Shown: positions 1 through 64,000 of the stretch, piece after piece
How positions within the stretch are numbered: the stretch's first letter is position 1
Layout: every line of letters starts with the position of its first letter
Origin: Hoeflea prorocentri
GTDB taxonomy: Bacteria > Pseudomonadota > Alphaproteobacteria > Rhizobiales > Rhizobiaceae
Length of the DNA: 64,000 bases
Assembly (NCBI RefSeq): GCF_027944115.1
Contig: NZ_JAPJZI010000001.1
Coordinates: forward strand, 682,001 to 746,000
Direction of reading: 5' to 3'
Position numbers and translations under genes: made by a program
Notes under the pieces: generated by a model
Databases searched by the model: none
What the model was told of the DNA's origin: nothing
The model's input: the letters and a program-made list of their open reading frames with translations, nothing else

Positions 1-447
1 GCGCTGGGCGGCGGCATCGGGCAGGGCATTGCGATGGCCGTTGGCGCTGCCGTTGCCGCGCCGGGTGTGCGGACATACACTCTGCTTGGCGACGGGGGTG
101 CACAGCTTGGGCTTGCCGAATTGATCACCGCTGTTGATCAAGAACTGCCGATCACCTTTGTCCTCATGAATGATGCGGCCTACGGCGTGATCGAAAACAT
201 ACAGGATGCGCAATATGGCGGGCGCAGGCACTATTCCAAGCTCAAAACGCCGGATTTCGGCCTGCTTTGTTCTGCAATCGATATGCCCCATACCCGTGTG
301 GAAAGGATCGAGGACTTTGTTGCGGCGGTGGATGGCGCGGCGGACCGCTCCGGTCCGGTGATGGTCGAGGTCGACATGATTTCCATCGGGCCCTTCGCGG
401 AAGCCTTTGCAGGTCCGCCGGCAGGGGCCGCCGGGAGCCAGGTATGA
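1..447 (+). CDS. Thiamine-diphosphate-dependent enzyme, C-terminal part (partial)
   Basis: The frame is open from the first base, so the gene begins upstream of the window; 148 C-terminal residues are visible. They form the pyrophosphate-binding domain of a ThDP enzyme of the acetolactate synthase / benzoylformate decarboxylase superfamily. The GDGG motif near residue 28 is followed about 25 residues later by the ND pair that completes the Mg-ThDP site. The substrate cannot be told from this part. The stop overlaps the next start (ATGA at 444-447), so it is translationally coupled to an aspartate-dehydrogenase-like gene. Family is fairly certain, function open. Confidence 0.85.
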   Translation, partial: ALGGGIGQGIAMAVGAAVAAPGVRTYTLLGDGGAQLGLAELITAVDQELPITFVLMNDAAYGVIENIQDAQYGGRRHYSKLKTPDFGLLCSAIDMPHTRVERIEDFVAAVDGAADRSGPVMVEVDMISIGPFAEAFAGPPAGAAGSQV

Positions 448-1274
448 GCCTGGGCCATGTTGCAATCATCGGCTATGGCGCGATTGCTCAGGATCTTGTC
501 GGCATTTTGAGCGGTGCAGGCGAAGGGGCGCCGACGTGTATCTCCCTGCTGGTGCGGCAGGAGCGCGTCAGTCAGACCCACGAGGCTGTCCGCTCGCTTT
601 ATGCGTCCGCGAGCGTTCTGCAGATAACATCTGACGTCGACGACATTTTGGGGGCTGCGCCGGATGTGGTCGCGGAATGCGCCGGGCACGAGGCTGTCGG
701 CAAGCTGGCTCCGGCAGTTCTTGCCGGTGGGGTCGATCTCGTCGTGTCTTCAGTAGGCGCTCTTGCCGATGAGGCAGTGATGTTTGAAATACAGTCAGCC
801 GCACGGGGCTCCGGTGCCCAGTGCCTTGTTCCGGCGGGTGCCATTGGCGGTATCGACGCGCTTGCCGCTGCCCGGCTGTCAGGGTTGCAATCGGTCAGCT
901 ATACGGGCCGCAAACCACCATCGGCCTGGGCGGGGACGCCTGCGGAGACGCTGATAGATCTTTCCGCACTCACCGAAGAAAGCGTGTTCTTTGCCGGCTC
1001 GGCGCGTGATGCTGCGCAATCCTATCCAAAAAACGCCAATGTCGCAGCGACCGTCGCACTGGCCGGAACCGGTATGGATGAGACGCAAGTCCGTCTCATT
1101 GCCGACCCCTCGATAAACGAGAATGTGCACGAAATCACGGTGGCGTCCGATGCCAGCGATTTTTCCATGCGTTTCGTGGCGAAGCCGTCGAAACGAAATC
1201 CGAAGACCTCACGCTCAACCGTCTACAGCATCGCTCGTGCGGTTTTGAACCGTGGCGCGGCACTTGTGATTTGA
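444..1274 (+). CDS. Aspartate dehydrogenase family protein (NadX-like)
   Basis: A 276-residue protein with an N-terminal Rossmann fold (IIGYGAIAQ, residues 8-16) and the C-terminal aspartate dehydrogenase domain (KNANVAATVALAGTG region). The length fits L-aspartate dehydrogenases, which convert L-aspartate and NAD(P)+ to iminoaspartate or oxaloacetate plus ammonia. The ATG at 444 is preferred because it overlaps the upstream stop (ATGA) and puts the GxGxxA loop at the usual place. Its position between a ThDP enzyme and an aldehyde dehydrogenase suggests catabolic deamination of an aspartate-like amino acid, followed by decarboxylation and aldehyde oxidation, rather than NAD biosynthesis. That role is inference. 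Confidence 0.8.
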   Translation: MSLGHVAIIGYGAIAQDLVGILSGAGEGAPTCISLLVRQERVSQTHEAVRSLYASASVLQITSDVDDILGAAPDVVAECAGHEAVGKLAPAVLAGGVDLVVSSVGALADEAVMFEIQSAARGSGAQCLVPAGAIGGIDALAAARLSGLQSVSYTGRKPPSAWAGTPAETLIDLSALTEESVFFAGSARDAAQSYPKNANVAATVALAGTGMDETQVRLIADPSINENVHEITVASDASDFSMRFVAKPSKRNPKTSRSTVYSIARAVLNRGAALVI

Positions 1275-1282
1275 GACAGCCG

Positions 1283-2776
1283 ATGACAGAGACGTTTCGT
1301 GAAGATCTGATTTTCATCGGCGGTCAATGGCGGCAGGGGCGCGGGGCGCCCATTACATCGCTTTTTGCCGCAGAAGGTGTCGACAACACCACGATTTCGG
1401 GCGCCTCTTCAGAGGATGTTGAAGAGGCGATCGCCGTTGCGTGCCGCGCGCAGTCGGATCCGGCGTGGCAAAATCTCAAGGCTCATGAACGCGCATCGTT
1501 CCTTTACAGGATTTCTCAAGGCATCTCCGAGAACATCGAGCGCATTGCCTGGGTGCAAAGCCGCGATACGTCCAAGACGCTAACCGAGACAAGGGCCCTG
1601 GCTGCATCGGCGGCAGGCACGTTCCGCTATTTTGCAGCGGTGCTTGAAACTGCAGACGACCTTCTGACCGTGCCTCGCGGTGATTACCTGACGGCGTCTG
1701 TTCACGAATCCATGGGGCCGGTTGCGGCGATTACGCCCTGGAACTCGCCGATTGCCTCCGATGCGCAGAAGGTTGCGCCGGCGCTTGCGGCCGGAAACGC
1801 GGTTTTGCTGAAGCCGTCGAGCTGGTCGCCGCTCGTCAGTCTAGAACTTGCCCGTATTATCGAAGAGGCGGGTCTGCCGGCCGGTCTTTTTTCGGTCCTG
1901 CCGGGATCGGGGCGCGAGGTCGGCAATCTTCTGGTTGAACATCCCGACATACAAAAGGTTTCCTTCACCGGTGGAACGGTAACCGGCAAGCGGATTGCCC
2001 ATAGCGCGGCGGAAAAGCTGATGCCGGTATCGCTTGAGCTCGGCGGAAAATCTCCGACGATCGTTTTTGAAGATTGCGATGTGGACCTGGCAATCGCCGG
2101 CATTCTGTTCGGCATCTTTTCGTCCACCGGCCAAAGCTGCATCGCCGGCTCGCGCCTTTTTGTGCATGAAAGCATCTTTGACCGCTTTGTCTCCCGGTTG
2201 GTGGAGGCGACACGGGCGCTGAGTGTCGGTCATCCCTTTGATGCCGATACCCAGGTTTCCTCAATGGTCCACCTGGAACACCGCCAGAGCGTGGAGGCCT
2301 ATGTGGAACTGGCGCGGCAGGAGGGCGGCACGATCCTCACTGGAGGTCGGCGGCCCGATAGCAAGACGCTGGCCGGCGGCGCCTATTACATGCCGACGAT
2401 CATCTCGGGTCTCGACAATGCGGCGCAGGTCTGCCGGGAAGAGATATTCGGCCCGGTCCTTGTTGTCATGCCGTTCAGCGATGAGGCGGATGTCATCGCG
2501 CAGGCGAACGACAACCACTATGGCCTTGCCTGCGGAATCTGGTCACGCGATCATCCCAAATGCTGGCGCGTGGCGCGTGCGATCCGCGCGGGAACCGTGT
2601 GGGTCAACACCTACAAGCAATTCTCGATTTCAACACCCTTTGGCGGCGATGGCGCCAGCGGCATGGGCCGTGAGAAGGGGCGGGCGGGCCTCAGAGCCTA
2701 TCAGAGACAGAAGTCGATTTACGAGGATATGTCCGGACGGCCCCACCCATGGGCGCGCTGGCCGGGTGATGATTAG
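1283..2776 (+). CDS. Aldehyde dehydrogenase family protein
   Basis: NAD(P)+-dependent aldehyde dehydrogenase of 497 residues. The oxyanion Asn lies in TPWNSP (N154), the cofactor Lys in LLKPSS (K177), the general base in LELGGKSP (E252) and the nucleophile in GQSCIAGS (C286). ATG 1283 is chosen; a TTG at 1271 in the same frame would add four residues and overlap the previous stop. It is the last gene of the ThDP enzyme / aspartate dehydrogenase operon and presumably oxidises the aldehyde made there. Its 3' end overlaps by 4 bases the end of the convergent IclR gene. Confidence 0.9.
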   Translation: MTETFREDLIFIGGQWRQGRGAPITSLFAAEGVDNTTISGASSEDVEEAIAVACRAQSDPAWQNLKAHERASFLYRISQGISENIERIAWVQSRDTSKTLTETRALAASAAGTFRYFAAVLETADDLLTVPRGDYLTASVHESMGPVAAITPWNSPIASDAQKVAPALAAGNAVLLKPSSWSPLVSLELARIIEEAGLPAGLFSVLPGSGREVGNLLVEHPDIQKVSFTGGTVTGKRIAHSAAEKLMPVSLELGGKSPTIVFEDCDVDLAIAGILFGIFSSTGQSCIAGSRLFVHESIFDRFVSRLVEATRALSVGHPFDADTQVSSMVHLEHRQSVEAYVELARQEGGTILTGGRRPDSKTLAGGAYYMPTIISGLDNAAQVCREEIFGPVLVVMPFSDEADVIAQANDNHYGLACGIWSRDHPKCWRVARAIRAGTVWVNTYKQFSISTPFGGDGASGMGREKGRAGLRAYQRQKSIYEDMSGRPHPWARWPGDD

Positions 2777-3597
2777 TTGACCTGCTCGCTACGGGTGACG
2801 AAGCCGAGCTCGGACGAGGCTCTTTGCGCTGCCTCCAGAACGGCGTCCCGGATCTGATCGCTTCGCGATTGGTTGCCGCCGGAAAACCGGCTTTCCGGTC
2901 CCGAGACATTCAAGCCACCGACCGGGCGGCCCGTGTGGTCGAATATCGCAGCGGCGCAGGATCCGATGCCCGGTTCGAAATTCCCTTCGCTCCAGGCATA
3001 GCCGGCGGATTTATCGAGGCGCGCCTGTTCGACAATGGCGTCGACGGTGGACGGGGTTTTCTCGGTTGTGGTTTTCAGCGGTTCGCCGGAGAAAAGCTGT
3101 CGCACGCTGTCCTCGGTCATCTCGGCCAGAATTGCCCGCCCGATCGACGAGGCGTGTGCGAGAAGGCGTGAGCCGGCGCGCACATTGCTGACCAAAGGGG
3201 AGTTCGGGGCCTCGCGGCTCAGATAGATAATGTCGCGCCCATCAAGTACGCCAAGATGAGCGGACATGCCGGTTTGCTGACAGAGCGTGCGCAAGACAGG
3301 GTGGCATACCTGGACGATGTCGCGCCCTTGGATGGCCTGTGCCCCCAGACTGACCAAACCGGCCCCGAGGCGATAACCTCCGCCTTCGCCTATCTCCTCA
3401 ATCATGCGGTGCTCGAGCAATGTGTGGATCAGGCGAATGAGGGTTGTGCGGTTTATGCCCAGATCCCGCGATACGATGCTGAGATTACGGGCATGGTTTC
3501 CGTCGCCGATATAACGCATCAGCTTCAGCGCCCGCTCCACCGGCGGGACTGAGTAGGTGTTCTTGCTTGCCGAGACGTTCACGTGGACTCTTCCCAT
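2773..3597 (-). CDS. IclR family transcriptional regulator
   Basis: A 274-residue IclR-type regulator: an N-terminal winged helix (about residues 12-75, VERALKLMRYIGDG then ISNRTTLIRL-like recognition helix) and a C-terminal effector domain with LGVLDGRDIIYLSR and an FEPGIGSCAAAIFD segment typical of the family. The ATG at 3597 is chosen because the coding sequence upstream of it lacks family resemblance. It is divergent from the monooxygenase/TRAP operon starting at 3788, with a strong dyad in the shared intergenic region, so it probably controls that operon and possibly itself. An aromatic or organic-acid effector is likely by family analogy. Confidence 0.88.
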   Translation of the reverse strand: MGRVHVNVSASKNTYSVPPVERALKLMRYIGDGNHARNLSIVSRDLGINRTTLIRLIHTLLEHRMIEEIGEGGGYRLGAGLVSLGAQAIQGRDIVQVCHPVLRTLCQQTGMSAHLGVLDGRDIIYLSREAPNSPLVSNVRAGSRLLAHASSIGRAILAEMTEDSVRQLFSGEPLKTTTEKTPSTVDAIVEQARLDKSAGYAWSEGNFEPGIGSCAAAIFDHTGRPVGGLNVSGPESRFSGGNQSRSDQIRDAVLEAAQRASSELGFVTRSEQVN

Positions 3598-3736
3598 CTT
3601 TGTGCCCGCTTGCGCAAAACGGGTTCGGTGTAGCTGCATGTTTCCCGCAGTACGCGCATGCAACCACACAAACACACCTAACATGGCGGGTTACGGGCTG
3701 AAAACGGTTGACCGGTACGCATCGCGTGGTTACACT

Positions 3737-3761
3737 TTGAACAAATAGTTCAATATAGAAC
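3737..3761. promoter_or_regulatory. Candidate IclR operator
   Basis: A perfect inverted repeat, TTGAAC-N5-GTTCAA (3737-3753), followed by a third half-site GAAC (3758-3761). It sits in the 190-bp gap between the IclR start and the monooxygenase start, about 30 bp before the latter. Position and symmetry suggest the site of the IclR protein encoded at 2773-3597; assignment is inference. Confidence 0.5.
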
Positions 3762-3787
3762 GCACTGCAACGAAAAAAGAGGTCACG

Positions 3788-4924
3788 TTGGGACTTTCCA
3801 TAGGAATATGCGGTGGTGGCATCGGAGGTTTGTGTGCCGCAATTGCCTTGCGCAAGGCCGGTCATGACGTGTCTGTTTTTGAGAAGGCGGAAGCGTTCAA
3901 CAGGGTCGGCGCCGATATCAATCTGACACCCAATGCGGTCTTTGCGCTCGACCAGCTCGGTGTCGGTACATATCTGCGTGAAAGCGCCGCCCGGCCGACA
4001 TTTCGTATCAGCCGCGATGGTGAAACCGGCGAGGAGACGTCGCGTTTGCCCATGAGCTCCGCGGCGGAAGAAAAATACGGCGCACCGCAATTGACGATCC
4101 ATCGCGCCGATCTTCTCGATGCGTTGCGTGAACGGCTTCCGGCGCAGCTGATTCATTTTGGCATGGCAGCCACTGGCGTGACGTCTGACGGCAGCGGGGC
4201 CACACTGGTGTTTGCGAATGGTCAGTCCAGGCGCTTCGACATTGTTGTCGGCGCGGACGGCATACATTCGGCGGTGCGTGAGGCGCTTTGGGGACCGGAT
4301 CAGCCCAAATATACCGGGATCGTTTCTTATCGCGGTGTTTTCCCGAAGGAAAAGGCATCCGATCTGCCGGACGCCGACGCTTTCACCAAGTGGTGGGGCG
4401 AAATTCCGCAAAAGCAGATCGTGACATTCCCGTTGACGCAGGGCCGCGAGATTTTTGTTTTTGCGACATTGCCTAAGGATGACTGGTCTGAGGAAGGCTG
4501 GACGCTGCCCGGCAATGTCAATGATTTGCGCCAGGCCTATGAAAACTTCCATCCGGATGCCCGGGCGCTGCTTAATGCCGTCGAAGAAGTGACGCAATCT
4601 GCACTGCATGTGCGTGATCCGATGACACAATGGGCGAGGGGGCGTGCCACCTTGCTCGGCGATGCGGCGCATCCGATGGTGCCGTTTATGGCGCAGGGAG
4701 CGTGTATGGCGATTGAAGATGCCGTTGTGCTTGCCCGAGCGCTGGATGGTGCGGACAGTGACGGCGTTGCCGAGGCGCTGGAACTCTATGAGCGCGAGCG
4801 CAAGCCACGGACTGCTCGTGTTCAGGAAAGCTCGCTTGCCAATGACTGGCTCAAGAAGGGCAGCAATGCCGACTGGGTCTATGGCTATGATGCCTGGACC
4901 ACGGAACTAACCCAACAACCATAA
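3788..4924 (+). CDS. FAD-dependent aromatic hydroxylase (salicylate hydroxylase-like)
   Basis: Class A flavoprotein monooxygenase of 378 residues. It has the dinucleotide motif GGGIGG (9-14), the second FAD/NAD motif VVGADGIHSAVR near residue 155 and GDAAHPMVPFMAQGA near 293. Such enzymes hydroxylate an aromatic ring with NAD(P)H and O2. The start is a TTG: an AGAGG ribosome site lies just upstream and the GxGxxG loop would otherwise be lost. First gene of an operon that continues with a TRAP transporter, sulfatase and a second monooxygenase. The substrate is not identifiable; 3-hydroxybenzoate 6-hydroxylase is another possibility. Confidence 0.85.
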   Translation: MGLSIGICGGGIGGLCAAIALRKAGHDVSVFEKAEAFNRVGADINLTPNAVFALDQLGVGTYLRESAARPTFRISRDGETGEETSRLPMSSAAEEKYGAPQLTIHRADLLDALRERLPAQLIHFGMAATGVTSDGSGATLVFANGQSRRFDIVVGADGIHSAVREALWGPDQPKYTGIVSYRGVFPKEKASDLPDADAFTKWWGEIPQKQIVTFPLTQGREIFVFATLPKDDWSEEGWTLPGNVNDLRQAYENFHPDARALLNAVEEVTQSALHVRDPMTQWARGRATLLGDAAHPMVPFMAQGACMAIEDAVVLARALDGADSDGVAEALELYERERKPRTARVQESSLANDWLKKGSNADWVYGYDAWTTELTQQP

Positions 4925-4936
4925 GAGGGAGAGACC

Positions 4937-5905
4937 ATGAAACACCTTCTCGCTAGCGCGCTTGTGGCCGCTACTTTCTTCGCGGTTCCGGCCATGGCCG
5001 AAGCCGTCAAGATCAATGCTGTCACGCTTGCCCCACGGCAGGCTTACATCACCAACCCGTTCAAGATGTTTGTTGAAGAGGTCAACGACAAGTTCGCCGG
5101 TGAGGTCGAAATCACATGGCGCGGCGGCCCGGAGGTCATGCCGCCGTTCAAACAGGCCGAGGGCGTCCGCAACGGCGCGATGGACATGACCTATACCAGC
5201 CCCAGCTACTATCAGGGTCTGGTGCCAACGTCCGGAACGATGAACCTGTCATTCAAGAACTACGACGAAATCGCCGCCACGGACTATCATGAGCGCATGA
5301 CCGAGCTCCATGCCGAAAAGGATTTGATCCTTCTTGGCGAGATTCCGGCATCGCAACTGAACTTCCTGATCTACATGGGAGGCGAGGTCAGTGGTCTCGA
5401 TGATCTCAAAGGCAAACGTATCCGGGTCTTCCCGACCCTTTTGCCGCTGGTCAAGGCGCTGGGAGCAGAGCCCATCGTGTTGCCTATGGGCGAAATCTTC
5501 ACGGCTATGGAGCGTGGCGCCATTGACGGCTTCATGCAGGGTCCGGTGGGCCAGGCACAGCAATTCGAAGGGCTGGTCAAAACCGTGATCTATCCCGGTG
5601 TCTACCGGGCGGGTTTTCCGGTTCTGGTCAACAAGGATACCTGGAATGAAATGTCGCCTGATCTGCAGCAACGGCTGACGACATTTCTGCGGGAAGACTT
5701 TGCGCCGCGCATGGATAACATCTGGGCCGAAACCATCGCTGAGAACCAGAAGGCCATGGACGACGCGGGTTTCAACCGCATGTCGCTGTCTGATGAAGAG
5801 GCCGCCCGTTATGAGCAGATCGCGATGGATGCGGCCTGGGCTGTGACTGCCGAGAACGCAGGTGCGGAAGCAGCGGCGGAGCTGCGCTCCATGCTGGACA
5901 AGTGA
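4937..5905 (+). CDS. TRAP transporter substrate-binding protein (DctP family)
   Basis: A 322-residue periplasmic binding protein with a clear Sec signal peptide (about residues 1-22, cleavage after AMA). The DctP-type fold is supported by LDDLKGKRIRVFPT near residue 153 and ALGAEPIVLPMGEIFTAMER near 175. The conserved Arg of the DctP family, which pairs with a substrate carboxylate, is probably in the KRIRV segment, so an organic-acid ligand is likely. GAGGGAGA precedes the ATG. It works with the DctQ and DctM homologues directly downstream, which use an ion gradient rather than ATP. Confidence 0.9.
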   Translation: MKHLLASALVAATFFAVPAMAEAVKINAVTLAPRQAYITNPFKMFVEEVNDKFAGEVEITWRGGPEVMPPFKQAEGVRNGAMDMTYTSPSYYQGLVPTSGTMNLSFKNYDEIAATDYHERMTELHAEKDLILLGEIPASQLNFLIYMGGEVSGLDDLKGKRIRVFPTLLPLVKALGAEPIVLPMGEIFTAMERGAIDGFMQGPVGQAQQFEGLVKTVIYPGVYRAGFPVLVNKDTWNEMSPDLQQRLTTFLREDFAPRMDNIWAETIAENQKAMDDAGFNRMSLSDEEAARYEQIAMDAAWAVTAENAGAEAAAELRSMLDK

Positions 5906-5926
5906 CGCACCGATAGTTGAGGATTG

Positions 5927-5956
5927 GGCGGAGCCGGGGGTCAACCCGGCTCCGCC
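5927..5956 (+). terminator. Hairpin after the TRAP binding-protein gene
   Basis: A perfect 12-bp stem (5927-5938 with 5945-5956) and a 6-base loop, 21 bases after the dctP stop and before dctQ. There is no long T-run, so it may stabilise or partly attenuate the transcript, giving more binding protein than permease. Confidence 0.6.
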
Positions 5957-5980
5957 TTGTCATGAATTGGGGCGTATCAA

Positions 5981-6481
5981 GTGAGTGGAACCCTCGACAT
6001 AATCAGACAGATTTTCAGCCGAATAAATCTCTTCTGTGCGGTCCTCGGCGCGGCGCTTCTGTTCTTCATTGCAGCAATCATATGCTTTGAGGTGGTCGGG
6101 CGTGCGCTCGGTGGCTCATCAAGACTTTGGGTCATAGAAACAAGCGAATACGCACTTTTGTTCATCACCTTTCTCGGAGCGCCGTATCTGTTGGAAAAGA
6201 ACATGCATGTCGTGCTCGACCTGCTTTACAACAGCTTTACCGGCCGGCGGAAAATCTTTGTCCAGCTGTTCAACGCCGCGATCGGGTTCGTTGCCTGTGC
6301 CGTGCTGACCATTGTCGGCTTTCAGGTGGTTGTTGAACAGTTCGACGTGGGTGTACGCGAAGTCACGGTCATGCGGCCCTACAGCTGGTGGATTACCTCG
6401 GCACTGCCTATCGGAGCAGCGCTGATGACCGTACAGTTTCTCGATCAGATCATCCGCAGCTTTCAGGGCGAGGATCTCTGA
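5981..6481 (+). CDS. TRAP transporter small permease (DctQ family)
   Basis: A 166-residue integral membrane protein with four hydrophobic segments (about 16-36, 50-68, 88-110 and 131-150), the pattern of the TRAP small subunit. The start is GTG at 5981; no ATG gives the first helix. It lies between the binding protein and the large permease and ends two bases before the large-permease start, so the two are coupled. With DctM it forms the membrane complex that imports the DctP ligand. Confidence 0.88.
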   Translation: MSGTLDIIRQIFSRINLFCAVLGAALLFFIAAIICFEVVGRALGGSSRLWVIETSEYALLFITFLGAPYLLEKNMHVVLDLLYNSFTGRRKIFVQLFNAAIGFVACAVLTIVGFQVVVEQFDVGVREVTVMRPYSWWITSALPIGAALMTVQFLDQIIRSFQGEDL

Positions 6482-6483
6482 TC

Positions 6484-7800
6484 GTGGAATGGTACTATGT
6501 CATTGCGCTGATCCTTGGGCCGCTCTTTCTGCTGATGGCCGCGGGCTTGCCCGTGGCGTTCGCTTTCCTGGTCGTCAATCTTGTCGGGTCCTACATCCTG
6601 ATGGGCGGCTTGGCCGGTATTGAGCAACTGGTCCTCAACACCGTCGACTCCGTATCGAGTTTCACCCTGATCCCGATCGCGCTGTTCATGATCATGGGCG
6701 AGGCGATGTTTCAGTCGCGCATCGCCATCGATCTGATGGATACGCTCGACAAATGGTTTGGCAAGATCAGGGGACGTCTGGCCCTGATGGCTGTCGGCGG
6801 CGGTGTCCTGTTTTCAACGCTGACAGGAAACTCCATGGGTGCGATTGCCCTTCTGGGCTCCTCCCTCACGCCGGAAATGGAAAAGCGCGGCTACAAAAAA
6901 CCGATGTCGCTCGGACCGATCCTCGGCTCATCGGGTCTGGCCATCATGATACCGCCGTCTTCGCTGGCCGTTGTGCTGGGTGTCATCGCGGAATTGTCCA
7001 TCGGCAAGGTGCTGATCGGCATTATCGTTCCGGGGTTGCTGATGGCGCTGCTTTATACTGTTTACATTCTTGGGCGGTGCCGGTTGCAGCCTGAACTGGC
7101 GCCCGCCTTCGATGTGCCGCCTGTGCCTTTTGCCGATAAAATCTCGTCCACCATTATCAACATTGTTCCTTTGGTCATCGTGGTCTTTTCGGTCGTTGGC
7201 GTGATCTTTCTCGGCATTGCAACGCCAAGCGAGGCGGCGGCGACCGGTGCATTCGCAACCCTGGCGCTGGCGGCAGTCAAGCGCCGCCTGACGCCGAAGG
7301 TGTTCGGCAAAACCATATTCTCGAGCGCAAACATCTCGGTGATGGTGCTTCTGATTGTTTCCGGGGCGGTGACCTTCTCGCAGCTTCTGGCCTTCACCGG
7401 CGCCACCTACGGCATGGTCGAGGCGGTTCTGGCGATCGACATGTCAAGCTCGGCGATCGTCTTTTTGATGATCATGCTCGTGGTGCTCATGGGCATGTTC
7501 ATGGGGCCATTGCCGATCATGCTGATTACGCTGCCGATCTTCATTCCGGTGGTCATCCAGTTCGGCTTTGATCCTATCTGGTTCGGAGCGATGTATCTGG
7601 TCGCTATCGAGACCGGCGCGACCTCACCGCCATTCGGCGCGGCGCTGTTCGTCATGAAGGCCGTCGCGCCGCAGGGAACGACCATGGCGCATATATATCG
7701 TGCAGCCGTGCCCTTCATCATCTGCGATCTCCTGACTATTCTTATCCTCTTTTTCTTCCCGCAACTGGTGACCGTGCCGGTCGACCTCATGTTCAGATAG
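6484..7800 (+). CDS. TRAP transporter large permease (DctM family)
   Basis: A 438-residue protein of many membrane segments. Family hallmarks are GSSGLAIMIPPSS near residue 155 and ATPSEAAATGA near 245, both part of the elevator-type transport domain. GTG at 6484 is taken as the start: it directly follows the dctQ stop and gives the usual length. An in-frame upstream ATG at 6388 lies inside dctQ and only adds non-conserved residues. It carries out ion-coupled import of the ligand bound by the DctP protein, here probably an aromatic or sulfated acid judging from the enzymes around it (inference). Confidence 0.92.
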   Translation: MEWYYVIALILGPLFLLMAAGLPVAFAFLVVNLVGSYILMGGLAGIEQLVLNTVDSVSSFTLIPIALFMIMGEAMFQSRIAIDLMDTLDKWFGKIRGRLALMAVGGGVLFSTLTGNSMGAIALLGSSLTPEMEKRGYKKPMSLGPILGSSGLAIMIPPSSLAVVLGVIAELSIGKVLIGIIVPGLLMALLYTVYILGRCRLQPELAPAFDVPPVPFADKISSTIINIVPLVIVVFSVVGVIFLGIATPSEAAATGAFATLALAAVKRRLTPKVFGKTIFSSANISVMVLLIVSGAVTFSQLLAFTGATYGMVEAVLAIDMSSSAIVFLMIMLVVLMGMFMGPLPIMLITLPIFIPVVIQFGFDPIWFGAMYLVAIETGATSPPFGAALFVMKAVAPQGTTMAHIYRAAVPFIICDLLTILILFFFPQLVTVPVDLMFR

Positions 7801-7802
7801 TG

Positions 7803-9371
7803 ATGAACCAACGTCCCAATTTCATTGTCTTCATGACGGATCAGCAAAGGGCTGATCATCTCGCGTGCTACGGCAATCCCATCGTGCAAACGCCGAACAT
7901 CGACAGCTTTGCGCAGCGCGGCACACGGTTTGAGAATTTCTACGTCGCCAATCCGATCTGTCAGCCAAACCGCGCAGCCCTTGCCACAGGGCAGCTGACC
8001 TCGGTGAATGGTTGCCGGCAGAACGGGATCCCGCTTTCGCTCGACAGCACAACCTATGCCGATGTGCTGCGCTCGGCCGGATACCGCACCGGTCTTGTCG
8101 GCAAGGCGCATTTCCAGAATGTGTCACCTGTTGCGGCAAAGCCGCCGGTGCTGCGAGGCGATGGGTCGGCTCCACCGGAACCGTTTCATCTTTCCCGAAG
8201 GAGGCAGCGCCGCGGGCCTGAATATGAGTGGGAAATACGCTCACTATGGGCAGAAACACCAGACCGGGAGGTGCCGCTTCCCTATTACGGATTTGACCAT
8301 CTGCGCATGTGTATCGGCCATGGCGATCAGGTCGAGGGACACTATACGAAATGGCTGAAGGACCGGCTGGGCGAGGCGACCGATCCGCGCGGCCGCGCTA
8401 ACGCCATTGATGACGGGTTGAAAGATGCGCCGCAAATCTGGCGCACATCCGTACCGGAGGAGCTTTATCCGACAAGCTATGTCGGTGAGGAAGCATGCGC
8501 TTTCCTAGAAGCTGAGGACGACCGGCCGTTCCTCCTCGTTGTATCTTTTCCGGACCCGCACCATCCTTTCACTCCGCCGGGGCGCTATTTCGATCTTTAC
8601 GATCCCGCCGATATTGAGCTGCCCGAAAGCTTTGATCATCCGACCTGGGCGCGCAACGATCTGCCCGAGCACATCAAGCGGGTCTATGAAATCGGCGCGG
8701 AAAAGCCCGACGCCTATTGGCCCTTCCATTCGGATGCGGACAGCATCCGGCGCATGACCGCGCTGAACTATGGCGCGATCACCATGATTGACGACTGGAT
8801 CGGCAAGATCACGGATGCTCTGGGAGCGACCGGCCGCTCGCAAGAGACCATTATCGTCTTCATGTCGGACCATGGCGACTACATGGGCGATCATGGAACA
8901 GTGCTCAAACATGGTTTGCACACAAACGGGCTGATCCGGGTGCCGCTGGTCTGGTATGACCCCACGAACCCGACAGCAGGCGTTTCCGCGGTACAGGGGA
9001 ACGCCATCGACTTTGCCCCCACACTGCTGCAGCGGGCCGGTCTGCAATGCCCTGCGGGCATGCAGGGGCGTGACCTTCTGGCCGCAGATGCCGAAGACCT
9101 GCCGGTTCTGATCGAGGACTCCGGCCTTGCCTTTGCCAGCGCCGACGGGCGCACAGCCACCAGGACCCTGATCCACGATGGTTGGCGCATGAGCGTCTTT
9201 GAAGGATCGGACCTTGGCGAACTTTATGATCTGCAGGTGGACCCGCACGAAGTCAGGAACCTCTGGTCTGACCCGACGGCCGCGGAACACAAGGCGGCGA
9301 TGCTGCATCTGATGATCGATCGCCAGATCGGGCTTCGCGACACATCCCTCATTCCAACGCACCAGGCCTAA
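7803..9371 (+). CDS. Sulfatase family hydrolase
   Basis: Alkaline-phosphatase-superfamily enzyme of 522 residues. The N-terminal metal site FMTDQQRAD (10-18) is followed by the formylglycine motif C53-Q-P-N-R57, where Cys must be converted to formylglycine. A second metal-site cluster, FMSDHGDYMGDHG, is near residue 355. The C-x-P-x-R form fits type I sulfatases and phosphonate monoester hydrolases. No signal peptide is seen, so it acts in the cytoplasm after uptake. ATG 7803 follows the permease stop by two bases. Between a TRAP transporter and monooxygenases, it most likely removes sulfate from the imported compound; choline-sulfatase-like or phosphodiesterase activity is possible. Confidence 0.85.
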   Translation: MNQRPNFIVFMTDQQRADHLACYGNPIVQTPNIDSFAQRGTRFENFYVANPICQPNRAALATGQLTSVNGCRQNGIPLSLDSTTYADVLRSAGYRTGLVGKAHFQNVSPVAAKPPVLRGDGSAPPEPFHLSRRRQRRGPEYEWEIRSLWAETPDREVPLPYYGFDHLRMCIGHGDQVEGHYTKWLKDRLGEATDPRGRANAIDDGLKDAPQIWRTSVPEELYPTSYVGEEACAFLEAEDDRPFLLVVSFPDPHHPFTPPGRYFDLYDPADIELPESFDHPTWARNDLPEHIKRVYEIGAEKPDAYWPFHSDADSIRRMTALNYGAITMIDDWIGKITDALGATGRSQETIIVFMSDHGDYMGDHGTVLKHGLHTNGLIRVPLVWYDPTNPTAGVSAVQGNAIDFAPTLLQRAGLQCPAGMQGRDLLAADAEDLPVLIEDSGLAFASADGRTATRTLIHDGWRMSVFEGSDLGELYDLQVDPHEVRNLWSDPTAAEHKAAMLHLMIDRQIGLRDTSLIPTHQA

Positions 9372-9382
9372 GGCGAGCATTT

Positions 9383-10585
9383 ATGAGTGAACGATCCCTC
9401 AATATTCTTATCGTTGGCGGCGGCATCGCCGGTTGCTCTGCTGCGATCGCATTGTCGCAGCGTGGTCATGCGGTCCGCATTGTGGAAAAACAGGATGCCT
9501 GGCGTTTTCAAAGTTCCGGTATTTTTGTCTACGCCAATGGATTGGTCAGTCTTGATGAGCTGGGTCTGCTCGACGAGATTTTGCAGGCAGGGTTTCCGGT
9601 GCCGGCTGGCCGCAACGCCTATTTCGACCATAAGGGCGTGCCGATCACAGACACATTTTACCCGTCCGCCGATAACGGCAGAATTCCCGCGATACTGGGG
9701 ATCAAGAGGGCCGAGATGCATCGCGTCATGGCGCAAAGGGTCGACGCACTGGGTGTCACCGTAACGCTTGGAACCACGGTCGATGCCATCAGGGACGAGG
9801 GTGACAGTGTCAGGGCAGTGCTATCAGACGGCACTGAGGAGACAGCCGATCTTGTTATCGGTGCGGATGGCGTGCGTTCGGCCATGCGGGCGCTGATCGG
9901 GATCGGTCTTGAGCCGCGCTATACCGGTTTCGGCGTCTGGCGCTCCGTCCATCGCCGCCCGCAGGCACTCACCGACAAGATCATGATGATGGGGCCGGGG
10001 ATCCGTTTTGGCATCATGCCGATCAGCGACGATATGCTCTATACATTCGGCACGCTGGCAGAGCCGAAGAGCCGGTTTTACGATCCTGCCGGCTGGCCCG
10101 AGCATATGCGCACCAAATTTGCTGATTTTTCCGGGCCTGCCAGCTTGTTTCTGGAAGAGCTGGGCCCGGATTCGCAGGTGCTCTACACCGCCGTCGAAGA
10201 GGTGGGCCTGGAATTACCATGGCATCGTGGCCGGGTGGTGCTGATTGGCGATGCGGCCCATGCCTCTACGCCGTTCATGGGACAGGGCGGGGCGATGGCG
10301 ATGCAGGATGCGGTTGTGCTTGCCGAGGCGCTTGCACTTCACGAGACTCTGGATGGCGCCCTTGATGCATTCGGAAAAGCCCGGCTTCCCGTCTGTCAAT
10401 TTGTGCAGGGCGTATCGCATGCCGTCGGTGAAGCCGGAGCCAAGGAGCTTGACGGTGATCTTGAGGCACGCAATGCAGACCTTCGCAAGACTGCGCAGGA
10501 GAAAGTCGACCAATTCTATGGCAGACTTGCAGAGCTCAACGCCGAGGCCGAGACCGCATTGCGGAAAGGTGCAGCCTCAGGCTGA
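9383..10585 (+). CDS. FAD-dependent monooxygenase
   Basis: A second class A flavin monooxygenase (400 residues). The FAD loop is VGGGIAGCSAA (11-21), the middle motif VIGADGVRSAMR is near residue 157 and GDAAHASTPFMGQGGAMAMQ near 290. It differs from the 3788 gene in sequence, so the operon holds two distinct hydroxylases and likely performs two successive ring oxidations. It ends the TRAP/sulfatase operon, and its last 9 bases overlap the end of a minus-strand gene (10577-11122). Confidence 0.87.
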   Translation: MSERSLNILIVGGGIAGCSAAIALSQRGHAVRIVEKQDAWRFQSSGIFVYANGLVSLDELGLLDEILQAGFPVPAGRNAYFDHKGVPITDTFYPSADNGRIPAILGIKRAEMHRVMAQRVDALGVTVTLGTTVDAIRDEGDSVRAVLSDGTEETADLVIGADGVRSAMRALIGIGLEPRYTGFGVWRSVHRRPQALTDKIMMMGPGIRFGIMPISDDMLYTFGTLAEPKSRFYDPAGWPEHMRTKFADFSGPASLFLEELGPDSQVLYTAVEEVGLELPWHRGRVVLIGDAAHASTPFMGQGGAMAMQDAVVLAEALALHETLDGALDAFGKARLPVCQFVQGVSHAVGEAGAKELDGDLEARNADLRKTAQEKVDQFYGRLAELNAEAETALRKGAASG

Positions 10586-11122
10586 TGCGGTTTGCCGGTC
10601 CGTCAGTCTGACCCGCCCCGAAATCTCCGTCCCATGAAGTTCGAGCGGTCCGAGTTTGCCGCCAGCGGCCCAAAACCCGCCCAGCAGCTCTGCACCCGTC
10701 ATATCTGAGATGCCGGCAATATGTGCGTCCTCCAGGGTCATGTGGGCCATGATCAAAGCGTTTCGCACGGAAAGGGAGTCAAGGTTCGACCCAGCGAGGG
10801 ACAGCACCCCCTGAACAACACAATCATCCAGTACGGTTTTGTCGGCGGTCAGGCCATCGGCGCGAAAATCGGTTCGAAAATGTGCGCCGGTCAGATCGCA
10901 TTGCCCCTGCACCTCGGCGTTACAGAGCCAGGCGAGGCCTCGAAACCGCGTTCTGCGTGCGCTGAGCCCGCCCTTGAGTTTTGCTCCGGAAAGATCAATG
11001 CCGCGGACTGTCAGACCGTCAAGGACAAGCGGCTCCTCGATGACCAATCCGGTTGCGTCGACATGTTCACCGTGTCTCCACGGGCGTTGGAAGTCCGCAA
11101 GAAGCCCCGCCACGCTGGTCAT
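10577..11122 (-). CDS. Pentapeptide-repeat / beta-helix-like protein, function unknown
   Basis: A 181-residue protein with no recognised enzyme motif. From about residue 30 to 172 it is built of loosely repeating units of about 20 residues in which Leu, Ala or Val alternates with Gly and polar residues (for example LTVRGIDLSGAKLKGG and CDLTGAHFRTDFRADG). This resembles a pentapeptide-repeat or right-handed beta-helix fold. ATG 11122 overlaps the SDR stop (ATGA), so it is the last gene of the Rieske operon. There is no signal peptide or membrane segment. Function unknown; a scaffold or inhibitor-like role is only a guess. Confidence 0.65.
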   Translation of the reverse strand: MTSVAGLLADFQRPWRHGEHVDATGLVIEEPLVLDGLTVRGIDLSGAKLKGGLSARRTRFRGLAWLCNAEVQGQCDLTGAHFRTDFRADGLTADKTVLDDCVVQGVLSLAGSNLDSLSVRNALIMAHMTLEDAHIAGISDMTGAELLGGFWAAGGKLGPLELHGTEISGRVRLTDRQTASA

Positions 11123-11847
11123 GTAAAGACAAAGCCCCGATTGACCGGCAGAACCTGACCGGTCAGGGTCAATGCGTCTTCGCTCAACAGGAATGCGACG
11201 GTGCCCGCTACGTCCTCGGGCGATTGTTCTCCGGGAACGGCCCGGCCCTGTCCATACAGCGCGTGCCGTTCCTTCGGAACATATTCGGTGCTTTCGGTGG
11301 TCAATATACCGGGTGCGATGGCCGTTACACCAATCCCGTCGGGGCCGAGCTCGCGCGCCAGCGCTCGAGTCATCGACATTACAGCGCCCTTGGAGGCAAC
11401 ATAGCTCATCAGGTTCGGAGCGCCCCAAAGCGCCGTGTCTGAAGCGACATTGACGATCCGGCCCGATCCGCACTGGCGAAGGGAAGGGGTGACGGCACGG
11501 GTCATCAGCCAGGTGCCGCGCACATTGACTTCCATGACGCGATCCCAGGTGTCGATGTCGACCTCGTCGAATGGAATGCCGCCAATGCCGGTGGCGATGG
11601 CGGCATTGTTGAACAGACCATGCAATGGTTCATCAATCGACGCCGCCAATGACCGGATGCTGTCCGGGTCGCGCAGATCGACCGGATGGAAGCCGGCCGC
11701 AATACTGTCGGCCACTGCCCGGCCTTCCTCTTCTAGGATATCGGCCAGCGTCAGACGGGCACCGGCATCGGCGAGGTGACGGGCGACAACTTCACCAAGG
11801 CCGCGTGCCGCGCCGGTGACAAGAATATGTCGTCCTGCCAGCGTCAT
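11119..11847 (-). CDS. SDR family NAD(P)-dependent oxidoreductase
   Basis: Classical short-chain dehydrogenase of 242 residues. The cofactor loop is TGAARGLG (11-18), the NNAA motif lies near 80-83, catalytic Ser is S136 and the YVASK motif is Y149/K153. Start and stop overlap both neighbours by ATGA, placing it firmly in the operon between the Rieske oxygenase and the beta-helix protein. A ring-hydroxylating oxygenase followed by an SDR often means cis-diol or alcohol dehydrogenation (established pattern). The actual substrate is unknown. Confidence 0.9.
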   Translation of the reverse strand: MTLAGRHILVTGAARGLGEVVARHLADAGARLTLADILEEEGRAVADSIAAGFHPVDLRDPDSIRSLAASIDEPLHGLFNNAAIATGIGGIPFDEVDIDTWDRVMEVNVRGTWLMTRAVTPSLRQCGSGRIVNVASDTALWGAPNLMSYVASKGAVMSMTRALARELGPDGIGVTAIAPGILTTESTEYVPKERHALYGQGRAVPGEQSPEDVAGTVAFLLSEDALTLTGQVLPVNRGFVFT

Positions 11848-12896
11848 TCCGCAGCCACGGTCCCCGATGCCGCATCCTCTGCTTCTATCTGCGCCCGGGC
11901 CGCCCGGTTCAACGCGCGTCGCAGATGGGCGACGCCGATATCGTGCTGATAGAGCCGTTCGCGGGTGCGGGCATCGTCCGGCATGCCTTCAAGCATGACA
12001 CGATCCTGCTCAAGGACGTTCCAGTGGCGCTCTTCCAGGCGCGCGCGGTAGAGGAAGCGCCAGCTTTCGCGGGCAAAGCCTTCCACCTTGCGCATGCGCC
12101 AGAAAAACACCTTGCAGCGCCGCGGGCCCATTGGCGTGACATATCCAAGGATGCGCATATGGCCGCCAGCGCCTGCGGCCGGCGGGTAGGGTATGTCGAG
12201 ATAGCAGAACATGCCGCCTTCTTTGACATCGAATTCGACCCAGTCGAAGTTCTCGCCGACCTGACCCACGCGGCTGACCTTGAAGCCGTCGTCGCGATTG
12301 TCGAGTTCCAGAATATCCTGCTTGGACCCGAATGCGAGCGTGAAGCTTTCGGCATGCAGGTAGCAGCCGTGCATCGGGTCGGCGAGATTGTCCAGGGCGT
12401 ACCGGTAGTTCACATTCCAGATGGCGGTGCACAGAAAACCGGTCCATTCCGGATCGGACAGCTCCTTCGGCAAAGGCAATTCAGGAGGTTCGACATCCTC
12501 ACTGGAGGACATGAACACAAAAACCGCATCTTCCGCTTCTTTGACGTGAAAGGATCGAAGCACCTTTTTGCCCTCAATCGGACAATCGGGCATGGCGGGC
12601 ACACGCTGAACGGTGCCCGTGCCGTCGACAATGACGCCGTGATAGCGGCAGCCGACATAGCCGTCATGGATTTCGCCGTAACTCAGCGGGGCTCCGCGGT
12701 GGGGGCAGAAATCCTCGATACAGCGGATGGTTCCATCCTCGCCGCGCCAAAGGACCAGTTTCTCGCCCAGCACGACGACCCCGAAGGGCCGGTCAGAGCG
12801 CACTTCCACGGATTTGGCGATCGGGTACCACTGATCCCGTATTCCCTCATTGACCCTTTCCTCAATCCGGGCCTTCATTTCTGTCGATAAGGGCAT
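11844..12896 (-). CDS. Rieske non-heme iron oxygenase, alpha subunit
   Basis: A 350-residue aromatic ring-hydroxylating or demethylating oxygenase. The Rieske [2Fe-2S] ligands are C64-x-H66 and C83-x2-H86. The mononuclear iron site shows D173-x2-H176-x4-H181. Length and single-subunit architecture match vanillate O-demethylase or phthalate-oxygenase-type enzymes rather than the larger alpha3-beta3 dioxygenases. A GGGAGGA ribosome site precedes the ATG. No reductase gene is nearby, so electrons must come from a reductase encoded elsewhere. It follows the small recombinase-like-helix gene by 12 bases. Confidence 0.9.
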   Translation of the reverse strand: MPLSTEMKARIEERVNEGIRDQWYPIAKSVEVRSDRPFGVVVLGEKLVLWRGEDGTIRCIEDFCPHRGAPLSYGEIHDGYVGCRYHGVIVDGTGTVQRVPAMPDCPIEGKKVLRSFHVKEAEDAVFVFMSSSEDVEPPELPLPKELSDPEWTGFLCTAIWNVNYRYALDNLADPMHGCYLHAESFTLAFGSKQDILELDNRDDGFKVSRVGQVGENFDWVEFDVKEGGMFCYLDIPYPPAAGAGGHMRILGYVTPMGPRRCKVFFWRMRKVEGFARESWRFLYRARLEERHWNVLEQDRVMLEGMPDDARTRERLYQHDIGVAHLRRALNRAARAQIEAEDAASGTVAAE

Positions 12897-12908
12897 TGAT
12901 AATCCTCC

Positions 12909-13256
12909 CTAACTCCCGTTTGGGCTTGCAGCGCCAAAACTGTTTTCCCGATAAGATTCATCCAGATCGTTGTTCAGGGTCTGAAGCTCTGTTTCGAGAT
13001 TTTCGGCGGTCCAGCTGCGGAAACCTGAATTCGGCGCGACGACACCACGCTGGGTCAGCGCTGCGGCGACGGTTGCCTGGTCGGTTTCGCCCTGTGCGTA
13101 AATGTCCATCAAGGCGTCAGCCAACACCTGTTCGGCTTCGCTCAAGGGCCGTCCAAGACTTTGATGCGCCAGTTCGGCCCGGCCGGGTTCGGCGCGGGCC
13201 GCCGCCATGATTTCCTTAAACGCGTCGTCGGAACCCGGTTGTTTCATCTCAGCCAT
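12909..13256 (-). CDS. Small recombinase-like-helix protein of the Rieske operon
   Basis: A 115-residue soluble protein. Residues 58-93 read like the helix-turn-helix of the serine-recombinase accessory domain (TVAAALTQRGVVAPNSG then SWTAENLETEL), but no catalytic recombinase domain is present. The rest is polar and helical. It lies between the bicupin and the Rieske gene with gaps of only 9 and 12 bases, so it belongs to the oxygenase operon. It could be a small DNA-binding regulator or an accessory protein of the oxygenase. Function not known; the resemblance is by eye. Confidence 0.6.
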   Translation of the reverse strand: MAEMKQPGSDDAFKEIMAAARAEPGRAELAHQSLGRPLSEAEQVLADALMDIYAQGETDQATVAAALTQRGVVAPNSGFRSWTAENLETELQTLNNDLDESYRENSFGAASPNGS

Positions 13257-13265
13257 GACCTGACC

Positions 13266-14222
13266 TCACGCTTTCTTATAGACCGCACCGTCTTCACCGC
13301 TGGTGCCGATTACCGTCCAGACGGTGGCTGCGCCCGCACCCGGGTTGCGCAGGTAGTGTTTGCGGCCCGCCGGGGTCTTGACCAGATCGCGCGGTCCCAA
13401 CTCGACCGATACTTGCGATCCGTCTTCATCGATCCACACCACTTCAACACTGCCTTCCAGACACAGATAGGCATCTTCCACCGTCCGCGTGAACGGAGCA
13501 AGGCAGGTGCCGACCGGCAGTCCCCACATTTCCTTTCTGCAGCTGTCATGACGGATGGCGCCGGGCGCGTCACCGACATAAACCTTGCGGGTGAAACCGG
13601 CGTCCTCCCAGATTGTGGGAAGCTCGGAGTAGCGCACGACATATTCGCTCATGAGCTTCTGGATCGGATGTGTGCCATCGGCATCGAACGGCAAAGTGCG
13701 CCCGGGCTCGGCTCCAAAGGTCCGGGCCAGTTCCGGCGGATGATCCTTGGGGTGGTAGTGGTAGACCGGCGGAAGCGGTTTGCCCACATCGACCGAGATC
13801 GACATCATGACCGGTTCAACCCCGTCCACCCGGAAACCGTGCCCGATCTCACGGGCGTTCAGGATCATATCCTTCGGGCCGAGATTGACCTCCACGACGT
13901 CACCGTCGCGCTCCCAGCCGACGATAAGCGCGCCGGAAATGATCAGGAAGCTTTCTTCGATCTCGTGGCTGTGGCAGGCGGCATATCGGCCTGGCTCCTT
14001 GTAGATCAGGCTCAGTGTGAAATTGTCCGCCTTCAGCGTTGACGGATCGCCGACCTTGGGCGATCCGCCGGCTCCGATATAGCGCATCTGCGCACGGGCC
14101 AGCTCATCGAAGCCGGCATTTGACGGGAATGCGTTCCAGTCGAATGCTTTGTCTGTGAACCTGCCGACATGGGCATGCAGTTCGTCAGCGAGTTTCATGT
14201 CGGGATTTGAGACAATGTTCAT
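13266..14222 (-). CDS. Bicupin domain protein (gentisate dioxygenase-like)
   Basis: A 318-residue protein with two cupin domains. The first (about residues 70-145) has HSHEIEESFLIISG with a later GHGF histidine, a plausible Fe(II) site. The second (about 215-305) has EDAYLCLEGSVEVVW but fewer histidines and may be structural. This arrangement recalls gentisate 1,2-dioxygenase and related extradiol enzymes. ATG 14222 is chosen over an upstream TTG because GGAGG lies 8-9 bases before it. First gene of the Rieske operon and divergent from an IclR gene. Ring cleavage is the likely role but not proven. Confidence 0.72.
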   Translation of the reverse strand: MNIVSNPDMKLADELHAHVGRFTDKAFDWNAFPSNAGFDELARAQMRYIGAGGSPKVGDPSTLKADNFTLSLIYKEPGRYAACHSHEIEESFLIISGALIVGWERDGDVVEVNLGPKDMILNAREIGHGFRVDGVEPVMMSISVDVGKPLPPVYHYHPKDHPPELARTFGAEPGRTLPFDADGTHPIQKLMSEYVVRYSELPTIWEDAGFTRKVYVGDAPGAIRHDSCRKEMWGLPVGTCLAPFTRTVEDAYLCLEGSVEVVWIDEDGSQVSVELGPRDLVKTPAGRKHYLRNPGAGAATVWTVIGTSGEDGAVYKKA

Positions 14223-14264
14223 CGCGTTTTCCTCCAAAATAAACTTGACCTAAAACTAGAAAAA

Positions 14265-14305
14265 AGTGTTTTGCGAGGAAGAGTGTGTTTTACTGGCAAA
14301 ACGCT
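14265..14305. promoter_or_regulatory. Candidate IclR operator between divergent genes
   Basis: Near-perfect inverted repeat of 10-base arms, AGTGTTTTGC (14265-14274) and GCAAAACGCT (14296-14305), with a nested GTTTT-N6-AAAAC dyad (14287-14302). It is in the 62-bp gap and 5' end of the IclR gene, opposite the bicupin operon. Likely bound by the IclR protein encoded at 14285. Confidence 0.45.
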
Positions 14306-15058
14306 ATGAGTGAAAAAGACCCCTATACCGTTCCCGGTCTTGTTCGTGGTCTTGCGCTTTTGCAGGCGTTTACCCCGCAAAAGCCCGAGCAGACCCTGTC
14401 GCAACTGGCCAGGGAACTTGGCGTGACCCGCTCGGCTGCGTTCCGCACGGTTCACACGCTGGTGCGCGAGGGGTTTTTGCTGGCCGTGCGTGACGGCCAT
14501 CACTATCGGTTGGGTCCTGCCGTTTTGCGCTTGAGTTTCGGCTATCTGGCGAGCCGCGAACTGCTCGAGGTTGCGCAATCGCCGCTTGAAACGCTTAGAG
14601 ACAAGCTCGACTGGTCCACCCATCTCGGGGTCCTTGACGGGCGGCATATCCTCTATCTGATCCGGTTTCCCGCCTCGGATGCCTTATCGGCACTGGTGCA
14701 TGTGGGCAGCCGCCTGCCGGCGACAAGAACAGCGATGGGCCGGGTCCTGCTGACACAAAAATCCGAGATAGAGATGCGCAAGCTGCTTGCCGACCAGCCG
14801 GCGGCGGCGGTCAATGCCGCATTGAAAGCCTGGCAAGGTGATCTGGAAGAGCTTACCGTCGTGCATCGGGGGAGTTTCGAGAGCGGATTATGCAGCGTCG
14901 CCGCGCCGGTGTTTGACATGTCGGGGGCTGTCGTCGCAGCCATCAGCGCAACAAAGGTGACCGAGACCGTGCCCGAGACGATCGAACGCCGGGTCCTGCA
15001 AACTGCAGCGACAATCAGCATGGGTCTGGGATGGAAAAACCCGAATCCGGAGGCTTAA
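14285..15058 (+). CDS. IclR family transcriptional regulator
   Basis: A 257-residue regulator: winged helix in the first 80 residues (LSQLARELGVTRSAAFRTVH) and an IclR effector domain with LGVLDGRHILYLIRFP and a GLCSVAAPVFDMSG segment. The GTG at 14285 is preferred because GAGGAAGA lies just before it; an ATG at 14306 has no ribosome site but would match the usual family start. Divergent from the bicupin/Rieske operon, which it probably controls. Effector is likely an aromatic acid by analogy. Confidence 0.86.
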   Translation: MFYWQNAMSEKDPYTVPGLVRGLALLQAFTPQKPEQTLSQLARELGVTRSAAFRTVHTLVREGFLLAVRDGHHYRLGPAVLRLSFGYLASRELLEVAQSPLETLRDKLDWSTHLGVLDGRHILYLIRFPASDALSALVHVGSRLPATRTAMGRVLLTQKSEIEMRKLLADQPAAAVNAALKAWQGDLEELTVVHRGSFESGLCSVAAPVFDMSGAVVAAISATKVTETVPETIERRVLQTAATISMGLGWKNPNPEA

Positions 15059-15098
15059 TGACCGTCCGCGTGATCGTGTCTGCTTAGCGCACCCTGCT

Positions 15099-16052
15099 TC
15101 AAAGGTTCAGGGCGCTGCGCAGGCTCTCGCCTCTGATGAACCTGCCGGCTTCTTCCGCGGCAAGCCGCTGCAGATTATCCAGCGACCGGTCGGAGTAGAA
15201 GGCGGCGTGCGGGCTGCGCAGCAAGTTGGGCACATCGTTCAGCGGCGAGTTTTTTACAGGGGGTTCCTGCTCGAAAACGTCGAGTGCCGCGCCTGACAGC
15301 TTGCCTTCATGCAAGGCATTTGCCAGGGCGACTTCATCCACCAAACCGCCACGTGACGTGTTCACAATGATGGCTCCGTCCGGCATTGCCGAGATGGTGC
15401 GCTGATTGACGATGTGGTTGGTGGCTTCAACGAGCGGCGCATGGATCGACAACACATTCGAGCGTTCAAAAAGGGTGGTGATGTCGACGATCTCCACCCC
15501 CAGCCTGCCTGCCGCCTGTCGGTCGGCAAAAGGGTCGCTGGAAATCAGGGTTGAGCCGAAAGCCGAAAGCCGCTTTGCCGCCTCTTGTGCAATGCGGCCG
15601 AAGCCCAGGAGGCCGACCGTCAGGTCCTGCAGGTCCGGCAGGCGCGGCACAATCGATTTGGCGCCCCATCTGCCATCCTGCATGGCCCGATCGAACGTGG
15701 CCAGGCGTCTAGCGAGCGCCAGAATGAAGGCTGTGGCATGATCGGCCACAGCCGTTGCGCCATAGTCCGGCACATTACACACGGTGATATTACGCTGTGT
15801 TGCCGCTTCGATGTCGACATTGTCCACGCCGACGCCGTAGCGGATGATCAGGGTATCGCACGGCAAGGCTTCCAAGACCTCTTTGTTCATGGGCGCGAAA
15901 TTGTTGAACACGATATAGGCATCCCTGATGGCTTCGCGGGTATCGACAATGTCCGTGCATTGGAAGTCCTGAAATTCGCAGGCGTGCTGTTCGGCCACCG
16001 CCCTTTCGTATTTCAATGCTCCGAAGGTGTGATCCGTGACGACGATCTTCAT
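15099..16052 (-). CDS. D-isomer-specific 2-hydroxyacid dehydrogenase
   Basis: A 317-residue NAD-dependent dehydrogenase of the phosphoglycerate dehydrogenase/CtBP type. The cofactor loop is LLGFGRIAQ (about 147-155) and the catalytic triad is Arg in NTSRGG, Glu in FEQEPP and His in SPHAAFYSD. ATG 16052 gives the expected N-terminal MKIVVTD strand; longer frames read through non-conserved sequence. It follows the FAH-family gene by 8 bases and forms a two-gene operon with it. It would interconvert a 2-keto acid and a D-2-hydroxy acid, perhaps an intermediate of sugar-acid breakdown. Confidence 0.88.
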   Translation of the reverse strand: MKIVVTDHTFGALKYERAVAEQHACEFQDFQCTDIVDTREAIRDAYIVFNNFAPMNKEVLEALPCDTLIIRYGVGVDNVDIEAATQRNITVCNVPDYGATAVADHATAFILALARRLATFDRAMQDGRWGAKSIVPRLPDLQDLTVGLLGFGRIAQEAAKRLSAFGSTLISSDPFADRQAAGRLGVEIVDITTLFERSNVLSIHAPLVEATNHIVNQRTISAMPDGAIIVNTSRGGLVDEVALANALHEGKLSGAALDVFEQEPPVKNSPLNDVPNLLRSPHAAFYSDRSLDNLQRLAAEEAGRFIRGESLRSALNL

Positions 16053-16060
16053 GCCCGGCC

Positions 16061-17218
16061 TCACGGACTGCTGTCTTTTGAGAGAAGACCGCGTCCGGCA
16101 AGGTTCTGCATAAGCGCCCCCGTGCCAAAGGTCCACGGCTCGCATTGCGTTGAAAGCCGCACCGTGTTGATGAGTTCTCCGAGCTCATTATTGGCGATGG
16201 AGACGCGATCTCCCAGTTCATGGGTGAATCCTTCGCCTGGTGTGTGCCTGTCCTGGGTGGGTGCGAACAAAGTGCCCATGAAAAGCATGAAGCCGTCCGG
16301 ATACTGGTGGTGTGCTCCAAAGGTTTGCGATACCAGATCTTCAGGGTCGCGGCTGATCTTCGACATGGTGCTGGCGCCTTTGAGCACAAACCCGTCAGGC
16401 CCCTCGACGACCAGGTTCAGCTCGGCATTGCGCACATTGTCCATGTCATAGGTCTCGTCGAACAGGCGTATGAACGGGCCAAGTGCGCAGGATGCATTGT
16501 TGTCCTTTGCCTTGCCGAGCAGGAGGGCTGACCGGCCCTCAACGTCCCGCAGGTTCACGTCGTTTCCGAGCGTTGCCCCGCGTGCCTGACCGCGGCTGTT
16601 GACGGCGAGCACGATCTCGGGCTCCGGATTGTTCCATTTGGAAACAGGATGAAGGCCGATTTCGGCGCCCCAGCCAACGGCTGACATTGGCTGGCTCTTT
16701 GTAAAGACTTCCGCATCAGGGCCGATGCCGACCTCAAGATATTGCGACCACAGGCCCTCGGCGATGAGGGTTTCCTTGACTGCATCGGCCTTGGGTGAGC
16801 CGGCCTTCAGGTCCTCAAGGCTGGATCCGATGACGGCCTCGCATCTTTTGCGGATCGCGGCCGCTTTTGCAGGATCGCCGGCGGCACGCTCTTCGATCAC
16901 ACGCTCGATCATTGACTGTGCAAAGGTCACGCCGCAGGCTTTTATGGCCTGCAAGTCGTTTGGTGCGAGAAGTCTGAATTTGTCGCTGCTGGTTGAGGCG
17001 GAGCTGTCGAGGAGATCGTCCAGGCCACACAGCATGCGGGCATTTGCCAGTTTATCGCGAACAAAGCCGACAAGTTCGTCAATGTCCAGCAAGGCGCTCA
17101 TCGTCGGAGTGGTGCTGCTGGTGATGTCAAACAGCGCATTGTCGTGGATTGCGACGAGGCAGGGCCCGTTTACGCTTTCATCCCAAATACGGCCGACAAA
17201 TGTGCCATTCATGTCCAT
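16061..17218 (-). CDS. FAH-family hydrolase/dehydratase (2-keto-3-deoxy sugar-acid dehydratase-like)
   Basis: A 385-residue member of the fumarylacetoacetate hydrolase superfamily. The metal-binding region is seen in NNPEPEIVLAVNSRG and the active-site segment in TMSKISRDPEDLV followed by GTLFAP. Length and C-terminal pattern fit Caulobacter XylX-type 2-keto-3-deoxy-D-xylonate dehydratases, which make alpha-ketoglutaric semialdehyde. ATG 17218 is preceded by GGTGGG. It is divergent from a pentose operon containing an aldehyde dehydrogenase that could oxidise that semialdehyde. The exact sugar acid is inference. Confidence 0.72.
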   Translation of the reverse strand: MDMNGTFVGRIWDESVNGPCLVAIHDNALFDITSSTTPTMSALLDIDELVGFVRDKLANARMLCGLDDLLDSSASTSSDKFRLLAPNDLQAIKACGVTFAQSMIERVIEERAAGDPAKAAAIRKRCEAVIGSSLEDLKAGSPKADAVKETLIAEGLWSQYLEVGIGPDAEVFTKSQPMSAVGWGAEIGLHPVSKWNNPEPEIVLAVNSRGQARGATLGNDVNLRDVEGRSALLLGKAKDNNASCALGPFIRLFDETYDMDNVRNAELNLVVEGPDGFVLKGASTMSKISRDPEDLVSQTFGAHHQYPDGFMLFMGTLFAPTQDRHTPGEGFTHELGDRVSIANNELGELINTVRLSTQCEPWTFGTGALMQNLAGRGLLSKDSSP

Positions 17219-17256
17219 AACACCCACCAAAAATAACGAAAATAGTGAAACTACAT

Positions 17257-17272
17257 ATTTCTGACGAGAAAT
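17257..17272. promoter_or_regulatory. Candidate operator (ATTTCT-N4-AGAAAT)
   Basis: A perfect 6-base-arm inverted repeat in the AT-rich gap between the FAH gene and the pentose operon. GAAA/TTTC dyads are common for RpiR-type regulators, and an RpiR gene lies in the operon; the link is tentative. The rest of 17219-17450 is AT-rich and holds no gene. Confidence 0.35.
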
Positions 17273-17394
17273 GGATGTCAACCCAAGACTCTGCGCATTT
17301 TTCTGCTTTCAACTTTAGATGGAAATTCTTGATTAGATAATAAAATCAAATATAACAATATCTTAGTTTCAAAATTTGGCGCAAAGGAAAGCCC

Positions 17395-17422
17395 TTGACA
17401 AAAAATAGCATTACTAGATTAT
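17395..17422 (+). promoter_or_regulatory. Sigma-70-type promoter of the pentose operon
   Basis: A consensus -35 TTGACA (17395-17400) and a -10-like GATTAT (17417-17422) separated by 16 bases, about 30 bp before the binding-protein start. It rules out the ATG at 17421 as the start codon. Confidence 0.6.
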
Positions 17423-17450
17423 GAAAACACAAGCTATTAGGGAGGAGAAA

Positions 17451-18896
17451 ATGATTTGTAACGGAACACTCCGTGCATGCCTGGCCGCGACGACAATTGC
17501 CTTGTTCGGCACGGCAGGCGCCATGGCGGATGACGGCTTCTCATTGGCCGATATCCCCGAGATCAAGAATAAGGAACCGATTCACGTCGCGCTTGAAGCT
17601 GGAGGGGCGGCCGACCTCATCATTCCTTACCTGCAGAAATTTGCCGAGGCCACAGGGGTTCCGGTCACGTCCGAGTCCATGGTCTTTGCGACGATCTATT
17701 CAAAGGAGGTCGTGGAGCTTCAGGGCCGGACCGGCGCTTACGATGTTGTTGTGACCGAGACCTCGTGGACCAATGAATGGCGGGATTATCTCTTCCCGAT
17801 TTATGAACTGGCAGAAAGCTATGATCCTGACGGCCGCGACGGCATCCGGAAGGTTCTGGACGGGATCGACCCCGGCCTTCTGCGCATGGCGTCGACACGC
17901 GACGGCACGTTGATGGGCATGCCTTATTACACCTATACGATGGTTTCGATCTATCGTGACGACCTGTTCAACGATCCGGGTGAAAAGGCCGCCTTCAAGG
18001 ACAAATACGGCTATGATCTGGCGCCTGCCGAAACCTGGGAGCAGTTGCGCGACCAGGGAGAATTCTTCACCCGCGCCAAGGGCGAGATGCTGCGTGGCGA
18101 GCCGTTGGAAGATAATTTCTACGGGCTGTCTCTCATGGCCGGCCGCTTCCCGCATGTGCAGGACGAGTTGGCGGCAATGATCTGGAGTAAGGGCGCGAAC
18201 TGGGCCTCGCCAGTACGTGACGACGATGGCAAGCTGATCGGTTTTACCATCGATGATGGCGACCGTGAGGCTTTGAAATGGGCTTTCGAGACCTATCAGG
18301 ATTACATGCAATTCGCGCCTCCGGGGAGCGAAAACGCATTCTGGGATTTCGCCACCGCACAGTTCGTGGGCGGAAATACGGCCATCATTCCCTTGATGTA
18401 TAACGGTTTGTGGAACTGGGCCTCGACGGTCAAGGACGAGGTGCCTGGCGCCATGGCAGCGGCTGCGCCCGTTGTCGGCAATCGTCCCTATACCGGTGCA
18501 TTCCACTTTGCGCCAAGCAAGGACAGCGGCAATCCCGAGGCTGCCTATTGGCTGCTGAAGTATATCGGCTCCCATGCGACGCAAAAGGAAATGATCGAAG
18601 GCGGCTGGGCAGGAACCCATGCGAAGGTTCTTGGTGAACCGGACAAGACGGTCGAGACGAACTACTCAGCCTATGGCTGGATTCCTCCGACCCTTGCGCA
18701 GTGGGAAAAACAACTGCCCGACGTCAACGATTATCTGCACTTCAACAGTTCTGCCTTCGGCAAGATCTATGAGCAGATGACGATCATCGGTCATGAAAAT
18801 GCGACCAAGGTGACGACGCCTGAAGAAAGTCTGAAGGCCTGGGAAGAATCTTTCGACAGGCTCCAGAAGAAATTCGGCGAACTTCCTGTACAATAA
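17451..18896 (+). CDS. ABC transporter substrate-binding protein (sugar/polyol type)
   Basis: A 481-residue extracellular solute-binding protein (family 1) with a signal peptide ending near AMA-DDG (about residue 25). The ATG at 17451 is chosen because GGGAGGAG lies directly upstream and the next ATG upstream sits in the -10 region. Strand-rich N-lobe (HVALEAGGAADLIIPYL) and Trp/Tyr-rich ligand segments (LWNWAST, YTGAFHFAPS) suit a sugar or polyol. Size and the partner genes (two permeases, small membrane protein, two ATPases) resemble the rhizobial glycerol transporter GlpSTPQUV. A pentose or pentitol is the likely ligand given the downstream enzymes. Confidence 0.88.
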   Translation: MICNGTLRACLAATTIALFGTAGAMADDGFSLADIPEIKNKEPIHVALEAGGAADLIIPYLQKFAEATGVPVTSESMVFATIYSKEVVELQGRTGAYDVVVTETSWTNEWRDYLFPIYELAESYDPDGRDGIRKVLDGIDPGLLRMASTRDGTLMGMPYYTYTMVSIYRDDLFNDPGEKAAFKDKYGYDLAPAETWEQLRDQGEFFTRAKGEMLRGEPLEDNFYGLSLMAGRFPHVQDELAAMIWSKGANWASPVRDDDGKLIGFTIDDGDREALKWAFETYQDYMQFAPPGSENAFWDFATAQFVGGNTAIIPLMYNGLWNWASTVKDEVPGAMAAAAPVVGNRPYTGAFHFAPSKDSGNPEAAYWLLKYIGSHATQKEMIEGGWAGTHAKVLGEPDKTVETNYSAYGWIPPTLAQWEKQLPDVNDYLHFNSSAFGKIYEQMTIIGHENATKVTTPEESLKAWEESFDRLQKKFGELPVQ

Positions 18897-18910
18897 AACC
18901 TCCCAAGGTG

Positions 18911-18934
18911 CCGGGCGCTCTTTTGGGCGCCCGG
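18911..18934 (+). terminator. Hairpin after the binding-protein gene
   Basis: Perfect 8-bp GC stem (18911-18918 with 18927-18934) with an 8-base loop, followed by TTGTTTT. It lies 14 bases after the binding-protein stop and before the permeases. A leaky terminator or 3' stabiliser is likely. Confidence 0.65.
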
Positions 18935-18966
18935 TTGTTTTCTGCGGTATTTCCTAGGACTGAGTA

Positions 18967-19854
18967 ATGGCTGAACAGGTCAAGACCCGGCTGTTTGACG
19001 ACGACCGATATATGAGATGGATCCTGATCGGGCCGCTGCTGCTCTTCCTGGTCTGCTTCATGCTCTACCCGACCCTCTACAGCCTTTACATGTCGTTCAC
19101 CGACTATGTGATGCGCGGCGCGCCCAACTTTATCGGCCTGGATAATTACCGCGCCGTGCTCGCCGACGATGTGTTCTGGGCGGCGCTCGGGCGCACCCTT
19201 TATGTGCTGGTGTTATCCATATCGGTCGAGCTGACGCTCGGCATGGCGCTTGCCCTGGTCCTGAACAGGGATTTCAAGGGGCAGGGGATCGTGCGCGGTC
19301 TGTGTTTCATCCCGCTGCTTGTCTCGCCGCTGTCCATGTCCTTGATGTGGAACTACATCCTGCACATCCAGTTCGGCGTCGTGAACACCGTGATCGGCTG
19401 GGCGGGCTTTGAACCGGTCGGTTTTCTGTCCACGCCGGGTCTGGCGCTTAATACGGTTGCGTTCATAACCATATGGCAGTGGCTTCCGTTTTCGACATTT
19501 GTCCTGCTGGCGGGCCTCAAGGGTCTGCCCAGGGACCAGTATGAAGCGGCTCAAATCGACGGCGCATCACCCTGGCGCATATTCTTCCGCCTGACGCTTC
19601 CGATGCTCAAGCCGCTGATCATCATCATTATCCTGCTGCGAACGATGTGGCTGATGCGGCTGTTCGATCCGCTCTACGGAACGACACGCGGCGGCCTTGA
19701 GACCGAGTTGCTGGATTGGATGATCTACCGCGTTTCGTTCGTCTTCTTCGATATCGGGCAGGGCGCTGCCTATGCGCTCTTTGCGCTTTACATCACGCTC
19801 ATTGTCGGCGCGCTCATGTTCAAGCAGTTGATCAAAGCGATGGATGGGAAATGA
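18967..19854 (+). CDS. Sugar ABC transporter permease (MalF-type)
   Basis: A 295-residue inner-membrane permease with six predicted helices. The EAA loop that docks the ATPase reads YEAAQIDGASPWRIFFRLTLP (about residues 196-216). An AGGA ribosome site lies 8 bases before the ATG. Its stop overlaps the next permease start (ATGATGATG). Pairs with the 19851 protein to form the translocation channel. Confidence 0.92.
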   Translation: MAEQVKTRLFDDDRYMRWILIGPLLLFLVCFMLYPTLYSLYMSFTDYVMRGAPNFIGLDNYRAVLADDVFWAALGRTLYVLVLSISVELTLGMALALVLNRDFKGQGIVRGLCFIPLLVSPLSMSLMWNYILHIQFGVVNTVIGWAGFEPVGFLSTPGLALNTVAFITIWQWLPFSTFVLLAGLKGLPRDQYEAAQIDGASPWRIFFRLTLPMLKPLIIIIILLRTMWLMRLFDPLYGTTRGGLETELLDWMIYRVSFVFFDIGQGAAYALFALYITLIVGALMFKQLIKAMDGK

Positions 19855-20660
19855 TGATGGGCCGCTTCTTATTCTGGCTCGCCGTCGGGCTCATGGTTTT
19901 CGTTTTCGTATTCCCGGTGCTGTGGATTTACGTCACGGCGCTTAAAGGGCCTGATGACATTTTTGCAGACAATCCCTTTGTCTTTGCGCCGACGCTGGAA
20001 AACTTCGATTATCTGATCAATGTGCGCCCATCCTACTGGGAGCTGATAAACTCAATGATCATGAGTGTCGCGAGCACGTTTTTTGTCATGGCCGTGTCGC
20101 TCCCGGCAGCCTACAGCTTTGCACGGTTCAATACCGGCAATGGCCACATTCTGTTCATCACGATTTCGACACGCATGTTTCCAGGTGTCGTCGCCGCAAT
20201 CCCGTTCTTTCTCTTGTTTCGCGATCTCGGCCTGCTGGACACCCATCTGGGTCTGAGCCTGCTTTACGTATATTTCAATATGAGTTTTGCGACCTTCCTG
20301 CTTTACGGTTTCTTCCGCGAGATACCTGAGAGCCTGGAAAAAGCGGCCATGCTGGATGGTTACGATCGCCTTTCCATTCTGCGTTGGATCGTGTTCCCGC
20401 TGATCAAGCCCGGTATTGCCGTGACAACGATGTTCTGCCTCATCTGGTCTTGGAACGAGTTTCTGTTTGCGTTCCTGTTTACCCGGCGCATTGCCCGCAC
20501 CATCTCTGTTGGTCAGTCGACCTTCTGGGGTTCTGTCGAGATTCAATGGGGTCCGATGGCAGCACTGATGTGCATTGCCGTTTTGCCGACGCTGCTGGCC
20601 GCGTGGATTATGCAGAAACACGTGATCCGGGGTCTGACATTCGGCGCGGTGAAGGGGTAA
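19851..20660 (+). CDS. Sugar ABC transporter permease (MalG-type)
   Basis: A 269-residue permease with six membrane segments and the EAA loop LEKAAMLDGYDRLSILRWIVFP (positions about 162-183, shortened motif EKAAMLDG). Three consecutive ATG codons at 19851, 19854 and 19857 are possible starts; the first overlaps the preceding stop as ATGA. The C-terminal end KHVIRGLTFGAVKG is typical of carbohydrate permeases of this group. Followed five bases later by a small membrane-protein gene. Confidence 0.92.
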   Translation: MMMGRFLFWLAVGLMVFVFVFPVLWIYVTALKGPDDIFADNPFVFAPTLENFDYLINVRPSYWELINSMIMSVASTFFVMAVSLPAAYSFARFNTGNGHILFITISTRMFPGVVAAIPFFLLFRDLGLLDTHLGLSLLYVYFNMSFATFLLYGFFREIPESLEKAAMLDGYDRLSILRWIVFPLIKPGIAVTTMFCLIWSWNEFLFAFLFTRRIARTISVGQSTFWGSVEIQWGPMAALMCIAVLPTLLAAWIMQKHVIRGLTFGAVKG

Positions 20661-20665
20661 TTGCG

Positions 20666-20848
20666 ATGGATTTGATGGATCGCATATTTTGGGGAATGGT
20701 CGGCTTTATCGGCATTCATTTCGCCCTTCTCGCCGGGCTTGAGGATTATGTGAACTTCTATGCCGGGTCGGCATTCGCATTTGCCTTTCTTATCTGGTTC
20801 GTCTGGCGTGGCTACAGGCTCATTGCAGGCGGGGATGCGAAGTCATGA
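20666..20848 (+). CDS. Small two-helix membrane protein of the ABC operon
   Basis: A 60-residue protein with two hydrophobic helices (about 7-24 and 31-50) and a basic C-terminus. It is tightly packed between the second permease (5-base gap) and the first ATPase (ATGA overlap), so it is surely translated. The position matches GlpU/DUF2160-type small membrane proteins of glycerol ABC operons, though the sequence is shorter. It may be an accessory subunit of the transporter. Function not known. Confidence 0.75.
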   Translation: MDLMDRIFWGMVGFIGIHFALLAGLEDYVNFYAGSAFAFAFLIWFVWRGYRLIAGGDAKS

Positions 20849-21972
20849 ATGTGCTGACGGTTGAAAACCTCTCCAAGACCTATGGGATGACCCAGGCGCT
20901 CAACGATGTTTCATTTGAATGCAAGGAGGGCGAGTTCTTTACGCTTTTCGGACCCTCAGGTGCGGGAAAGACAACAATCCTCGAACTCATCGCCGGCATG
21001 AAAAGTGACTATCAGGGACGCATTTCGATCCGCGGCCGCCCCTTGGAAGGCATGGCCATGCAGAACCGCAATATCGCCATGGCGTTTGAGGACTACGCGC
21101 TCTATCCGCACATGACGGTTGAGGAGAACATCTCCTTTCCGCTTCGCTCGCCCCGGGCGCCGAAACGCTCTGTGGCCGAGATCAGGAAGAAGGTCCAGTG
21201 GACGGCGGACGAACTGGATATCGGGCACTTGCTTGAACGCAATCCGGTGCAGCTCTCCGGCGGACAAAAACAGCGTGTTGCGCTGGCCCGGGCGCTGGTG
21301 CGTGAAGCCGATGTTTATCTCCTGGACGAACCGATTGCGCATCTCGACGCCAAGCTGCGGACCGTGGCGCGCGCCAATCTGAAGGCGATGGCAAACAATC
21401 TCGGTGCGACCATCATCTATGTCACCCATGATTTTCGCGAGGCGCTCGGACTGTCGGACCGGCTGCTGATCCTCAACCAGGGCAAGGTTTTGCAGATCGA
21501 TGAGCCGCGCAAGGTTTATGCGAAACCGGCGACGGATTTTGTCGGCAGGCTTCTGGGCGATCCAGTCATGAACATGGTGGACGGATTGCTTCGCAAATCG
21601 GAAAACGGGATGACGTTGCTTGCCGGAGGTGTAACGCTGAAGCTTAACGCCCATCTCAGCCAGGAGGCCGAGGACCGCCTTAAGGCGGGGTCGGATAAGG
21701 CACGGCTCGGCATTCGTCCAAGCGGTGTTCAGGTTCATCTCGAAGACCCGGGCAATGCGACAGCACTGCCCGTCTATACGATTGAACACAGCGCTGATCA
21801 TCTGCTGGTCTATTTCGAGATCGCCGGCGTCTACTTTGGCGGGATCTGTCCTGCACACACGGATCTGTCGATGGGACAGCAGGTCTGGATCCGACTGGAC
21901 GAGAACCGCGGCCATCTCTTTGACGCCACCTTCGATCTCGACACATCATCGGTTGCAGAGGATGCAGCATGA
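20845..21972 (+). CDS. ABC transporter ATP-binding protein (first of a pair)
   Basis: A 375-residue MalK/UgpC-type ATPase. Walker A is GPSGAGKT (36-43), signature LSGGQKQR (137-144), Walker B VYLLDEP (157-163), switch His in VTHDF, plus a C-terminal regulatory OB-fold region. The Q-loop residue is Glu (E82, in AFEDYALYPHM) where nearly all homologues have Gln. Coupled at both ends by ATGA overlaps. Probably forms a heterodimer with the next ATPase. Confidence 0.92.
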   Translation: MNVLTVENLSKTYGMTQALNDVSFECKEGEFFTLFGPSGAGKTTILELIAGMKSDYQGRISIRGRPLEGMAMQNRNIAMAFEDYALYPHMTVEENISFPLRSPRAPKRSVAEIRKKVQWTADELDIGHLLERNPVQLSGGQKQRVALARALVREADVYLLDEPIAHLDAKLRTVARANLKAMANNLGATIIYVTHDFREALGLSDRLLILNQGKVLQIDEPRKVYAKPATDFVGRLLGDPVMNMVDGLLRKSENGMTLLAGGVTLKLNAHLSQEAEDRLKAGSDKARLGIRPSGVQVHLEDPGNATALPVYTIEHSADHLLVYFEIAGVYFGGICPAHTDLSMGQQVWIRLDENRGHLFDATFDLDTSSVAEDAA

Positions 21973-23060
21973 GTTCGCTTTCCCTCACTGATGTCTGGAA
22001 GATTTATGACGGCGATGTCGTTGCCGTGCGTGAGGCTTCGTTCGAGGCCCGCGATGGCGAGTTCCTGGCGCTGCTTGGGCCATCCGGTTGCGGCAAGAGT
22101 TCCACCATGCGCATGATTGCGGGGCTTGAGACGATATCGAAGGGTGAAATCCGCTTTGGCGACAAGGTGGTGAACAATCTCAAACCGGCGGAAAGAAATG
22201 TCGCCCTGGCATTCGAATCCTATGCGCTCTACTCTCCAATGACGGTTCGGGAGAACCTCGAATTCCCGCTGCGATCTCGCGGGTTTGCGGGCAGCGAAAT
22301 CAACTCGCGCGTTGAAAAGGTTGTCCAGACCTTCCAGATCAGTGATCTTCTCGACCGCAAACCCTCCGGATTGTCGGGTGGGCAGGCACAACGCGTTTCC
22401 ATTGCCCGTGCCTTGATCCGCGATCCGAATGTGATGCTGCTGGATGAGCCGCTGTCTCACCTCGATTATCGTCTGCGCACGGAACTTCGTGTCAAAATCC
22501 GTCGCATCCACGATGAGCTTGGTGCGACAACGGTCTATGTCACGCATGATCAGGAGGAGGCCGTTGCGCTGTCCGACCGGATCATTGTTATGAACCATGC
22601 GATCATTCAGCAGATCGGTGACGTGGAAGCACTCTGGACCACACCCGTCAACAGGTTCGTGGCCGGGTTTCTGGGCGACCCGGCCATGAACTTCATTGAT
22701 GCACAATATACGGACGGCAAGATGGAGACGGCCGCCGGAAAGATCAGCGCGGTTGCGCCCGCAGATGCCGTTACCCGGACTGAATTCGTCTTCGGCTTCA
22801 GGCCGGAGGATACCGAGGTTCAGTCCGCCGGCGAGCATGAAGACGGGCTGCACGGCGAGGTCATGGTCAACGAATTCCATGGCGAGCGGTGTGTGCTCAC
22901 GATCAAGACGACGAGTGGCCAGTTGAAGGCGATAGACGGGCGCGCCAGTCCCTGGCGACCGGGAGATCTTGTGCGGCTGGTTCCTGAAACCGGGAAGTCG
23001 CACCTGTTTTGTTCAAAAACCGGTGCCGCCCTGCAACACGGCAAAGAGGCAGCGGCATGA
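21969..23060 (+). CDS. ABC transporter ATP-binding protein (second of a pair)
   Basis: A 363-residue ATPase paralogous to the preceding one. Walker A GPSGCGKS (37-44), signature LSGGQAQR, Walker B VMLLDEPLSHLD and switch His VTHDQEE are intact, with a C-terminal TOBE-like region. The Q-loop again carries Glu (E83, AFESYALYSPM). The presence of two different ATPases argues for a heterodimeric motor as in GlpS/GlpT. Its stop overlaps the aldehyde dehydrogenase start. Confidence 0.92.
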   Translation: MSSLSLTDVWKIYDGDVVAVREASFEARDGEFLALLGPSGCGKSSTMRMIAGLETISKGEIRFGDKVVNNLKPAERNVALAFESYALYSPMTVRENLEFPLRSRGFAGSEINSRVEKVVQTFQISDLLDRKPSGLSGGQAQRVSIARALIRDPNVMLLDEPLSHLDYRLRTELRVKIRRIHDELGATTVYVTHDQEEAVALSDRIIVMNHAIIQQIGDVEALWTTPVNRFVAGFLGDPAMNFIDAQYTDGKMETAAGKISAVAPADAVTRTEFVFGFRPEDTEVQSAGEHEDGLHGEVMVNEFHGERCVLTIKTTSGQLKAIDGRASPWRPGDLVRLVPETGKSHLFCSKTGAALQHGKEAAA

Positions 23061-24511
23061 CCCGGACAAAAATGCTGATCGATGGTGTTTGGGTTGTTGG
23101 CGAGGGCGACGCCATTGAGGTTCGTAACCCGGCACGCGGAAGCGTTGTGGGGACGGTGTCGCATGCCACGCCGGCTGAAGTTGATCTTGCGCTCAGGGCT
23201 GCACGGCTGGCGTTCGGCGATTGGTCCAAGAGGCCCCCGGTCGAACGGGCGCGCCTTCTTAAACGCGCCGCCCACATCATCCGGGAACGCAAATCCGATC
23301 TCGGGCGGCTGATGACCAGCGAGCAGGGCAAGCCGGTCAACGAGGCCGTGGGCGAGATCAGCAAGCTGGCCGATACGTTTGATTTTTATGCCGAGGAAGC
23401 AACCCGCGTTTTCGGCGAGATCATTCCCAATGACAGCAATGCTTATCAGAGCCTTGTCGTCCGCGAACCGATCGGTGTCGTAGCTGCGATTTCGCCATGG
23501 AACTATCCGGCGGAACTGATCGGGTGGAAGGTTGCCGCAGGCCTTACCGCCGGATGTACGCTGGTCGTCAAACCCCCTGAGCTGACGCCGCTCAGTCCGC
23601 TTGCGATCATGGAGTGCATGGTTGATGCCGGTCTGCCGGCCGGTACAATCAATATGGTCACCGGCAAAGGGTCGACCGTCGGTCAGCAGATGGTCGAGAG
23701 CGACATTCCCGACAAGATTGCCTTTACCGGCTCCAGCGCGGTAGGGCTGCATATCCAGCAGTCTCTCAAAAACATCAAGCGCCTGTCGCTGGAACTTGGC
23801 GGCAATTGTCCGATGATCGTGACGGCGCAGGCAAATCTCGATCAGGCCGTCAAAGGGGCCGCGCGGCGCTCGTTCCGCAATTGCGGACAGATCTGCATTG
23901 CCATCAACCGCATCTATGTGGAGCGGGCGGCGTATGAACCTTTCCTTGAAAAGCTCGCCGCCGCGGCGGATTCACTTGTTGTCGATGATGGGTTGGAAAA
24001 TCCCGACGCCGATCTGGGGGCTTTGTGTTCGCAGGAGCCGCTGGACAAGACGAAGCAACATCTTGCGGATGCATTGGAGCGCGGTGCGCGGCTTGTTGCC
24101 GGCGGGAGAGCTCCGGATGCGCCGGGCCTTGAAAACGGCCTGTTCTTCCGGCCGACCGTGGTCGCGGACTGTTCTCACGACATGAAGGTCATGACCGAAG
24201 AGACCTTCGGCCCGCTCGTTGGCGTGACAGCCTTTGACAAACATGCGGAGGCGGTGCGGATGGCAAACGACACGCCCTATGGCCTGGCAAGCTATCTCTA
24301 CACAAAGAACATGGACGAGATGCGCTATTACTCGCGCCATCTCGACTATGGAAATGTCGCCGTTAACAATGTTGACGCGGGTATTATCAGCGCGCCCTAC
24401 GGAGGATGGAAACAGAGCGGTATCGGCGTCGAACACGCGCGAGAGGGTCTGCTGGAATACTTGAATTACAAGCATGTCCGGCTCTGCTTTGATGAGGACG
24501 CATTGCAATGA
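23057..24511 (+). CDS. Aldehyde dehydrogenase (semialdehyde/glycolaldehyde type)
   Basis: A 484-residue aldehyde dehydrogenase with N149 (SPWNYP), K172 (VVKPPE), E246 (LELGGN) and nucleophile C280 (NCGQICIAINR). The NCGQIC pattern is common in succinate-, glutarate- and alpha-ketoglutaric-semialdehyde dehydrogenases. ATG 23057 overlaps the ATPase stop (ATGA). In a pentose operon that faces a sugar-acid dehydratase, alpha-ketoglutaric semialdehyde or glycolaldehyde are the best substrate candidates (inference). Confidence 0.9.
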   Translation: MTRTKMLIDGVWVVGEGDAIEVRNPARGSVVGTVSHATPAEVDLALRAARLAFGDWSKRPPVERARLLKRAAHIIRERKSDLGRLMTSEQGKPVNEAVGEISKLADTFDFYAEEATRVFGEIIPNDSNAYQSLVVREPIGVVAAISPWNYPAELIGWKVAAGLTAGCTLVVKPPELTPLSPLAIMECMVDAGLPAGTINMVTGKGSTVGQQMVESDIPDKIAFTGSSAVGLHIQQSLKNIKRLSLELGGNCPMIVTAQANLDQAVKGAARRSFRNCGQICIAINRIYVERAAYEPFLEKLAAAADSLVVDDGLENPDADLGALCSQEPLDKTKQHLADALERGARLVAGGRAPDAPGLENGLFFRPTVVADCSHDMKVMTEETFGPLVGVTAFDKHAEAVRMANDTPYGLASYLYTKNMDEMRYYSRHLDYGNVAVNNVDAGIISAPYGGWKQSGIGVEHAREGLLEYLNYKHVRLCFDEDALQ

Positions 24512-26031
24512 CGGCGGCTTTCCTCGGGATCGATATAGGCACATCCAGTTGCAAGGCGCTCCTGCTTTCAGCGGACGGCACAGTGATAGGAACGCAGACA
24601 TCACCCTATGGATTTGATCAGCCGCGCGAAGGCTGGGCCGAACAGGACCCGCACCTTTGGAGGGACGGGGCTGCCCGTGCCGTCAAGGCGCTGTTGTCCG
24701 AACACGATGTCGAATTGGCCTGCGTCGGTCTTTCCGGTCAGATGCATGGCATGACGGCGCTTGATGCCGGCGACGAGGTCATCCGCCCGGCGATCTTGTG
24801 GAATGATCAGCGCAATGCTGTCGAATGTGCGGAGATAACCGATCTGGCTGGCGGGTTGGATGGACTCATTTCCATGACTGGCAACCAGATGCTCCCCGGT
24901 TTCACCGGTGGCAAGATCAGATGGTTCTTGAAACATGAGCCGCAGGCTTTCGAGCGCACCCGGATCATCCTCAATCCGAAGGACTATATCCGGCTGCTGA
25001 TGACCGGTGAACGGATGACCGAGGTCACGGATGCGTCAGGAACCGGCCTGTTTGATGTAGCCAACCGGCGATGGTCCGATGAGTTGTTCGATTGCATCGG
25101 GCTTGATCGTCAATTGCTTCCACCGGCATTGGAGTCGGCGGAGATTGCCGGGAAGGTGACATCTCAAGGTGCTCAGATTTTCGGAATTCCGGTCGGCACG
25201 CCGGTGATCGGCGGCGGCGGGGATGCCGTTATCCAGACACTGGGATCAGGTGTGGCCGCGCCCGGTCGCCTGCAAACCACTATCGGCACGGCCGGAATAG
25301 TTGCAGCCGCCTTGAATGCACCATTGGCAAATACGGGAGGCCGCGTTCAGATTTCCTGCAATGTTCTGCCTGACAAATGGCACTGCATGGGCGTTTCGCT
25401 CAATGCCGGAAGCGCGCTTGAATGGTGGCGTGGCCTGCACGGGTCGGACGATCGGTCGCCGCCCCATTTCGATGAGCTTTCAGAAGCCGCGCAGCAAGTC
25501 GATCTGGGTTCGGGCGGCATGCTCTTTTTGCCGTATCTCATGGGCGAGCGGTGTCCCTGGCCTGATCCGGATGCCCGCGGGGCGTTTGTCGGCGTGCGTT
25601 CCCATCATTCCCTTGCGCATATGCATCGGGCGGTTTTTGAAGGCATTGTCTTCTCGCTTCGGGATATGGCCGGGCTGATCGATCCGGAACGCGCTCCGGA
25701 AGGGTTGCTTATTCATACGTCAGGCGGCGGATCGTTGTCGCCGTTCTGGAACCAGATGCAGGCCGACATATTCGGGGCACCTGTGGTGACGACATCAAAC
25801 TCGTCGCATGGCGGCGCTTTCGGCGCTGCCATTCTTGCCGGAATCGGAAAGGGCCACTGGCAGGGTGTCGATGATATCGAGACGATCTGCAAAGAGGTTA
25901 ACCGCTGGTCTCCCATGGCGTCGGCCCATGTCCGCTACAATGAATACTTCGCTCACTACCAGACACTCCATGAAGCATTGCTGGCAGTGAGCTATGGCTT
26001 ATCGGAATTGCAGGGTGTGGAGGCGATGTAA
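24508..26031 (+). CDS. xylB: Xylulokinase-like FGGY carbohydrate kinase
   Basis: A 507-residue FGGY kinase. The N-terminal phosphate loop GIDIGTSSCKALL, the xylulokinase signature GLSGQMHGMTALD (about 73-85) and LWNDQR match D-xylulokinase. The C-terminal ATP site shows GGGDAVIQTLGSG and SGGGSLSPFWNQ. It phosphorylates a 2-ketopentose, most likely D-xylulose, at C5 for the pentose phosphate pathway. Coupled by ATGA to the dehydrogenase before it and by TAATG to the phosphatase after it. Other ketopentoses or ketotetroses are possible. Confidence 0.85.
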   Translation: MTAAFLGIDIGTSSCKALLLSADGTVIGTQTSPYGFDQPREGWAEQDPHLWRDGAARAVKALLSEHDVELACVGLSGQMHGMTALDAGDEVIRPAILWNDQRNAVECAEITDLAGGLDGLISMTGNQMLPGFTGGKIRWFLKHEPQAFERTRIILNPKDYIRLLMTGERMTEVTDASGTGLFDVANRRWSDELFDCIGLDRQLLPPALESAEIAGKVTSQGAQIFGIPVGTPVIGGGGDAVIQTLGSGVAAPGRLQTTIGTAGIVAAALNAPLANTGGRVQISCNVLPDKWHCMGVSLNAGSALEWWRGLHGSDDRSPPHFDELSEAAQQVDLGSGGMLFLPYLMGERCPWPDPDARGAFVGVRSHHSLAHMHRAVFEGIVFSLRDMAGLIDPERAPEGLLIHTSGGGSLSPFWNQMQADIFGAPVVTTSNSSHGGAFGAAILAGIGKGHWQGVDDIETICKEVNRWSPMASAHVRYNEYFAHYQTLHEALLAVSYGLSELQGVEAM

Positions 26032-26732
26032 TGGCCGAGGGCTCAAGCGCGAAGCGCAAGGCAATTGTGTTTGATCTGGATGGTACGTTGATCGACAGCG
26101 CACCGGATATTACAGCCGCCGTCAACCGCGTGATGGCGGATTTGAAGCAACCGCACCTGTCGGTCGATTATGTGGAGCGTTTTATCGGCGATGGCTCGCG
26201 CTCGATGCTTTCGAGGATCTTCAAGGATCACGGCATGCACCTGGCAGATGTGGAGCTGGGAAAGCGGCTTTCCGACTATATGGAGTATTATGCGCAGGCT
26301 CCGGCCGCCTGCACACGGTTCTTCGACCATGTGCACGAGGATATCCGGGCACTTCACTCAAAGGGAATCAAGCTGGGCGTGTGCACCAACAAGCCCCATC
26401 GGCTGACCGGTCTGGTTCTGGAACATCTCGGTATTTCCAGCTTCTTTACCAGTGCTTTGGGCGCTGATGCGGAAAGCGTGACAAAGCGAAAACCCGATCC
26501 GGCCCATTTGCTGGCGGTGATCGAAGGAATGAATGAAACGGCAGACAACACAGTCTATGTCGGGGATACCGAGGTGGACAGGGCAACTGCGCAGAATGCG
26601 GGTGTCCCGTTTTATCTCGTCAAATGGGGGGGCGGGCGGTTCCTCGATTCAAACGGGGATACAAAGATTGACCGCCTGGCAGATCTTCTACCCTTCACAT
26701 CGCGTGATGACAGCAGGGTCGACGTGGCATGA
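26031..26732 (+). CDS. HAD-family phosphatase (phosphoglycolate phosphatase-like)
   Basis: A 233-residue haloacid dehalogenase-type phosphatase. Motif I is DLDGTLIDS (nucleophile Asp near residue 15), motif II TNKPH, the Lys is in KRKPDP and motif III is VYVGDTEVD. The alpha-helical cap suits phosphoglycolate-phosphatase-like enzymes acting on small phosphorylated sugars. It starts on the last base of the kinase stop. It may dephosphorylate a dead-end sugar phosphate. Confidence 0.85.
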   Translation: MAEGSSAKRKAIVFDLDGTLIDSAPDITAAVNRVMADLKQPHLSVDYVERFIGDGSRSMLSRIFKDHGMHLADVELGKRLSDYMEYYAQAPAACTRFFDHVHEDIRALHSKGIKLGVCTNKPHRLTGLVLEHLGISSFFTSALGADAESVTKRKPDPAHLLAVIEGMNETADNTVYVGDTEVDRATAQNAGVPFYLVKWGGGRFLDSNGDTKIDRLADLLPFTSRDDSRVDVA

Positions 26733-27571
26733 GTTCAACCAGTCTTCTTCACCTCATCAGTTCCGAGATGAATGATATGGGCGGCGCGGAACGCCGGGTT
26801 GCTGAATTCGTTCGCAGCAAGCCGTCGGACGTCATCAATATGAACATGGCGGCGATTGCGGAGGCGAGCAAGGTCAGCGACCCGACAATCGTCCGGTTCT
26901 TCCGCCGGTTCGGGTTTGACGGATTTTATGAGTTCAAGATGCGGCTGGCTCAGGACCTGGTGCCGTCTGCGCCCTTCGCCTATGAGGCAATCCAGTCCGA
27001 CGACACGGCGGCAGAGGTCGTTCGCAAAACCTGCCACAATTCCATCAATGCCGTTCAGCGTGCCTTGCAGGACTTCAATATCGAAGAGATAGAAAAAGCC
27101 ACGCAGGCTCTTGCCGATGCGCGATGGATAGGCGTTGTGGCGACCGGCATGTCCGAAATTGCGGCGCTGGACGCTGAGCACAAATTCGGCCGCCTTGGCT
27201 TAAGGTGCGCTGCGGTTATCCGTACATCACGGCAACTGGCGCTTGCCCGCGATGCACGTAAGGGCGATACGTTGCTTATTTTCTCGCAATCGGGCGCCAC
27301 ACGGCGGCTTGTCGATGTTTCGCGCGAAGCTCATTCCAAAGGGGCTGTGACCATTGCGGTTACCGCGCCGGACAGTCCGCTGGCGACCGTTTCGACCCAG
27401 TGTATCGGCATCAAGCCCTATGAACGCATGGAAGCCATGACGCCGCTTGCCTCACGTCTCAATCATCAATTGCTCGTTAATATGCTGGTATCGACCATCT
27501 CGATCGCCAAGGGTTCGGAATTCCCCGATCAGCTGCCGGCGCTCGATTCATGGGTCACCGAAAAGCTCTGA
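26729..27571 (+). CDS. RpiR family transcriptional regulator
   Basis: A 280-residue regulator with an N-terminal HTH_6 domain (about 1-77, IAEASKVSDPTIVRFFRRFGFDG region) and a C-terminal SIS sugar-phosphate-binding domain (about 120-260, with SGATRRLVDVS). These proteins sense phosphosugars. It is internal to the pentose operon (ATGA overlap with the phosphatase, 15 bases before rpiA). The ATTTCT-N4-AGAAAT dyad near 17257 is a candidate site. Confidence 0.9.
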   Translation: MSSTSLLHLISSEMNDMGGAERRVAEFVRSKPSDVINMNMAAIAEASKVSDPTIVRFFRRFGFDGFYEFKMRLAQDLVPSAPFAYEAIQSDDTAAEVVRKTCHNSINAVQRALQDFNIEEIEKATQALADARWIGVVATGMSEIAALDAEHKFGRLGLRCAAVIRTSRQLALARDARKGDTLLIFSQSGATRRLVDVSREAHSKGAVTIAVTAPDSPLATVSTQCIGIKPYERMEAMTPLASRLNHQLLVNMLVSTISIAKGSEFPDQLPALDSWVTEKL

Positions 27572-27586
27572 TAGGACACGCCACAA

Positions 27587-28291
27587 ATGAGCCCGCAGGA
27601 CAAAGCCAAAATCGCCGCCGGGAAGGCCGCAATCGACGAATTCGTCTTCGACGGCATGAAGATCGGTCTTGGATCGGGTACGACCTCGCATTTCTTCGTG
27701 CGCTCTCTGGGGGAGCGCGTTCGCGATGGCTTGTCGATTACTGCAACCACCACGTCGCGCAGCACCACCGCTGTTGCGGAAGAGGTGGGCATTGTGATCA
27801 CCGATGTGAACGATATCGGTGAACTGGACCTGACCATTGACGGGCCTGACGAAATCGACCGCGATTTCAACATGATCAAGGGCGGTGGGGCCTGTCTGCT
27901 GTGGGAAAAGATTGTCGCGCATGCCTCAAGGAAAATGATCACCATCTGCGACGAGACAAAGATCGTCGATGTGCTCGGCGCATTTCCGCTGCCGGTCGAA
28001 GTCGTGCGGTTCGGATACCGGCAGACGATGCGCCTCATTGAAAAGGCGCTGGAAAACAACGGGATCGCCGGAGCGGATATCTATCGGCGCGAGACGAATG
28101 GCGATCCGGTCATTACCGACAGCGGTCATTACATAATCGATTGTAAATGTGGTCAGATCCATGACCCTGCGGCCGTTGAAACAGCATTGAACATGATTCC
28201 GGGTGTTGTCGAAAACGGCCTGTTTACCGGTGAATCGTCCGGGATGGTCGTGGGGCATTTCGACGGTAGCACGAAAATCATCCTGAAATAG
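27587..28291 (+). CDS. rpiA: Ribose-5-phosphate isomerase A
   Basis: A 234-residue RpiA converting ribose 5-phosphate and ribulose 5-phosphate. Motifs are GLGSGTTSHF (about 28-37), DGPDEID (acid Asp pair) and KGGGACLLWEKI with the catalytic Glu. The Pro in DGPDEID and the CLLWEKI form deviate slightly from housekeeping RpiA (DGADEID, ALLREKI), so this may be a dedicated catabolic paralogue. It closes the operon and links it to the pentose phosphate pathway. AGGAC precedes the start. Confidence 0.9.
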   Translation: MSPQDKAKIAAGKAAIDEFVFDGMKIGLGSGTTSHFFVRSLGERVRDGLSITATTTSRSTTAVAEEVGIVITDVNDIGELDLTIDGPDEIDRDFNMIKGGGACLLWEKIVAHASRKMITICDETKIVDVLGAFPLPVEVVRFGYRQTMRLIEKALENNGIAGADIYRRETNGDPVITDSGHYIIDCKCGQIHDPAAVETALNMIPGVVENGLFTGESSGMVVGHFDGSTKIILK

Positions 28292-28395
28292 GCTGACAGG
28301 CTCACCTCCGTCTTGGTCCCTGAATAATCCAAGCCCGACCGTGTTCGGGTAACGGGACTGTGAATACCGGTTCTCAAAAGCTTCTTGGCAACAAG

Positions 28396-28411
28396 CCTAC
28401 CATGTAGTAGG
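28396..28411. promoter_or_regulatory. Candidate TetR operator
   Basis: Inverted repeat CCTAC-N6-GTAGG, 37 bp before the GST start and just after a -35-like TTGGCA (28385-28390). A repressor here would block the promoter of the GST-to-TetR operon; the TetR protein at 31490 is the obvious candidate. A weak 5-bp hairpin (28334-28349) and otherwise nothing is seen in 28292-28448. Confidence 0.45.
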
Positions 28412-28448
28412 TAGATTGTGTTTTATAGAGTCGAAGGGAGTTCGTTTC

Positions 28449-29069
28449 ATGAAAATCTATGACGTAGAGGCCTTTCCGAATCCCGTACGTGTTCGCATTG
28501 CCCTGGCCGAGAAGGGGGCGACCGACAAGGTGGACTTTGTTCCTGTTGATCTCATGGGAGGCGAGCACCGCTCAGAGACCTCCCGCGCCAAAAACCCGGA
28601 TGCGGCCGTTCCCTACATGGAGCTGGAAGACGGGACCTGCATCTCACAATGTACTGCGATTACCGAGTATATAGACGGCGCTTTTGACGGCCCGTCGCTT
28701 TGCGGGGAAAATCCAAAGGAACGCGCTGTCGTTCACATGATGAACCGCCGCGCGGAGGCCGGTCTGCTTGATGCCGTTGGCGCCTATTTTCATCACGCAA
28801 CGCCGGGCCTTGGTCCCGATCTGGAAACCTACCAGAACAGGGAATGGGGTGAAAAGCAGCGTGAAAACGCGACAGCGATGATGGGTTACCTTGATAACGT
28901 CCTTGCAGACAATGACTATCTGGCCGGTACGCAGTTTTCCATGGCTGATATCACTGCCTTTGCCGGATTGGCGTTTGCGGATTTTGCCAAGGTTGAAATT
29001 CCCTCGGATCTGACAAATCTGATTGCATGGCGTGAAAGAGTTTCCGCCCGTCCAAGCATTGCCGCCTAA
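28449..29069 (+). CDS. Glutathione S-transferase family protein
   Basis: A 206-residue GST. The N-terminal thioredoxin-like domain starts MKIYDVEAFPNPVRVRIAL and includes the cis-Pro loop AVPYMELEDG and the QCTAITEY glutathione-binding segment. The C-terminal helical domain has the SMADITAF capping motif. ATG 28449 is supported by AGGGAG about 8 bases upstream. First gene of an operon with a ChrR-like cupin, SDR, amine oxidase and TetR. A role in handling an electrophile or lipid oxidation product is plausible. Confidence 0.88.
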   Translation: MKIYDVEAFPNPVRVRIALAEKGATDKVDFVPVDLMGGEHRSETSRAKNPDAAVPYMELEDGTCISQCTAITEYIDGAFDGPSLCGENPKERAVVHMMNRRAEAGLLDAVGAYFHHATPGLGPDLETYQNREWGEKQRENATAMMGYLDNVLADNDYLAGTQFSMADITAFAGLAFADFAKVEIPSDLTNLIAWRERVSARPSIAA

Positions 29070-29091
29070 CGCGTCTTAAAAGGACCAGATC

Positions 29092-29760
29092 ATGGAACTG
29101 AACACAGATTTTGCAAAACGCGTCCTTGTCCATTCGGACGAGGAGCCGTGGCGTGCCTCACCGATGCCCGGTGTCGACCGCCGAATGCTGGACCGGATCG
29201 GCGGCGAGGTTGCCCGTGCGACGACAATCGTCCGTTATGCGCCCGAGAGCAACTTCTCTGCCCATACCCATACGGGCGGCGAGGAGTTCATCGTGCTGGA
29301 TGGTGTCTTTCAGGACGAGCATGGCGACTTTCCTGCCGGCACCTATGTGCGCAATCCGCCGACAACACGTCATGCACCCGGTTCCGACAAGGGCTGCACG
29401 ATCTTTGTGAAGCTCTGGCAGTTCGACATGGATGACCGCAACCAGTTCCGCAAGGATATGGCGGAGGAGCTCGGGCCTGACGAAAACGGACTGAGGATTG
29501 CGACGCTCCACCGGGACGATCGTGAGACCGTGACCTACATGGAGGCGCAGGCCGGTGCATCCATCGAGGTGTCGGACACCGGTGGCATCGAGGTGCTCAT
29601 GATTGACGGCAGCATGACGGAAGCTGGAGACATGCTTCGCAAGGGATCGTGGCTGCGGCTGCCGGAAGGCCAGAGCCTTTCGGCGGTTGCCGGCCCTGAA
29701 GGCGCAAAGGTCTGGATGAAAACCGGGCATCTGCCCTATGCAAAGCCGCCGCAGGTGTAG
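29092..29760 (+). CDS. ChrR-like cupin domain protein
   Basis: A 222-residue protein related to the cupin half of the anti-sigma factor ChrR. The first cupin (about 45-125) shows [16 protein letters not shown] with a later RHAPGS histidine, a likely metal site. A second, degenerate cupin fills residues 140-215. The N-terminal zinc anti-sigma domain of ChrR is missing and no sigma-factor gene is near, so it is not a classical ChrR. AAAGGA precedes the ATG. It may sense or act on a peroxide or organic ligand. Confidence 0.8.
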
Positions 29761-29763
29761 GTC

Positions 29764-30438
29764 ATGGGTGATCGCTCATTGGCACTTGTCGCAGGCGCCG
29801 GTCCGGGACTGGGGTCGGCACTTATGCGTCGTTTCGAGGTCGTCGGGTATCATTCCGTCGGTCTTGTGCGCTCGCCATCCGCTGAAGCGGGTATCCTGTC
29901 CTGTGACCTCAGTGACGGCGAGGCCGTGAAGGCGGTATTGCAGCCGGCTATCGAGCAATATGGCGCCCCGAAACTGGTGGTTCACAATCCCGCCCACCTC
30001 GTCATCAGTGCGCTGGCCGATACATCACAGGCCGATTTCGAGACCTGCTGGCGCGCCATGGCGCTCAGCGCCTTCAATCTGGCGCAGGCGGTGATGGAGC
30101 CGATGGCGCAGGCCGGTGAGGGAACCTTCATCGTTTCCGGCGCCACCGCGAGCCTTCGCGGCGGGTCCCGGTTCAGTGCGTTTGCTTCGGCCAAATTCGC
30201 GCTGCGTGGGCTGACCCAATCGCTGGCGCGGGAGTTCCAGCCAGCAGGCATCCATGTGGTTCACGTCATCCTTGATGGCATTATCGACACGCCGGCCAGC
30301 CGCGCGCTTCATTCGCTCGATCCTGCCAAAATGATGAAGACCGACGATATCGCTCAGGCCTATCTTGATCTGGCGAACCAGCCGCGATCGACCTGGAGCC
30401 ACGAACTCGACCTGCGGCCGCAATCCGAAAGCTTCTGA
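29764..30438 (+). CDS. SDR family protein with Phe in place of catalytic Tyr
   Basis: A 224-residue short-chain dehydrogenase-like protein. The glycine loop is GAGPGLG (11-17) and the Ser is S125. At the YxxxK position the sequence is F140-A-S-A-K144, so the catalytic Tyr is Phe. The same FASAK/FAAAK form occurs in a subgroup of SDRs, so it may have an altered mechanism or only bind NAD(P). It starts 3 bases after the cupin stop and its stop overlaps the oxidase start (TGATG). Confidence 0.82.
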   Translation: MGDRSLALVAGAGPGLGSALMRRFEVVGYHSVGLVRSPSAEAGILSCDLSDGEAVKAVLQPAIEQYGAPKLVVHNPAHLVISALADTSQADFETCWRAMALSAFNLAQAVMEPMAQAGEGTFIVSGATASLRGGSRFSAFASAKFALRGLTQSLAREFQPAGIHVVHVILDGIIDTPASRALHSLDPAKMMKTDDIAQAYLDLANQPRSTWSHELDLRPQSESF

Positions 30439-31493
30439 TGGATACGGACGTTGCCATAATCGGTGCGGGCCTTTCCGGCCTGGCTCTTGCGCGTCGGATG
30501 GAACAGGCCGGCACGGACTATGTTGTCATCGAGGCGCGTGAGCGGATCGGCGGGCGTATCAAAACGCTTGAGTACAAGGGTGCGAGGTTTGATCTTGGTC
30601 CTTCGTGGTTCTGGCCCGGCCAACCGCGCATGGCTGAGCTTGTCAGATCGCTCGGACTTGCTGTCTTCGACCAGTATGCTGAAGGCGATCTAACCTATGA
30701 GGATGAAGCCGGCCGCGTTCAACGCGGCGTGGGTTACGCCTCGATGGAGGGGTCCTACAGGCTCGAGGGCGGCATGAGCGCGCTGATCGCAGGGCTTGCG
30801 GCAGGCCTGGCCGATGAGCGCATCCTTACCGGCAATGCCGCCATGTCTTTGTCGCTGGCAAAGGGTGTGATGCTGGCGTCCGGCGGGACAATTCGGGCGG
30901 AGCGCTATGTTCTGGCGCTTCCACCACGTGTCGCTGCGGGCCTTGTCTTTGAGCCTCAACTGTCGGATGCGCAGATGAGCACCCTGCGCTCTGTTCCCAC
31001 CTGGATGGCAGGGCAGGCGAAGTTCGTGGCTGTTTACGAGCGCCCCTTCTGGCGGCAGGACGGTTTATCGGGCGATGCCATGAGCCGTCAGGGGCCGCTT
31101 GTGGAAACCCACGATGCGTCATCGCCGCAGGCTGGGCCGGGCGCTCTTTTTGGCTTTGTCGGCGTGCCAGTGCAGATAAGACAATCCAGACAGGCCGATC
31201 TGAAAGCTGCCGCACTGCAGCAGCTTGTGCGCCTGTTTGGCAATGAGGCCGGCAATCCTCTGCAAACAGCCTTGCAGGACTGGGCGTTTGAAACGGAGAC
31301 TGCGGCGGAGCTCGATCATCAGGCACTGTCTAGCCATCCCCAGTATGGGTTGTCACCGGAACTTGCCGGGCTTTGGGGCGGCCGATTGATGCTTTGCGTA
31401 TCGGAAACCGCTGCTGAGTTCGGAGGATATCTTGAGGGCGCTCTTGCAGCAGCTGAAACAACTGCCATGCTGCTGGAAAAGGAAATACAATGA
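30438..31493 (+). CDS. FAD-dependent amine oxidase family oxidoreductase
   Basis: A 351-residue flavoprotein of the monoamine oxidase / phytoene desaturase family. The FAD loop is IIGAGLSGLALAR (about 7-19), followed by EARERIGGRIKT and DLGPSWFWPGQPR. It is shorter than typical monoamine oxidases (about 450), which suggests a compact substrate domain. Coupled to both neighbours. With an SDR, GST and cupin it forms a redox operon whose substrate is unknown. Confidence 0.82.
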   Translation: MDTDVAIIGAGLSGLALARRMEQAGTDYVVIEARERIGGRIKTLEYKGARFDLGPSWFWPGQPRMAELVRSLGLAVFDQYAEGDLTYEDEAGRVQRGVGYASMEGSYRLEGGMSALIAGLAAGLADERILTGNAAMSLSLAKGVMLASGGTIRAERYVLALPPRVAAGLVFEPQLSDAQMSTLRSVPTWMAGQAKFVAVYERPFWRQDGLSGDAMSRQGPLVETHDASSPQAGPGALFGFVGVPVQIRQSRQADLKAAALQQLVRLFGNEAGNPLQTALQDWAFETETAAELDHQALSSHPQYGLSPELAGLWGGRLMLCVSETAAEFGGYLEGALAAAETTAMLLEKEIQ

Positions 31494-32068
31494 CCAAAGC
31501 CGACACACGCACGGCGTTGATGGATGCCGCCGAGCAAGCCGTCAGGGCACGCGGCCATGATGGCTTCAGCTATGCCGATCTCAGTGAAGCCATCGGCATT
31601 CGAAAGGCCAGTATCCATTATCACTTTCCGGCGAAATCCGATCTGCTGACGGCAATCATGGAGCGCTATCGGGACCGTATGAGCGCGCATCTGGCGGACA
31701 TCGACCGTGCCCATGACAGCGCGTCGGAACGACTTGCGGCCTATCTGGATGTTTACCGCGTGGCTCTGCAAAACTGCACCACGACTTGCCTGTGTGTTGC
31801 CTTCTGCGTTGGACAGGACGGTCTGTCGGATGAAACCAGAACCGAGATCGGCCGTTTCCGCGCGATGGTGACCGACTGGCTAGAGGCAACATTTCGCCTC
31901 GGTGCGGAAGACAAGAGTGTCCATAGCCCTTCCGTGCCGGATGAGGAGGCTGCAGCTCTCTATTCACTCGCCGAAGGTGCGCAGATCGCCGCTCGTTTCG
32001 AAGGCAAGATGGCGCGTTTTGATGCGGCGATCGCGCAATTCATGCGTCGCCTCGAAAAGGCTGGCTAG
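31490..32068 (+). CDS. TetR family transcriptional regulator
   Basis: A 192-residue TetR-type repressor with the N-terminal three-helix DNA-binding domain (about 8-52, GFSYADLSEAIGIRKASIHYHF) and a variable ligand domain containing three clustered Cys residues (TTTCLCVAFCVG near 98-107). It overlaps the oxidase stop by ATGA, so it is made with the operon and probably autoregulates it through the CCTAC/GTAGG dyad at 28396. The Cys cluster could sense electrophiles, which would suit a GST operon (inference). Confidence 0.88.
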   Translation: MTKADTRTALMDAAEQAVRARGHDGFSYADLSEAIGIRKASIHYHFPAKSDLLTAIMERYRDRMSAHLADIDRAHDSASERLAAYLDVYRVALQNCTTTCLCVAFCVGQDGLSDETRTEIGRFRAMVTDWLEATFRLGAEDKSVHSPSVPDEEAAALYSLAEGAQIAARFEGKMARFDAAIAQFMRRLEKAG

Positions 32069-32084
32069 CTGTTTGTCGTTGGTT

Positions 32085-32447
32085 TCAACGCGACCAGAGG
32101 GCAACGGTTGTCAGGACGATTAAGGCCGGTAGCCCGCAAGCTAGAGCCCTGGCTCCCCACCTGGCTTGAGTAGACCGATACCGGATCACAAACGCCGACA
32201 TAATTGAGACAACCACTGTCAGTGTGGCCAGAACGTAAAGTCCTTTGCCAAACGATGGATAAATGTAAAAAGAACCCCGATCATCGAAATACCCTATCTG
32301 ATCGATGGTGTAAGCCAACAGTGAGAAATTCACCACGGCGACAAGTGTCGCTATCGTCGTTTGGGGGCCTGGGTCCTTGCGAAAACCTTTCCAGCCGAAA
32401 AGCGACGTTCGCCGGCCGGAAAACCGTTGGTCCGGATGTTCATCCAT
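32085..32447 (-). CDS. Small inner-membrane protein, function unknown
   Basis: A 120-residue protein with three hydrophobic helices (about 32-52, 66-86 and 97-116) after a polar N-terminus. ATG 32447 is taken; longer frames run into the divergent peptidase gene. Convergent with the TetR gene (16-base gap). No family recognised. Confidence 0.55.
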   Translation of the reverse strand: MDEHPDQRFSGRRTSLFGWKGFRKDPGPQTTIATLVAVVNFSLLAYTIDQIGYFDDRGSFYIYPSFGKGLYVLATLTVVVSIMSAFVIRYRSTQARWGARALACGLPALIVLTTVALWSR

Positions 32448-32518
32448 CGTAATATCCAGTGCTAAACAGTGCGTTCCGTTATCAGCTAGCACAACGACAC
32501 CCCGGAGCCGAGGCCCAG

Positions 32519-33475
32519 ATGCCGCTTTATCCGCAGACTGAGCCACTTCAATCCGGCCGGTTATCTCAGCAAGACGGTCATTCCGTCTATTGGGAAACCC
32601 TTGGCGATCCGTCGCGCCCTGCCATGCTGTTGCTTCATGGTGGCCCCGGCGGTGGCATTGCAGCGCGCATGCCACGCCTGTTCGACCCGTCGAAATGGCA
32701 TATCGTGGCCATGGACCAGCGCGGCGGCGGGCGCTCCGAGCCTCATGCCGGCGATACGCTTGATGCGCTCAGGGACAACACCACAGATCATCTGATCAGC
32801 GATATTGAACGGCTGAGGATCGAGCTGGGGATTGCGGGCTGGTACGTTTACGGCTCATCCTGGGGTGCAACGCTGGCACAGGCCTATGCCCATGCGCAGC
32901 CGGAACGGACAATGGGCATGATCCTGGCGGCGGTCACGTCCACCAGCCGTTTCGAAATCGATTTCCTCTATGGCGGCGCTGGTGATTTTCTGCCCGAGGC
33001 CTTTGAGGATTTTCTCGCGGGAGCTCCGGAAGGGGTGCCGGGGATGGGCATGGCCGCCGCCTATGGGGATCGGCTGATGTCCGGTGAACGGCGCATCGAA
33101 GAGGAGGCGGCGCGGAACTGGTGCCAATGGGAAGAGGCCGTCCTGCAAGTCGATCCGCGCGCCGAACCCACCGGGCGCTTTGAGGAGCTGAGGTTCAGCC
33201 TTGGATTTGCCCGGGTCGTTACCCTTTACTTTCGAAACCTTGCCTGGCTTGAGCCGCCATTGTTGGAGCAGGCATCGGCTCTTGCCGACATTCCTGCAAT
33301 CCTGATCAACAGCCGGGTCGATCTTTCAACCCCTCTGTCAACGGCCTGGCGTTTGCACAAGGCCATGCCGCGATCGAAACTGGTGGTTATTCCCGGTGCA
33401 TTGCACGGAACACTCTATGGTCCGTTGTCCGAAGCGGTGATCGAGGCGGGAAACAGTTTTGCGGATGATATTTAG
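32519..33475 (+). CDS. pip: Proline iminopeptidase
   Basis: A 318-residue alpha/beta-hydrolase of peptidase family S33, which releases N-terminal proline from peptides in the cytoplasm. It has the oxyanion motif HGGPGGG (about 40-46), DQRGGGRS, the nucleophile elbow GSSWGATLA (usually GGSWGSTLA) and the late His in ALHG. ATG 32519 gives the typical MPLYPQTEPL start. Monocistronic; unrelated to the operons around it. Confidence 0.88.
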   Translation: MPLYPQTEPLQSGRLSQQDGHSVYWETLGDPSRPAMLLLHGGPGGGIAARMPRLFDPSKWHIVAMDQRGGGRSEPHAGDTLDALRDNTTDHLISDIERLRIELGIAGWYVYGSSWGATLAQAYAHAQPERTMGMILAAVTSTSRFEIDFLYGGAGDFLPEAFEDFLAGAPEGVPGMGMAAAYGDRLMSGERRIEEEAARNWCQWEEAVLQVDPRAEPTGRFEELRFSLGFARVVTLYFRNLAWLEPPLLEQASALADIPAILINSRVDLSTPLSTAWRLHKAMPRSKLVVIPGALHGTLYGPLSEAVIEAGNSFADDI

Positions 33476-33523
33476 GAAAATGGTCTAACGGTATGGGAAA
33501 AAACCAATATCTTTCTTTCTCAA

Positions 33524-34740
33524 TCAGCCTTTGAGATGCTGAGAGGAGAGCGCGGTCATGATGCCGCGCAGTTCGGCCAATCCGCGCATGCGGCCGACCA
33601 GAGGGTAACCTGGCATGGAATCCCGTTTCAGATCATCAAGCAGTTCCTGCCCGTGATCCGGGCGCATCGGTATCACCGCGTCGGCCTGTCCTTTGGCCCG
33701 CCGCCTTTCTTCCTCTGAAAGCAGTGCAGCGATCACGGCGACCATGTCCGTATCGCCATCGAGATGGGCGTCTTCGAAGAAACTATGTTTGTTGTCGAAG
33801 CTGACGCCGCTGCGGGTCGTGTTGCGCAGGTGAACGAAACGGACGCGGTGGCCCCATTTGCGAATAAAAGATACGAAATCGACATTCTCGGCAACGCCCA
33901 TCGATCCGGTGCACAGTGTAATGCCGTTGGCCGGGGAATCCACGGCTTCCATGATGTGGGCATAGTCTTCGACCGTCGACATGATGCGGGGTAGGCCGAG
34001 GATAGGAAAGGGCGGATCATCCGGGTGACAGCACAAGCGAAGGCCGAGACGCTCCGCCGTCGGCACGACGGCTTCCAGAAACGCCACGAGGTTTTGCCTC
34101 AGAACATTGTGATCAATGTCCGCATAGACACCCAGAAGCGACCTGATTTCCTCAAGTGACCATTCGTCGTTGGCGCCGGGAAGCCCGGCCACGATATTGC
34201 GCTCAATGGTTGTCTTTTCCTGTGCGCTCATTTCCGAATGGCGCTTTTCGGCAAGATCGCGCACTTGGCTCGGGTAGTCGTCCGCCGCGCCTTGCCGGCC
34301 AAGCAGATAGATGTCGAAGGCCGCGAATTCGGCAAGGTCGAACCGCATGGCAGTGCCGCCATTGGCAAGCGGCCAGCGAAGATGTGTTCTGGTCCAGTCG
34401 AGAACCGGCATGAAGTTGTAGCAGATGGTCTTCAGCCCCGCGGCCGCAAGGTTTTCAAGGCTGACCCGGTAGTTGTCGATATGGTTTTCCCAGCCCGGGC
34501 CAGCTGTCTTGATCGTCTCTGAAACCGGCAGGCTTTCGACGACCTCCCACTCAAGGCCCGTCGGTCGCCCGTCAGCGGTCGTTGCAATTTCGCGCTGCCT
34601 TTTGGCTATTTCGTCCGAGGGCCAGACTGCTCCGGTTTCAACGTGATGAAGGGCTGACACCACGCCTTCGACGCCGATCTGCGCAAGCTGGTCAATCGAA
34701 ATTGTGTCGGCGGGGCCGAACCAGCGCCATGTCTGCCGCA

Positions 34741-34741
<1 letters not shown>
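33524..34741 (-). CDS. uxuA: Mannonate dehydratase
   Basis: A 405-residue UxuA, which dehydrates D-mannonate to 2-keto-3-deoxy-D-gluconate in the glucuronate pathway. Metal and active-site segments include LCCHPDDPPFPILGLPRI (about 238-255), HLRNT and the GNN-type C-terminal region DGDTDMV. Start overlaps the ATPase stop by one base (TAATG), so it is the last gene of the transporter operon. UxaC and UxuB are in the divergent operon, giving the full route from glucuronate to KDG. Confidence 0.93.
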
Positions 34742-35837
<1,096 letters not shown>

Positions 35838-35841
<4 letters not shown>

Positions 35842-36890
35842 TTGCCTCCCGTCGATGCAATTCCGGTTGCGATGTATTTCTGCAGGAAGACGAACACCAG
35901 AGCGATGGGCAGCAGCACCAATATCGTCATGGCGAGCAGGTTGCTCCATTCGGTCTTCAGTTCGCCCTGGAACGCGTTGAGCGCCAGTTGCAGGGTGAAG
36001 TTGTCGCTGCTGGACAGAACGATGAGCGGCCACAGGAAGTCGTTCCAGCGCCACATGATGGCAAGGATTGCAAGAACCGCGATTGCCGGCGCACTCAAGG
36101 GTACGATGATCCGCCAGTAGATTTTCCATTCGCTCGCCTTGTCCATGCGGGCGGCATCAAGGATTTCATCGGGGATCGTCAGCATGTACTGACGTAACAG
36201 GAAGACTCCCGTTGGCGTCGCGGCGCCGGGTATGATGACCCCCCACAAGCTGTCGCTCATGGCAAGTTCCTTGGTGATAAGGAAGAGCGGCACGAGCACA
36301 ACAGTCTGTGGGACCATCAAAGTTCCAATGACAAGGGCAAGCACCACCATTCGCCCCCGGAACTGATATTTCGACAGCGCAAAGGCGGCCATGGAATTGA
36401 CCAGCAGCATGATTGCCGTTGAGATAACCGTTATGAAGACGCTGTTGCTGAAGAAGCGCAGGAAATTGAACCGATCAAACAGCTCGCCGTAATTGTCCCA
36501 GGCCAGGGAGAACCGCTCGATCGCCTGCCGGTCATTGATGTCGACCTTGAGGCGTTCCTTGGGCGCATCCGGCCTGACCATCTGGGCGACCAGACCGACG
36601 CGGCGGATTTGTGCAAGGGTTTCCCCCGCATATTCGCCGCCGGTAATCCGGTAAAGGGGCAGAGGATCGTCATAACCGTCCACGGCGATCGTCTCCTGCG
36701 CCATCGGCAGGATCCGCGGCGGAAAGCGGGACAGTTCCTCCTCGGTCTTGAAGGAAGACAGTCCCAGCCAGATAACCGGAAGGAACATCAAGAGCACGCC
36801 AAGGAACAGGTAGCCGTAGGACAGCCAATCAGTCCAGTCGAGCTTGCCGACGCCCCGGGTGCGGGTAAGAAATGCAATTGCCCTAGCCAT
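35838..36890 (-). CDS. Sugar ABC transporter permease (MalG-type)
   Basis: A 350-residue permease. After the first helix (about 23-45) there is an unusually long periplasmic insert of about 90 residues before the second helix, which explains its size versus the usual 275. The EAA loop is LDAARMDKASEWKIYWRIIVP (about 243-263). Its start overlaps the preceding permease stop by 8 bases. Confidence 0.9.
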
Positions 36891-37851
36891 CGACGTTCTT
36901 CCTGTTAACCCAGAGTTGCACGAAGGTCAGCGCGACGAGGATGCCGGCAAGCATGATCGATGCCGCGGCCGCCGGTCCGAACAGTCTTGGCGCGCCGGCA
37001 AAGCCGGTCTCATAGATATACTGAATGATGAGGGTGGTTGCCGAACCTGGTCCGCCATTGGTGAAGGCATAGACTTCATCGAATGTCTGCACGCCCTTGA
37101 TGAGGGCCAGAACGAGCACGACCAGCATGGTCGGCATCAAAAGCGGCAGGGTGATCTTTCGGAAGGTCCGCCAAGGGGTGGCCCGGTCCATTTTTGCTGC
37201 TTCATAGACATCGCGGGGAATGGCCTGCAGTCCGGCAAGAAGGATAAGTGTGTAAAAGCCCATATGCGCCCAGATGGATAGAAACACGCTCCAACCGAAA
37301 GCCCAGGAGGCATCAAGCAGCCAGTTGAAGCTGCTGAAACCCATGCCCTCCAGCCAGGCGTTGAGAACGCCCTCGCGCTGCAGTACCCATTTCCAGATCA
37401 GGGCAACGACAACCGGAGACAGAAGCACCGGGAAAAAGAACACGCTGCGGAAAAATCCCCGCGCCCTGATGTCACGGTTGAGAATGAGCGCCGTGATCAG
37501 AGAAAAGGCGACCATGAGGCCGACCTGCAGGACGACAAAGAGGACGGTGTTGTGAACGGCGCGCCAGAAAAGGTCGTCTTTGCAACTGACCGGATCGAGA
37601 TAATTCGCGCAACTCAGCAGTTCATCGAAGTTGCTTGTTCCGACGAATGGACGGTCACGCAGCAGGATCGCATCGGAGCCTGTCATGGAATAAACGAGGT
37701 TCAGGATAACCGGCAGAAAGGCAAAGATGCCGAACAGCAGCAGGTTTGGCGCCAGGAACAGCCATGCGGGATTTTTCAAGCCCAGCTTAAGCTGCAGGAA
37801 CCTCATGGGAATTTCGATGGGGCGCATCAAAGCGCCGACAACGTTCAACAT
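36883..37851 (-). CDS. Sugar ABC transporter permease (MalF-type)
   Basis: A 322-residue permease with six helices and the EAA motif YEAAKMDRATPWRTFRKITLP (about 224-244). A periplasmic insert with two Cys (LLSCANYLDPVSCKDD) after the first helix could form a disulfide. ATG 37851 is preceded by CGGAGG. It follows the binding-protein gene after a strong hairpin. Confidence 0.9.
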   Translation of the reverse strand: MLNVVGALMRPIEIPMRFLQLKLGLKNPAWLFLAPNLLLFGIFAFLPVILNLVYSMTGSDAILLRDRPFVGTSNFDELLSCANYLDPVSCKDDLFWRAVHNTVLFVVLQVGLMVAFSLITALILNRDIRARGFFRSVFFFPVLLSPVVVALIWKWVLQREGVLNAWLEGMGFSSFNWLLDASWAFGWSVFLSIWAHMGFYTLILLAGLQAIPRDVYEAAKMDRATPWRTFRKITLPLLMPTMLVVLVLALIKGVQTFDEVYAFTNGGPGSATTLIIQYIYETGFAGAPRLFGPAAAASIMLAGILVALTFVQLWVNRKNVDG

Positions 37852-37936
37852 CACACACCTCCGCGGCGGGCAACCGTTCTGACCGGTGGGCTGAAAGCCG
37901 CGCAGTCCCGGTCCGAACCTGTTGCATTGCATGCTG

Positions 37937-37960
37937 CCCGCCGGGCCAAGGCCCGGCGGG
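37937..37960 (-). terminator. Hairpin after the binding-protein gene
   Basis: A perfect 11-bp GC palindrome (37937-37947 with 37950-37960), 12 bases beyond the binding-protein stop and before the permease genes. With no T-run it is more likely an RNA stabiliser or attenuator than a full terminator. Confidence 0.6.
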
Positions 37961-37971
37961 GGATGATCGAA

Positions 37972-39252
37972 CTAGTTCGATTCGGCCAGGGCCTTGGCAA
38001 GGTCGTCCTTGGCCCGGGTCATGGCGTCGTCAACGGACAATTCGCCGACGATGGCCTGGGTTACGCGCTGCACGGTGATGTTGAACATGGCGCGGTTGTT
38101 CTTGTAACCCTGATAGGCGAAGGCGATAGGCGACACTTTGCCGACCTGGGCGCCCCAGGCGTTAAGTGCGGCTGCGGCCGGAGCCGATGCGCCCTCATAG
38201 TCGACGCCGGCGGCTGCAACACCCAGATGTGCCGGGATATTGCGGGTCTTGGCCGTCATTTCAGCGTAGTTGCCTTCCTGTGCCAGATAGTCGATGGCCT
38301 TGGCGACAAGTTCCGGATGCTCGGTCTGCGAGAAGCCGACAATACCGGCACCGCCCGGCATGCCGGAGCAACCGCCGTCACCGCAGGGCGAACCCACGAC
38401 GACCCAGTCGAATCCATCGCCGATCTGGTCGTCCATCTTTGCAACCTGCCAGCTTCCCGAATAGTAGTAGACGAGCTGGCCGTTGATGAATTCCTTGGAG
38501 GCGTCCTGATAGCTGGAGCCGCCGGAACCGGCCCAAACGTCGCGGGCCATGGTGCCGTCATTGTTCCAGTCAACGAATTTCTGGACATAGGCGGTGAAAG
38601 CGTCATCCACGAGGAACGGCACACCATCGGGACCAAACAGTTTGGCACCATAGGAGATTGCCGGTCCGGCGATGCGGTGGCCGGAGCGGTCCATGGCCAT
38701 GGGGAATTTGGTTTCCGTCTTCTTGGCAACCTCAAGTGATGCCTTGGCCCAATCATCCCAGCTTGCCTCAGGACTCGGGACATCTACGCCAGCCTGATCG
38801 AAGAGCGTCTTGTTGATGAATGCGCCGGTGATGGTGAGCTGCGAATGCAGGCCGTAAATCCCGTCATCGTCCGGACCCTTGCGGTACCAGTCCAGCGTGC
38901 CACCGAAGCTGTCTTCCCAATATTTCTTGTCGACGTAGGGTGTGAGATCCAGGTAAAACTCGCTCAGGCCGCCGAGGTCGGTGACCTTGGCCATGTCCGG
39001 CCCGGTTCCGGCTGAAAGCTGTACCGGCAGGCTTTCAAGGATTGCCTTGTAGGGCACTTCGTCGATCTTGACGGTGACGCCCGGGTTTTCCTTTTCGAAA
39101 CGGTCGAAGATTTCCCGCGCCGTTTCGCATTCATTGCCGTCACTCGAGCACATATAGGTAATTTCCTGTGCCATTGCCGAGCCGGCTGACAGTGTCAGAC
39201 CGAGTCCAGCGACCGCAAATGCGGTCCCGACGGTTTTTTTCAGTTGAGACAT
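37972..39252 (-). CDS. Sugar ABC transporter substrate-binding protein
   Basis: A 426-residue periplasmic protein with a signal peptide (about 1-28, cleavage after AMA). The N-lobe begins EITYMCSSDGNECE and later FEKENPGVTVKIDEVP, typical of family 1 sugar-binding proteins; cysteine pairs (CSSDGNEC, CGDGGC) may form disulfides. GGGAGGAG precedes the ATG. It sits 19 bases after the third Gfo/Idh gene. In an operon with UxuA the ligand is probably a hexuronate or glucuronide. Confidence 0.9.
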   Translation of the reverse strand: MSQLKKTVGTAFAVAGLGLTLSAGSAMAQEITYMCSSDGNECETAREIFDRFEKENPGVTVKIDEVPYKAILESLPVQLSAGTGPDMAKVTDLGGLSEFYLDLTPYVDKKYWEDSFGGTLDWYRKGPDDDGIYGLHSQLTITGAFINKTLFDQAGVDVPSPEASWDDWAKASLEVAKKTETKFPMAMDRSGHRIAGPAISYGAKLFGPDGVPFLVDDAFTAYVQKFVDWNNDGTMARDVWAGSGGSSYQDASKEFINGQLVYYYSGSWQVAKMDDQIGDGFDWVVVGSPCGDGGCSGMPGGAGIVGFSQTEHPELVAKAIDYLAQEGNYAEMTAKTRNIPAHLGVAAAGVDYEGASAPAAAALNAWGAQVGKVSPIAFAYQGYKNNRAMFNITVQRVTQAIVGELSVDDAMTRAKDDLAKALAESN

Positions 39253-39271
39253 TTGGCTCCTCCCTTTCAAT

Positions 39272-40345
39272 TTAAAGCCTTTCTGTTCCCGGCATCCAGC
39301 CGTCGTAAAGCGGATGCGCATTATCAAGCGGCAGATTGACGAACTCCCCCGTTCTGCCCGAATGGTAGATGGCCGTTACCAACTCCATTGATCTCCTTCC
39401 GTCCTCCAGCATAACCGCATCGTTGCCCCTCTTGTCCAGAAAATCCGCAACGGCCTCGAAGAAGCCGGCAAATCCGGGACGGGCGACCGGCTGTTTTGAA
39501 ATGAACCGGTCGAGGGTATCCTGATCCGCATTTCCACGCGCTTTGAAGGTCCAGGCGCCTTCAGCCGGTGCATAGGGCTCCGTGCCGCTTTCGGCGGTAA
39601 GATGCTCGAAACAGAAGCGCAGCCGTGTCGTATCGTCTGCGGCGCCGAGAGTAATGGAACTCGTTGCCAGTGCGCCGTTTTCCATCTCCAGCGAGATAGC
39701 GGCGCAATCTTCCACCTCGATGTCGTTGACGCGGGTGGCCGTCATTGCAGCGAGCCGTTTGATCGGTCCAAGAACCCTGCAGAGCAGGTCATGATTGTGA
39801 ATGGCGTGACCGAGAACCGCGCCGCCCTGTTCGCCCTTCCAGGTGCCGCGCCATGGGTTTGCATAGTAGTTGGCGTCGCGGTGCCAATGGGTCTCGATGC
39901 TTGCGGTGAGGGGCTTGCCGGCGAAACCGTCCTGCATCAGCGCTTTGAGGATCGCGGTTCCCTGTCCGTAACGGTACTGGAAAACCGGAAAGACAGTTTT
40001 GCCGGTTTCGTTTGATTTTTGCGCCAGCAGATCGGCCTCTTGCAAGGATCCCACCAGCGGCTTTTCGCACACCACCTCCTTGCCGGCTTCGAGTGCCGCA
40101 ACACAGGTGCTGAAATGGAGATGCGGCGGCAGGCAGACATCAACAAGATCGATAGAAGGGTCGGCCAGTACGGCGCCCAGCTCCGTTTCGATTGTAATGT
40201 CCTGACGCCCTGCCAGAACGGATGCGGCGCGCTCCTTATCCAGATCGCAGAGCGTTGCCACCGAGAAGCGGTCCGGCAACTGGAGATAGCCCGCCAGGTG
40301 CTCCTTGCCTATGCCGGCGCCAATGATGGCCACGCGCCTTGTCAT
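39272..40345 (-). CDS. Gfo/Idh/MocA family oxidoreductase (third of three)
   Basis: A 357-residue NAD(P)-dependent sugar oxidoreductase. The Rossmann loop is IGAGIGKEH (8-16) and the EKP motif, whose Lys is catalytic, is E94-K-P96. The HNHD segment near 187 may provide the active-site His. ATG 40345 overlaps the previous stop (ATGA). One of three different members in a row; substrate unknown. Confidence 0.88.
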   Translation of the reverse strand: MTRRVAIIGAGIGKEHLAGYLQLPDRFSVATLCDLDKERAASVLAGRQDITIETELGAVLADPSIDLVDVCLPPHLHFSTCVAALEAGKEVVCEKPLVGSLQEADLLAQKSNETGKTVFPVFQYRYGQGTAILKALMQDGFAGKPLTASIETHWHRDANYYANPWRGTWKGEQGGAVLGHAIHNHDLLCRVLGPIKRLAAMTATRVNDIEVEDCAAISLEMENGALATSSITLGAADDTTRLRFCFEHLTAESGTEPYAPAEGAWTFKARGNADQDTLDRFISKQPVARPGFAGFFEAVADFLDKRGNDAVMLEDGRRSMELVTAIYHSGRTGEFVNLPLDNAHPLYDGWMPGTERL

Positions 40346-41370
40346 GGCGAGGTCTCCGCAATCTGCCGGTCGGCCAAAGCCTGGGCCTTGAGACCAAGCT
40401 CCATCACCTTGAAGCAATGGGCCTGCGGCATCGCCGTCTCTGTGCGTTCCTCAATGTCGCGGGCAAGATTGGCGAAATAGGGATATCCGGCATCCGACGC
40501 ATCGATGTGTTCGCACCTGTCTCCGTTGACGAGAATGAGGTGATCCGTCGTCTCGCTGCGGGCGACATCGACGTATTTGCGCAGCTCGATATAGCCTTCG
40601 GTGCCGAGGATTGTCAGCCGTCCGTCGCCCCAGGTCGGAAGCCCGTCCGGCGTATACCAGTCGACGCGGATATAGCCGTGTGCCTTGCCGCTGCGCAGTG
40701 CGAGTTCACCGAAATCCTGCAGGCCCGGATCACCGGGATTAGCATAATTGCCGGCGCTTGCCATGGTGATTTGCGCATCGCTCGAGCCGGTAAAGAACAG
40801 GAACTGATCGATCTGGTGGGAGGCGATATCACAGATAATGCCGCCATAATGCTGTTTTTCGAAAAACCATGACGGGCGGGTGTGGCGGTTGAGACGGTGT
40901 GGTCCGAGACCGACCGTCTGGATGACGTCGCCGATCGCCCCGGCCTGCACGAGTTCTGCCGCTTTTGTCACGCAGGCAACTTCGAAGCGTTCGGAAAAAT
41001 CGACCGACCAGATGCGTCCGGTCCGTTCCGTACAGGCTTTGATGTCCTCCAGCTGCTCCAGTGTGGTGCAGCCGGGCTTGTCGACCATGACGTCCTTGCC
41101 GTGCTCCATCGCCTCGATCGCAAGCGCCGCCCGATCGGACGGTATTGAGGCAATCAGGATAAGGTCGATGTCCGGATCTTCCAGAATTGTGCGGCGATCC
41201 GAAACGCGCGGCACACCGGGGAAGCGCTTGTCAAAGCCGTCCAGGGTGCCGGGATCGCCCTGCGTCCACCAGGCGACAAAATCCGCACCCACGGCCTGCA
41301 TATGCGCCGACTGACCGTAGATATGACGGTGATCAAGGCCGATTGCTGCGAATTTCAGTTGTTTTGACAT
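40342..41370 (-). CDS. Gfo/Idh/MocA family oxidoreductase (second of three)
   Basis: A 342-residue member with a divergent cofactor loop: IGLDHRHIYGQ (10-20) replaces the usual GxGxxA, and the EKP motif is D97-K-P99. Catalytic Lys is kept. A DIASHQIDQF segment near 187 gives a possible active-site His. It starts directly after the stop of the first oxidoreductase. The loop change suggests a distinct subfamily, not loss of function. Confidence 0.85.
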   Translation of the reverse strand: MSKQLKFAAIGLDHRHIYGQSAHMQAVGADFVAWWTQGDPGTLDGFDKRFPGVPRVSDRRTILEDPDIDLILIASIPSDRAALAIEAMEHGKDVMVDKPGCTTLEQLEDIKACTERTGRIWSVDFSERFEVACVTKAAELVQAGAIGDVIQTVGLGPHRLNRHTRPSWFFEKQHYGGIICDIASHQIDQFLFFTGSSDAQITMASAGNYANPGDPGLQDFGELALRSGKAHGYIRVDWYTPDGLPTWGDGRLTILGTEGYIELRKYVDVARSETTDHLILVNGDRCEHIDASDAGYPYFANLARDIEERTETAMPQAHCFKVMELGLKAQALADRQIAETSP

Positions 41371-42438
41371 TTACTGCAAGAATTCCGGGTAGGGCACTGT
41401 TACAGCGCATTTTTTTGTCGATGATTCTATCAATGCATCAATCAGTGCATGGACGTTTAGAGCTGTCCGGCCGCTCACCAACGGCGCTTCTGTCCTGGCG
41501 AATGCGTCGGCGAAATTCCCGATGATGTCGCGGTGCCATTCATGGGTGAATGCCATCGGGTCGGCGCCGCCCCCGGTGGTCGCGGTAGCGCCAAATTCTT
41601 CTTCCCGGCCGTCGTGCCAGCGAAGGTTCAGTATGCCCGACTGCAGATGCGCAACGCCCTTTGAACCGTGAAGCGTGATGCTTTCCGCATCACCGGGAAA
41701 GCTCGCCGTTGACGCGATCAGTGAGCCGGATGCGCCGTTTTCCATGCGCATGGCCGCCGTCACATAGTCTTCGGCTTCCATCTTGTGGAGCAGGGTTGTA
41801 TGAGCCATCGCCTGCACCTCGGCAACACGCCCGGCAAGGCTTAGCATCAAATCCAGCGAGTGGATCGCCTGTGAGATCAGGACACCGCCTCCATCGCGGT
41901 CATAGGTGCCGCGTCCGGGCTCGTCATAATAGGATTGTTCGCGCCACCAGGGCACGTTGACTTCCACGATGGCCAGTTCGCCAAGCTGATCGCCCGCAAT
42001 CAGTTCGGCCAGACGGCGCGAGGCGGCCCGAACCCGGTGTTGGAAGACCACCCCAAGGCTGACACCTGCCTTTTCGCAGGTCTCGACGATCGTGCGGGCC
42101 GTGTCCAGGTTTCGCTCAACCGGCTTTTCCATGAGGATCGATTTTCCAGCCGCCGCCAGTTTCCGGACAATTTCAGTCCGTGCGTTGGGCGGGGTAAGCA
42201 CAATCACCCAGTCGACATCCGCATCGCCCGCGAGAGCGTCGATATCGCTGTAGGTCTCTACACCGTATCCGCACAGGGCCGACGCATTGTGGGCAAATAC
42301 CGCAGCCCTTTCTGCTTGCCGCGACAAAACACCCTTGAGACGGATTTTGTCTGACAGGTCGGCAACGGATTGCAGGTGCGCTTTTGCGACCATTCCGGTT
42401 CCGACAATTGCAACGGTCTGGGTTGAATTTACTGCCAA
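41371..42438 (-). CDS. Gfo/Idh/MocA family oxidoreductase (first of three)
   Basis: A 355-residue oxidoreductase with GTGMVAKAH (13-21) and EKP at 104-106, plus an ISQAIHSLDL segment with the likely catalytic His. First gene of the eight-gene minus-strand operon ending in uxuA, and divergent from GntR-uxaC-uxuB. The three oxidoreductases presumably act in sequence on the imported sugar before it enters the uronate route (inference). Confidence 0.88.
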   Translation of the reverse strand: MAVNSTQTVAIVGTGMVAKAHLQSVADLSDKIRLKGVLSRQAERAAVFAHNASALCGYGVETYSDIDALAGDADVDWVIVLTPPNARTEIVRKLAAAGKSILMEKPVERNLDTARTIVETCEKAGVSLGVVFQHRVRAASRRLAELIAGDQLGELAIVEVNVPWWREQSYYDEPGRGTYDRDGGGVLISQAIHSLDLMLSLAGRVAEVQAMAHTTLLHKMEAEDYVTAAMRMENGASGSLIASTASFPGDAESITLHGSKGVAHLQSGILNLRWHDGREEEFGATATTGGGADPMAFTHEWHRDIIGNFADAFARTEAPLVSGRTALNVHALIDALIESSTKKCAVTVPYPEFLQ

Positions 42439-42463
42439 GCTCTCTTAACCTCGACCCATGTAT

Positions 42464-42477
42464 ACCTGTATACAGGT
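42464..42477. promoter_or_regulatory. GntR operator candidate
   Basis: A perfect 14-bp palindrome ACCTGTATACAGGT in the gap between the divergent operons, with an extra GTATAC half-site at 42459-42464. TGTATACA-type cores are known targets of GntR/FCD regulators; the GntR gene begins 66 bp downstream. Confidence 0.6.
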
Positions 42478-42542
42478 TAGACTAAACAGGATGAGGATGA
42501 TCGTGCAAGGAAAAATTCGCCCCTGTGGAAGCGGGATGGCCG

Positions 42543-43265
42543 ATGGCGCGAAGTGAAAGAGTTGCCGGACGTTTTTTTGATCAGCCGGATCAGCAACCGC
42601 TCGATCATGACCGGGCGGTTGGTGCGCAGATATTCGACCGCCTGAAACTGGCGATCCTGACCATGGACATCGCGCCGGGCTCGCTTATCTCCGAAGTTGA
42701 GATCGGCCGCAGATTTTCAGCGAGCCGCACGCCGGTACGCGAAGCGCTTATGCGCCTGCGTGAGGCGGGCCTTGTGGTGACCAGCGCGGGCAGGGGGAAT
42801 TTCGCCACCAAGCTTTCAGAAGCGCGGCTGCGCGAAGCACAGTTTATCCGTCAGATCCTTGAGATCGGGATTGTCGAGGCTCTGTGCAGGACCGGGCTGT
42901 CTGAAGCGAGCAGAGCGGCCATCGAAAACAATCTCGAAGATCAGCGACGCAACCTGTCAACGGAAAACAAACACGAGTTTCAGCGCCTGGATGATGAATT
43001 TCACCAGGCGCTTGCTCGTGCAACCGGTGTGCCGCGCATAGCTGCGATTTTGGAACGCGAGAAGATGGTCCTGGACCGGCTTCGGGTTCTGTCGCTTGAG
43101 GACGAAAGCCATATCGAGATGCTTTACGGGCAGCATGCCGGCATCTTTGAAGCCATTGCCAGCCAGGACCGAAAACGGGCGGTTGCGGTCATGACCGATC
43201 ATCTGACCTCCGTCCTGCAGACGCTTTCGACGCTCGCCATGCGGCACAGGGAATATTTCGAGTGA
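42543..43265 (+). CDS. GntR family regulator, FCD type (hexuronate operon)
   Basis: A 240-residue regulator: winged helix with LISEVEIGRRFSASRTPVRE (about 44-63) and an all-helical FCD ligand domain (about 95-225) with LDDEFHQALA and HAGIFEAI metal-binding histidines. ATG 42543 is used; GTG 42525 is an alternative. Start of the operon with uxaC and uxuB, and close to a perfect palindrome, so it likely controls both divergent operons, as UxuR/ExuR-like regulators do. Confidence 0.88.
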   Translation: MARSERVAGRFFDQPDQQPLDHDRAVGAQIFDRLKLAILTMDIAPGSLISEVEIGRRFSASRTPVREALMRLREAGLVVTSAGRGNFATKLSEARLREAQFIRQILEIGIVEALCRTGLSEASRAAIENNLEDQRRNLSTENKHEFQRLDDEFHQALARATGVPRIAAILEREKMVLDRLRVLSLEDESHIEMLYGQHAGIFEAIASQDRKRAVAVMTDHLTSVLQTLSTLAMRHREYFE

Positions 43266-44644
43266 ATAATCAGGACCGGGCCATTTGCGGTGATGCCGAA
43301 GCGATTTATGCCGAGATCAAGGATGCGCCGATTGTGTCGCCACACGGGCATTGCGATCCTGCCTGGTTCTGTAACGATGCGCCCTTTGACGATCCTTCGA
43401 GCCTGCTGATCAAGCCTGATCATTATGTTTTCCGCATGCTCTACAGTCAGGGCGTTGATCTTGCCGATCTCGGATTGGGAGATGCGGGTGCCGGTCGTGA
43501 CCCGCGCGCCATTTTCAGGCTGTTTGCCTCCAACTGGCATTTGTTCCTCGGAACGGCCAGCAGGCGTTGGCTCGACTACTCTTTCAAGACGGTTTTCGGG
43601 ATCGAAGAGGAGTTGTCGGCACAGACGGCCGATCGCTTCTATGACCGTCTGGAGGCTTGCCTTCAGTCCGAGGCGTTCCGGCCACGAGCCTTGTTTGAGA
43701 AATTCAACATCGAGGTGCTGGCGACAACCGATGGAGCCCTCGACAATCTTGAGCACCACGCGGCCATCCGCGCCAGCGATTGGAGCGGGCGCATCGTTCC
43801 GACATTCCGGCCAGACAGTGTTATCAATCCGGCGCATGTGCGTTTTTGCGAGGACGTGCGCGTGCTGGGGGAACTGACCGGCGAGGATACGGGCAGCTTT
43901 GACGGGTATCTGAGGGCGCTTCGGGCAAGGCGTGTTTTCTTCAAGGCCGCAGGCGCAACGGCCACGGATCACGACGTTTCAGACCTTTATAGCGAGTGGC
44001 TGGGTGAGGCGGAGCGTGACGCTCTTTTCAAACAGGCTGCCGCCGGTTCGCTCGGCGAGGCCGATGCCGTGCGCCTGCACGGGCACATGCTGATCGAGAT
44101 GGCGCAGATGTCGGTTGAGGACGGTCTGGTCATGCAATTGCATGCCGGTTCCGTGCGCTCGACCAATCGGAAACTTCTTGAGGCCTACGGCCCCGACATG
44201 GGCGCCGATATTCCCAAATCCGTCGACTGGGTTCATGGTCTTGGCGCGCTTTTGAACCGTGTCGGCAACAGTCCTGACCTGACACTTATCCTCTTCACAC
44301 TCGATGAAAGCACCTATTCACGCGAGTTGGCGCCCATGGTGGGGCATTGGCCGGCTCTAAGGCTTGGGCCGCCCTGGTGGTTTCACGACAGCGAAGCCGG
44401 AATCGCGCGGTATTTCGACCGCGTGGTTGAAAGCGCAGGATATTGGAACCTTGCCGGTTTCAATGACGATACGCGGGCTTTCACATCCATTCCCGCCCGG
44501 CATGATCTGTGGCGACGCGGTGTTGCCGTTCACCTCGGCGAGCAGATATCCCGCGGACGGATGACGCGGGCCGATGCCGGTTCGATTGCCCGGTTGCTCG
44601 CCTGCGATCTGGCGCGCGACACCTATCGTCTCGGGGCCGGATGA
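43262..44644 (+). CDS. uxaC: Glucuronate isomerase
   Basis: A 460-residue uronate isomerase converting D-glucuronate to D-fructuronate (and galacturonate to tagaturonate). The amidohydrolase-like metal motif is SPHGHCDP near residue 25, and later segments FRPDSVINP and MQLHAGSVRSTN are typical of UxaC. The start is GTG overlapping the GntR stop. With uxuB and uxuA it gives the whole path to KDG. Confidence 0.94.
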   Translation: MNNQDRAICGDAEAIYAEIKDAPIVSPHGHCDPAWFCNDAPFDDPSSLLIKPDHYVFRMLYSQGVDLADLGLGDAGAGRDPRAIFRLFASNWHLFLGTASRRWLDYSFKTVFGIEEELSAQTADRFYDRLEACLQSEAFRPRALFEKFNIEVLATTDGALDNLEHHAAIRASDWSGRIVPTFRPDSVINPAHVRFCEDVRVLGELTGEDTGSFDGYLRALRARRVFFKAAGATATDHDVSDLYSEWLGEAERDALFKQAAAGSLGEADAVRLHGHMLIEMAQMSVEDGLVMQLHAGSVRSTNRKLLEAYGPDMGADIPKSVDWVHGLGALLNRVGNSPDLTLILFTLDESTYSRELAPMVGHWPALRLGPPWWFHDSEAGIARYFDRVVESAGYWNLAGFNDDTRAFTSIPARHDLWRRGVAVHLGEQISRGRMTRADAGSIARLLACDLARDTYRLGAG

Positions 44645-44645
44645 G

Positions 44646-45917
44646 ATGCCGAAGATCCTGCATTTCGGCGTTGGCAACTTCCACAGGGCCCATCAGGCCT
44701 GGTACACCGCACAGGCAAATGCAATATCTGATGAGCAATGGTCGATCACCGGTGTTTCGTTGCGCAGCGCCGGAATTCGCGATCGCCTCGCATCGCAGAA
44801 TTTTGAATATACGCTGGTCATCAAGGATGCGCAGAGTGTCGATTGCCGGACCATCGATGTCATCGATGACATTCTCGTCGCGGCCGAGAACGCGCAAGCG
44901 GTTGTTGAGGCCATTGCCGACCCGCAGACGGCTGTCGTTACCCTGACCGTGACTGAGAAAGGTTATCACCTCGATCCGTCAGATGGCGGGCTCAATCTTT
45001 CAGATCCGGCCATATCGGAGGACCTTGGCTCGGGTTCTCCAAAAACCATCTATGGCTTTCTTGCGGAGGGCCTGCGGCGCAGGCGGGAGAGGGGTGGCGC
45101 CGCGCTCAACATTGTGAGTTGCGATAACCTGCCTGATAACGGGTCGAAACTTCGCCGCGCCTTGTCCTCCTATTGCACAGCCGCGGAGATTGACCTCGCA
45201 GATTATCCGGAGCGCGGCCTGGCCTTCGCAAACACGATGGTCGACCGGATTGTGCCGGCGACAGATGACGCCTTGCGTGATGAGGTCTTTGCACGCACGG
45301 GCAGGCGCGATGCGCATCCCGTTTCCACGGAGGTCTTCACCGAATGGTACATTGAGGATGTTTTGCATGCGCCCTATCCGGACTGGGCGTCTGTCGGTGC
45401 GCGGCTGGTGAAGGATGTCGAGCCGTTCGAGCTCAGAAAACTTCGCCTATTGAATGGCTCCCACTCGCTTCTGGCCTATGCAGGGCTGCTTGCCGGGTAT
45501 GTTTATGTACATGAGGCGGTCGGCGATCCGACAATCCGTAAACGGGTCGAACAACTCATGGCGGAAGCCACGCAAACGCTTCCCGGTGAAAGCCGCACAG
45601 ATGCAACGGGTTATTGCAGGGCGCTGTTTGAACGGTTTGAGAACCCCAACCTTAACCACCGGCTTGAGCAGATCGCCATGGATGGTTCGCTCAAGCTCCC
45701 CATCCGTATTGTCCCGGTCATTCGCGAACTGGAGCAGCTTGGATGTTCGGCAGAGGCTGCGCATGGCGCGATGGTCACCTGGGCCGATTATGTTATTCGG
45801 ACCGTCCGCCTGTCAGGGGAGCTGAATGATCCGAAGTCGTCCGAAATGACCGCGATCATCCGACAATCGAACGATGATGTGCTTTTGCACAACCGGTTGC
45901 TTCAACTTCTGTTATAG
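44646..45917 (+). CDS. uxuB: Mannitol dehydrogenase family protein, fructuronate reductase
   Basis: A 423-residue polyol-type dehydrogenase. The N-terminal Rossmann start is ILHFGVGNFHRAHQAWY and the signature SCDNLPDNG lies near 160; the catalytic region is LRLLNGSHSLLAYAG (Lys-Asn-His type). It is shorter than E. coli UxuB (486) because the N-terminal extension before the Rossmann fold is missing. It begins one base after the uxaC stop. It reduces fructuronate to mannonate for UxuA. Confidence 0.86.
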   Translation: MPKILHFGVGNFHRAHQAWYTAQANAISDEQWSITGVSLRSAGIRDRLASQNFEYTLVIKDAQSVDCRTIDVIDDILVAAENAQAVVEAIADPQTAVVTLTVTEKGYHLDPSDGGLNLSDPAISEDLGSGSPKTIYGFLAEGLRRRRERGGAALNIVSCDNLPDNGSKLRRALSSYCTAAEIDLADYPERGLAFANTMVDRIVPATDDALRDEVFARTGRRDAHPVSTEVFTEWYIEDVLHAPYPDWASVGARLVKDVEPFELRKLRLLNGSHSLLAYAGLLAGYVYVHEAVGDPTIRKRVEQLMAEATQTLPGESRTDATGYCRALFERFENPNLNHRLEQIAMDGSLKLPIRIVPVIRELEQLGCSAEAAHGAMVTWADYVIRTVRLSGELNDPKSSEMTAIIRQSNDDVLLHNRLLQLLL

Positions 45918-45923
45918 GCCCGA

Positions 45924-46628
45924 TCAGCCGGATTGGGACCGTTTGAGTTCTGATGCCTGCCCGGTCACCGTTTCGGTCAGTTGCCAGCGACAGTAAAAGG
46001 TGGCGGCAACCGCGCCGACCAGTTGCGCGGCGACAAAGAGCGGCACGCCGCCGGGCTGTATTCCGGCAAATGTGTCGGATAGTCCGCGGGCGATGGTTAC
46101 GGCAGGGTTTGCAAAGGATGTCGACGCGGTAAACCAGTAGGCGGCCGTGATGTAGAGCCCCACCGCCATTGGCACGGCACCGTCTTTGAACCGCAAGGTC
46201 ATGAGGATGACGAAGACAAGGCCGAAGGTTGCGACAAACTCGGCAAACCATTGGTCAGGGCCCGTGCGCACAGTCTCGGAGAGCTGAAACAGGCTTTCGG
46301 CAAACATGAGGTGGGCCGCCCATACGCCAAGGATCCCACCGATGATCTGGCACGCAACGTAGGACAGCGCGTGTGCAGCGTCGATCTCGCGCCGGATCAG
46401 GAAGGCGAGGGTGACGGCGGGATTGAAATGGGCGCCCGAGACGGGGCCAAGCATGGTGATCAGCACAACCAGAATCGCGCCGGTGGGTATGGTGTTTCCA
46501 AGCAGCGCGATGGCGACATTTCCGTCGGCCAGCCGCTCGGCCATGATGCCGGAGCCGACAACCGTTGCCAAAAGAAAGCCGGTGCCGATCAGCTCGGCGC
46601 CGAGGCGTTGAGATATTGCGAAGTTCAC
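45924..46628 (-). CDS. aqpS: Aquaporin-family arsenite channel (AqpS-like)
   Basis: A 234-residue MIP-family channel with six helices and two NPA boxes, HFNPAVT (about 67-73) and FANPAVTIAR (about 173-182). The GTG start overlaps the arsC stop. In Sinorhizobium, AqpS replaces an ArsB pump: arsenite made by ArsC leaves through the channel down its gradient. The same gene order is seen here and no ArsB or Acr3 is present. Convergent with uxuB, 6 bases apart. Confidence 0.88.
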   Translation of the reverse strand: MNFAISQRLGAELIGTGFLLATVVGSGIMAERLADGNVAIALLGNTIPTGAILVVLITMLGPVSGAHFNPAVTLAFLIRREIDAAHALSYVACQIIGGILGVWAAHLMFAESLFQLSETVRTGPDQWFAEFVATFGLVFVILMTLRFKDGAVPMAVGLYITAAYWFTASTSFANPAVTIARGLSDTFAGIQPGGVPLFVAAQLVGAVAATFYCRWQLTETVTGQASELKRSQSG

Positions 46629-47125
46629 GATGTTCCCCTGCCGATTTCGTCAAGCCTCTTCTGCAGCGTCAGCTTGTCGAGGCTGGTCAGCGGCAGGGAG
46701 GCGAAAATGGAAATTCTGTTGTTGAGCATCCGGTAGGCATTGGCGAATGCAAGGTGGATTTCTGCTTCCGATCCGGTTGCGGCGGCCGGATCTGGAACGC
46801 CCCAATGGGCTGAAAGGGGCTGACCCGGCCATACCGGGCACGCCTCGTTCGCCGCGTTGTCGCAAACGGTGAAAACGAAATCCAGCCGGGGTGCTTCGGG
46901 CGCCGTAAACTCCTCCCAGTTCTTGGACCGGGCAAAGGAGGTGTCGTAATTCATCTGCTTCAGAAGGTCGATCGTGTAAGGGTGGACTTCGCCCTTGGGC
47001 TGGGAGCCAGCGGAATAGGCCTTGAACCGCCCCCGGCCTTCGCGATTGGCGATCGCTTCGGCGATGATCGACCGGGCGGAGTTTCCGGTGCACAGAAACA
47101 GGACATTGAATGGCGTGTCACTCAT
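46625..47125 (-). CDS. arsC: Arsenate reductase, LMW phosphatase type
   Basis: A 166-residue arsenate reductase of the low-molecular-weight phosphatase fold. The P-loop is LCTGNSARS with nucleophile C12; the redox pair is C88 and C96 in VCDNAANEACPVWPG. The protein reduces As(V) to As(III). ATG 47125 is preceded by GAGGAGA. It lies between arsR (10 bases upstream) and aqpS (overlap). Confidence 0.92.
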   Translation of the reverse strand: MSDTPFNVLFLCTGNSARSIIAEAIANREGRGRFKAYSAGSQPKGEVHPYTIDLLKQMNYDTSFARSKNWEEFTAPEAPRLDFVFTVCDNAANEACPVWPGQPLSAHWGVPDPAAATGSEAEIHLAFANAYRMLNNRISIFASLPLTSLDKLTLQKRLDEIGRGTS

Positions 47126-47135
47126 GGCATTCTCC

Positions 47136-47468
47136 TCAACTTGCACAGGCGATTTCCTCGATCAGCGGTTGGCAGACTTCGGGGCGCCCGCCGCAGCAAT
47201 CTTCCATCAGGAAGGCAAGCAGCCCGCGTACCGCGTCAAAGTCGGCGAAATATCGGATCGTTCGTCCGCTGCGTTCATTGCGAACCAACCCGGCGTTTAA
47301 AAGCACCGTGAGATTGGCCGACATCGTGTTGGGGCGCACGTCCAGCCGCTTGCTCATTTCCCCTGACAGCATTCCCTCGGCGCCCGCGACAATGAGCAAC
47401 CGGAATACCTCCAGTCGCGTTTCCTGTGACAGGGCGGAAAAGGCGGAAAGTGTCTTTAATCTATCCAT
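47136..47468 (-). CDS. arsR: ArsR family arsenic-responsive repressor
   Basis: A 110-residue winged-helix repressor (HTH about 34-60, GEMSKRLDVRPNTMSANLTVL). It lacks the E. coli-type CVC site in the recognition helix region but has C91-C92 and C99 near the C-terminus. This matches the C-terminal As(III) site of Acidithiobacillus-type ArsR (Cys95/96/102). It represses the arsR-arsC-aqpS operon until arsenite binds. Confidence 0.9.
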   Translation of the reverse strand: MDRLKTLSAFSALSQETRLEVFRLLIVAGAEGMLSGEMSKRLDVRPNTMSANLTVLLNAGLVRNERSGRTIRYFADFDAVRGLLAFLMEDCCGGRPEVCQPLIEEIACAS

Positions 47469-47488
47469 ATTTCATGAATAATTGAAAT
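47469..47488. promoter_or_regulatory. Candidate ArsR operator
   Basis: Inverted repeat ATTTCA-N8-TGAAAT directly upstream of arsR, with an internal TTCATGAA palindrome (47471-47478). Position and AT-rich dyad suit an ArsR site. Confidence 0.45.
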
Positions 47489-47614
47489 GTTGAATAAAGG
47501 CAATATCCCGTTATCCGGCTTTTGCACGTCTGTCGCCTGTTGCCTTGTCTTCCTATTGTTAGGTATGAACTTGTAGTGACAAATATCGTTGGCGTTCCCC
47601 CGGCCTGCTCGGAT

Positions 47615-47628
47615 GGACTGAACAGTCC
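47615..47628. promoter_or_regulatory. Perfect palindrome upstream of the isomerase gene
   Basis: GGACTG-AA-CAGTCC, 65 bp before the start of the fucose-isomerase-like gene. Could be an operator for an unknown regulator. The remaining 47489-47692 holds no gene. Confidence 0.3.
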
Positions 47629-47692
47629 GCATCTATCCAGGTGTTCCCGAGCGCCATGATCGCGAACAGCAAGAGAAAGAACCGGAAACTTC

Positions 47693-49126
47693 ATGGCCAA
47701 CAAGCTGAAAATCGGATTAATCCGCGCGTCCCTGCCAAGCTATTTTCCTGAAAAGCACAATGTGTGGGCAAGGGCGGAGAAGATGCTCGGTGACCTTTGC
47801 AACACCCATGAGGTCGAGTTTTTTGCTCCTAAGGACGTTCCGATCAACGGTCAGGATACGGTTCGCGTCCTGGAGCAATGCGCGGTCGAAGGCGTGGATT
47901 TTGTGCTGTTGCTGCATGGCGGGTTCACCATGGGCGATGTGGCGCGCACTGTCGCGGCTTCTGCGTTTCGCGCCGGATTCTGGTCGGTTCCCGAGCCGGT
48001 GCGCACGGGCGATGTGCAGCTAAACAATTTTGTGTCCCTGAACATGTCGCTCTCGATTGCCCGGCAGGTGCGCGATCTGAAGACCCGTCCGGTCACCTGG
48101 TACCATGGCGCCCCGGAAAGCCAGGCTCTGAAGGACCGGCTTTCAACGACGCTGCGCGCCCTCAAGGCGGCGAAAGCGCTTGTTGGCGCGCGTATCGGAA
48201 TGGTGGGCGGATTGGCCATGACCTTTTACAATATGGAGGTCTCCACCAACGTTCTCAGGCAGAGGCTTGGCGTCGAGGTGGCCAATCATGACATGCATGA
48301 ACTGACCGGCCGTATGAATGCGATCGATGACAGCCGGGTACTGGCTGAACTTGCAGCCCTGCGGGCGGCGGCAACTGTGGACGGTATCAGCGATTCGCAG
48401 ATGGAGATTACGGCCCGGTGTACTCTGGCGCTTCGCGATATTGCCGCCGATGGCGGGTATGAGGCGCTGACGCTCAGCGATTGGCCGGCACTGCAGGAAG
48501 ATCCCGGAATGCATCCGGGTGCGGCGTTTTCAATGCTGGAGGAAGTGGACGACATACCCGTCGTCTCGGAGGGCGATGTGCTCGGGGCGGTTACGCAACT
48601 TGTTGCGAAAGCGCTGTCGGGACGTGTCGGCTACCTTCTCGATATGACTGAGCCGGACCTCGATTCCGGACAGCTTCTGATGTGGCATGGCGGGGGCGGG
48701 CCGCTTTACCTGGCAGATGAGGCAGGAGCGCGATGGATCAACCATCCGATGATCGGTCGGGGGACGGAGCAAGGCCCGATCTATGGCGCAATCAGTGACC
48801 TGGTTTTTAAGGATGGGCCGGTCAGCGTTTTTCGTGTGGCGCGAGACGCTGGCGCGCTCTTTTCGATGAATGCGACGGTTTCGGGCCGCGACCCGTCAGG
48901 ATTCACCGGATGTCGCGGTTGGCTTGAGGATTTCACCATCGACGGAACGGATGCATCTCTCGAGGATGTTGTGGCAACCGTGATGGCGCACGGGCTGGAG
49001 CACCACTTTGTACTGGTGCCGGGCGACATTCGGGCGCCATTGGCTGAATTCGGTGCCTGGCTCAGTATGGATACGCTGTCCTATCGCCCGATGCGCGACC
49101 ATCTGGACATCAGAGACTTCAGCTGA
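47693..49126 (+). CDS. L-fucose/L-arabinose isomerase family protein
   Basis: A 477-residue protein of the L-fucose isomerase superfamily (aldose-ketose isomerases that use a Mn site). Family-like segments are VLLLHGGFTMGD (about 62-73), GMVGGLAMTFYNMEV, TARCTLAL and the C-terminal MAHGLEHHFVLVPGD with a likely metal-binding His pair. It is shorter than E. coli FucI (591). No operon partner downstream; it is convergent with the nucleoside hydrolase. Substrate unknown: a free pentose or deoxyhexose would fit. Confidence 0.78.
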   Translation: MANKLKIGLIRASLPSYFPEKHNVWARAEKMLGDLCNTHEVEFFAPKDVPINGQDTVRVLEQCAVEGVDFVLLLHGGFTMGDVARTVAASAFRAGFWSVPEPVRTGDVQLNNFVSLNMSLSIARQVRDLKTRPVTWYHGAPESQALKDRLSTTLRALKAAKALVGARIGMVGGLAMTFYNMEVSTNVLRQRLGVEVANHDMHELTGRMNAIDDSRVLAELAALRAAATVDGISDSQMEITARCTLALRDIAADGGYEALTLSDWPALQEDPGMHPGAAFSMLEEVDDIPVVSEGDVLGAVTQLVAKALSGRVGYLLDMTEPDLDSGQLLMWHGGGGPLYLADEAGARWINHPMIGRGTEQGPIYGAISDLVFKDGPVSVFRVARDAGALFSMNATVSGRDPSGFTGCRGWLEDFTIDGTDASLEDVVATVMAHGLEHHFVLVPGDIRAPLAEFGAWLSMDTLSYRPMRDHLDIRDFS

Positions 49127-49137
49127 TTGCCGCCGCT

Positions 49138-50226
49138 CTACTTCCCGGCGGCCTTTTCCAGCTTGCGAAAAAGGTCGAGGAATATCTCGTCGCGCTGCAC
49201 ATCATGCGCCTCGCGCATCATATGGCGCGACGGATCGTGCCGCCAATGCAGGCTCTCATCCAGAATGGGTGAGGTGGTCAGATGGGTCGGAACCCATTGG
49301 GGATCGACCAGCCAGGCAATGTTGATGATATCCCAGATCACCCATGTGCGTTGTTCGGTATTGGTCAGTGCAAACATGCGGTGAAGCGGGTTATGGGTAT
49401 AAAGGTGCCATAGATAATCGCCGATTGCTCCGCGTCCCTTGACGAACTTTTCCATTTCCGGATGAGAAATCTTGAGCTGGGCGCCGACGTGGTAGCCCGG
49501 CAGATAGATATGCGGGACACCGCAATCGAACAACAGCCGGGATGCGTGAAGGTCCTGAAAAAGGTTCAGCGACGGCCGGTTGCTGTGAGGTGCCGTGGAG
49601 GGGTAGGACGATGTCCAGATGACGATGACGCGCTCCATGATTTCCGGCGCGCGCAGCAACGCCGAGGCGATATTGGTCACGCAGCCCATGGCTGCGATAT
49701 AAAGCGGATCGTCGCCTGATTTTGCCAGGTCGATGATGGTGTCCACCGCCTCTGACGGCACCGGTTCGTCGGCAGCGCTCATGTAGCGGTCCGCACCTCG
49801 AAACACTTTTCCAGCCGACGGTATCGCCAGCTTTTCGTAGACGGTCAGGATCTCCTGATAGCTCAGTTCCATGCCTTCGGCGGGACCGACGAACTCGACG
49901 TCTTCGGCGCGTCGACCCTGTGCGTGCAGCCGGTGTATCCAGCCCTGAAAACCCCCGACGAGATGTTCGCTTTTCTGGGTTCCTTCCTCGATCGCGCGTT
50001 CGGCGGCGATGAGTTCGGGCCTGTGATGCGCAAAAGAAAACGGCTCGGCAGTCACGGCTTCAACCGTCATTTTTTCCGGTGAGAGCAGGGCCCAGGCGAT
50101 GGCGTACTGATCGTCTATTTCATTGGCGGCATCGGTATCGATCAACAACCGAACCGGTCGGTCGCCGCCCGGCAGGGCAAGCCGCTCGCGCATCAGATCT
50201 TCGGGCAGTTTTGAAAAGCGTGACAT
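49138..50226 (-). CDS. Nucleoside hydrolase family protein
   Basis: A 362-residue inosine-uridine-preferring nucleoside hydrolase-like enzyme. The Ca site is a variant: D30-T-D32...D38-D39 (DTDAANEIDD) instead of DTDPGxDD, and the later IAAMGCVTNIASAL segment is typical. It would cleave a ribonucleoside or other N-glycoside to base and free sugar. It follows the GntR gene by 10 bases on the same strand. The variant motif occurs in a subgroup, so the substrate may not be a standard nucleoside. Confidence 0.82.
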   Translation of the reverse strand: MSRFSKLPEDLMRERLALPGGDRPVRLLIDTDAANEIDDQYAIAWALLSPEKMTVEAVTAEPFSFAHHRPELIAAERAIEEGTQKSEHLVGGFQGWIHRLHAQGRRAEDVEFVGPAEGMELSYQEILTVYEKLAIPSAGKVFRGADRYMSAADEPVPSEAVDTIIDLAKSGDDPLYIAAMGCVTNIASALLRAPEIMERVIVIWTSSYPSTAPHSNRPSLNLFQDLHASRLLFDCGVPHIYLPGYHVGAQLKISHPEMEKFVKGRGAIGDYLWHLYTHNPLHRMFALTNTEQRTWVIWDIINIAWLVDPQWVPTHLTTSPILDESLHWRHDPSRHMMREAHDVQRDEIFLDLFRKLEKAAGK

Positions 50227-50236
50227 GATACGATCC

Positions 50237-50998
50237 TCAGACGTGCCGCGGCATGCGTGTTTGCGATGAAAGATTGAAGCTCACGGAGCCATTGCGGATG
50301 ACTTCCTCGTGGAAGACCGTCCGGTCTGCATCGTCAAAAGCCGAACAGGCCTGTTTCAGAAGAGGGGTGCCTTCCGCGACGCCCAGGCTGGAGGCGATAT
50401 CCGAGGTGGCGGCAATCGGGCTGATGTCCTCGCAGGCCGTCGACCATTCAAGATTGAAGCGGCCGCTCAGGATGCGCAGGATCGACTGTCCCGGTCCGGT
50501 TTCGGGAAAGTCTGCCGGCGTTGCATCCTTCATCAGATCGTAGGGGGCGTAGGTCAGAACCAGCATGCGCGGCTGGGCGTCAACAAGGCGCAGGCGGCTG
50601 ATGCGCATCAGCGGTCTTGACACAAGATCCTGGGGCAGTTCGGCCGCGGCGGGATCGTCCTGCTGCAGCAACTCCATGCCAAGGAAACGGGATGTCGGCT
50701 CACGTCCGGCACGCAGCATGGCATCGGTGAAGGATGTCAGGCAGGTGTCCGACGCCGGCGAAAGCGTGACCACGCGATATCCGGAGCCCTGTCGGCTTTC
50801 GATATAGCCGTCATGAACGAGCATATCGAGGGCGCGCCTTATCGTGACCCGGCTGACCTCAAAATGCTCGGCCAGTTCACCTTCGGTCGGCATGCGGCCG
50901 CCGACCGGGTACAGTCCGGCCTTCAGCCTTTGCAGCATGACCCTGTAGGCCCGTTCGTATTTCGGTGCGGCTTCGGTGGTGGCTGTTGTGTCAATCAT
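50237..50998 (-). CDS. GntR family regulator with UTRA domain
   Basis: A 253-residue HutC-type regulator. The winged helix lies at about 12-75 (MPTEGELAEHFEVSRVTIRRAL) and the UTRA effector domain at about 90-245. ATG 50998 is backed by GGAG. It is followed by the nucleoside hydrolase. Two copies of TTGTACATAC in the 52600-53000 gap are candidate sites. Confidence 0.88.
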   Translation of the reverse strand: MIDTTATTEAAPKYERAYRVMLQRLKAGLYPVGGRMPTEGELAEHFEVSRVTIRRALDMLVHDGYIESRQGSGYRVVTLSPASDTCLTSFTDAMLRAGREPTSRFLGMELLQQDDPAAAELPQDLVSRPLMRISRLRLVDAQPRMLVLTYAPYDLMKDATPADFPETGPGQSILRILSGRFNLEWSTACEDISPIAATSDIASSLGVAEGTPLLKQACSAFDDADRTVFHEEVIRNGSVSFNLSSQTRMPRHV

Positions 50999-51053
50999 AG
51001 TGGGCTCCACAGCATGTGTCGTTGCGAAGTATCGTGTGTCGAATTCTTGTCTG

Positions 51054-51434
51054 TCATGGCGTGTTCTCCTGCGTTAAAGGACGCAGCACAAGTGCGGGCA
51101 AACCGTCTTTTGCGGCGGCGATCGTGCCGCGGTTCATTTCTTCCGGAAAACTTTCAAGCCTGACGACGGTGGAGGTGTCAGCGCCGTCGAAGGTGACCAG
51201 CGCAAAGCTGCCATCAGCCCCTTCGGTGCGCCTTTCCAGTGTTGCGGTGCCGGGAAGGGGGGTCCATGTTCCCTCGGCGCAACCGCAGGTGCAGGTTCTC
51301 AACGGGACAAAACTCACCTTGCCGCATGCAGCGCAGGTTCTTGCCAGTGCGGAGCCGGCTTCAAGCGCCTCGACCCATGGCTGGAGCCAGCCGGGGGCCA
51401 GATTGTAGTCGAGCTGAAGACGGTGTGGAATCAT
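51054..51434 (-). CDS. Zn-ribbon/OB-fold protein (DUF35 family)
   Basis: A 126-residue protein with an N-terminal zinc ribbon (CAACG then CTCGC; four Cys) and an OB-fold, as in DUF35 acyl-CoA-associated proteins. Such proteins form complexes with thiolase-fold enzymes and dehydratases (for example with the steroid aldolase Ltp2). It overlaps the thiolase-like stop by ATGA, so the two surely work together. Confidence 0.85.
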   Translation of the reverse strand: MIPHRLQLDYNLAPGWLQPWVEALEAGSALARTCAACGKVSFVPLRTCTCGCAEGTWTPLPGTATLERRTEGADGSFALVTFDGADTSTVVRLESFPEEMNRGTIAAAKDGLPALVLRPLTQENTP

Positions 51435-52597
51435 TTTGCATCCCCTTGCGCCAGAAGGGTGACAGCCGCCGTCGTGCAAATGCCGCCATGGGTATCGGCC
51501 AACGCATAGGCCGGAGGTGTTTCCGGTTGCAGCCCGCTTTCATTGCGACCTTCAAGAAAGAGGGCGCAATTGGCTGTCTGGCCAACGCCGATCGCGCCGA
51601 CCGGAGCGCCGAGTCCCATCATGCCGCCGGAAAGATTGACGGGCAGGCTGCCGTCCGGGGCGAAACGACCATCCCGCAACTCTCGGCCAACGTCGTCGCT
51701 GATGCCCAGACCGTCAAGGGCCTGAAGCTGCGCACCGGCATAGGAATCATAGACCTCGGCAAGGCCGATATCCTGCGGCCTGATGCCGGACTGTTTGCAA
51801 GCGCGTTTCATTGAGACAGTCTTTGCTTCAAACCGTCCCTTTTGCGGCCGCGCACCGAGGTGAACGGCGTCGGTTGCCGCCCCGGTTCCGCAGATGCGCG
51901 GCGCGGTCCGGCGGCTCATCGGCGCCGCACCAGGACCGCACAGGATCAAAGCAGCGGCACCGTCGCTGAGCGGTGAACAATGAAGCCGGCGATAAGGAGA
52001 AGCAATCGCCGGGGACTGTTCGATTTCCTCTGTCGTGTGCGCGCGGCCAAGATGGGCCTTGTCGTTTTTCATGGCGTTTGCGCGGTTCTGGATTGTCACC
52101 GCGGCAAGATGCGTTGCGTCGAGCCCATTGTCGTCAGCAAAGATCTGCCAAGAAAGGGCATAGAGCGCGGTTGCGGTTACGCCCGTCATGCCATCGCTCC
52201 AGGCGTCGAAGGAATAGCCGTAGAGGTTGCGGATCGCATCGCCGGACAAGTGAGAGGCCGATGGATCGACGCCGACAATTGCAACGCGGGCAGCCTGGCC
52301 GGAAAGGATCGCGTGTACACCGGCGTGAACCGCCAGCTGACCTGACGCGCCGCCGCCTTCCACCCGCATCGTTGCCGCATGATCAAGACCGAAATCGGTC
52401 CCCAACACCGAGGCGGGATTGAGTTGAAGCGTGAAAAAATCGCTTTCCGAGGCAACAACCAGGAGATCGATGTCTGCGGTATCCATGCCGCTCATGTCAA
52501 GTGCGGCATCAAAGGCTTCGGCCGCCCAATCGCGAAAGGATGAGTTATCCTTGCGGCGGTTAAACGGGGTTTGCGCAGCTCCGGCGACAATCACCAT
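51431..52597 (-). CDS. Thiolase-fold protein lacking the catalytic Cys (aldolase-like?)
   Basis: A 388-residue SCP2/thiolase-superfamily protein. Conserved parts are VAGAAQTPF at the start, CSPLSDGAAALIL in the middle and GGMMGLGAPVGA near the C-terminus. The CxSG nucleophile position reads G83-A-S-G86 and the C-terminal GHPxGA is GAPVGA, so neither thiolase catalytic residue is in place. Together with the DUF35 partner this recalls Ltp2-type retro-aldolases, which are thiolase-fold enzymes without the Cys. Substrate unknown. The ATG at 52597 has only a weak ribosome site. Confidence 0.8.
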   Translation of the reverse strand: MVIVAGAAQTPFNRRKDNSSFRDWAAEAFDAALDMSGMDTADIDLLVVASESDFFTLQLNPASVLGTDFGLDHAATMRVEGGGASGQLAVHAGVHAILSGQAARVAIVGVDPSASHLSGDAIRNLYGYSFDAWSDGMTGVTATALYALSWQIFADDNGLDATHLAAVTIQNRANAMKNDKAHLGRAHTTEEIEQSPAIASPYRRLHCSPLSDGAAALILCGPGAAPMSRRTAPRICGTGAATDAVHLGARPQKGRFEAKTVSMKRACKQSGIRPQDIGLAEVYDSYAGAQLQALDGLGISDDVGRELRDGRFAPDGSLPVNLSGGMMGLGAPVGAIGVGQTANCALFLEGRNESGLQPETPPAYALADTHGGICTTAAVTLLAQGDAK

Positions 52598-52627
52598 ACC
52601 GGCAATTCCAATCCCTTTATGTCCAAT

Positions 52628-52637
52628 TTGTACATAC
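52628..52637. promoter_or_regulatory. TTGTACATAC motif, copy 1
   Basis: Ten-base motif 30 bp before the thiolase-like gene; an identical copy lies at 52972-52981 before the nucleoside phosphorylase. The TGTACA core is palindromic. Candidate site of the GntR/UTRA regulator at 50237. Confidence 0.45.
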
Positions 52638-52971
52638 ACATTAGTTTCACTGTGGAAAGCCTGTCAACCGGCGAGCTCCGCAACGGGTTCCGGAGCCCAT
52701 AGGGCTGATGAAAAAAACAAAGGCCTATTGCCGCTATTGCCGATTCGCTCTCGCCTGACGAATGGGATTTCAAGATTCAGAGCGATGTCCGGTATGTGCC
52801 GGAAACCGGGCGTTCTGAGTGGAGCAGATTGTAAAATACGCGCTTTCGGAGCTTATCTGTGCGCCTGTGTATCCTGCTGATCCCGGATGTTGTACCACCA
52901 AAAGGTTTCTCCGTACCTCCGCCGGCAGAAACCTTGGCACGGGCTTGACAAGCAAAGTGATGTTAATCAAG
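52638..52971. other. Intergenic region without a recognised gene
   Basis: About 330 bases between the thiolase-like gene and the phosphorylase operon. No frame has a credible start, codon pattern and family match. A TTGACA at 52945-52950 may be a -35 box, but no convincing -10 is at the right spacing. Confidence 0.5.
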
Positions 52972-52981
52972 TTGTACATAC
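52972..52981. promoter_or_regulatory. TTGTACATAC motif, copy 2
   Basis: Identical to the copy at 52628 and on the same strand, 47 bp before the nucleoside phosphorylase start, followed by a T-rich stretch. Suggests common control of the two divergent operons. Confidence 0.45.
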
Positions 52982-53027
52982 GAATTTTTTTTGGAACTCC
53001 TGTAACGGTTCGGAAACGATCACCCCT

Positions 53028-53789
53028 ATGGCCATACTGGATTACTCGTCGGACATATGGCGTGAAGCGCTTGGCATAGGCGAGGGTGAAGAGCCCGCGG
53101 CGCTGATCCTCGAAGGTACGTGGTGGCGTGAGACGGCGACTGAAAACCGCCTTGGCAAACTGACCGATGTTAAGGAGCTGGCGTTTCCGGAGATGTATTC
53201 GGGCCTCTATGGCGATGTGCCGGTTGTCTATTGCTGCGCCTATGGCGCGGCGCGGGCGGTCGAGCCGGCCCATGTGTTTGCCCAGATGGGCACGCCTCTT
53301 TTGATCCAGCTTGGAACCTGTGGAACGCTCGATGTCGATGCGTCGACGGGGCAGGTGATCCTGCCCGAAGTCTGCGCGGCGAGAGACGGTGTATCCCAGT
53401 ATTATGGGGCCGCAGATACGGTTCGTACCGATCCAGCCTGGGTTGAGCGCGCCGAGCAGGTGCTGCACTCTTTCGACCGGCAAACCCAGCGCGCCTATCA
53501 TCTGACATGGCCGAGCCTGTTCGCCCAATCGGACGAAATGTGCGATGGTTGGGCAGCGGAGGGCTTGCTTTCCATTGACATGGAAACCTCCGCGGTCGTT
53601 GCGGTTGCGGACCGTTTCGGTTCAGCGGCGGTTTCGATGCTCTCTGTCTGGGATGCATTGCCGCACGGGCGGACGTTTCTGGACCCGCTGGAGCCCGAAG
53701 ACTTGAAAAGACTGAAAGATTCCAACGAGTTGATTTTCGATGCGGCGTTGTTACTTGCACAGGAGGTCCAGCAAAACCGATCCATCTAG
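53028..53789 (+). CDS. Nucleoside phosphorylase family protein
   Basis: A 253-residue member of the PNP/UDP phosphorylase family, which cleaves nucleosides with phosphate to base and sugar 1-phosphate. Typical segments are QLGTCGTLD (about 100-108) and the SIDMETSAVVAVA motif with the ribose-binding Met-Glu (about 180-192). ATG 53028 is chosen because the reading upstream has no family resemblance. First gene of the long plus-strand operon and 57 bases before the transporter genes. A uridine- or methylthioadenosine-type substrate cannot be decided. Confidence 0.82.
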   Translation: MAILDYSSDIWREALGIGEGEEPAALILEGTWWRETATENRLGKLTDVKELAFPEMYSGLYGDVPVVYCCAYGAARAVEPAHVFAQMGTPLLIQLGTCGTLDVDASTGQVILPEVCAARDGVSQYYGAADTVRTDPAWVERAEQVLHSFDRQTQRAYHLTWPSLFAQSDEMCDGWAAEGLLSIDMETSAVVAVADRFGSAAVSMLSVWDALPHGRTFLDPLEPEDLKRLKDSNELIFDAALLLAQEVQQNRSI

Positions 53790-53846
53790 GACATCAGGTC
53801 CCGGACTATCAACCAACTAACCTATTCAGTCAGTATGGGAGGAAAC

Positions 53847-55076
53847 ATGAGACATCTGGCAAAATGTGCATTGTTCGCATCCGCCGTCGCGTTCGCACCG
53901 CTTGCGCATGCGGATACAGCAGACGGTGAGTCGCTGATCGGCAAGCCGTGGGAGGAAGTCGTGGAGATGGCCCGCGGCGGAACCGTAAACTGGTTCCTGT
54001 GGGGCGGCTCCGACAATATCAACCGATACGTTTCGGAATATATCGGCGGTATTCTCAAGGATGAATATGACATCACGCTGAACCGGGTCGGTCTGTCCGA
54101 TACGGTTGAAGCCGTGAATATCGTCCTCGGCGAAGTCGAATCCGGCGTCACGGACAAGGGCTCCGTCGACATGATCTGGATTAACGGCGAGAACTTCCGC
54201 ACCATGAAACAGGGCGATCTTGCCTATTGCGGATATCCGGACACGCTGCCGAACAACAAGCTTGTCGACTGGAACAATCCTTCGATCGCCAACGACTTCG
54301 GCGTGCCGGTGGATGGCTGCGAGATTCCGTGGTCGAAAGCCCAGTTTGCATTCGCCTATGACACCGCGCGCACGGAAAATCCGCCGCGTTCGATCCCTGA
54401 ACTGCTTGAGTGGATCAAGGCCAACCCGGGATCTTTCACCTATCCTGCGCCGCCCGATTTCAATGGATCGGTGTTTGTGCGGCACGTATTCTACCACGCG
54501 GCGGGCGGTGTCGATAATCTGCTCGGCGCGTTCGACCAGGCCAAATATGACGCGGCGGCTGCCGAAACATGGCGCATCCTCAACGAGATCGAGCCCTATC
54601 TGTGGCGCGAGGGAAAAACCTACCCCACGTCGATCAACGCTCTGGAGCAGCTTTTTGCGAACTCCGAAGTCGATCTCTACTTCAACTATGAGCCGGCAGG
54701 TGTCGGGATCAATATCGACAACGGTACATTCCCGCCCACGGCCAAGGGTTACGGCCTGACGGACGGAACGATCGGTAACACCAACTACACGATCATCCCG
54801 ATCAATTCGCCCAACAAGGCAGCCGCGCTGGTGTTGCAGAACGTGCTGCTTTCCGGTGAAGCCCAGTATGAAAAGGCCAAGCCGGACGTGTGGGGAACTA
54901 GCCCCGCCATCGAGGTGTCGCGCACGAGTGACGAGGTGCAGAAACAGTTCGCCTCACTCAAGAAGCACCCGGCGGTTGTCCCGGCTTCGGAATTGTCCAA
55001 GGCCGCTTTGCCTGAGCTTCAGGCGGACTGGATCACTGCCATCGAAAAAGGCTGGATCGAGAACGTCGGCCAATAG
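53847..55076 (+). CDS. ABC transporter substrate-binding protein (PotD/YnjB type)
   Basis: A 409-residue periplasmic binding protein with a signal peptide (about 1-23, cleavage after AHA). The body, GGTVNWFLWGGSDNINRYV, PDFNGSVFVRHVFYH and FNYEPAGVG, resembles YnjB-like and polyamine/thiamine-type binding proteins. GGGAGGAAAC before ATG 53847 decides the start over an ATG 12 bases upstream. Ligand unknown; the downstream sugar enzymes suggest a nucleoside or sugar derivative. Confidence 0.86.
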   Translation: MRHLAKCALFASAVAFAPLAHADTADGESLIGKPWEEVVEMARGGTVNWFLWGGSDNINRYVSEYIGGILKDEYDITLNRVGLSDTVEAVNIVLGEVESGVTDKGSVDMIWINGENFRTMKQGDLAYCGYPDTLPNNKLVDWNNPSIANDFGVPVDGCEIPWSKAQFAFAYDTARTENPPRSIPELLEWIKANPGSFTYPAPPDFNGSVFVRHVFYHAAGGVDNLLGAFDQAKYDAAAAETWRILNEIEPYLWREGKTYPTSINALEQLFANSEVDLYFNYEPAGVGINIDNGTFPPTAKGYGLTDGTIGNTNYTIIPINSPNKAAALVLQNVLLSGEAQYEKAKPDVWGTSPAIEVSRTSDEVQKQFASLKKHPAVVPASELSKAALPELQADWITAIEKGWIENVGQ

Positions 55077-55090
55077 GCCGTCCTCCCAGC

Positions 55091-55118
55091 GTCCGCGGCG
55101 TTTCATAGCGCCGCGGAC
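55091..55118 (+). terminator. Hairpin after the binding-protein gene
   Basis: A perfect 10-bp stem (55091-55100 with 55109-55118) and an 8-base loop, 14 bases beyond the binding-protein stop and before the first permease. No T-run follows, so attenuation or RNA protection is more likely than termination. Confidence 0.6.
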
Positions 55119-55156
55119 GACCCATCTCAATTCTTTCCCGGAGGCTGCGGACCGGT

Positions 55157-56014
55157 ATGTCGGATCGCGTGAAAATAGTGCTGCTCCTGGCACCGGCCAT
55201 GATCATTATCGGCGTTCTGTTTTTCGGCGGTCTGGTGATTGGGCTGATGCGCAGCTTCAGCTATATGCCGATCATCGGTCTGACAGAGCCGAATTTCGAC
55301 GCCTATATTTCCATCTTTACCAGCCGGGAGTTCTATCTCTCCTTTCTGCTGACCTTCTATATTGCCTTTGTCTCGACGTTCATCTCGTCGGTACTGGCAA
55401 TCGGGGCCGCTCTGCTTTTGCGGCGACAGTTCATCGGTCGCGCCATCGTCAATTTCCTGTTTCAGTTGAACCTGACGGTGCCGCATCTGGTGGGTGCAAT
55501 CGGCATTCTTTATCTCTTTTCGCAGTCGGGAAGTTTTGCCCGGCTTGCCGCTGAATGGGGTATGATCGCAAGACCCAGCGAGTTCCCGGCTCTCGTGTTC
55601 GATCCCTATGCGATCGGCATCATCCTGCAATATGTCTGGAAAGAGATCCCGTTCATCGGCGTCATCGTTCTGGCCAATATGCAGGCGCTTGGAGAAGACT
55701 ATGAAAGCGTGGCGCGCTCCCTTGGCGCAAACCGCTGGCAGGCCTTCATCCATGTGCTTTTGCCGCTGATCTTCCCGGGCGTGCTTTCCGCCTCGGTGAT
55801 CGTCTTTGCCTTTATCTTCGGCGCCTATGAGATTCCGGCGCTGCTCGGCGCCAATTATCCCGCCGCGTTGCCGGTGCTTGCCTATCGCAAATACACGGAT
55901 GTGGACCTTGCAGCGCGGCCCGAGGCGATGGCGATGGCCATCGTTATCGCACTGCTCAGCGCGGTCATGATCTTTCTTTACGTCCGCTACGCGCGGCGCC
56001 GGGTCAGGAGCTGA
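55157..56014 (+). CDS. ABC transporter permease (PotB-type)
   Basis: A 285-residue permease with six helices. The ATPase-docking EAA loop is YESVARSLGANRWQAFIHVLLP (about 190-211). Family of polyamine/iron/thiamine-type importers. Two bases separate its stop from the next permease start. Pairs with the 56017 protein. Confidence 0.9.
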   Translation: MSDRVKIVLLLAPAMIIIGVLFFGGLVIGLMRSFSYMPIIGLTEPNFDAYISIFTSREFYLSFLLTFYIAFVSTFISSVLAIGAALLLRRQFIGRAIVNFLFQLNLTVPHLVGAIGILYLFSQSGSFARLAAEWGMIARPSEFPALVFDPYAIGIILQYVWKEIPFIGVIVLANMQALGEDYESVARSLGANRWQAFIHVLLPLIFPGVLSASVIVFAFIFGAYEIPALLGANYPAALPVLAYRKYTDVDLAARPEAMAMAIVIALLSAVMIFLYVRYARRRVRS

Positions 56015-56016
56015 CA

Positions 56017-56841
56017 ATGGTCGGACGCGAAAGCATTTCGATGAAAGGGTTCCGGTTTCTGACCGGAGCAGTGCTCATCACCTGGCTTATTCTGCCGCTC
56101 ATCCCGCTGGCGATCTGGTCGTTTGCAAGAGGCTGGTTCTTTCCGAGCCTTTTGCCGAAACAGTGGTCGTTGCAGGCCTGGGAATACGCCTTTTCAGATA
56201 CGGCGGGGGTTCTTGACAGCCTGTGGATCACCATTGGTATCGCGCTTGCGGCCACGGTGCTGTCGATCATCGTTGGCGTGCCGGCCGGACGTGCACTTGG
56301 TCTCTACCGGTTTCGCGGCAAAGAGATAGTCGAGTTGATTATTCTGGCGCCGACAATCGTTCCGGGGATCGCTGTAGCGCTCGGCCTTCACAGCGTTTTC
56401 ATCGGGCTTGGGCTGAACAACACGGTGTCGGGCGTTATTCTCGTCCATCTCATTCCGACACTGCCCTACATGGTGTTGGTAATGGCGGGCATTTTCTCCA
56501 ACTATGACCCGTCTTTCGAGGCGCAGGCGCGCAGTCTCGGGGCATCGGCCTTCAAGACCTTCTGGTATGTCACATTTCCGGCAATCCTGCCGGGCATCAT
56601 CGTCGGCGGCCTGTTTGCGTTCCTCGTATCGTGGAGCCAGTACATCCTGACTCTGCTCATCGGTGGCGGACGGGTGGTGACGCTGCCCTTGCTTCTCTTC
56701 AATTTCGCAACCTCGGGGCGCAACGACATCACCGGGGCCATCGGCATGATCTACATCCTGCCCGGTATCATTATTTTGCTTTTGACCGCTCGGCATCTCT
56801 CCGGTCGCAGTGGCGCTGTCGGGGGATTTGGACGGATATGA
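56017..56841 (+). CDS. ABC transporter permease (PotC-type)
   Basis: A 274-residue second permease with six helices and the EAA loop FEAQARSLGASAFKTFWYVTFP (about 168-189). AGGAG lies 5 bases before the start. Its stop overlaps the ATPase start (ATGA). Confidence 0.9.
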   Translation: MVGRESISMKGFRFLTGAVLITWLILPLIPLAIWSFARGWFFPSLLPKQWSLQAWEYAFSDTAGVLDSLWITIGIALAATVLSIIVGVPAGRALGLYRFRGKEIVELIILAPTIVPGIAVALGLHSVFIGLGLNNTVSGVILVHLIPTLPYMVLVMAGIFSNYDPSFEAQARSLGASAFKTFWYVTFPAILPGIIVGGLFAFLVSWSQYILTLLIGGGRVVTLPLLLFNFATSGRNDITGAIGMIYILPGIIILLLTARHLSGRSGAVGGFGRI

Positions 56842-57881
56842 CGCATGTTTCCATCAAGGATCTGACCAAGGTCTATCCGGGAGCAACGGAGCCATCGCTG
56901 GACCAGCTGTCGCTGGAAATCGCCAGCGGCGAATTGACGGCACTGCTGGGGCCCTCGGGTTGCGGCAAGACGACGACGATGAAGATGATCGCGGGCCTGT
57001 TGGCGCCGACTTCGGGTGATGTCGCTTTTGATGGCCGGTCGATCCTCAATGACAAGCCGGAACATCGCGGCGTGGTCATGGTATTCCAGAACTATCTGCT
57101 GTTTCCCTATATGAGCGTTGCGGACAATGTCGGTTTCGGTCTCAAAATGCGCAAGGTCGACAAGGCGGAAATCAGCCGGCGCGTGGCCGAGATGCTCGAC
57201 CTTGTCAAACTTCCCGATCTCGGCAGCCGCCGCCCGAGCGAACTGTCGGGCGGGCAGCAGCAGCGCGTTGCGCTTGCCCGGGCGCTGATCGTGCAGCCCA
57301 ATGTCTTGCTGCTTGACGAGCCGCTTTCCAATCTTGATGCGCATCTGCGCTTCGAAATGCGCGACCTGATCCGCTCGCTGCAGCAGGAGATGGGTATCAC
57401 AACGATCTTTGTCACCCATGATCAGGAAGAGGCGGTGGTGCTCGCCGACAAGGTGGCGCTGATCCTGAATGGCAGGCTGAAACAATATGACGATGCGGAC
57501 GTGTTCTACAAACGCCCCATCGACGAGGCGACGGCACGGTTTTTTGGCGGGCAGAACTTCATCGAGGGCGATTCGGACGGTTCGACGTTCACCAGTTCGT
57601 TCGGTTCCGTGGCGCTGCCGGAAGGCGTTCACAAGGGCAAGGGAAAACTGACCTTCAGACCTGAAAATGTGCGTATCGGGACGGAGCTTGGGAGTGAAAA
57701 CGTGTTTCACGGCACGCTGGAAGACAAGCTCTACATGGGCACGCAGACCCGCCTGAAAATGCGCATCGGCGACGAGCGGATCGACATCATCTCGAACCCG
57801 AACGAGGCCGAGGGCATGGAACCAGGACAGGACATTGCGGTGAGCCTGCCGCCGGCGAGCCTGTGGGTCCTGTCGTCATGA
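56838..57881 (+). CDS. ABC transporter ATP-binding protein (PotA-type)
   Basis: A 347-residue ATPase with Walker A GPSGCGKTT (about 38-46), Q-loop VFQNYLLFPYM (normal Gln), signature LSGGQQQR, Walker B LLLDEPLSNLD and switch His VTHDQEE, then a TOBE domain. Coupled to the permease by ATGA; followed 10 bases later by the epimerase. It powers the importer encoded just upstream. Confidence 0.93.
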   Translation: MTHVSIKDLTKVYPGATEPSLDQLSLEIASGELTALLGPSGCGKTTTMKMIAGLLAPTSGDVAFDGRSILNDKPEHRGVVMVFQNYLLFPYMSVADNVGFGLKMRKVDKAEISRRVAEMLDLVKLPDLGSRRPSELSGGQQQRVALARALIVQPNVLLLDEPLSNLDAHLRFEMRDLIRSLQQEMGITTIFVTHDQEEAVVLADKVALILNGRLKQYDDADVFYKRPIDEATARFFGGQNFIEGDSDGSTFTSSFGSVALPEGVHKGKGKLTFRPENVRIGTELGSENVFHGTLEDKLYMGTQTRLKMRIGDERIDIISNPNEAEGMEPGQDIAVSLPPASLWVLSS

Positions 57882-57891
57882 GGAGACAGTC

Positions 57892-58728
57892 ATGAAATAT
57901 AGCGTGCATGCGGGCCTCTGGATGGCGCAATGGACGGACGAGATCACCCCGATCCTGCGCATTGTCGCGGATCTGGGATATGACGGTGTTGAGGTGTCGC
58001 TTCTCGGCATGAGCGATGAGAAGGCCGAAGCCCTTGGTTCCGCCGTGCGCGATCACGGGCTGGAGATTACGTGCTCCGACGGTCTCGGGCCGGAAACGGA
58101 TATAACGTCCGACGATGAAGCTGTTCGTGCGGCGGGCCTGAAGCATCTCGAATGGGCGATTACAACGACAGCAAAGGTTGGCGCGCGGGGATTGGCCGGT
58201 GTCGTCTATGCGCCCTGGGGCGTGTTCGATCCGGCAAACAAAGCCAAACGCGCAGCCCGTTCCGCCGAGGCATTCGCCGCGGTTCATCCGGTGCTGGAAG
58301 CACATGATGTGACGCTTGGTATCGAGGCGATCAACCGGTTCGAGACCGATCTGGTCAACACCGCTTCGGAAGCCGTGGAGATGGCAACGGCGTCCGGTTC
58401 GTCGCGCGTTGGCGTGCTGCTTGATACATTCCACCTCAATATCGAGGAAAAGGATGTCAGAGGTGCGATTGCCGATGCCCGCGACAAGCTTGTCCATTTC
58501 CACGTCTCGGACAATGACAGGGGCGTGCCCGGATCCGGCCATGTGCCGTGGAGCGACGTCAAAGCCGGCCTGAACGACGCCGGCTACGATGGCTGGATTG
58601 TTGCCGAAATGTTCGTCATCGCCGGAAACCCGGCAAGCGCCGATCTCAATATCTGGCGCAATATCGAACCGGAAGCGACCGATGCGGCTCGGCGCGCGCT
58701 GGCATTTATGAAAGAGACATTTTCATGA
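57892..58728 (+). CDS. Ketose 3-epimerase (tagatose/psicose 3-epimerase family)
   Basis: A 278-residue TIM-barrel sugar isomerase/epimerase. Metal ligands can be placed as E145 (GIEAINRFET), D178 (LLDTFH), H204 (VHFHVSDNDRG) and E239 (VAEMF); all are exactly 7 lower than Glu152/Asp185/His211/Glu246 of Pseudomonas tagatose 3-epimerase. It should epimerise a free ketose at C3. GAGGAG precedes the ATG. Its stop overlaps the DhaL start. Erythrulose or pentulose epimerase (OtnI/LtnI-like) is equally possible. Confidence 0.85.
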   Translation: MKYSVHAGLWMAQWTDEITPILRIVADLGYDGVEVSLLGMSDEKAEALGSAVRDHGLEITCSDGLGPETDITSDDEAVRAAGLKHLEWAITTTAKVGARGLAGVVYAPWGVFDPANKAKRAARSAEAFAAVHPVLEAHDVTLGIEAINRFETDLVNTASEAVEMATASGSSRVGVLLDTFHLNIEEKDVRGAIADARDKLVHFHVSDNDRGVPGSGHVPWSDVKAGLNDAGYDGWIVAEMFVIAGNPASADLNIWRNIEPEATDAARRALAFMKETFS

Positions 58729-59255
58729 ACGGCGATTTCCTCAAACGGGCCCAGAGCCGTTTCGAGAGCCTCGAGGGCTCATTGAACAGTCTGGACGCGG
58801 CAATCGGGGATGGAGATCACGGGTCGACGATCCTGAAGGGATTAAGGGCTGCGGCTGCTTCCCCCGAAGATGCGGCCAAGGCGTTTCGGGTGGCCGCGGG
58901 CGGCGCGTCCGGGGCGCTATTCGGGCAGATTATCGCAGCGCTGGATGCGTTCGACAAGGGCGACATGGAACTTGGTCCGGCGCTGGCCAGGGCAGCGGGT
59001 CGTGTCACCCAGCTGGGTCAGGCAAAGGCTGGCGACAAGACGATGCTGGATGCATTGATGCCGGCATCGCTGGCGGGCAATGAACCGGCAGCGGCGGCCC
59101 ATGCAGCGCGGGCCGGAGCAGAGGCCACGCGCGACATGCCGGCAAAGCGTGGCAGGGCGAAATATGTCGAGGGCGCCGGTGTCGGTCATCTGGATCCGGG
59201 CGCCGTCTCCGTTGCCGAACTTCTGGAAGAATTTGCAAAGCCGAGCGGAGCGTGA
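58725..59255 (+). CDS. dhaL: Dihydroxyacetone kinase-type nucleotide subunit (DhaL)
   Basis: A 176-residue DhaL. The Mg-ADP/ATP site has D24, D29 and D31 (LDAAIGDGDHG), 6 lower than Asp30/35/37 of E. coli DhaL. GGASGALFG, KAGDKTMLDAL and GHLDPGAVSV are further family motifs. It supplies the nucleotide-binding half of a ketose kinase together with DhaK downstream. No DhaM phosphotransferase subunit is present, so ATP is the likely donor. Confidence 0.9.
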   Translation: MNGDFLKRAQSRFESLEGSLNSLDAAIGDGDHGSTILKGLRAAAASPEDAAKAFRVAAGGASGALFGQIIAALDAFDKGDMELGPALARAAGRVTQLGQAKAGDKTMLDALMPASLAGNEPAAAAHAARAGAEATRDMPAKRGRAKYVEGAGVGHLDPGAVSVAELLEEFAKPSGA

Positions 59256-59257
59256 CG

Positions 59258-60277
59258 ATGAAGAAGCTGTTCAATAGCAAGGAAAGCATGGTCGACGACA
59301 TGATCGACGGCTTTGTCGCGGCCTTTCCGGGCGTCGTGGCGCGGGGCGATCACCCACGTGTGGTGCGAAAGGCGGGTCCGAAAACGGGCGACAAAAAGGT
59401 CTCGCTCCTGATCGGCAATGGCAGCGGCCATGAACCGATTGCCATGGGGTTTGTCGGTCCCGGTCTTCTTGATGCCAATGTGGTTGGCGATGTCTTCGCC
59501 GCGCCATCGGCCGACCTCATTCTTGAAGGCATCCGGGACGTCACCGGCGAAGCGGGGTCGGTGCTGTTGATCTCGCGCCATGAGGGTGATGTCATCAACG
59601 GCAATGCCGCTGTGATGATGGCCGAGGATGAGGGGCTGAACGTGCGGCCCTTGCTCATGTATGACGATATTTCGTCGGCGCCCAAGGGCGAAGAGGATGA
59701 ACGGCGCGGCGCGCCGGGCACCATGTTTATCTACAAGATACTGGGCGCAGCCGCCGAGACGGGCATGAGCCTCGATGATCTTGTTGCGTTGGGTGAGGAT
59801 GTGCGGTCGCGAACGCGGACGCTGGGTGCAGCGGTTCGCTCGGGTATCTCGCCGCTTACGGGCGACGTTATGTTTTCGCTGCCGGAGGACGAAATCTATA
59901 TCGGCATTGGGGTCCACGGCGAGCCGGGCGTGGCGCGGCGCAAGACCGGCCCCGTCAAAGATCTTGTGGCCTTTATGATGGAGAAAATCCTTGAGGACCG
60001 GCCATTGGAAGCGGGGACCGAGACCGTTGTGATGATCAACGGTTCCGGCGGAACGACCCAGATGGAACTCCTGACCATCTATAGCGAGGTCGAGAAATAT
60101 CTCTCGAAAGTCGGCATCCAACCGGTTTCTCCCATGATCGGCTCCTTTGTCACCACCCAGGAAACAGCCGGCTTCTCAATATCTGTCTTCACACCGACAT
60201 CGGAGATGCTCTCGCTCTGGCGCGCGCCTCAGCACTCGCCTTATTTTCCGGTTATCGGGCTTGGGGAAGGGGGCTGA
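59258..60277 (+). CDS. dhaK: Dihydroxyacetone kinase-type substrate subunit (DhaK)
   Basis: A 339-residue DhaK. H58 (GNGSGHEP), D111 (HEGDVINGN) and H220 (GIGVHGEPG) each lie 2 residues after His56, Asp109 and His218 of E. coli DhaK. The covalent substrate-binding His is therefore kept. ATG 59258 with GGAG upstream is preferred; a GTG at 59252 overlaps the dhaL stop. In this context it probably phosphorylates a larger ketose than dihydroxyacetone, as apulose and erythrulose kinases of the family do. Confidence 0.92.
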   Translation: MKKLFNSKESMVDDMIDGFVAAFPGVVARGDHPRVVRKAGPKTGDKKVSLLIGNGSGHEPIAMGFVGPGLLDANVVGDVFAAPSADLILEGIRDVTGEAGSVLLISRHEGDVINGNAAVMMAEDEGLNVRPLLMYDDISSAPKGEEDERRGAPGTMFIYKILGAAAETGMSLDDLVALGEDVRSRTRTLGAAVRSGISPLTGDVMFSLPEDEIYIGIGVHGEPGVARRKTGPVKDLVAFMMEKILEDRPLEAGTETVVMINGSGGTTQMELLTIYSEVEKYLSKVGIQPVSPMIGSFVTTQETAGFSISVFTPTSEMLSLWRAPQHSPYFPVIGLGEGG

Positions 60278-60279
60278 TC

Positions 60280-61185
60280 ATGCCGCAGCTTCCGGCAGCC
60301 ATACACGGGGTGGCGGTTGACGCCGGCAGCGGGCTTGCGACCGCCATTCGCACCGCGCGCGAAGACCGGGCGCAACCGGACGACCTTTTGACTTTCAAGC
60401 GCAATGTGCTGAAAGCCCTTGGGCCAGATGCAACAACAGTGCTTGTTGACGCTCAGTGCGGGTCTGATCTGTTGCAGGATTACCCGGATGGCTGCGCACC
60501 CATGATCGCCTTCGAGGCCGATGTCTATCATATTTCGGACGATGACCGTATTACGGTCCTGCCGGACCATCTGTCTGTATCCGATTTTCCAGGAATGGGC
60601 GTCAAGCAACTGAAATTCTTTATGTATTATGCCCCTGACGATGCGGACGAACTGAATGCAAGGAAGCTGGACATTGTGGCAGGCATTGGTGATGCCTGCG
60701 CATCAAACGGCGTCCGCTACCTGGTTGAGCCGCTGGTATACCATCCGGCCATAGAGGCGGGATCGGTTGAATTTGCACGGCTAAAGCCAGACCTTGTAAG
60801 GCGGGCGACCAAGGCCTTTGCTGATCCCCGCCTGAAAGCCGATGTCCTGAAGGTTGAGGTGCCGGTGGACCTGCGATTTGTCGAGGGCTTTGGCGAACCG
60901 GCAATGTCGCGCGCCGAGGCGCTTGACGCTTTTCGCATGGCTGCGGAACCGGCCGGTGGGCGGGATCTTGTTTATCTCAGCGCCGGGGTCGCGTTTGAAT
61001 TTTTCGAGGCCTCACTGCGGCTGGCCCGCGAAGCCGGTGTCGATTTTTCGGGGTTCATGTGCGGCCGGGCCATATGGTCGGACGCGGTCGGGGTCTTTGG
61101 CGCGCATGGCGAGGATGCGCTCAAGACCTGGTTGGAGGAAACGGGACGCGAAAGGCTGTTGCGCCTGATCGCGGCCCTCAACTAG
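60280..61185 (+). CDS. Class I aldolase, LacD/tagatose-bisphosphate type
   Basis: A 301-residue aldolase of the LacD family, which also contains sulfofructose-phosphate aldolases. The Schiff-base Lys is K191 in ADVLKVEVPV; E150 (LVEPL) and K112 (LKFFMYY) match other active-site positions, and YLSAGV and FMCGRAIW are family segments. It cleaves a ketose phosphate into DHAP and an aldehyde. It starts 3 bases after dhaK. The exact ketose is unknown. Confidence 0.87.
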   Translation: MPQLPAAIHGVAVDAGSGLATAIRTAREDRAQPDDLLTFKRNVLKALGPDATTVLVDAQCGSDLLQDYPDGCAPMIAFEADVYHISDDDRITVLPDHLSVSDFPGMGVKQLKFFMYYAPDDADELNARKLDIVAGIGDACASNGVRYLVEPLVYHPAIEAGSVEFARLKPDLVRRATKAFADPRLKADVLKVEVPVDLRFVEGFGEPAMSRAEALDAFRMAAEPAGGRDLVYLSAGVAFEFFEASLRLAREAGVDFSGFMCGRAIWSDAVGVFGAHGEDALKTWLEETGRERLLRLIAALN

Positions 61186-61197
61186 AGGCATAAAACG

Positions 61198-61959
61198 ATG
61201 CTGGACAACAAGGTTGCCATTATCACCGGCGGTTCAAGCGGCAATGGCCGCGCGATTGCCAAGAAGTTTGTCGAAAACGGTGCCCGGGTCATCGTCGCCG
61301 ATCTCAGTGAAGAGGTGCGTGAAGGCGGCGAACCGACCGTTGCCATGATTGACCGTTTCAAGCCCGGCGCCGCGAAGTTCATGACATGCGACGTCAGCAA
61401 GACGGATGATCTGGAAGCCGTGGTTCAAGCCGCTGAGGATTGGGGCGGGCTGGACATTATGGTCAACAATGCCGGTATCCTCATCAAGCAGCCCATACTG
61501 GAGGCGACCGAGGACATCTTTGACAAGATGGTCGATGTGAACATCAAAGGCGTGTATTTCGGTTCGCAAGCTGCCGCGCGGGCCATGGCCAAACGCAAGT
61601 CCGGTGTCATCATCAATATGTGTTCGGTTGCCGGTATGCGCGGAACGGGCGGCTTCAGCCATTACAATATGACAAAGGGCGCCGTTCGGCTCCTGACCTA
61701 TTCGCTGGCGGATGAGCTCGGCCCAATGGGAATTCGCGTCAACAATGTCAATCCGGGCATTATGCGCACGCAGATGAATGTCGAGGACGATCCGGTGATC
61801 GGCACCGATACCGGAGAAGGCTATCTGGATATTATTCCGGCGCGCCGGTGGGGTGAACCGGAGGAGGTGGCCGACACCTGCCTTTATCTGGCGTCCGATC
61901 TTTCGACCTATGTAACCGGCACGTCACTGATCGTTGATGGCGGGTTGTTGAGGATTTGA
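61198..61959 (+). CDS. SDR family oxidoreductase (polyol/sugar type)
   Basis: A 253-residue short-chain dehydrogenase with TGGSSGNG (10-17; Asn replaces the usual Ile), NNAG (90-93), S143, Y156 and K160. AGAGG precedes the ATG. It closes the long operon and may oxidise a polyol or aldose to the ketose used by the epimerase. Convergent with the aldehyde dehydrogenase. Confidence 0.9.
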   Translation: MLDNKVAIITGGSSGNGRAIAKKFVENGARVIVADLSEEVREGGEPTVAMIDRFKPGAAKFMTCDVSKTDDLEAVVQAAEDWGGLDIMVNNAGILIKQPILEATEDIFDKMVDVNIKGVYFGSQAAARAMAKRKSGVIINMCSVAGMRGTGGFSHYNMTKGAVRLLTYSLADELGPMGIRVNNVNPGIMRTQMNVEDDPVIGTDTGEGYLDIIPARRWGEPEEVADTCLYLASDLSTYVTGTSLIVDGGLLRI

Positions 61960-61984
61960 TTGGCACCTGCTGGTGTCCCCTGCT

Positions 61985-63457
61985 TCAAGCGACCCAGACG
62001 CTTTTGGTCTGTGAATAAAGCGCGATTGCCTCGCGGCCCATCTCGCGCCCGTAACCCGATTGCTTCATGCCGCCGAAGGGTGATGCCGCGTCCGTTTCAC
62101 CCCAGCAATTGACCCAGATCGTGCCGGCCTGAAGGCGTCCTGCCATCCGCCGCACACGGGTCACATCCTGCGACCATAGACCCGCTGCAAGGCCGTAATC
62201 CGTGTCGTTTGCGCGCTTCAGCACATCTTCTTCATCGTCGAATTTCAGCACCGAGATGACCGGCCCGAAAATCTCGTCCCGGGCAAGCTTCATATCGTCT
62301 GTGACATCGGCGACAATCGTCGGACGGATGAACCAGCCCTCGGACGTGTCGCGCTTGCCCCCTGTCAGTACGGCTGCCCCGTCCGAACGGCCGCCATCGA
62401 CATAGCCGAGGATCATGTTCATCTGCCGTTCGCTGATGACGGGTCCAAGGTCATTGGGCGGGTCGTCAAACCCCGGACCAACCTGGAGACCGTCAGCAAT
62501 CTCCGTCAGGCCCGAGACCACCTGATCATGTATGGAAGAATGGACATAAAGCCGGCAACCGGCCGTGCAGCTTTGACCATTGTTGCCGAAATTTGCCCAG
62601 AAAGCGCCGGGGATCGCCTTCTCAAGGTCGGCGTCTGCAAAGATGATGTTGGCCGCCTTGCCGCCCAGTTCCAGCGAAACCTTCTTCAGATTTCCCTTTG
62701 AGGCCACGACGATCTGCCTGCCGGTGCGGGTGCTGCCGGTAAAGCCGATCTTGGCGATACGCGTATGGGCGGCAAGCGCTGCACCGGCCTCTGCGCCCAA
62801 CCCCGGCACGACATTGAGCACACCCTCGGGCAGTCCGGCTTCAAGAGCGAGGTCGGCGAGGTAAAGCGCTGAGAGCGGTGTTTCTTCCGACGGTTTCAGG
62901 ATCACGGTGTTTCCCGCCGCGAGTGCCGGCGCAAGCTTCCATGCAGCCATGAGCAAGGGGTAGTTCCAGGGCGTGATCAGCCCGCACACGCCGACCGGTT
63001 CAATCAGGGTGTAGTTCAGCCGGTCCGGAATATTCACAGGAATCGTTGCGCCCTCGATCTTGTCGGGCCAGCCGGCAAAATAGCGTATATGCCGTGCCGA
63101 CCACATCGCATCGACATCGCGCGCGACATTCACAGGCTTGCCATTGTCGAGCGCGTCGAGTTGCCCGAATATGTCGGCCCGTTCCTCGATCAGTTCGGCA
63201 AACCGCCACAGGACCTTGCTGCGGGCATCCGGTCCCATCGTTCGCCAGGGGCCGGTCTCGAATGCCCGTGACGCTGCCTCAACAGCCAGATCCACCTCAG
63301 TCTTGCCAGCCCGGGCGACTTCGGTGAGGACTTTGCCGTTCGAGGGGTTGATAACCTCGATGCTGCCATCCGTCTCCACCTGCCGCGACCCGATCCGCAA
63401 CCCCTGCTTCGAGGTAATGAAAGAGGCAACATCCTTGTTTAGTGAAATGGTGCCCAT
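61985..63457 (-). CDS. Aldehyde dehydrogenase family protein
   Basis: A 490-residue aldehyde dehydrogenase, betaine-aldehyde-type. Key residues are N165 (TPWNYP), K188 (ILKPSE), E263 (LELGGK) and C297 (NGQSCTAG). It is in the same direction as, and 4 bases after, the acyl-CoA synthetase. It could oxidise the aldehyde from the LacD-type aldolase or feed the synthetase with an acid. Confidence 0.92.
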   Translation of the reverse strand: MGTISLNKDVASFITSKQGLRIGSRQVETDGSIEVINPSNGKVLTEVARAGKTEVDLAVEAASRAFETGPWRTMGPDARSKVLWRFAELIEERADIFGQLDALDNGKPVNVARDVDAMWSARHIRYFAGWPDKIEGATIPVNIPDRLNYTLIEPVGVCGLITPWNYPLLMAAWKLAPALAAGNTVILKPSEETPLSALYLADLALEAGLPEGVLNVVPGLGAEAGAALAAHTRIAKIGFTGSTRTGRQIVVASKGNLKKVSLELGGKAANIIFADADLEKAIPGAFWANFGNNGQSCTAGCRLYVHSSIHDQVVSGLTEIADGLQVGPGFDDPPNDLGPVISERQMNMILGYVDGGRSDGAAVLTGGKRDTSEGWFIRPTIVADVTDDMKLARDEIFGPVISVLKFDDEEDVLKRANDTDYGLAAGLWSQDVTRVRRMAGRLQAGTIWVNCWGETDAASPFGGMKQSGYGREMGREAIALYSQTKSVWVA

Positions 63458-63461
63458 GGTC

Positions 63462-64000
63462 CTACACTCCGGCCTTTTTCTGTTCCGCTTCGCGCAGAAT
63501 ACGGCGGTTGATCTTGCCTGATGAGGTCATCTCGAATTCGTTCACGAACTCGATTTCACGCGGCGCCTTGTAGGCAGCAAGACGGTCGCGCACGTGGTCT
63601 GTCAGCGCATCCTTCAATGCTTCCGTTTCCGCCTCTCCGGCCCGCAGCTTGATGAATGCCTTGACGATCGACCCCCGGTCGGCGTCCGGCTTGCCGACGA
63701 CGGCTGTCTCGGCCACGCACGGGTGGGCGAGGAGGCAGTCTTCGATTTCCGCCGGCCCGATGCGGAAGCCGGAGGACTTGATCAGGTCATCGGACCGGCC
63801 CTTATACCAATAGTAGCCATCCGCATCCCTGACAGCGAGGTCATGGGTTCTCAAGAATTCACCGTGCCGCATCTCGGCTTCCTTGTCAGGATTGTTGAGA
63901 TAACCGAGGAAGCGGGTCGGTGCATCGGCGGTTGTCACGATTTCACCGGGTTCGCCATCACCGACCTCGAGGCCGTCGCCATCAACGAGCCGTACGTCAT
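63462..64000 (-). CDS. Acyl-CoA synthetase (AMP-binding), C-terminal part (partial)
   Basis: The frame is open to the window edge, so only the C-terminal ~178 residues are seen. They contain the hinge and C-domain of an adenylate-forming ligase: YKGRSDDLIKSSGFRIGPAEIE and the final SGKINRR whose Lys is catalytic. The short-chain acetoacetyl/propionyl/benzoate-CoA ligase group is likely. First gene seen of an operon with the aldehyde dehydrogenase: an aldehyde may be oxidised to an acid and then activated. Confidence 0.88.
   Translation of the reverse strand, partial: DVRLVDGDGLEVGDGEPGEIVTTADAPTRFLGYLNNPDKEAEMRHGEFLRTHDLAVRDADGYYWYKGRSDDLIKSSGFRIGPAEIEDCLLAHPCVAETAVVGKPDADRGSIVKAFIKLRAGEAETEALKDALTDHVRDRLAAYKAPREIEFVNEFEMTSSGKINRRILREAEQKKAGV

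Follow-up and report, generated by a model that had tools for sequence, protein, structure and literature searches.

What does the gene cluster near the end of this window degrade, and by which chemistry? The window is the whole stretch of 64,000 nucleotides, and plain coordinates are positions within it. The preliminary description had proposed that a sugar freed from a nucleoside-like compound is isomerized, epimerized, phosphorylated, and cleaved to DHAP and an aldehyde, which is then oxidized. Pfam and NCBIfam scans found all the genes that it had named in their places, within a cluster of about 15 genes that is held together in many marine bacteria:

45924-47468, minus: arsR-arsC-aquaporin run, divergent from the isomerase gene and 224 bp from it; a neighbor, possibly not a part of the system
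47693-49126, plus: SftI/L-fucose-isomerase-type aldose-ketose isomerase, IsoF (NCBIfam NF048012, 4.7e-30, below cut-off)
49138-50226, minus: nucleoside-hydrolase-family furanosidase with altered O5' site (PF01156, 2.9e-16)
50237-51010, minus: GntR/UTRA regulator (PF07702, PF00392)
51054-51479, minus: zinc-ribbon/DUF35-type partner with conserved Cys pattern (extent of the open reading frame; true start probably near 51437)
51431-52597, minus: thiolase-fold, Cys-less, Sal/Ltp2-like putative CoA lyase (fold; motifs EGGGASG, YD[S/A][Y/F], GAP, DTHGG)
53028-53789, plus: PNP_UDP_1 phosphorylase/nucleosidase, optional (PF01048, 5.3e-19)
53835-55076, plus: YnjB-type ABC substrate-binding protein (NF008633, PRK11622, 2.3e-140)
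55157-56014, plus: ABC permease 1
56017-56841, plus: ABC permease 2
56838-57881, plus: PotA-type ABC ATPase (start ATG at 56838)
57892-58728, plus: ketose 3-epimerase, psicose/tagatose 3-epimerase-type TIM barrel (NF051856, 5.5e-65, below cut-off)
58725-59255, plus: DhaL-type ATP-binding kinase subunit (PF02734, Dak2, 1.5e-27; GDGDHG conserved)
59252-60277, plus: DhaK-type ketose-binding kinase subunit (PF02733, Dak1, 9.3e-95; HGEPG His conserved)
60280-61185, plus: LacD-type class I aldolase, DeoC/LacD (NF009498, PRK12858, 3.6e-68, over cut-off)
61198-61959, plus: SDR dehydrogenase, optional (PF13561)
61985-63457, minus: aldehyde dehydrogenase (ALDH), optional (StyD 1.9e-159, betaine-aldehyde dehydrogenase 2.3e-155, both below cut-off)
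63462-63998, minus: AMP-forming acyl-CoA ligase, C-terminal part (PF00501, 1.4e-68; best NCBIfam model of acetate-CoA ligase type, below cut-off); the whole gene, L076:963-2627, runs past the window end

The plus-strand genes from the phosphorylase through the SDR dehydrogenase are spaced by -4 to 80 bp, and 53028-61959 is thus likely to be a single operon, as had been suggested. To follow the set in relatives, we used 47 loci from one genome scan and three from plasmids. These 50 loci come mostly from Alphaproteobacteria, in genera whose habitats we take to be marine; some carriers bear names from corals or algae. Presence was counted in the 39 flank-complete loci, which have at least 9 kb on either side of LacD. 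The nucleoside hydrolase, GntR regulator, isomerase, ABC importer with both permeases, DhaL, DhaK, and LacD were present in 39/39 and the epimerase in 38/39. This recurrence goes beyond chance and removes an objection raised with the original proposal, namely, that the genes might not co-occur in relatives. The acyl-CoA ligase, zinc-ribbon protein, and thiolase-fold protein occurred in 36/39 and, together with the GntR regulator, extend the system beyond the genes first named. In contrast, ALDH (23/39), the phosphorylase (13/39), and the SDR dehydrogenase (12/39) are optional. LacD was found in all eight genomes searched of the window's genus, in three cluster versions, and in just 8 of 297 sampled genomes of its family. 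Where the cluster is without the lyase module, the module was found elsewhere in 11 of 12 tested genomes; in G199, G200, G201, and G206, it lies on another contig or ~1 Mb away. The second locus of G206 carries the nucleoside hydrolase, isomerase, GntR, ligase, zinc ribbon, and lyase, all of which are missing from its first locus.

As to how the sugar is released, the predicted core enzyme is the nucleoside hydrolase, conserved throughout, and not the optional phosphorylase. The window protein scores 60.4 bits against PF01156 (cut-off, 34.2), its predicted model has a pLDDT of 91, and the best 50 PDB folds listed are all nucleoside or riboside hydrolases. Residues D30, D32, D38, D39, N221, and D299 are invariant in 34/34 aligned sequences; the Ca and nucleophile residues are retained, with roles assigned by analogy to published nucleoside hydrolases. 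In RihA, Glu164 together with Asn158 binds ribose O5'. At the position of this Glu, we found Ser219 in 45/45 cluster enzymes, whereas Glu was kept in 6/6 plasmid outsider nucleoside hydrolases examined. With this Glu gone, the substrate is unlikely to be an ordinary nucleoside. Loci L027-L029, and probably also L046, contain in addition an arabinofuranosidase-like gene.

The next enzymes are of sugar-processing families. The window copy of IsoF has no Pfam match; its residues E293, D317, H437, and H438, which we take to be metal ligands as in fucose isomerases, are invariant in 21/21 aligned sequences. The nearest PDB chains of the window epimerase are D-psicose/D-tagatose 3-epimerases. The window dhaK is the only Dak1 match of the genome, and no DhaM gene was seen in the cluster, so that DhaKL is probably ATP dependent. 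DAK-type kinases can phosphorylate apulose and erythrulose and have the same DhaK/DhaL-type subunits; here, however, DhaL and DhaK are separate and accompanied by a 3-epimerase and LacD. The aldolase shares PF01791 class I membership, a Schiff-base Lys, and the CGRA motif with LacD tagatose-1,6-bisphosphate aldolase and the SFP aldolase YihT, and the Schiff-base-type Lys191 is kept in 51/51 sequences. In contrast to Enterococcus faecalis LacD, in which the DQRGAL segment presumably binds the far phosphate, all 51 cluster sequences have GSGL in place of RGAL (D-x-GSGL), and the window protein falls below the lacD equivalog cut-off (TIGR01232, 177.8 versus 432.2 bits).

The conserved "thiolase" is probably no thiolase. 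SCP2-type thiolases are marked by a nucleophilic Cys and the His of a GHP motif, both of which are lost in 41/41 proteins, while a YD motif is found in 40/41 (one has X) and DTHGG is invariant. A thiolase fold with replaced Cys (Gly in Sal), a YD motif, and a ChsH2-type zinc-ribbon partner are also features of the steroid CoA retro-aldolases Sal/Shy and Ltp2/ChsH2. Foldseek matches included Sal (9myr) and Ltp2 (6ok1), with 22-24% identity, ranked behind the thiolases 7yvy and 6esq; by sequence and fold, the putative lyase is nearer to thiolases. Moreover, the third residue of the motif is S or A, not the Cys of Sal or the His of Ltp2 (YD[C/H][Y/F]), and the DTHGG motif and sugar rather than steroid context differ as well. 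Thus, retro-aldolase chemistry is assigned by analogy. The zinc-ribbon gene adjoins the thiolase-fold gene in 40/40 loci having the latter (40/50 overall); the window copy matched nothing in Pfam or NCBIfam, and a relative in L025 matches PF12172 (zf-ChsH2) above cut-off. The ALDH gene lies 4 bp from the ligase gene in the window and, where present, adjoins LacD in type 2 clusters and the ligase in type 1, which links the sugar and ligase halves. In the 16/39 flank-complete clusters that have no ALDH gene, this reaction must be supplied from outside the cluster. A route ending at aldehyde oxidation, as originally drawn, leaves out the conserved CoA ligase, lyase, and zinc-ribbon partner.

From gene content, conservation, and motif changes, we infer that the cluster serves the catabolism of a furanoside, either nucleoside-like or an O-riboside, whose sugar is without a normal C5 hydroxyl; we give this reading even odds (about 50%). 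The ABC importer would take up the compound, and the altered nucleoside hydrolase, joined in some relatives by the arabinofuranosidase-like enzyme, would hydrolyze the furanosidic bond. IsoF would convert the freed aldose to a ketose, which would be 3-epimerized and phosphorylated by DhaKL, presumably at C1 because C5 cannot be phosphorylated; this regiochemistry is not readable from sequence. The LacD-type aldolase would then yield DHAP and an aldehyde of the X-CH2-CHO type, to be turned into the acid by ALDH and the acyl-CoA by the ligase. Last, the lyase with its zinc-ribbon partner may free acetyl-CoA (or glycolyl-CoA) from X, which could leave, or be exchanged, through the MFS transporter whose gene was identified beside the lyase in 34 of the 40 loci having one.

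The co-conservation across 50 loci and the lyase modules placed elsewhere support this route, and the Glu-to-Ser change in the hydrolase, the loss of Cys and His in the lyase, the ChsH2-type partner in L025, and the loss of RGAL in LacD are consistent with it. Against it, a 5-modified ribose alone does not explain the need for a 3-epimerase, and the phosphorylase, if its product is a sugar 1-phosphate, would leave isomerase and kinase out of the route. The predicted end resembles that of the DHAP shunt of 5-deoxyribose salvage, in which a 5-modified pentose gives DHAP and an aldehyde (PMC6079011 and PMC10986504). The order differs, as the isomerase probably precedes the kinase here, and the 3-epimerase, CoA ligase, and lyase are additions. 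The enzymes differ as well: the shunt uses a MtnA/DrdI-type isomerase, a DrdA-type aldolase, and a MtnK/DrdK-type kinase, while Pfam and NCBIfam scans of cluster proteins gave, instead of these families, a SftI/fucose-type isomerase, a class I LacD-type aldolase, and a DAK-type kinase. Family assignments thus fit the shunt-like logic with unrelated enzymes that had been put forward, from hydrolysis through isomerization, 3-epimerization, and terminal phosphorylation to aldol cleavage, and the earlier interpretation as a whole is partly supported. We found no description of such a route in the literature searched. If the reading is right, unrelated enzymes form a DHAP shunt-like route, with a new active-site variant of thiolase-fold lyases, that occurs in all eight searched genomes of the window's genus and here and there in marine genera.

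A special case of this reading, which we consider possible but doubtful, is the catabolism of arsenosugars, the arsenic-bearing sugars found in seaweed. The substrate would be a 5-deoxy-5-dimethylarsinoyl-riboside, which the O5'-blind ribofuranosidase, isomerase, 3-epimerase, DhaKL, and LacD would convert to DHAP and dimethylarsinoyl-acetaldehyde. ALDH would make dimethylarsinoylacetate and the ligase its CoA ester, whose As-C bond the lyase would split into dimethylarsinate and acetyl-CoA, with As=O replacing the beta carbonyl or hydroxyl. We know of no precedent for C-As cleavage by a thiolase fold. The arsR-arsC-aquaporin run beside the window isomerase gene speaks for arsenic, as do ArsJ, GAPDH, and ArsR-ArsC fusion genes that begin 0.7 kb past the L072 cluster; however, homologs of the window ArsR, ArsC, or aquaporin occur in 0/50 fetched loci, ArsC-family genes are near-universal (44/46 genomes), and the probability of one chance neighbor at up to 5 kb in a further genome is about 0.16. 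The type 2 cluster MFS is ArsK related (sole NCBIfam match at 1e-8, 102 bits, one member scanned), 16 of the 33 matches to the ArsK model (NF033733) in 46 genomes are cluster MFS proteins, and in G201 a 163-bit match is encoded immediately upstream of the lyase. Yet no match in the 46 genomes reaches the 400 bits set as the model's cut-off, with 52-107 bits for the cluster MFS. Lactate and oxalate/formate transporter models match the G201 protein as well, so the likeness may reflect no more than that MFS branch; the window's own MFS matches these models and not ArsK. An ArsP-family (PF03773) permease 1.9 kb from the cluster in G228, beside a FloR-like gene, resembles the models for Cu/Zn efflux more. 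The mostly marine, in part coral- or alga-named carriers would suit arsenosugars. Sulfated arsenosugars exist, and five loci have sulfatase genes next to or within them, which would suit such substrates. The reported metabolites dimethylarsinate (DMA), dimethylarsenoethanol, and dimethylarsenoacetic acid (PMC6656958) are of the kind that the route predicts. The literature searched held no gene-level description of arsenosugar catabolism; if true, this would be the first gene set for it in bacteria, tying genes to a marine arsenic-cycle step whose end products are known and making the question testable in cultured strains.

It is unlikely that the two halves work in parallel, with an ordinary or rare pentose giving DHAP and glycolaldehyde and the ligase-lyase module acting on the hydroxy-acid aglycone that this compound would also contain, with uptake through the ABC importer or MFS. 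In favor of this, the module is in places separated from the sugar genes and mostly has the MFS gene at its side; however, the position of ALDH ties the halves together, and we know of no glycosyl hydroxy-acid of this kind.

Apiofuranoside catabolism is quite improbable. Apiose would be oxidized to apionate and activated to apionyl-CoA, from which the lyase would cut a tertiary beta-alcohol into glycolyl-CoA and dihydroxyacetone, giving DhaKL its classic substrate. Apiose has no C5 hydroxymethyl, the group that the hydrolase seems no longer to bind, so that loss of the O5' ligand also suits sugars without exocyclic C5 and counts to that extent against the preferred furanoside route. The arabinofuranosidase-like genes would also fit, and Ltp2 offers a precedent, acting on a C17-hydroxylated side chain. 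Nevertheless, the isomerase (48/50 of all loci), 3-epimerase (47/50), and LacD (50/50) would have no role, and the oxidoreductases needed are optional (ALDH, 25/50; SDR, 15/50).

Least probable is a sulfur analogue, with oxidized 5'-methylthioadenosine or a related 5'-thio nucleoside as substrate, since the scanned families include no sulfur-specific genes, a thioether offers no evident reaction for the lyase, and the phosphorylase is optional, although it is found in some clusters and 5'-deoxynucleosides are known DHAP-shunt substrates (PMC10986504).

Every gene named in the preliminary description was confirmed by family scans, and the cluster proved to be larger than described there. Judged from gene spacing, the plus-strand genes from the PNP_UDP_1 phosphorylase through the SDR form one likely operon, while the isomerase of the SftI/L-fucose-isomerase type stands alone on the same strand. 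The minus strand carries a run of lyase, zinc ribbon, GntR and nucleoside hydrolase (NH) genes as well as a ligase–aldehyde dehydrogenase (ALDH) pair. The AMP-forming acyl-CoA ligase (554 amino acids) extends beyond the end of the window, and a divergent MFS gene comes next. The phosphorylase (53028-53789) also gave a weak match to the model of the hopanoid-associated phosphorylase HpnG; it may be a phosphorylase or a hydrolase. The host genome comprises 5.04 Mb in two contigs, the smaller of which carries a distant second LacD-type gene (31%; G000:C2:199140-199883, locus L023).

When the aldolase was compared by tblastn with plasmids, we found relatives with 54-60% identity on three marine plasmids; the next among the matches listed were LacD proteins at about 36% or less. 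All three plasmids share a conserved block of MFS, thiolase-fold lyase, zinc ribbon, AMP ligase, ketose 3-epimerase, DhaL, DhaK, LacD, GntR, isomerase, ABC importer and NH genes, which in two of them includes an ALDH. A scan of genome contigs yielded 47 further loci, by title nearly all from Alphaproteobacteria, one SAR116 among them; the remainder were titled Granulosicoccaceae or Granulosicoccus (two), a Flavobacteriales-labelled MAG and a "bacterium" (one each). As the cluster is elsewhere seen in Proteobacteria, the MAG locus (L049) may reflect either misbinning or transfer. Together with the plasmids found earlier, the scan gave 50 loci, which are not independent events, since L024 and L054 come from the same species and several others from near relatives. 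Within the window's genus, LacD is present in 8/8 genomes, the other seven copies being 54-79% identical to the window's, while in a sample of the family it occurs in 8/297. Viral contigs, examined by pattern scan, contained no relative of DhaK, and the literature searched, judged by titles and abstract openings, gave no description of this cluster.

A gene was scored as present if tblastn gave a match of at least 60 bits and at least 30% identity anywhere within the locus, and the counts cover the 39 loci in which LacD is flanked by 9 kb or more on both sides, the other 11 loci being shorter. NH, GntR, isomerase, four ABC genes, DhaL, DhaK and LacD were found in 39/39, the epimerase in 38, and the lyase, zinc ribbon and ligase in 36 each; ALDH (23/39), PNP (13/39) and SDR (12/39) were less frequent. 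The three loci scored without lyase are L027 and L028, whose module lies elsewhere in the genome, and L045, where the lyase and its partner lie just past the fetched piece. Mapping by tblastn distinguished three arrangements: type 1, like the window; type 2, like the plasmids; and a third, in which an additional gene separates the permease from the ATPase (L027-L029 and L046). In L028 (4512-6476) this gene matches arabinofuranosidase models, and by similarity or position L027, L029 and probably L046 carry the same kind of gene. The isomerase adjoining the ABC genes of these four loci is just 32-35% identical to the window's.

We then searched 12 genomes for the lyase, namely the window's own and 11 in which the fetched piece of the cluster was truncated, unusual or lacking. 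The lyase was found in 11 of the 12, the exception being G538. In G199, G201 and G206 it lies on a separate contig, and in G200 about 1 Mb away. The second locus of G206 holds NH (69%), isomerase (60%), GntR (57%), ligase, zinc ribbon and lyase, all of which are missing from its first locus; that of G200 holds lyase, zinc ribbon, ligase and isomerase (58%). Because the gene set remains complete although parts relocate, there is good evidence that the cluster genes would serve one pathway. The MFS gene is less constant: none was identified beside the lyase in L047, L049, L050, L058, L064 and L067, and in two of these a FAD_binding_3 gene takes its place directly upstream of the lyase (L058:3039-4217 and L064:3052-4224).

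Alignment with solved thiolases showed that the nucleophilic Cys of the EAACASG motif is replaced by Gly in the lyase, and the His of GHP by Ala. Both the loss of Cys and the change to GAP were found in 41/41 lyases, which rejects an ordinary thiolase step. The HDCF-type motif reads YD(S/A)(Y/F) in 40/41, the remaining sequence carrying an X, and a DTHGG motif near the C terminus is invariant (28/28 aligned). According to the excerpted text of PMC12329534, the same Cys is replaced by Gly in Sal, the corresponding motif is YDCY in Sal and YDHF in Ltp2, and these CoA-thioester retro-aldolases have DUF35 partners. The lyase shares with Sal and Ltp2 the Cys loss and the YD, but differs in the third motif residue, which is S/A as compared to C in Sal and H in Ltp2. 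The zinc-ribbon partner in L025 matches PF12172 (zf-ChsH2) above cut-off, while that of the window matched no Pfam or NCBIfam model. In a fold search with the predicted lyase structure (pLDDT 84.5), the thiolases 7yvy and 6esq were closest; ranks 13-14 went to Sal (9myr) and Ltp2 (6ok1). We read the protein as a Sal/Ltp2-like putative lyase with its own active-site variant, rather than as a proven member. The ligase and this Cys-less lyase, as the pathway end, are the most informative part of the cluster. The preliminary description had proposed a route resembling the DHAP shunt, in which a freed sugar is isomerized, epimerized, phosphorylated and split to DHAP and an aldehyde. That interpretation is partly supported: the cluster is predicted to work like the shunt, although its enzymes do not make it a member, and the pathway end had been missed.

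In the NH, the change is confined to one site. In RihA, Asn158 and Glu164 bind the ribose O5′ (excerpted text of PMC2898832). Profile alignment placed Ser219 of the cluster NH at the Glu position of solved NHs, and Ser occupies it in 45/45 cluster NHs (PSLN in 43, ASLN in 2). The Glu-Phe-Asn is kept in 6/6 non-cluster relatives, drawn from eight non-cluster plasmid records, the other two of which are from Ensifer. This replacement suggests a substrate sugar without an ordinary 5′-OH, which would account for both the ketose-end kinase and the GSGL aldolase. GSGL was found in 51/51 LacD sequences, at the position of RGAL in E. faecalis LacD. The DQRG/RGAL segment is presumed to bind the far phosphate, and the literature searched on LacD residues gave nothing useful on this role.

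Next, we considered arsenosugars as the substrate. The window contains one run of ars genes:

45924-47468, divergent from the isomerase gene with 224 bp between: arsR, arsC and aquaporin genes

The run presumably resembles rhizobial ars operons; a uxaC/uxuB-like pair (glucuronate isomerase and polyol/uronate dehydrogenase) lies just upstream at 43262-45917. Although these ars genes adjoin the isomerase, their homologs occur in 0/50 fetched loci, and they were rejected as constant cluster neighbors. Moreover, ArsC-family genes gave 75 hits in 44/46 genomes, and the probability of a chance neighbor within 5 kb in another genome is about 0.16, so that an ars neighbor by itself is a weak indication. 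A second case is the extension of L072, where ArsJ (508 bits, above cut-off), GAPDH and an ArsR-ArsC fusion begin 0.7 kb past the cluster; ArsJ exceeds its cut-off in 23/46 genomes and adjoins the cluster only in this one. The ArsK model gave 33 hits in the 46 genomes, 16 of them type-2 cluster MFS proteins (52-107 bits). Another hit, of 210 bits, is on the contig of L047, separated from LacD by about 9 kb that include a peptidase-like gene, and a further one, of 163 bits, sits immediately upstream of the G201 lyase gene; none of the 33 reached the cut-off of 400 bits. The G201 protein matches lactate and oxalate/formate transporter models as well as ArsK, and the window's MFS matches those models but not ArsK at 1e-8. 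PF03773 (ArsP-family) permeases are present in 30/46 genomes; the one 1.9 kb from the cluster in G228 was rejected as arsenic support, being nearer to Cu/Zn efflux models and having a FloR-like gene alongside. Arsenosugars are 5-deoxy-5-dimethylarsinoyl-ribofuranosides, and their recorded metabolites, among them DMA, dimethylarsenoethanol and dimethylarsenoacetic acid (excerpted text of PMC6656958), are the kind of compounds that the proposed route would yield. Genes for arsenosugar breakdown were not found in the literature searched, including the excerpted texts of PMC7177459, PMC12608789 and PMC6656958. Overall, we consider arsenosugars a possible but rather unlikely substrate; the odds are slightly lowered by the overlap of the ArsK likeness with models of other MFS proteins and by the G228 neighbor, which is not arsenic-specific.

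Ordinary nucleoside salvage is not the leading reading, since many clusters do without the phosphorylase and the O5′ Glu has been lost from the NH. A plain dihydroxyacetone kinase operon would leave the isomerase, epimerase and LacD unexplained, and LacD was rejected as a true tagatose-bisphosphate aldolase, since it scores under the lacD equivalog cut-off. Adenosylhopane, futalosine, gonyol and carnitine were considered as substrates and dropped on chemical grounds.

Sulfatase genes adjoin or sit inside five clusters, assigned by model scan in L049 (15982-17598) and L054 (1407-2987), by arylsulfatase annotation in L024, and by similarity in L048 and L050; perhaps the substrate there is sulfated. 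Last, a FloR/CmlA-family efflux MFS gene, above the CmlA/FloR cut-off, lies beside the cluster NH gene in G228 (L113:5023-6231).
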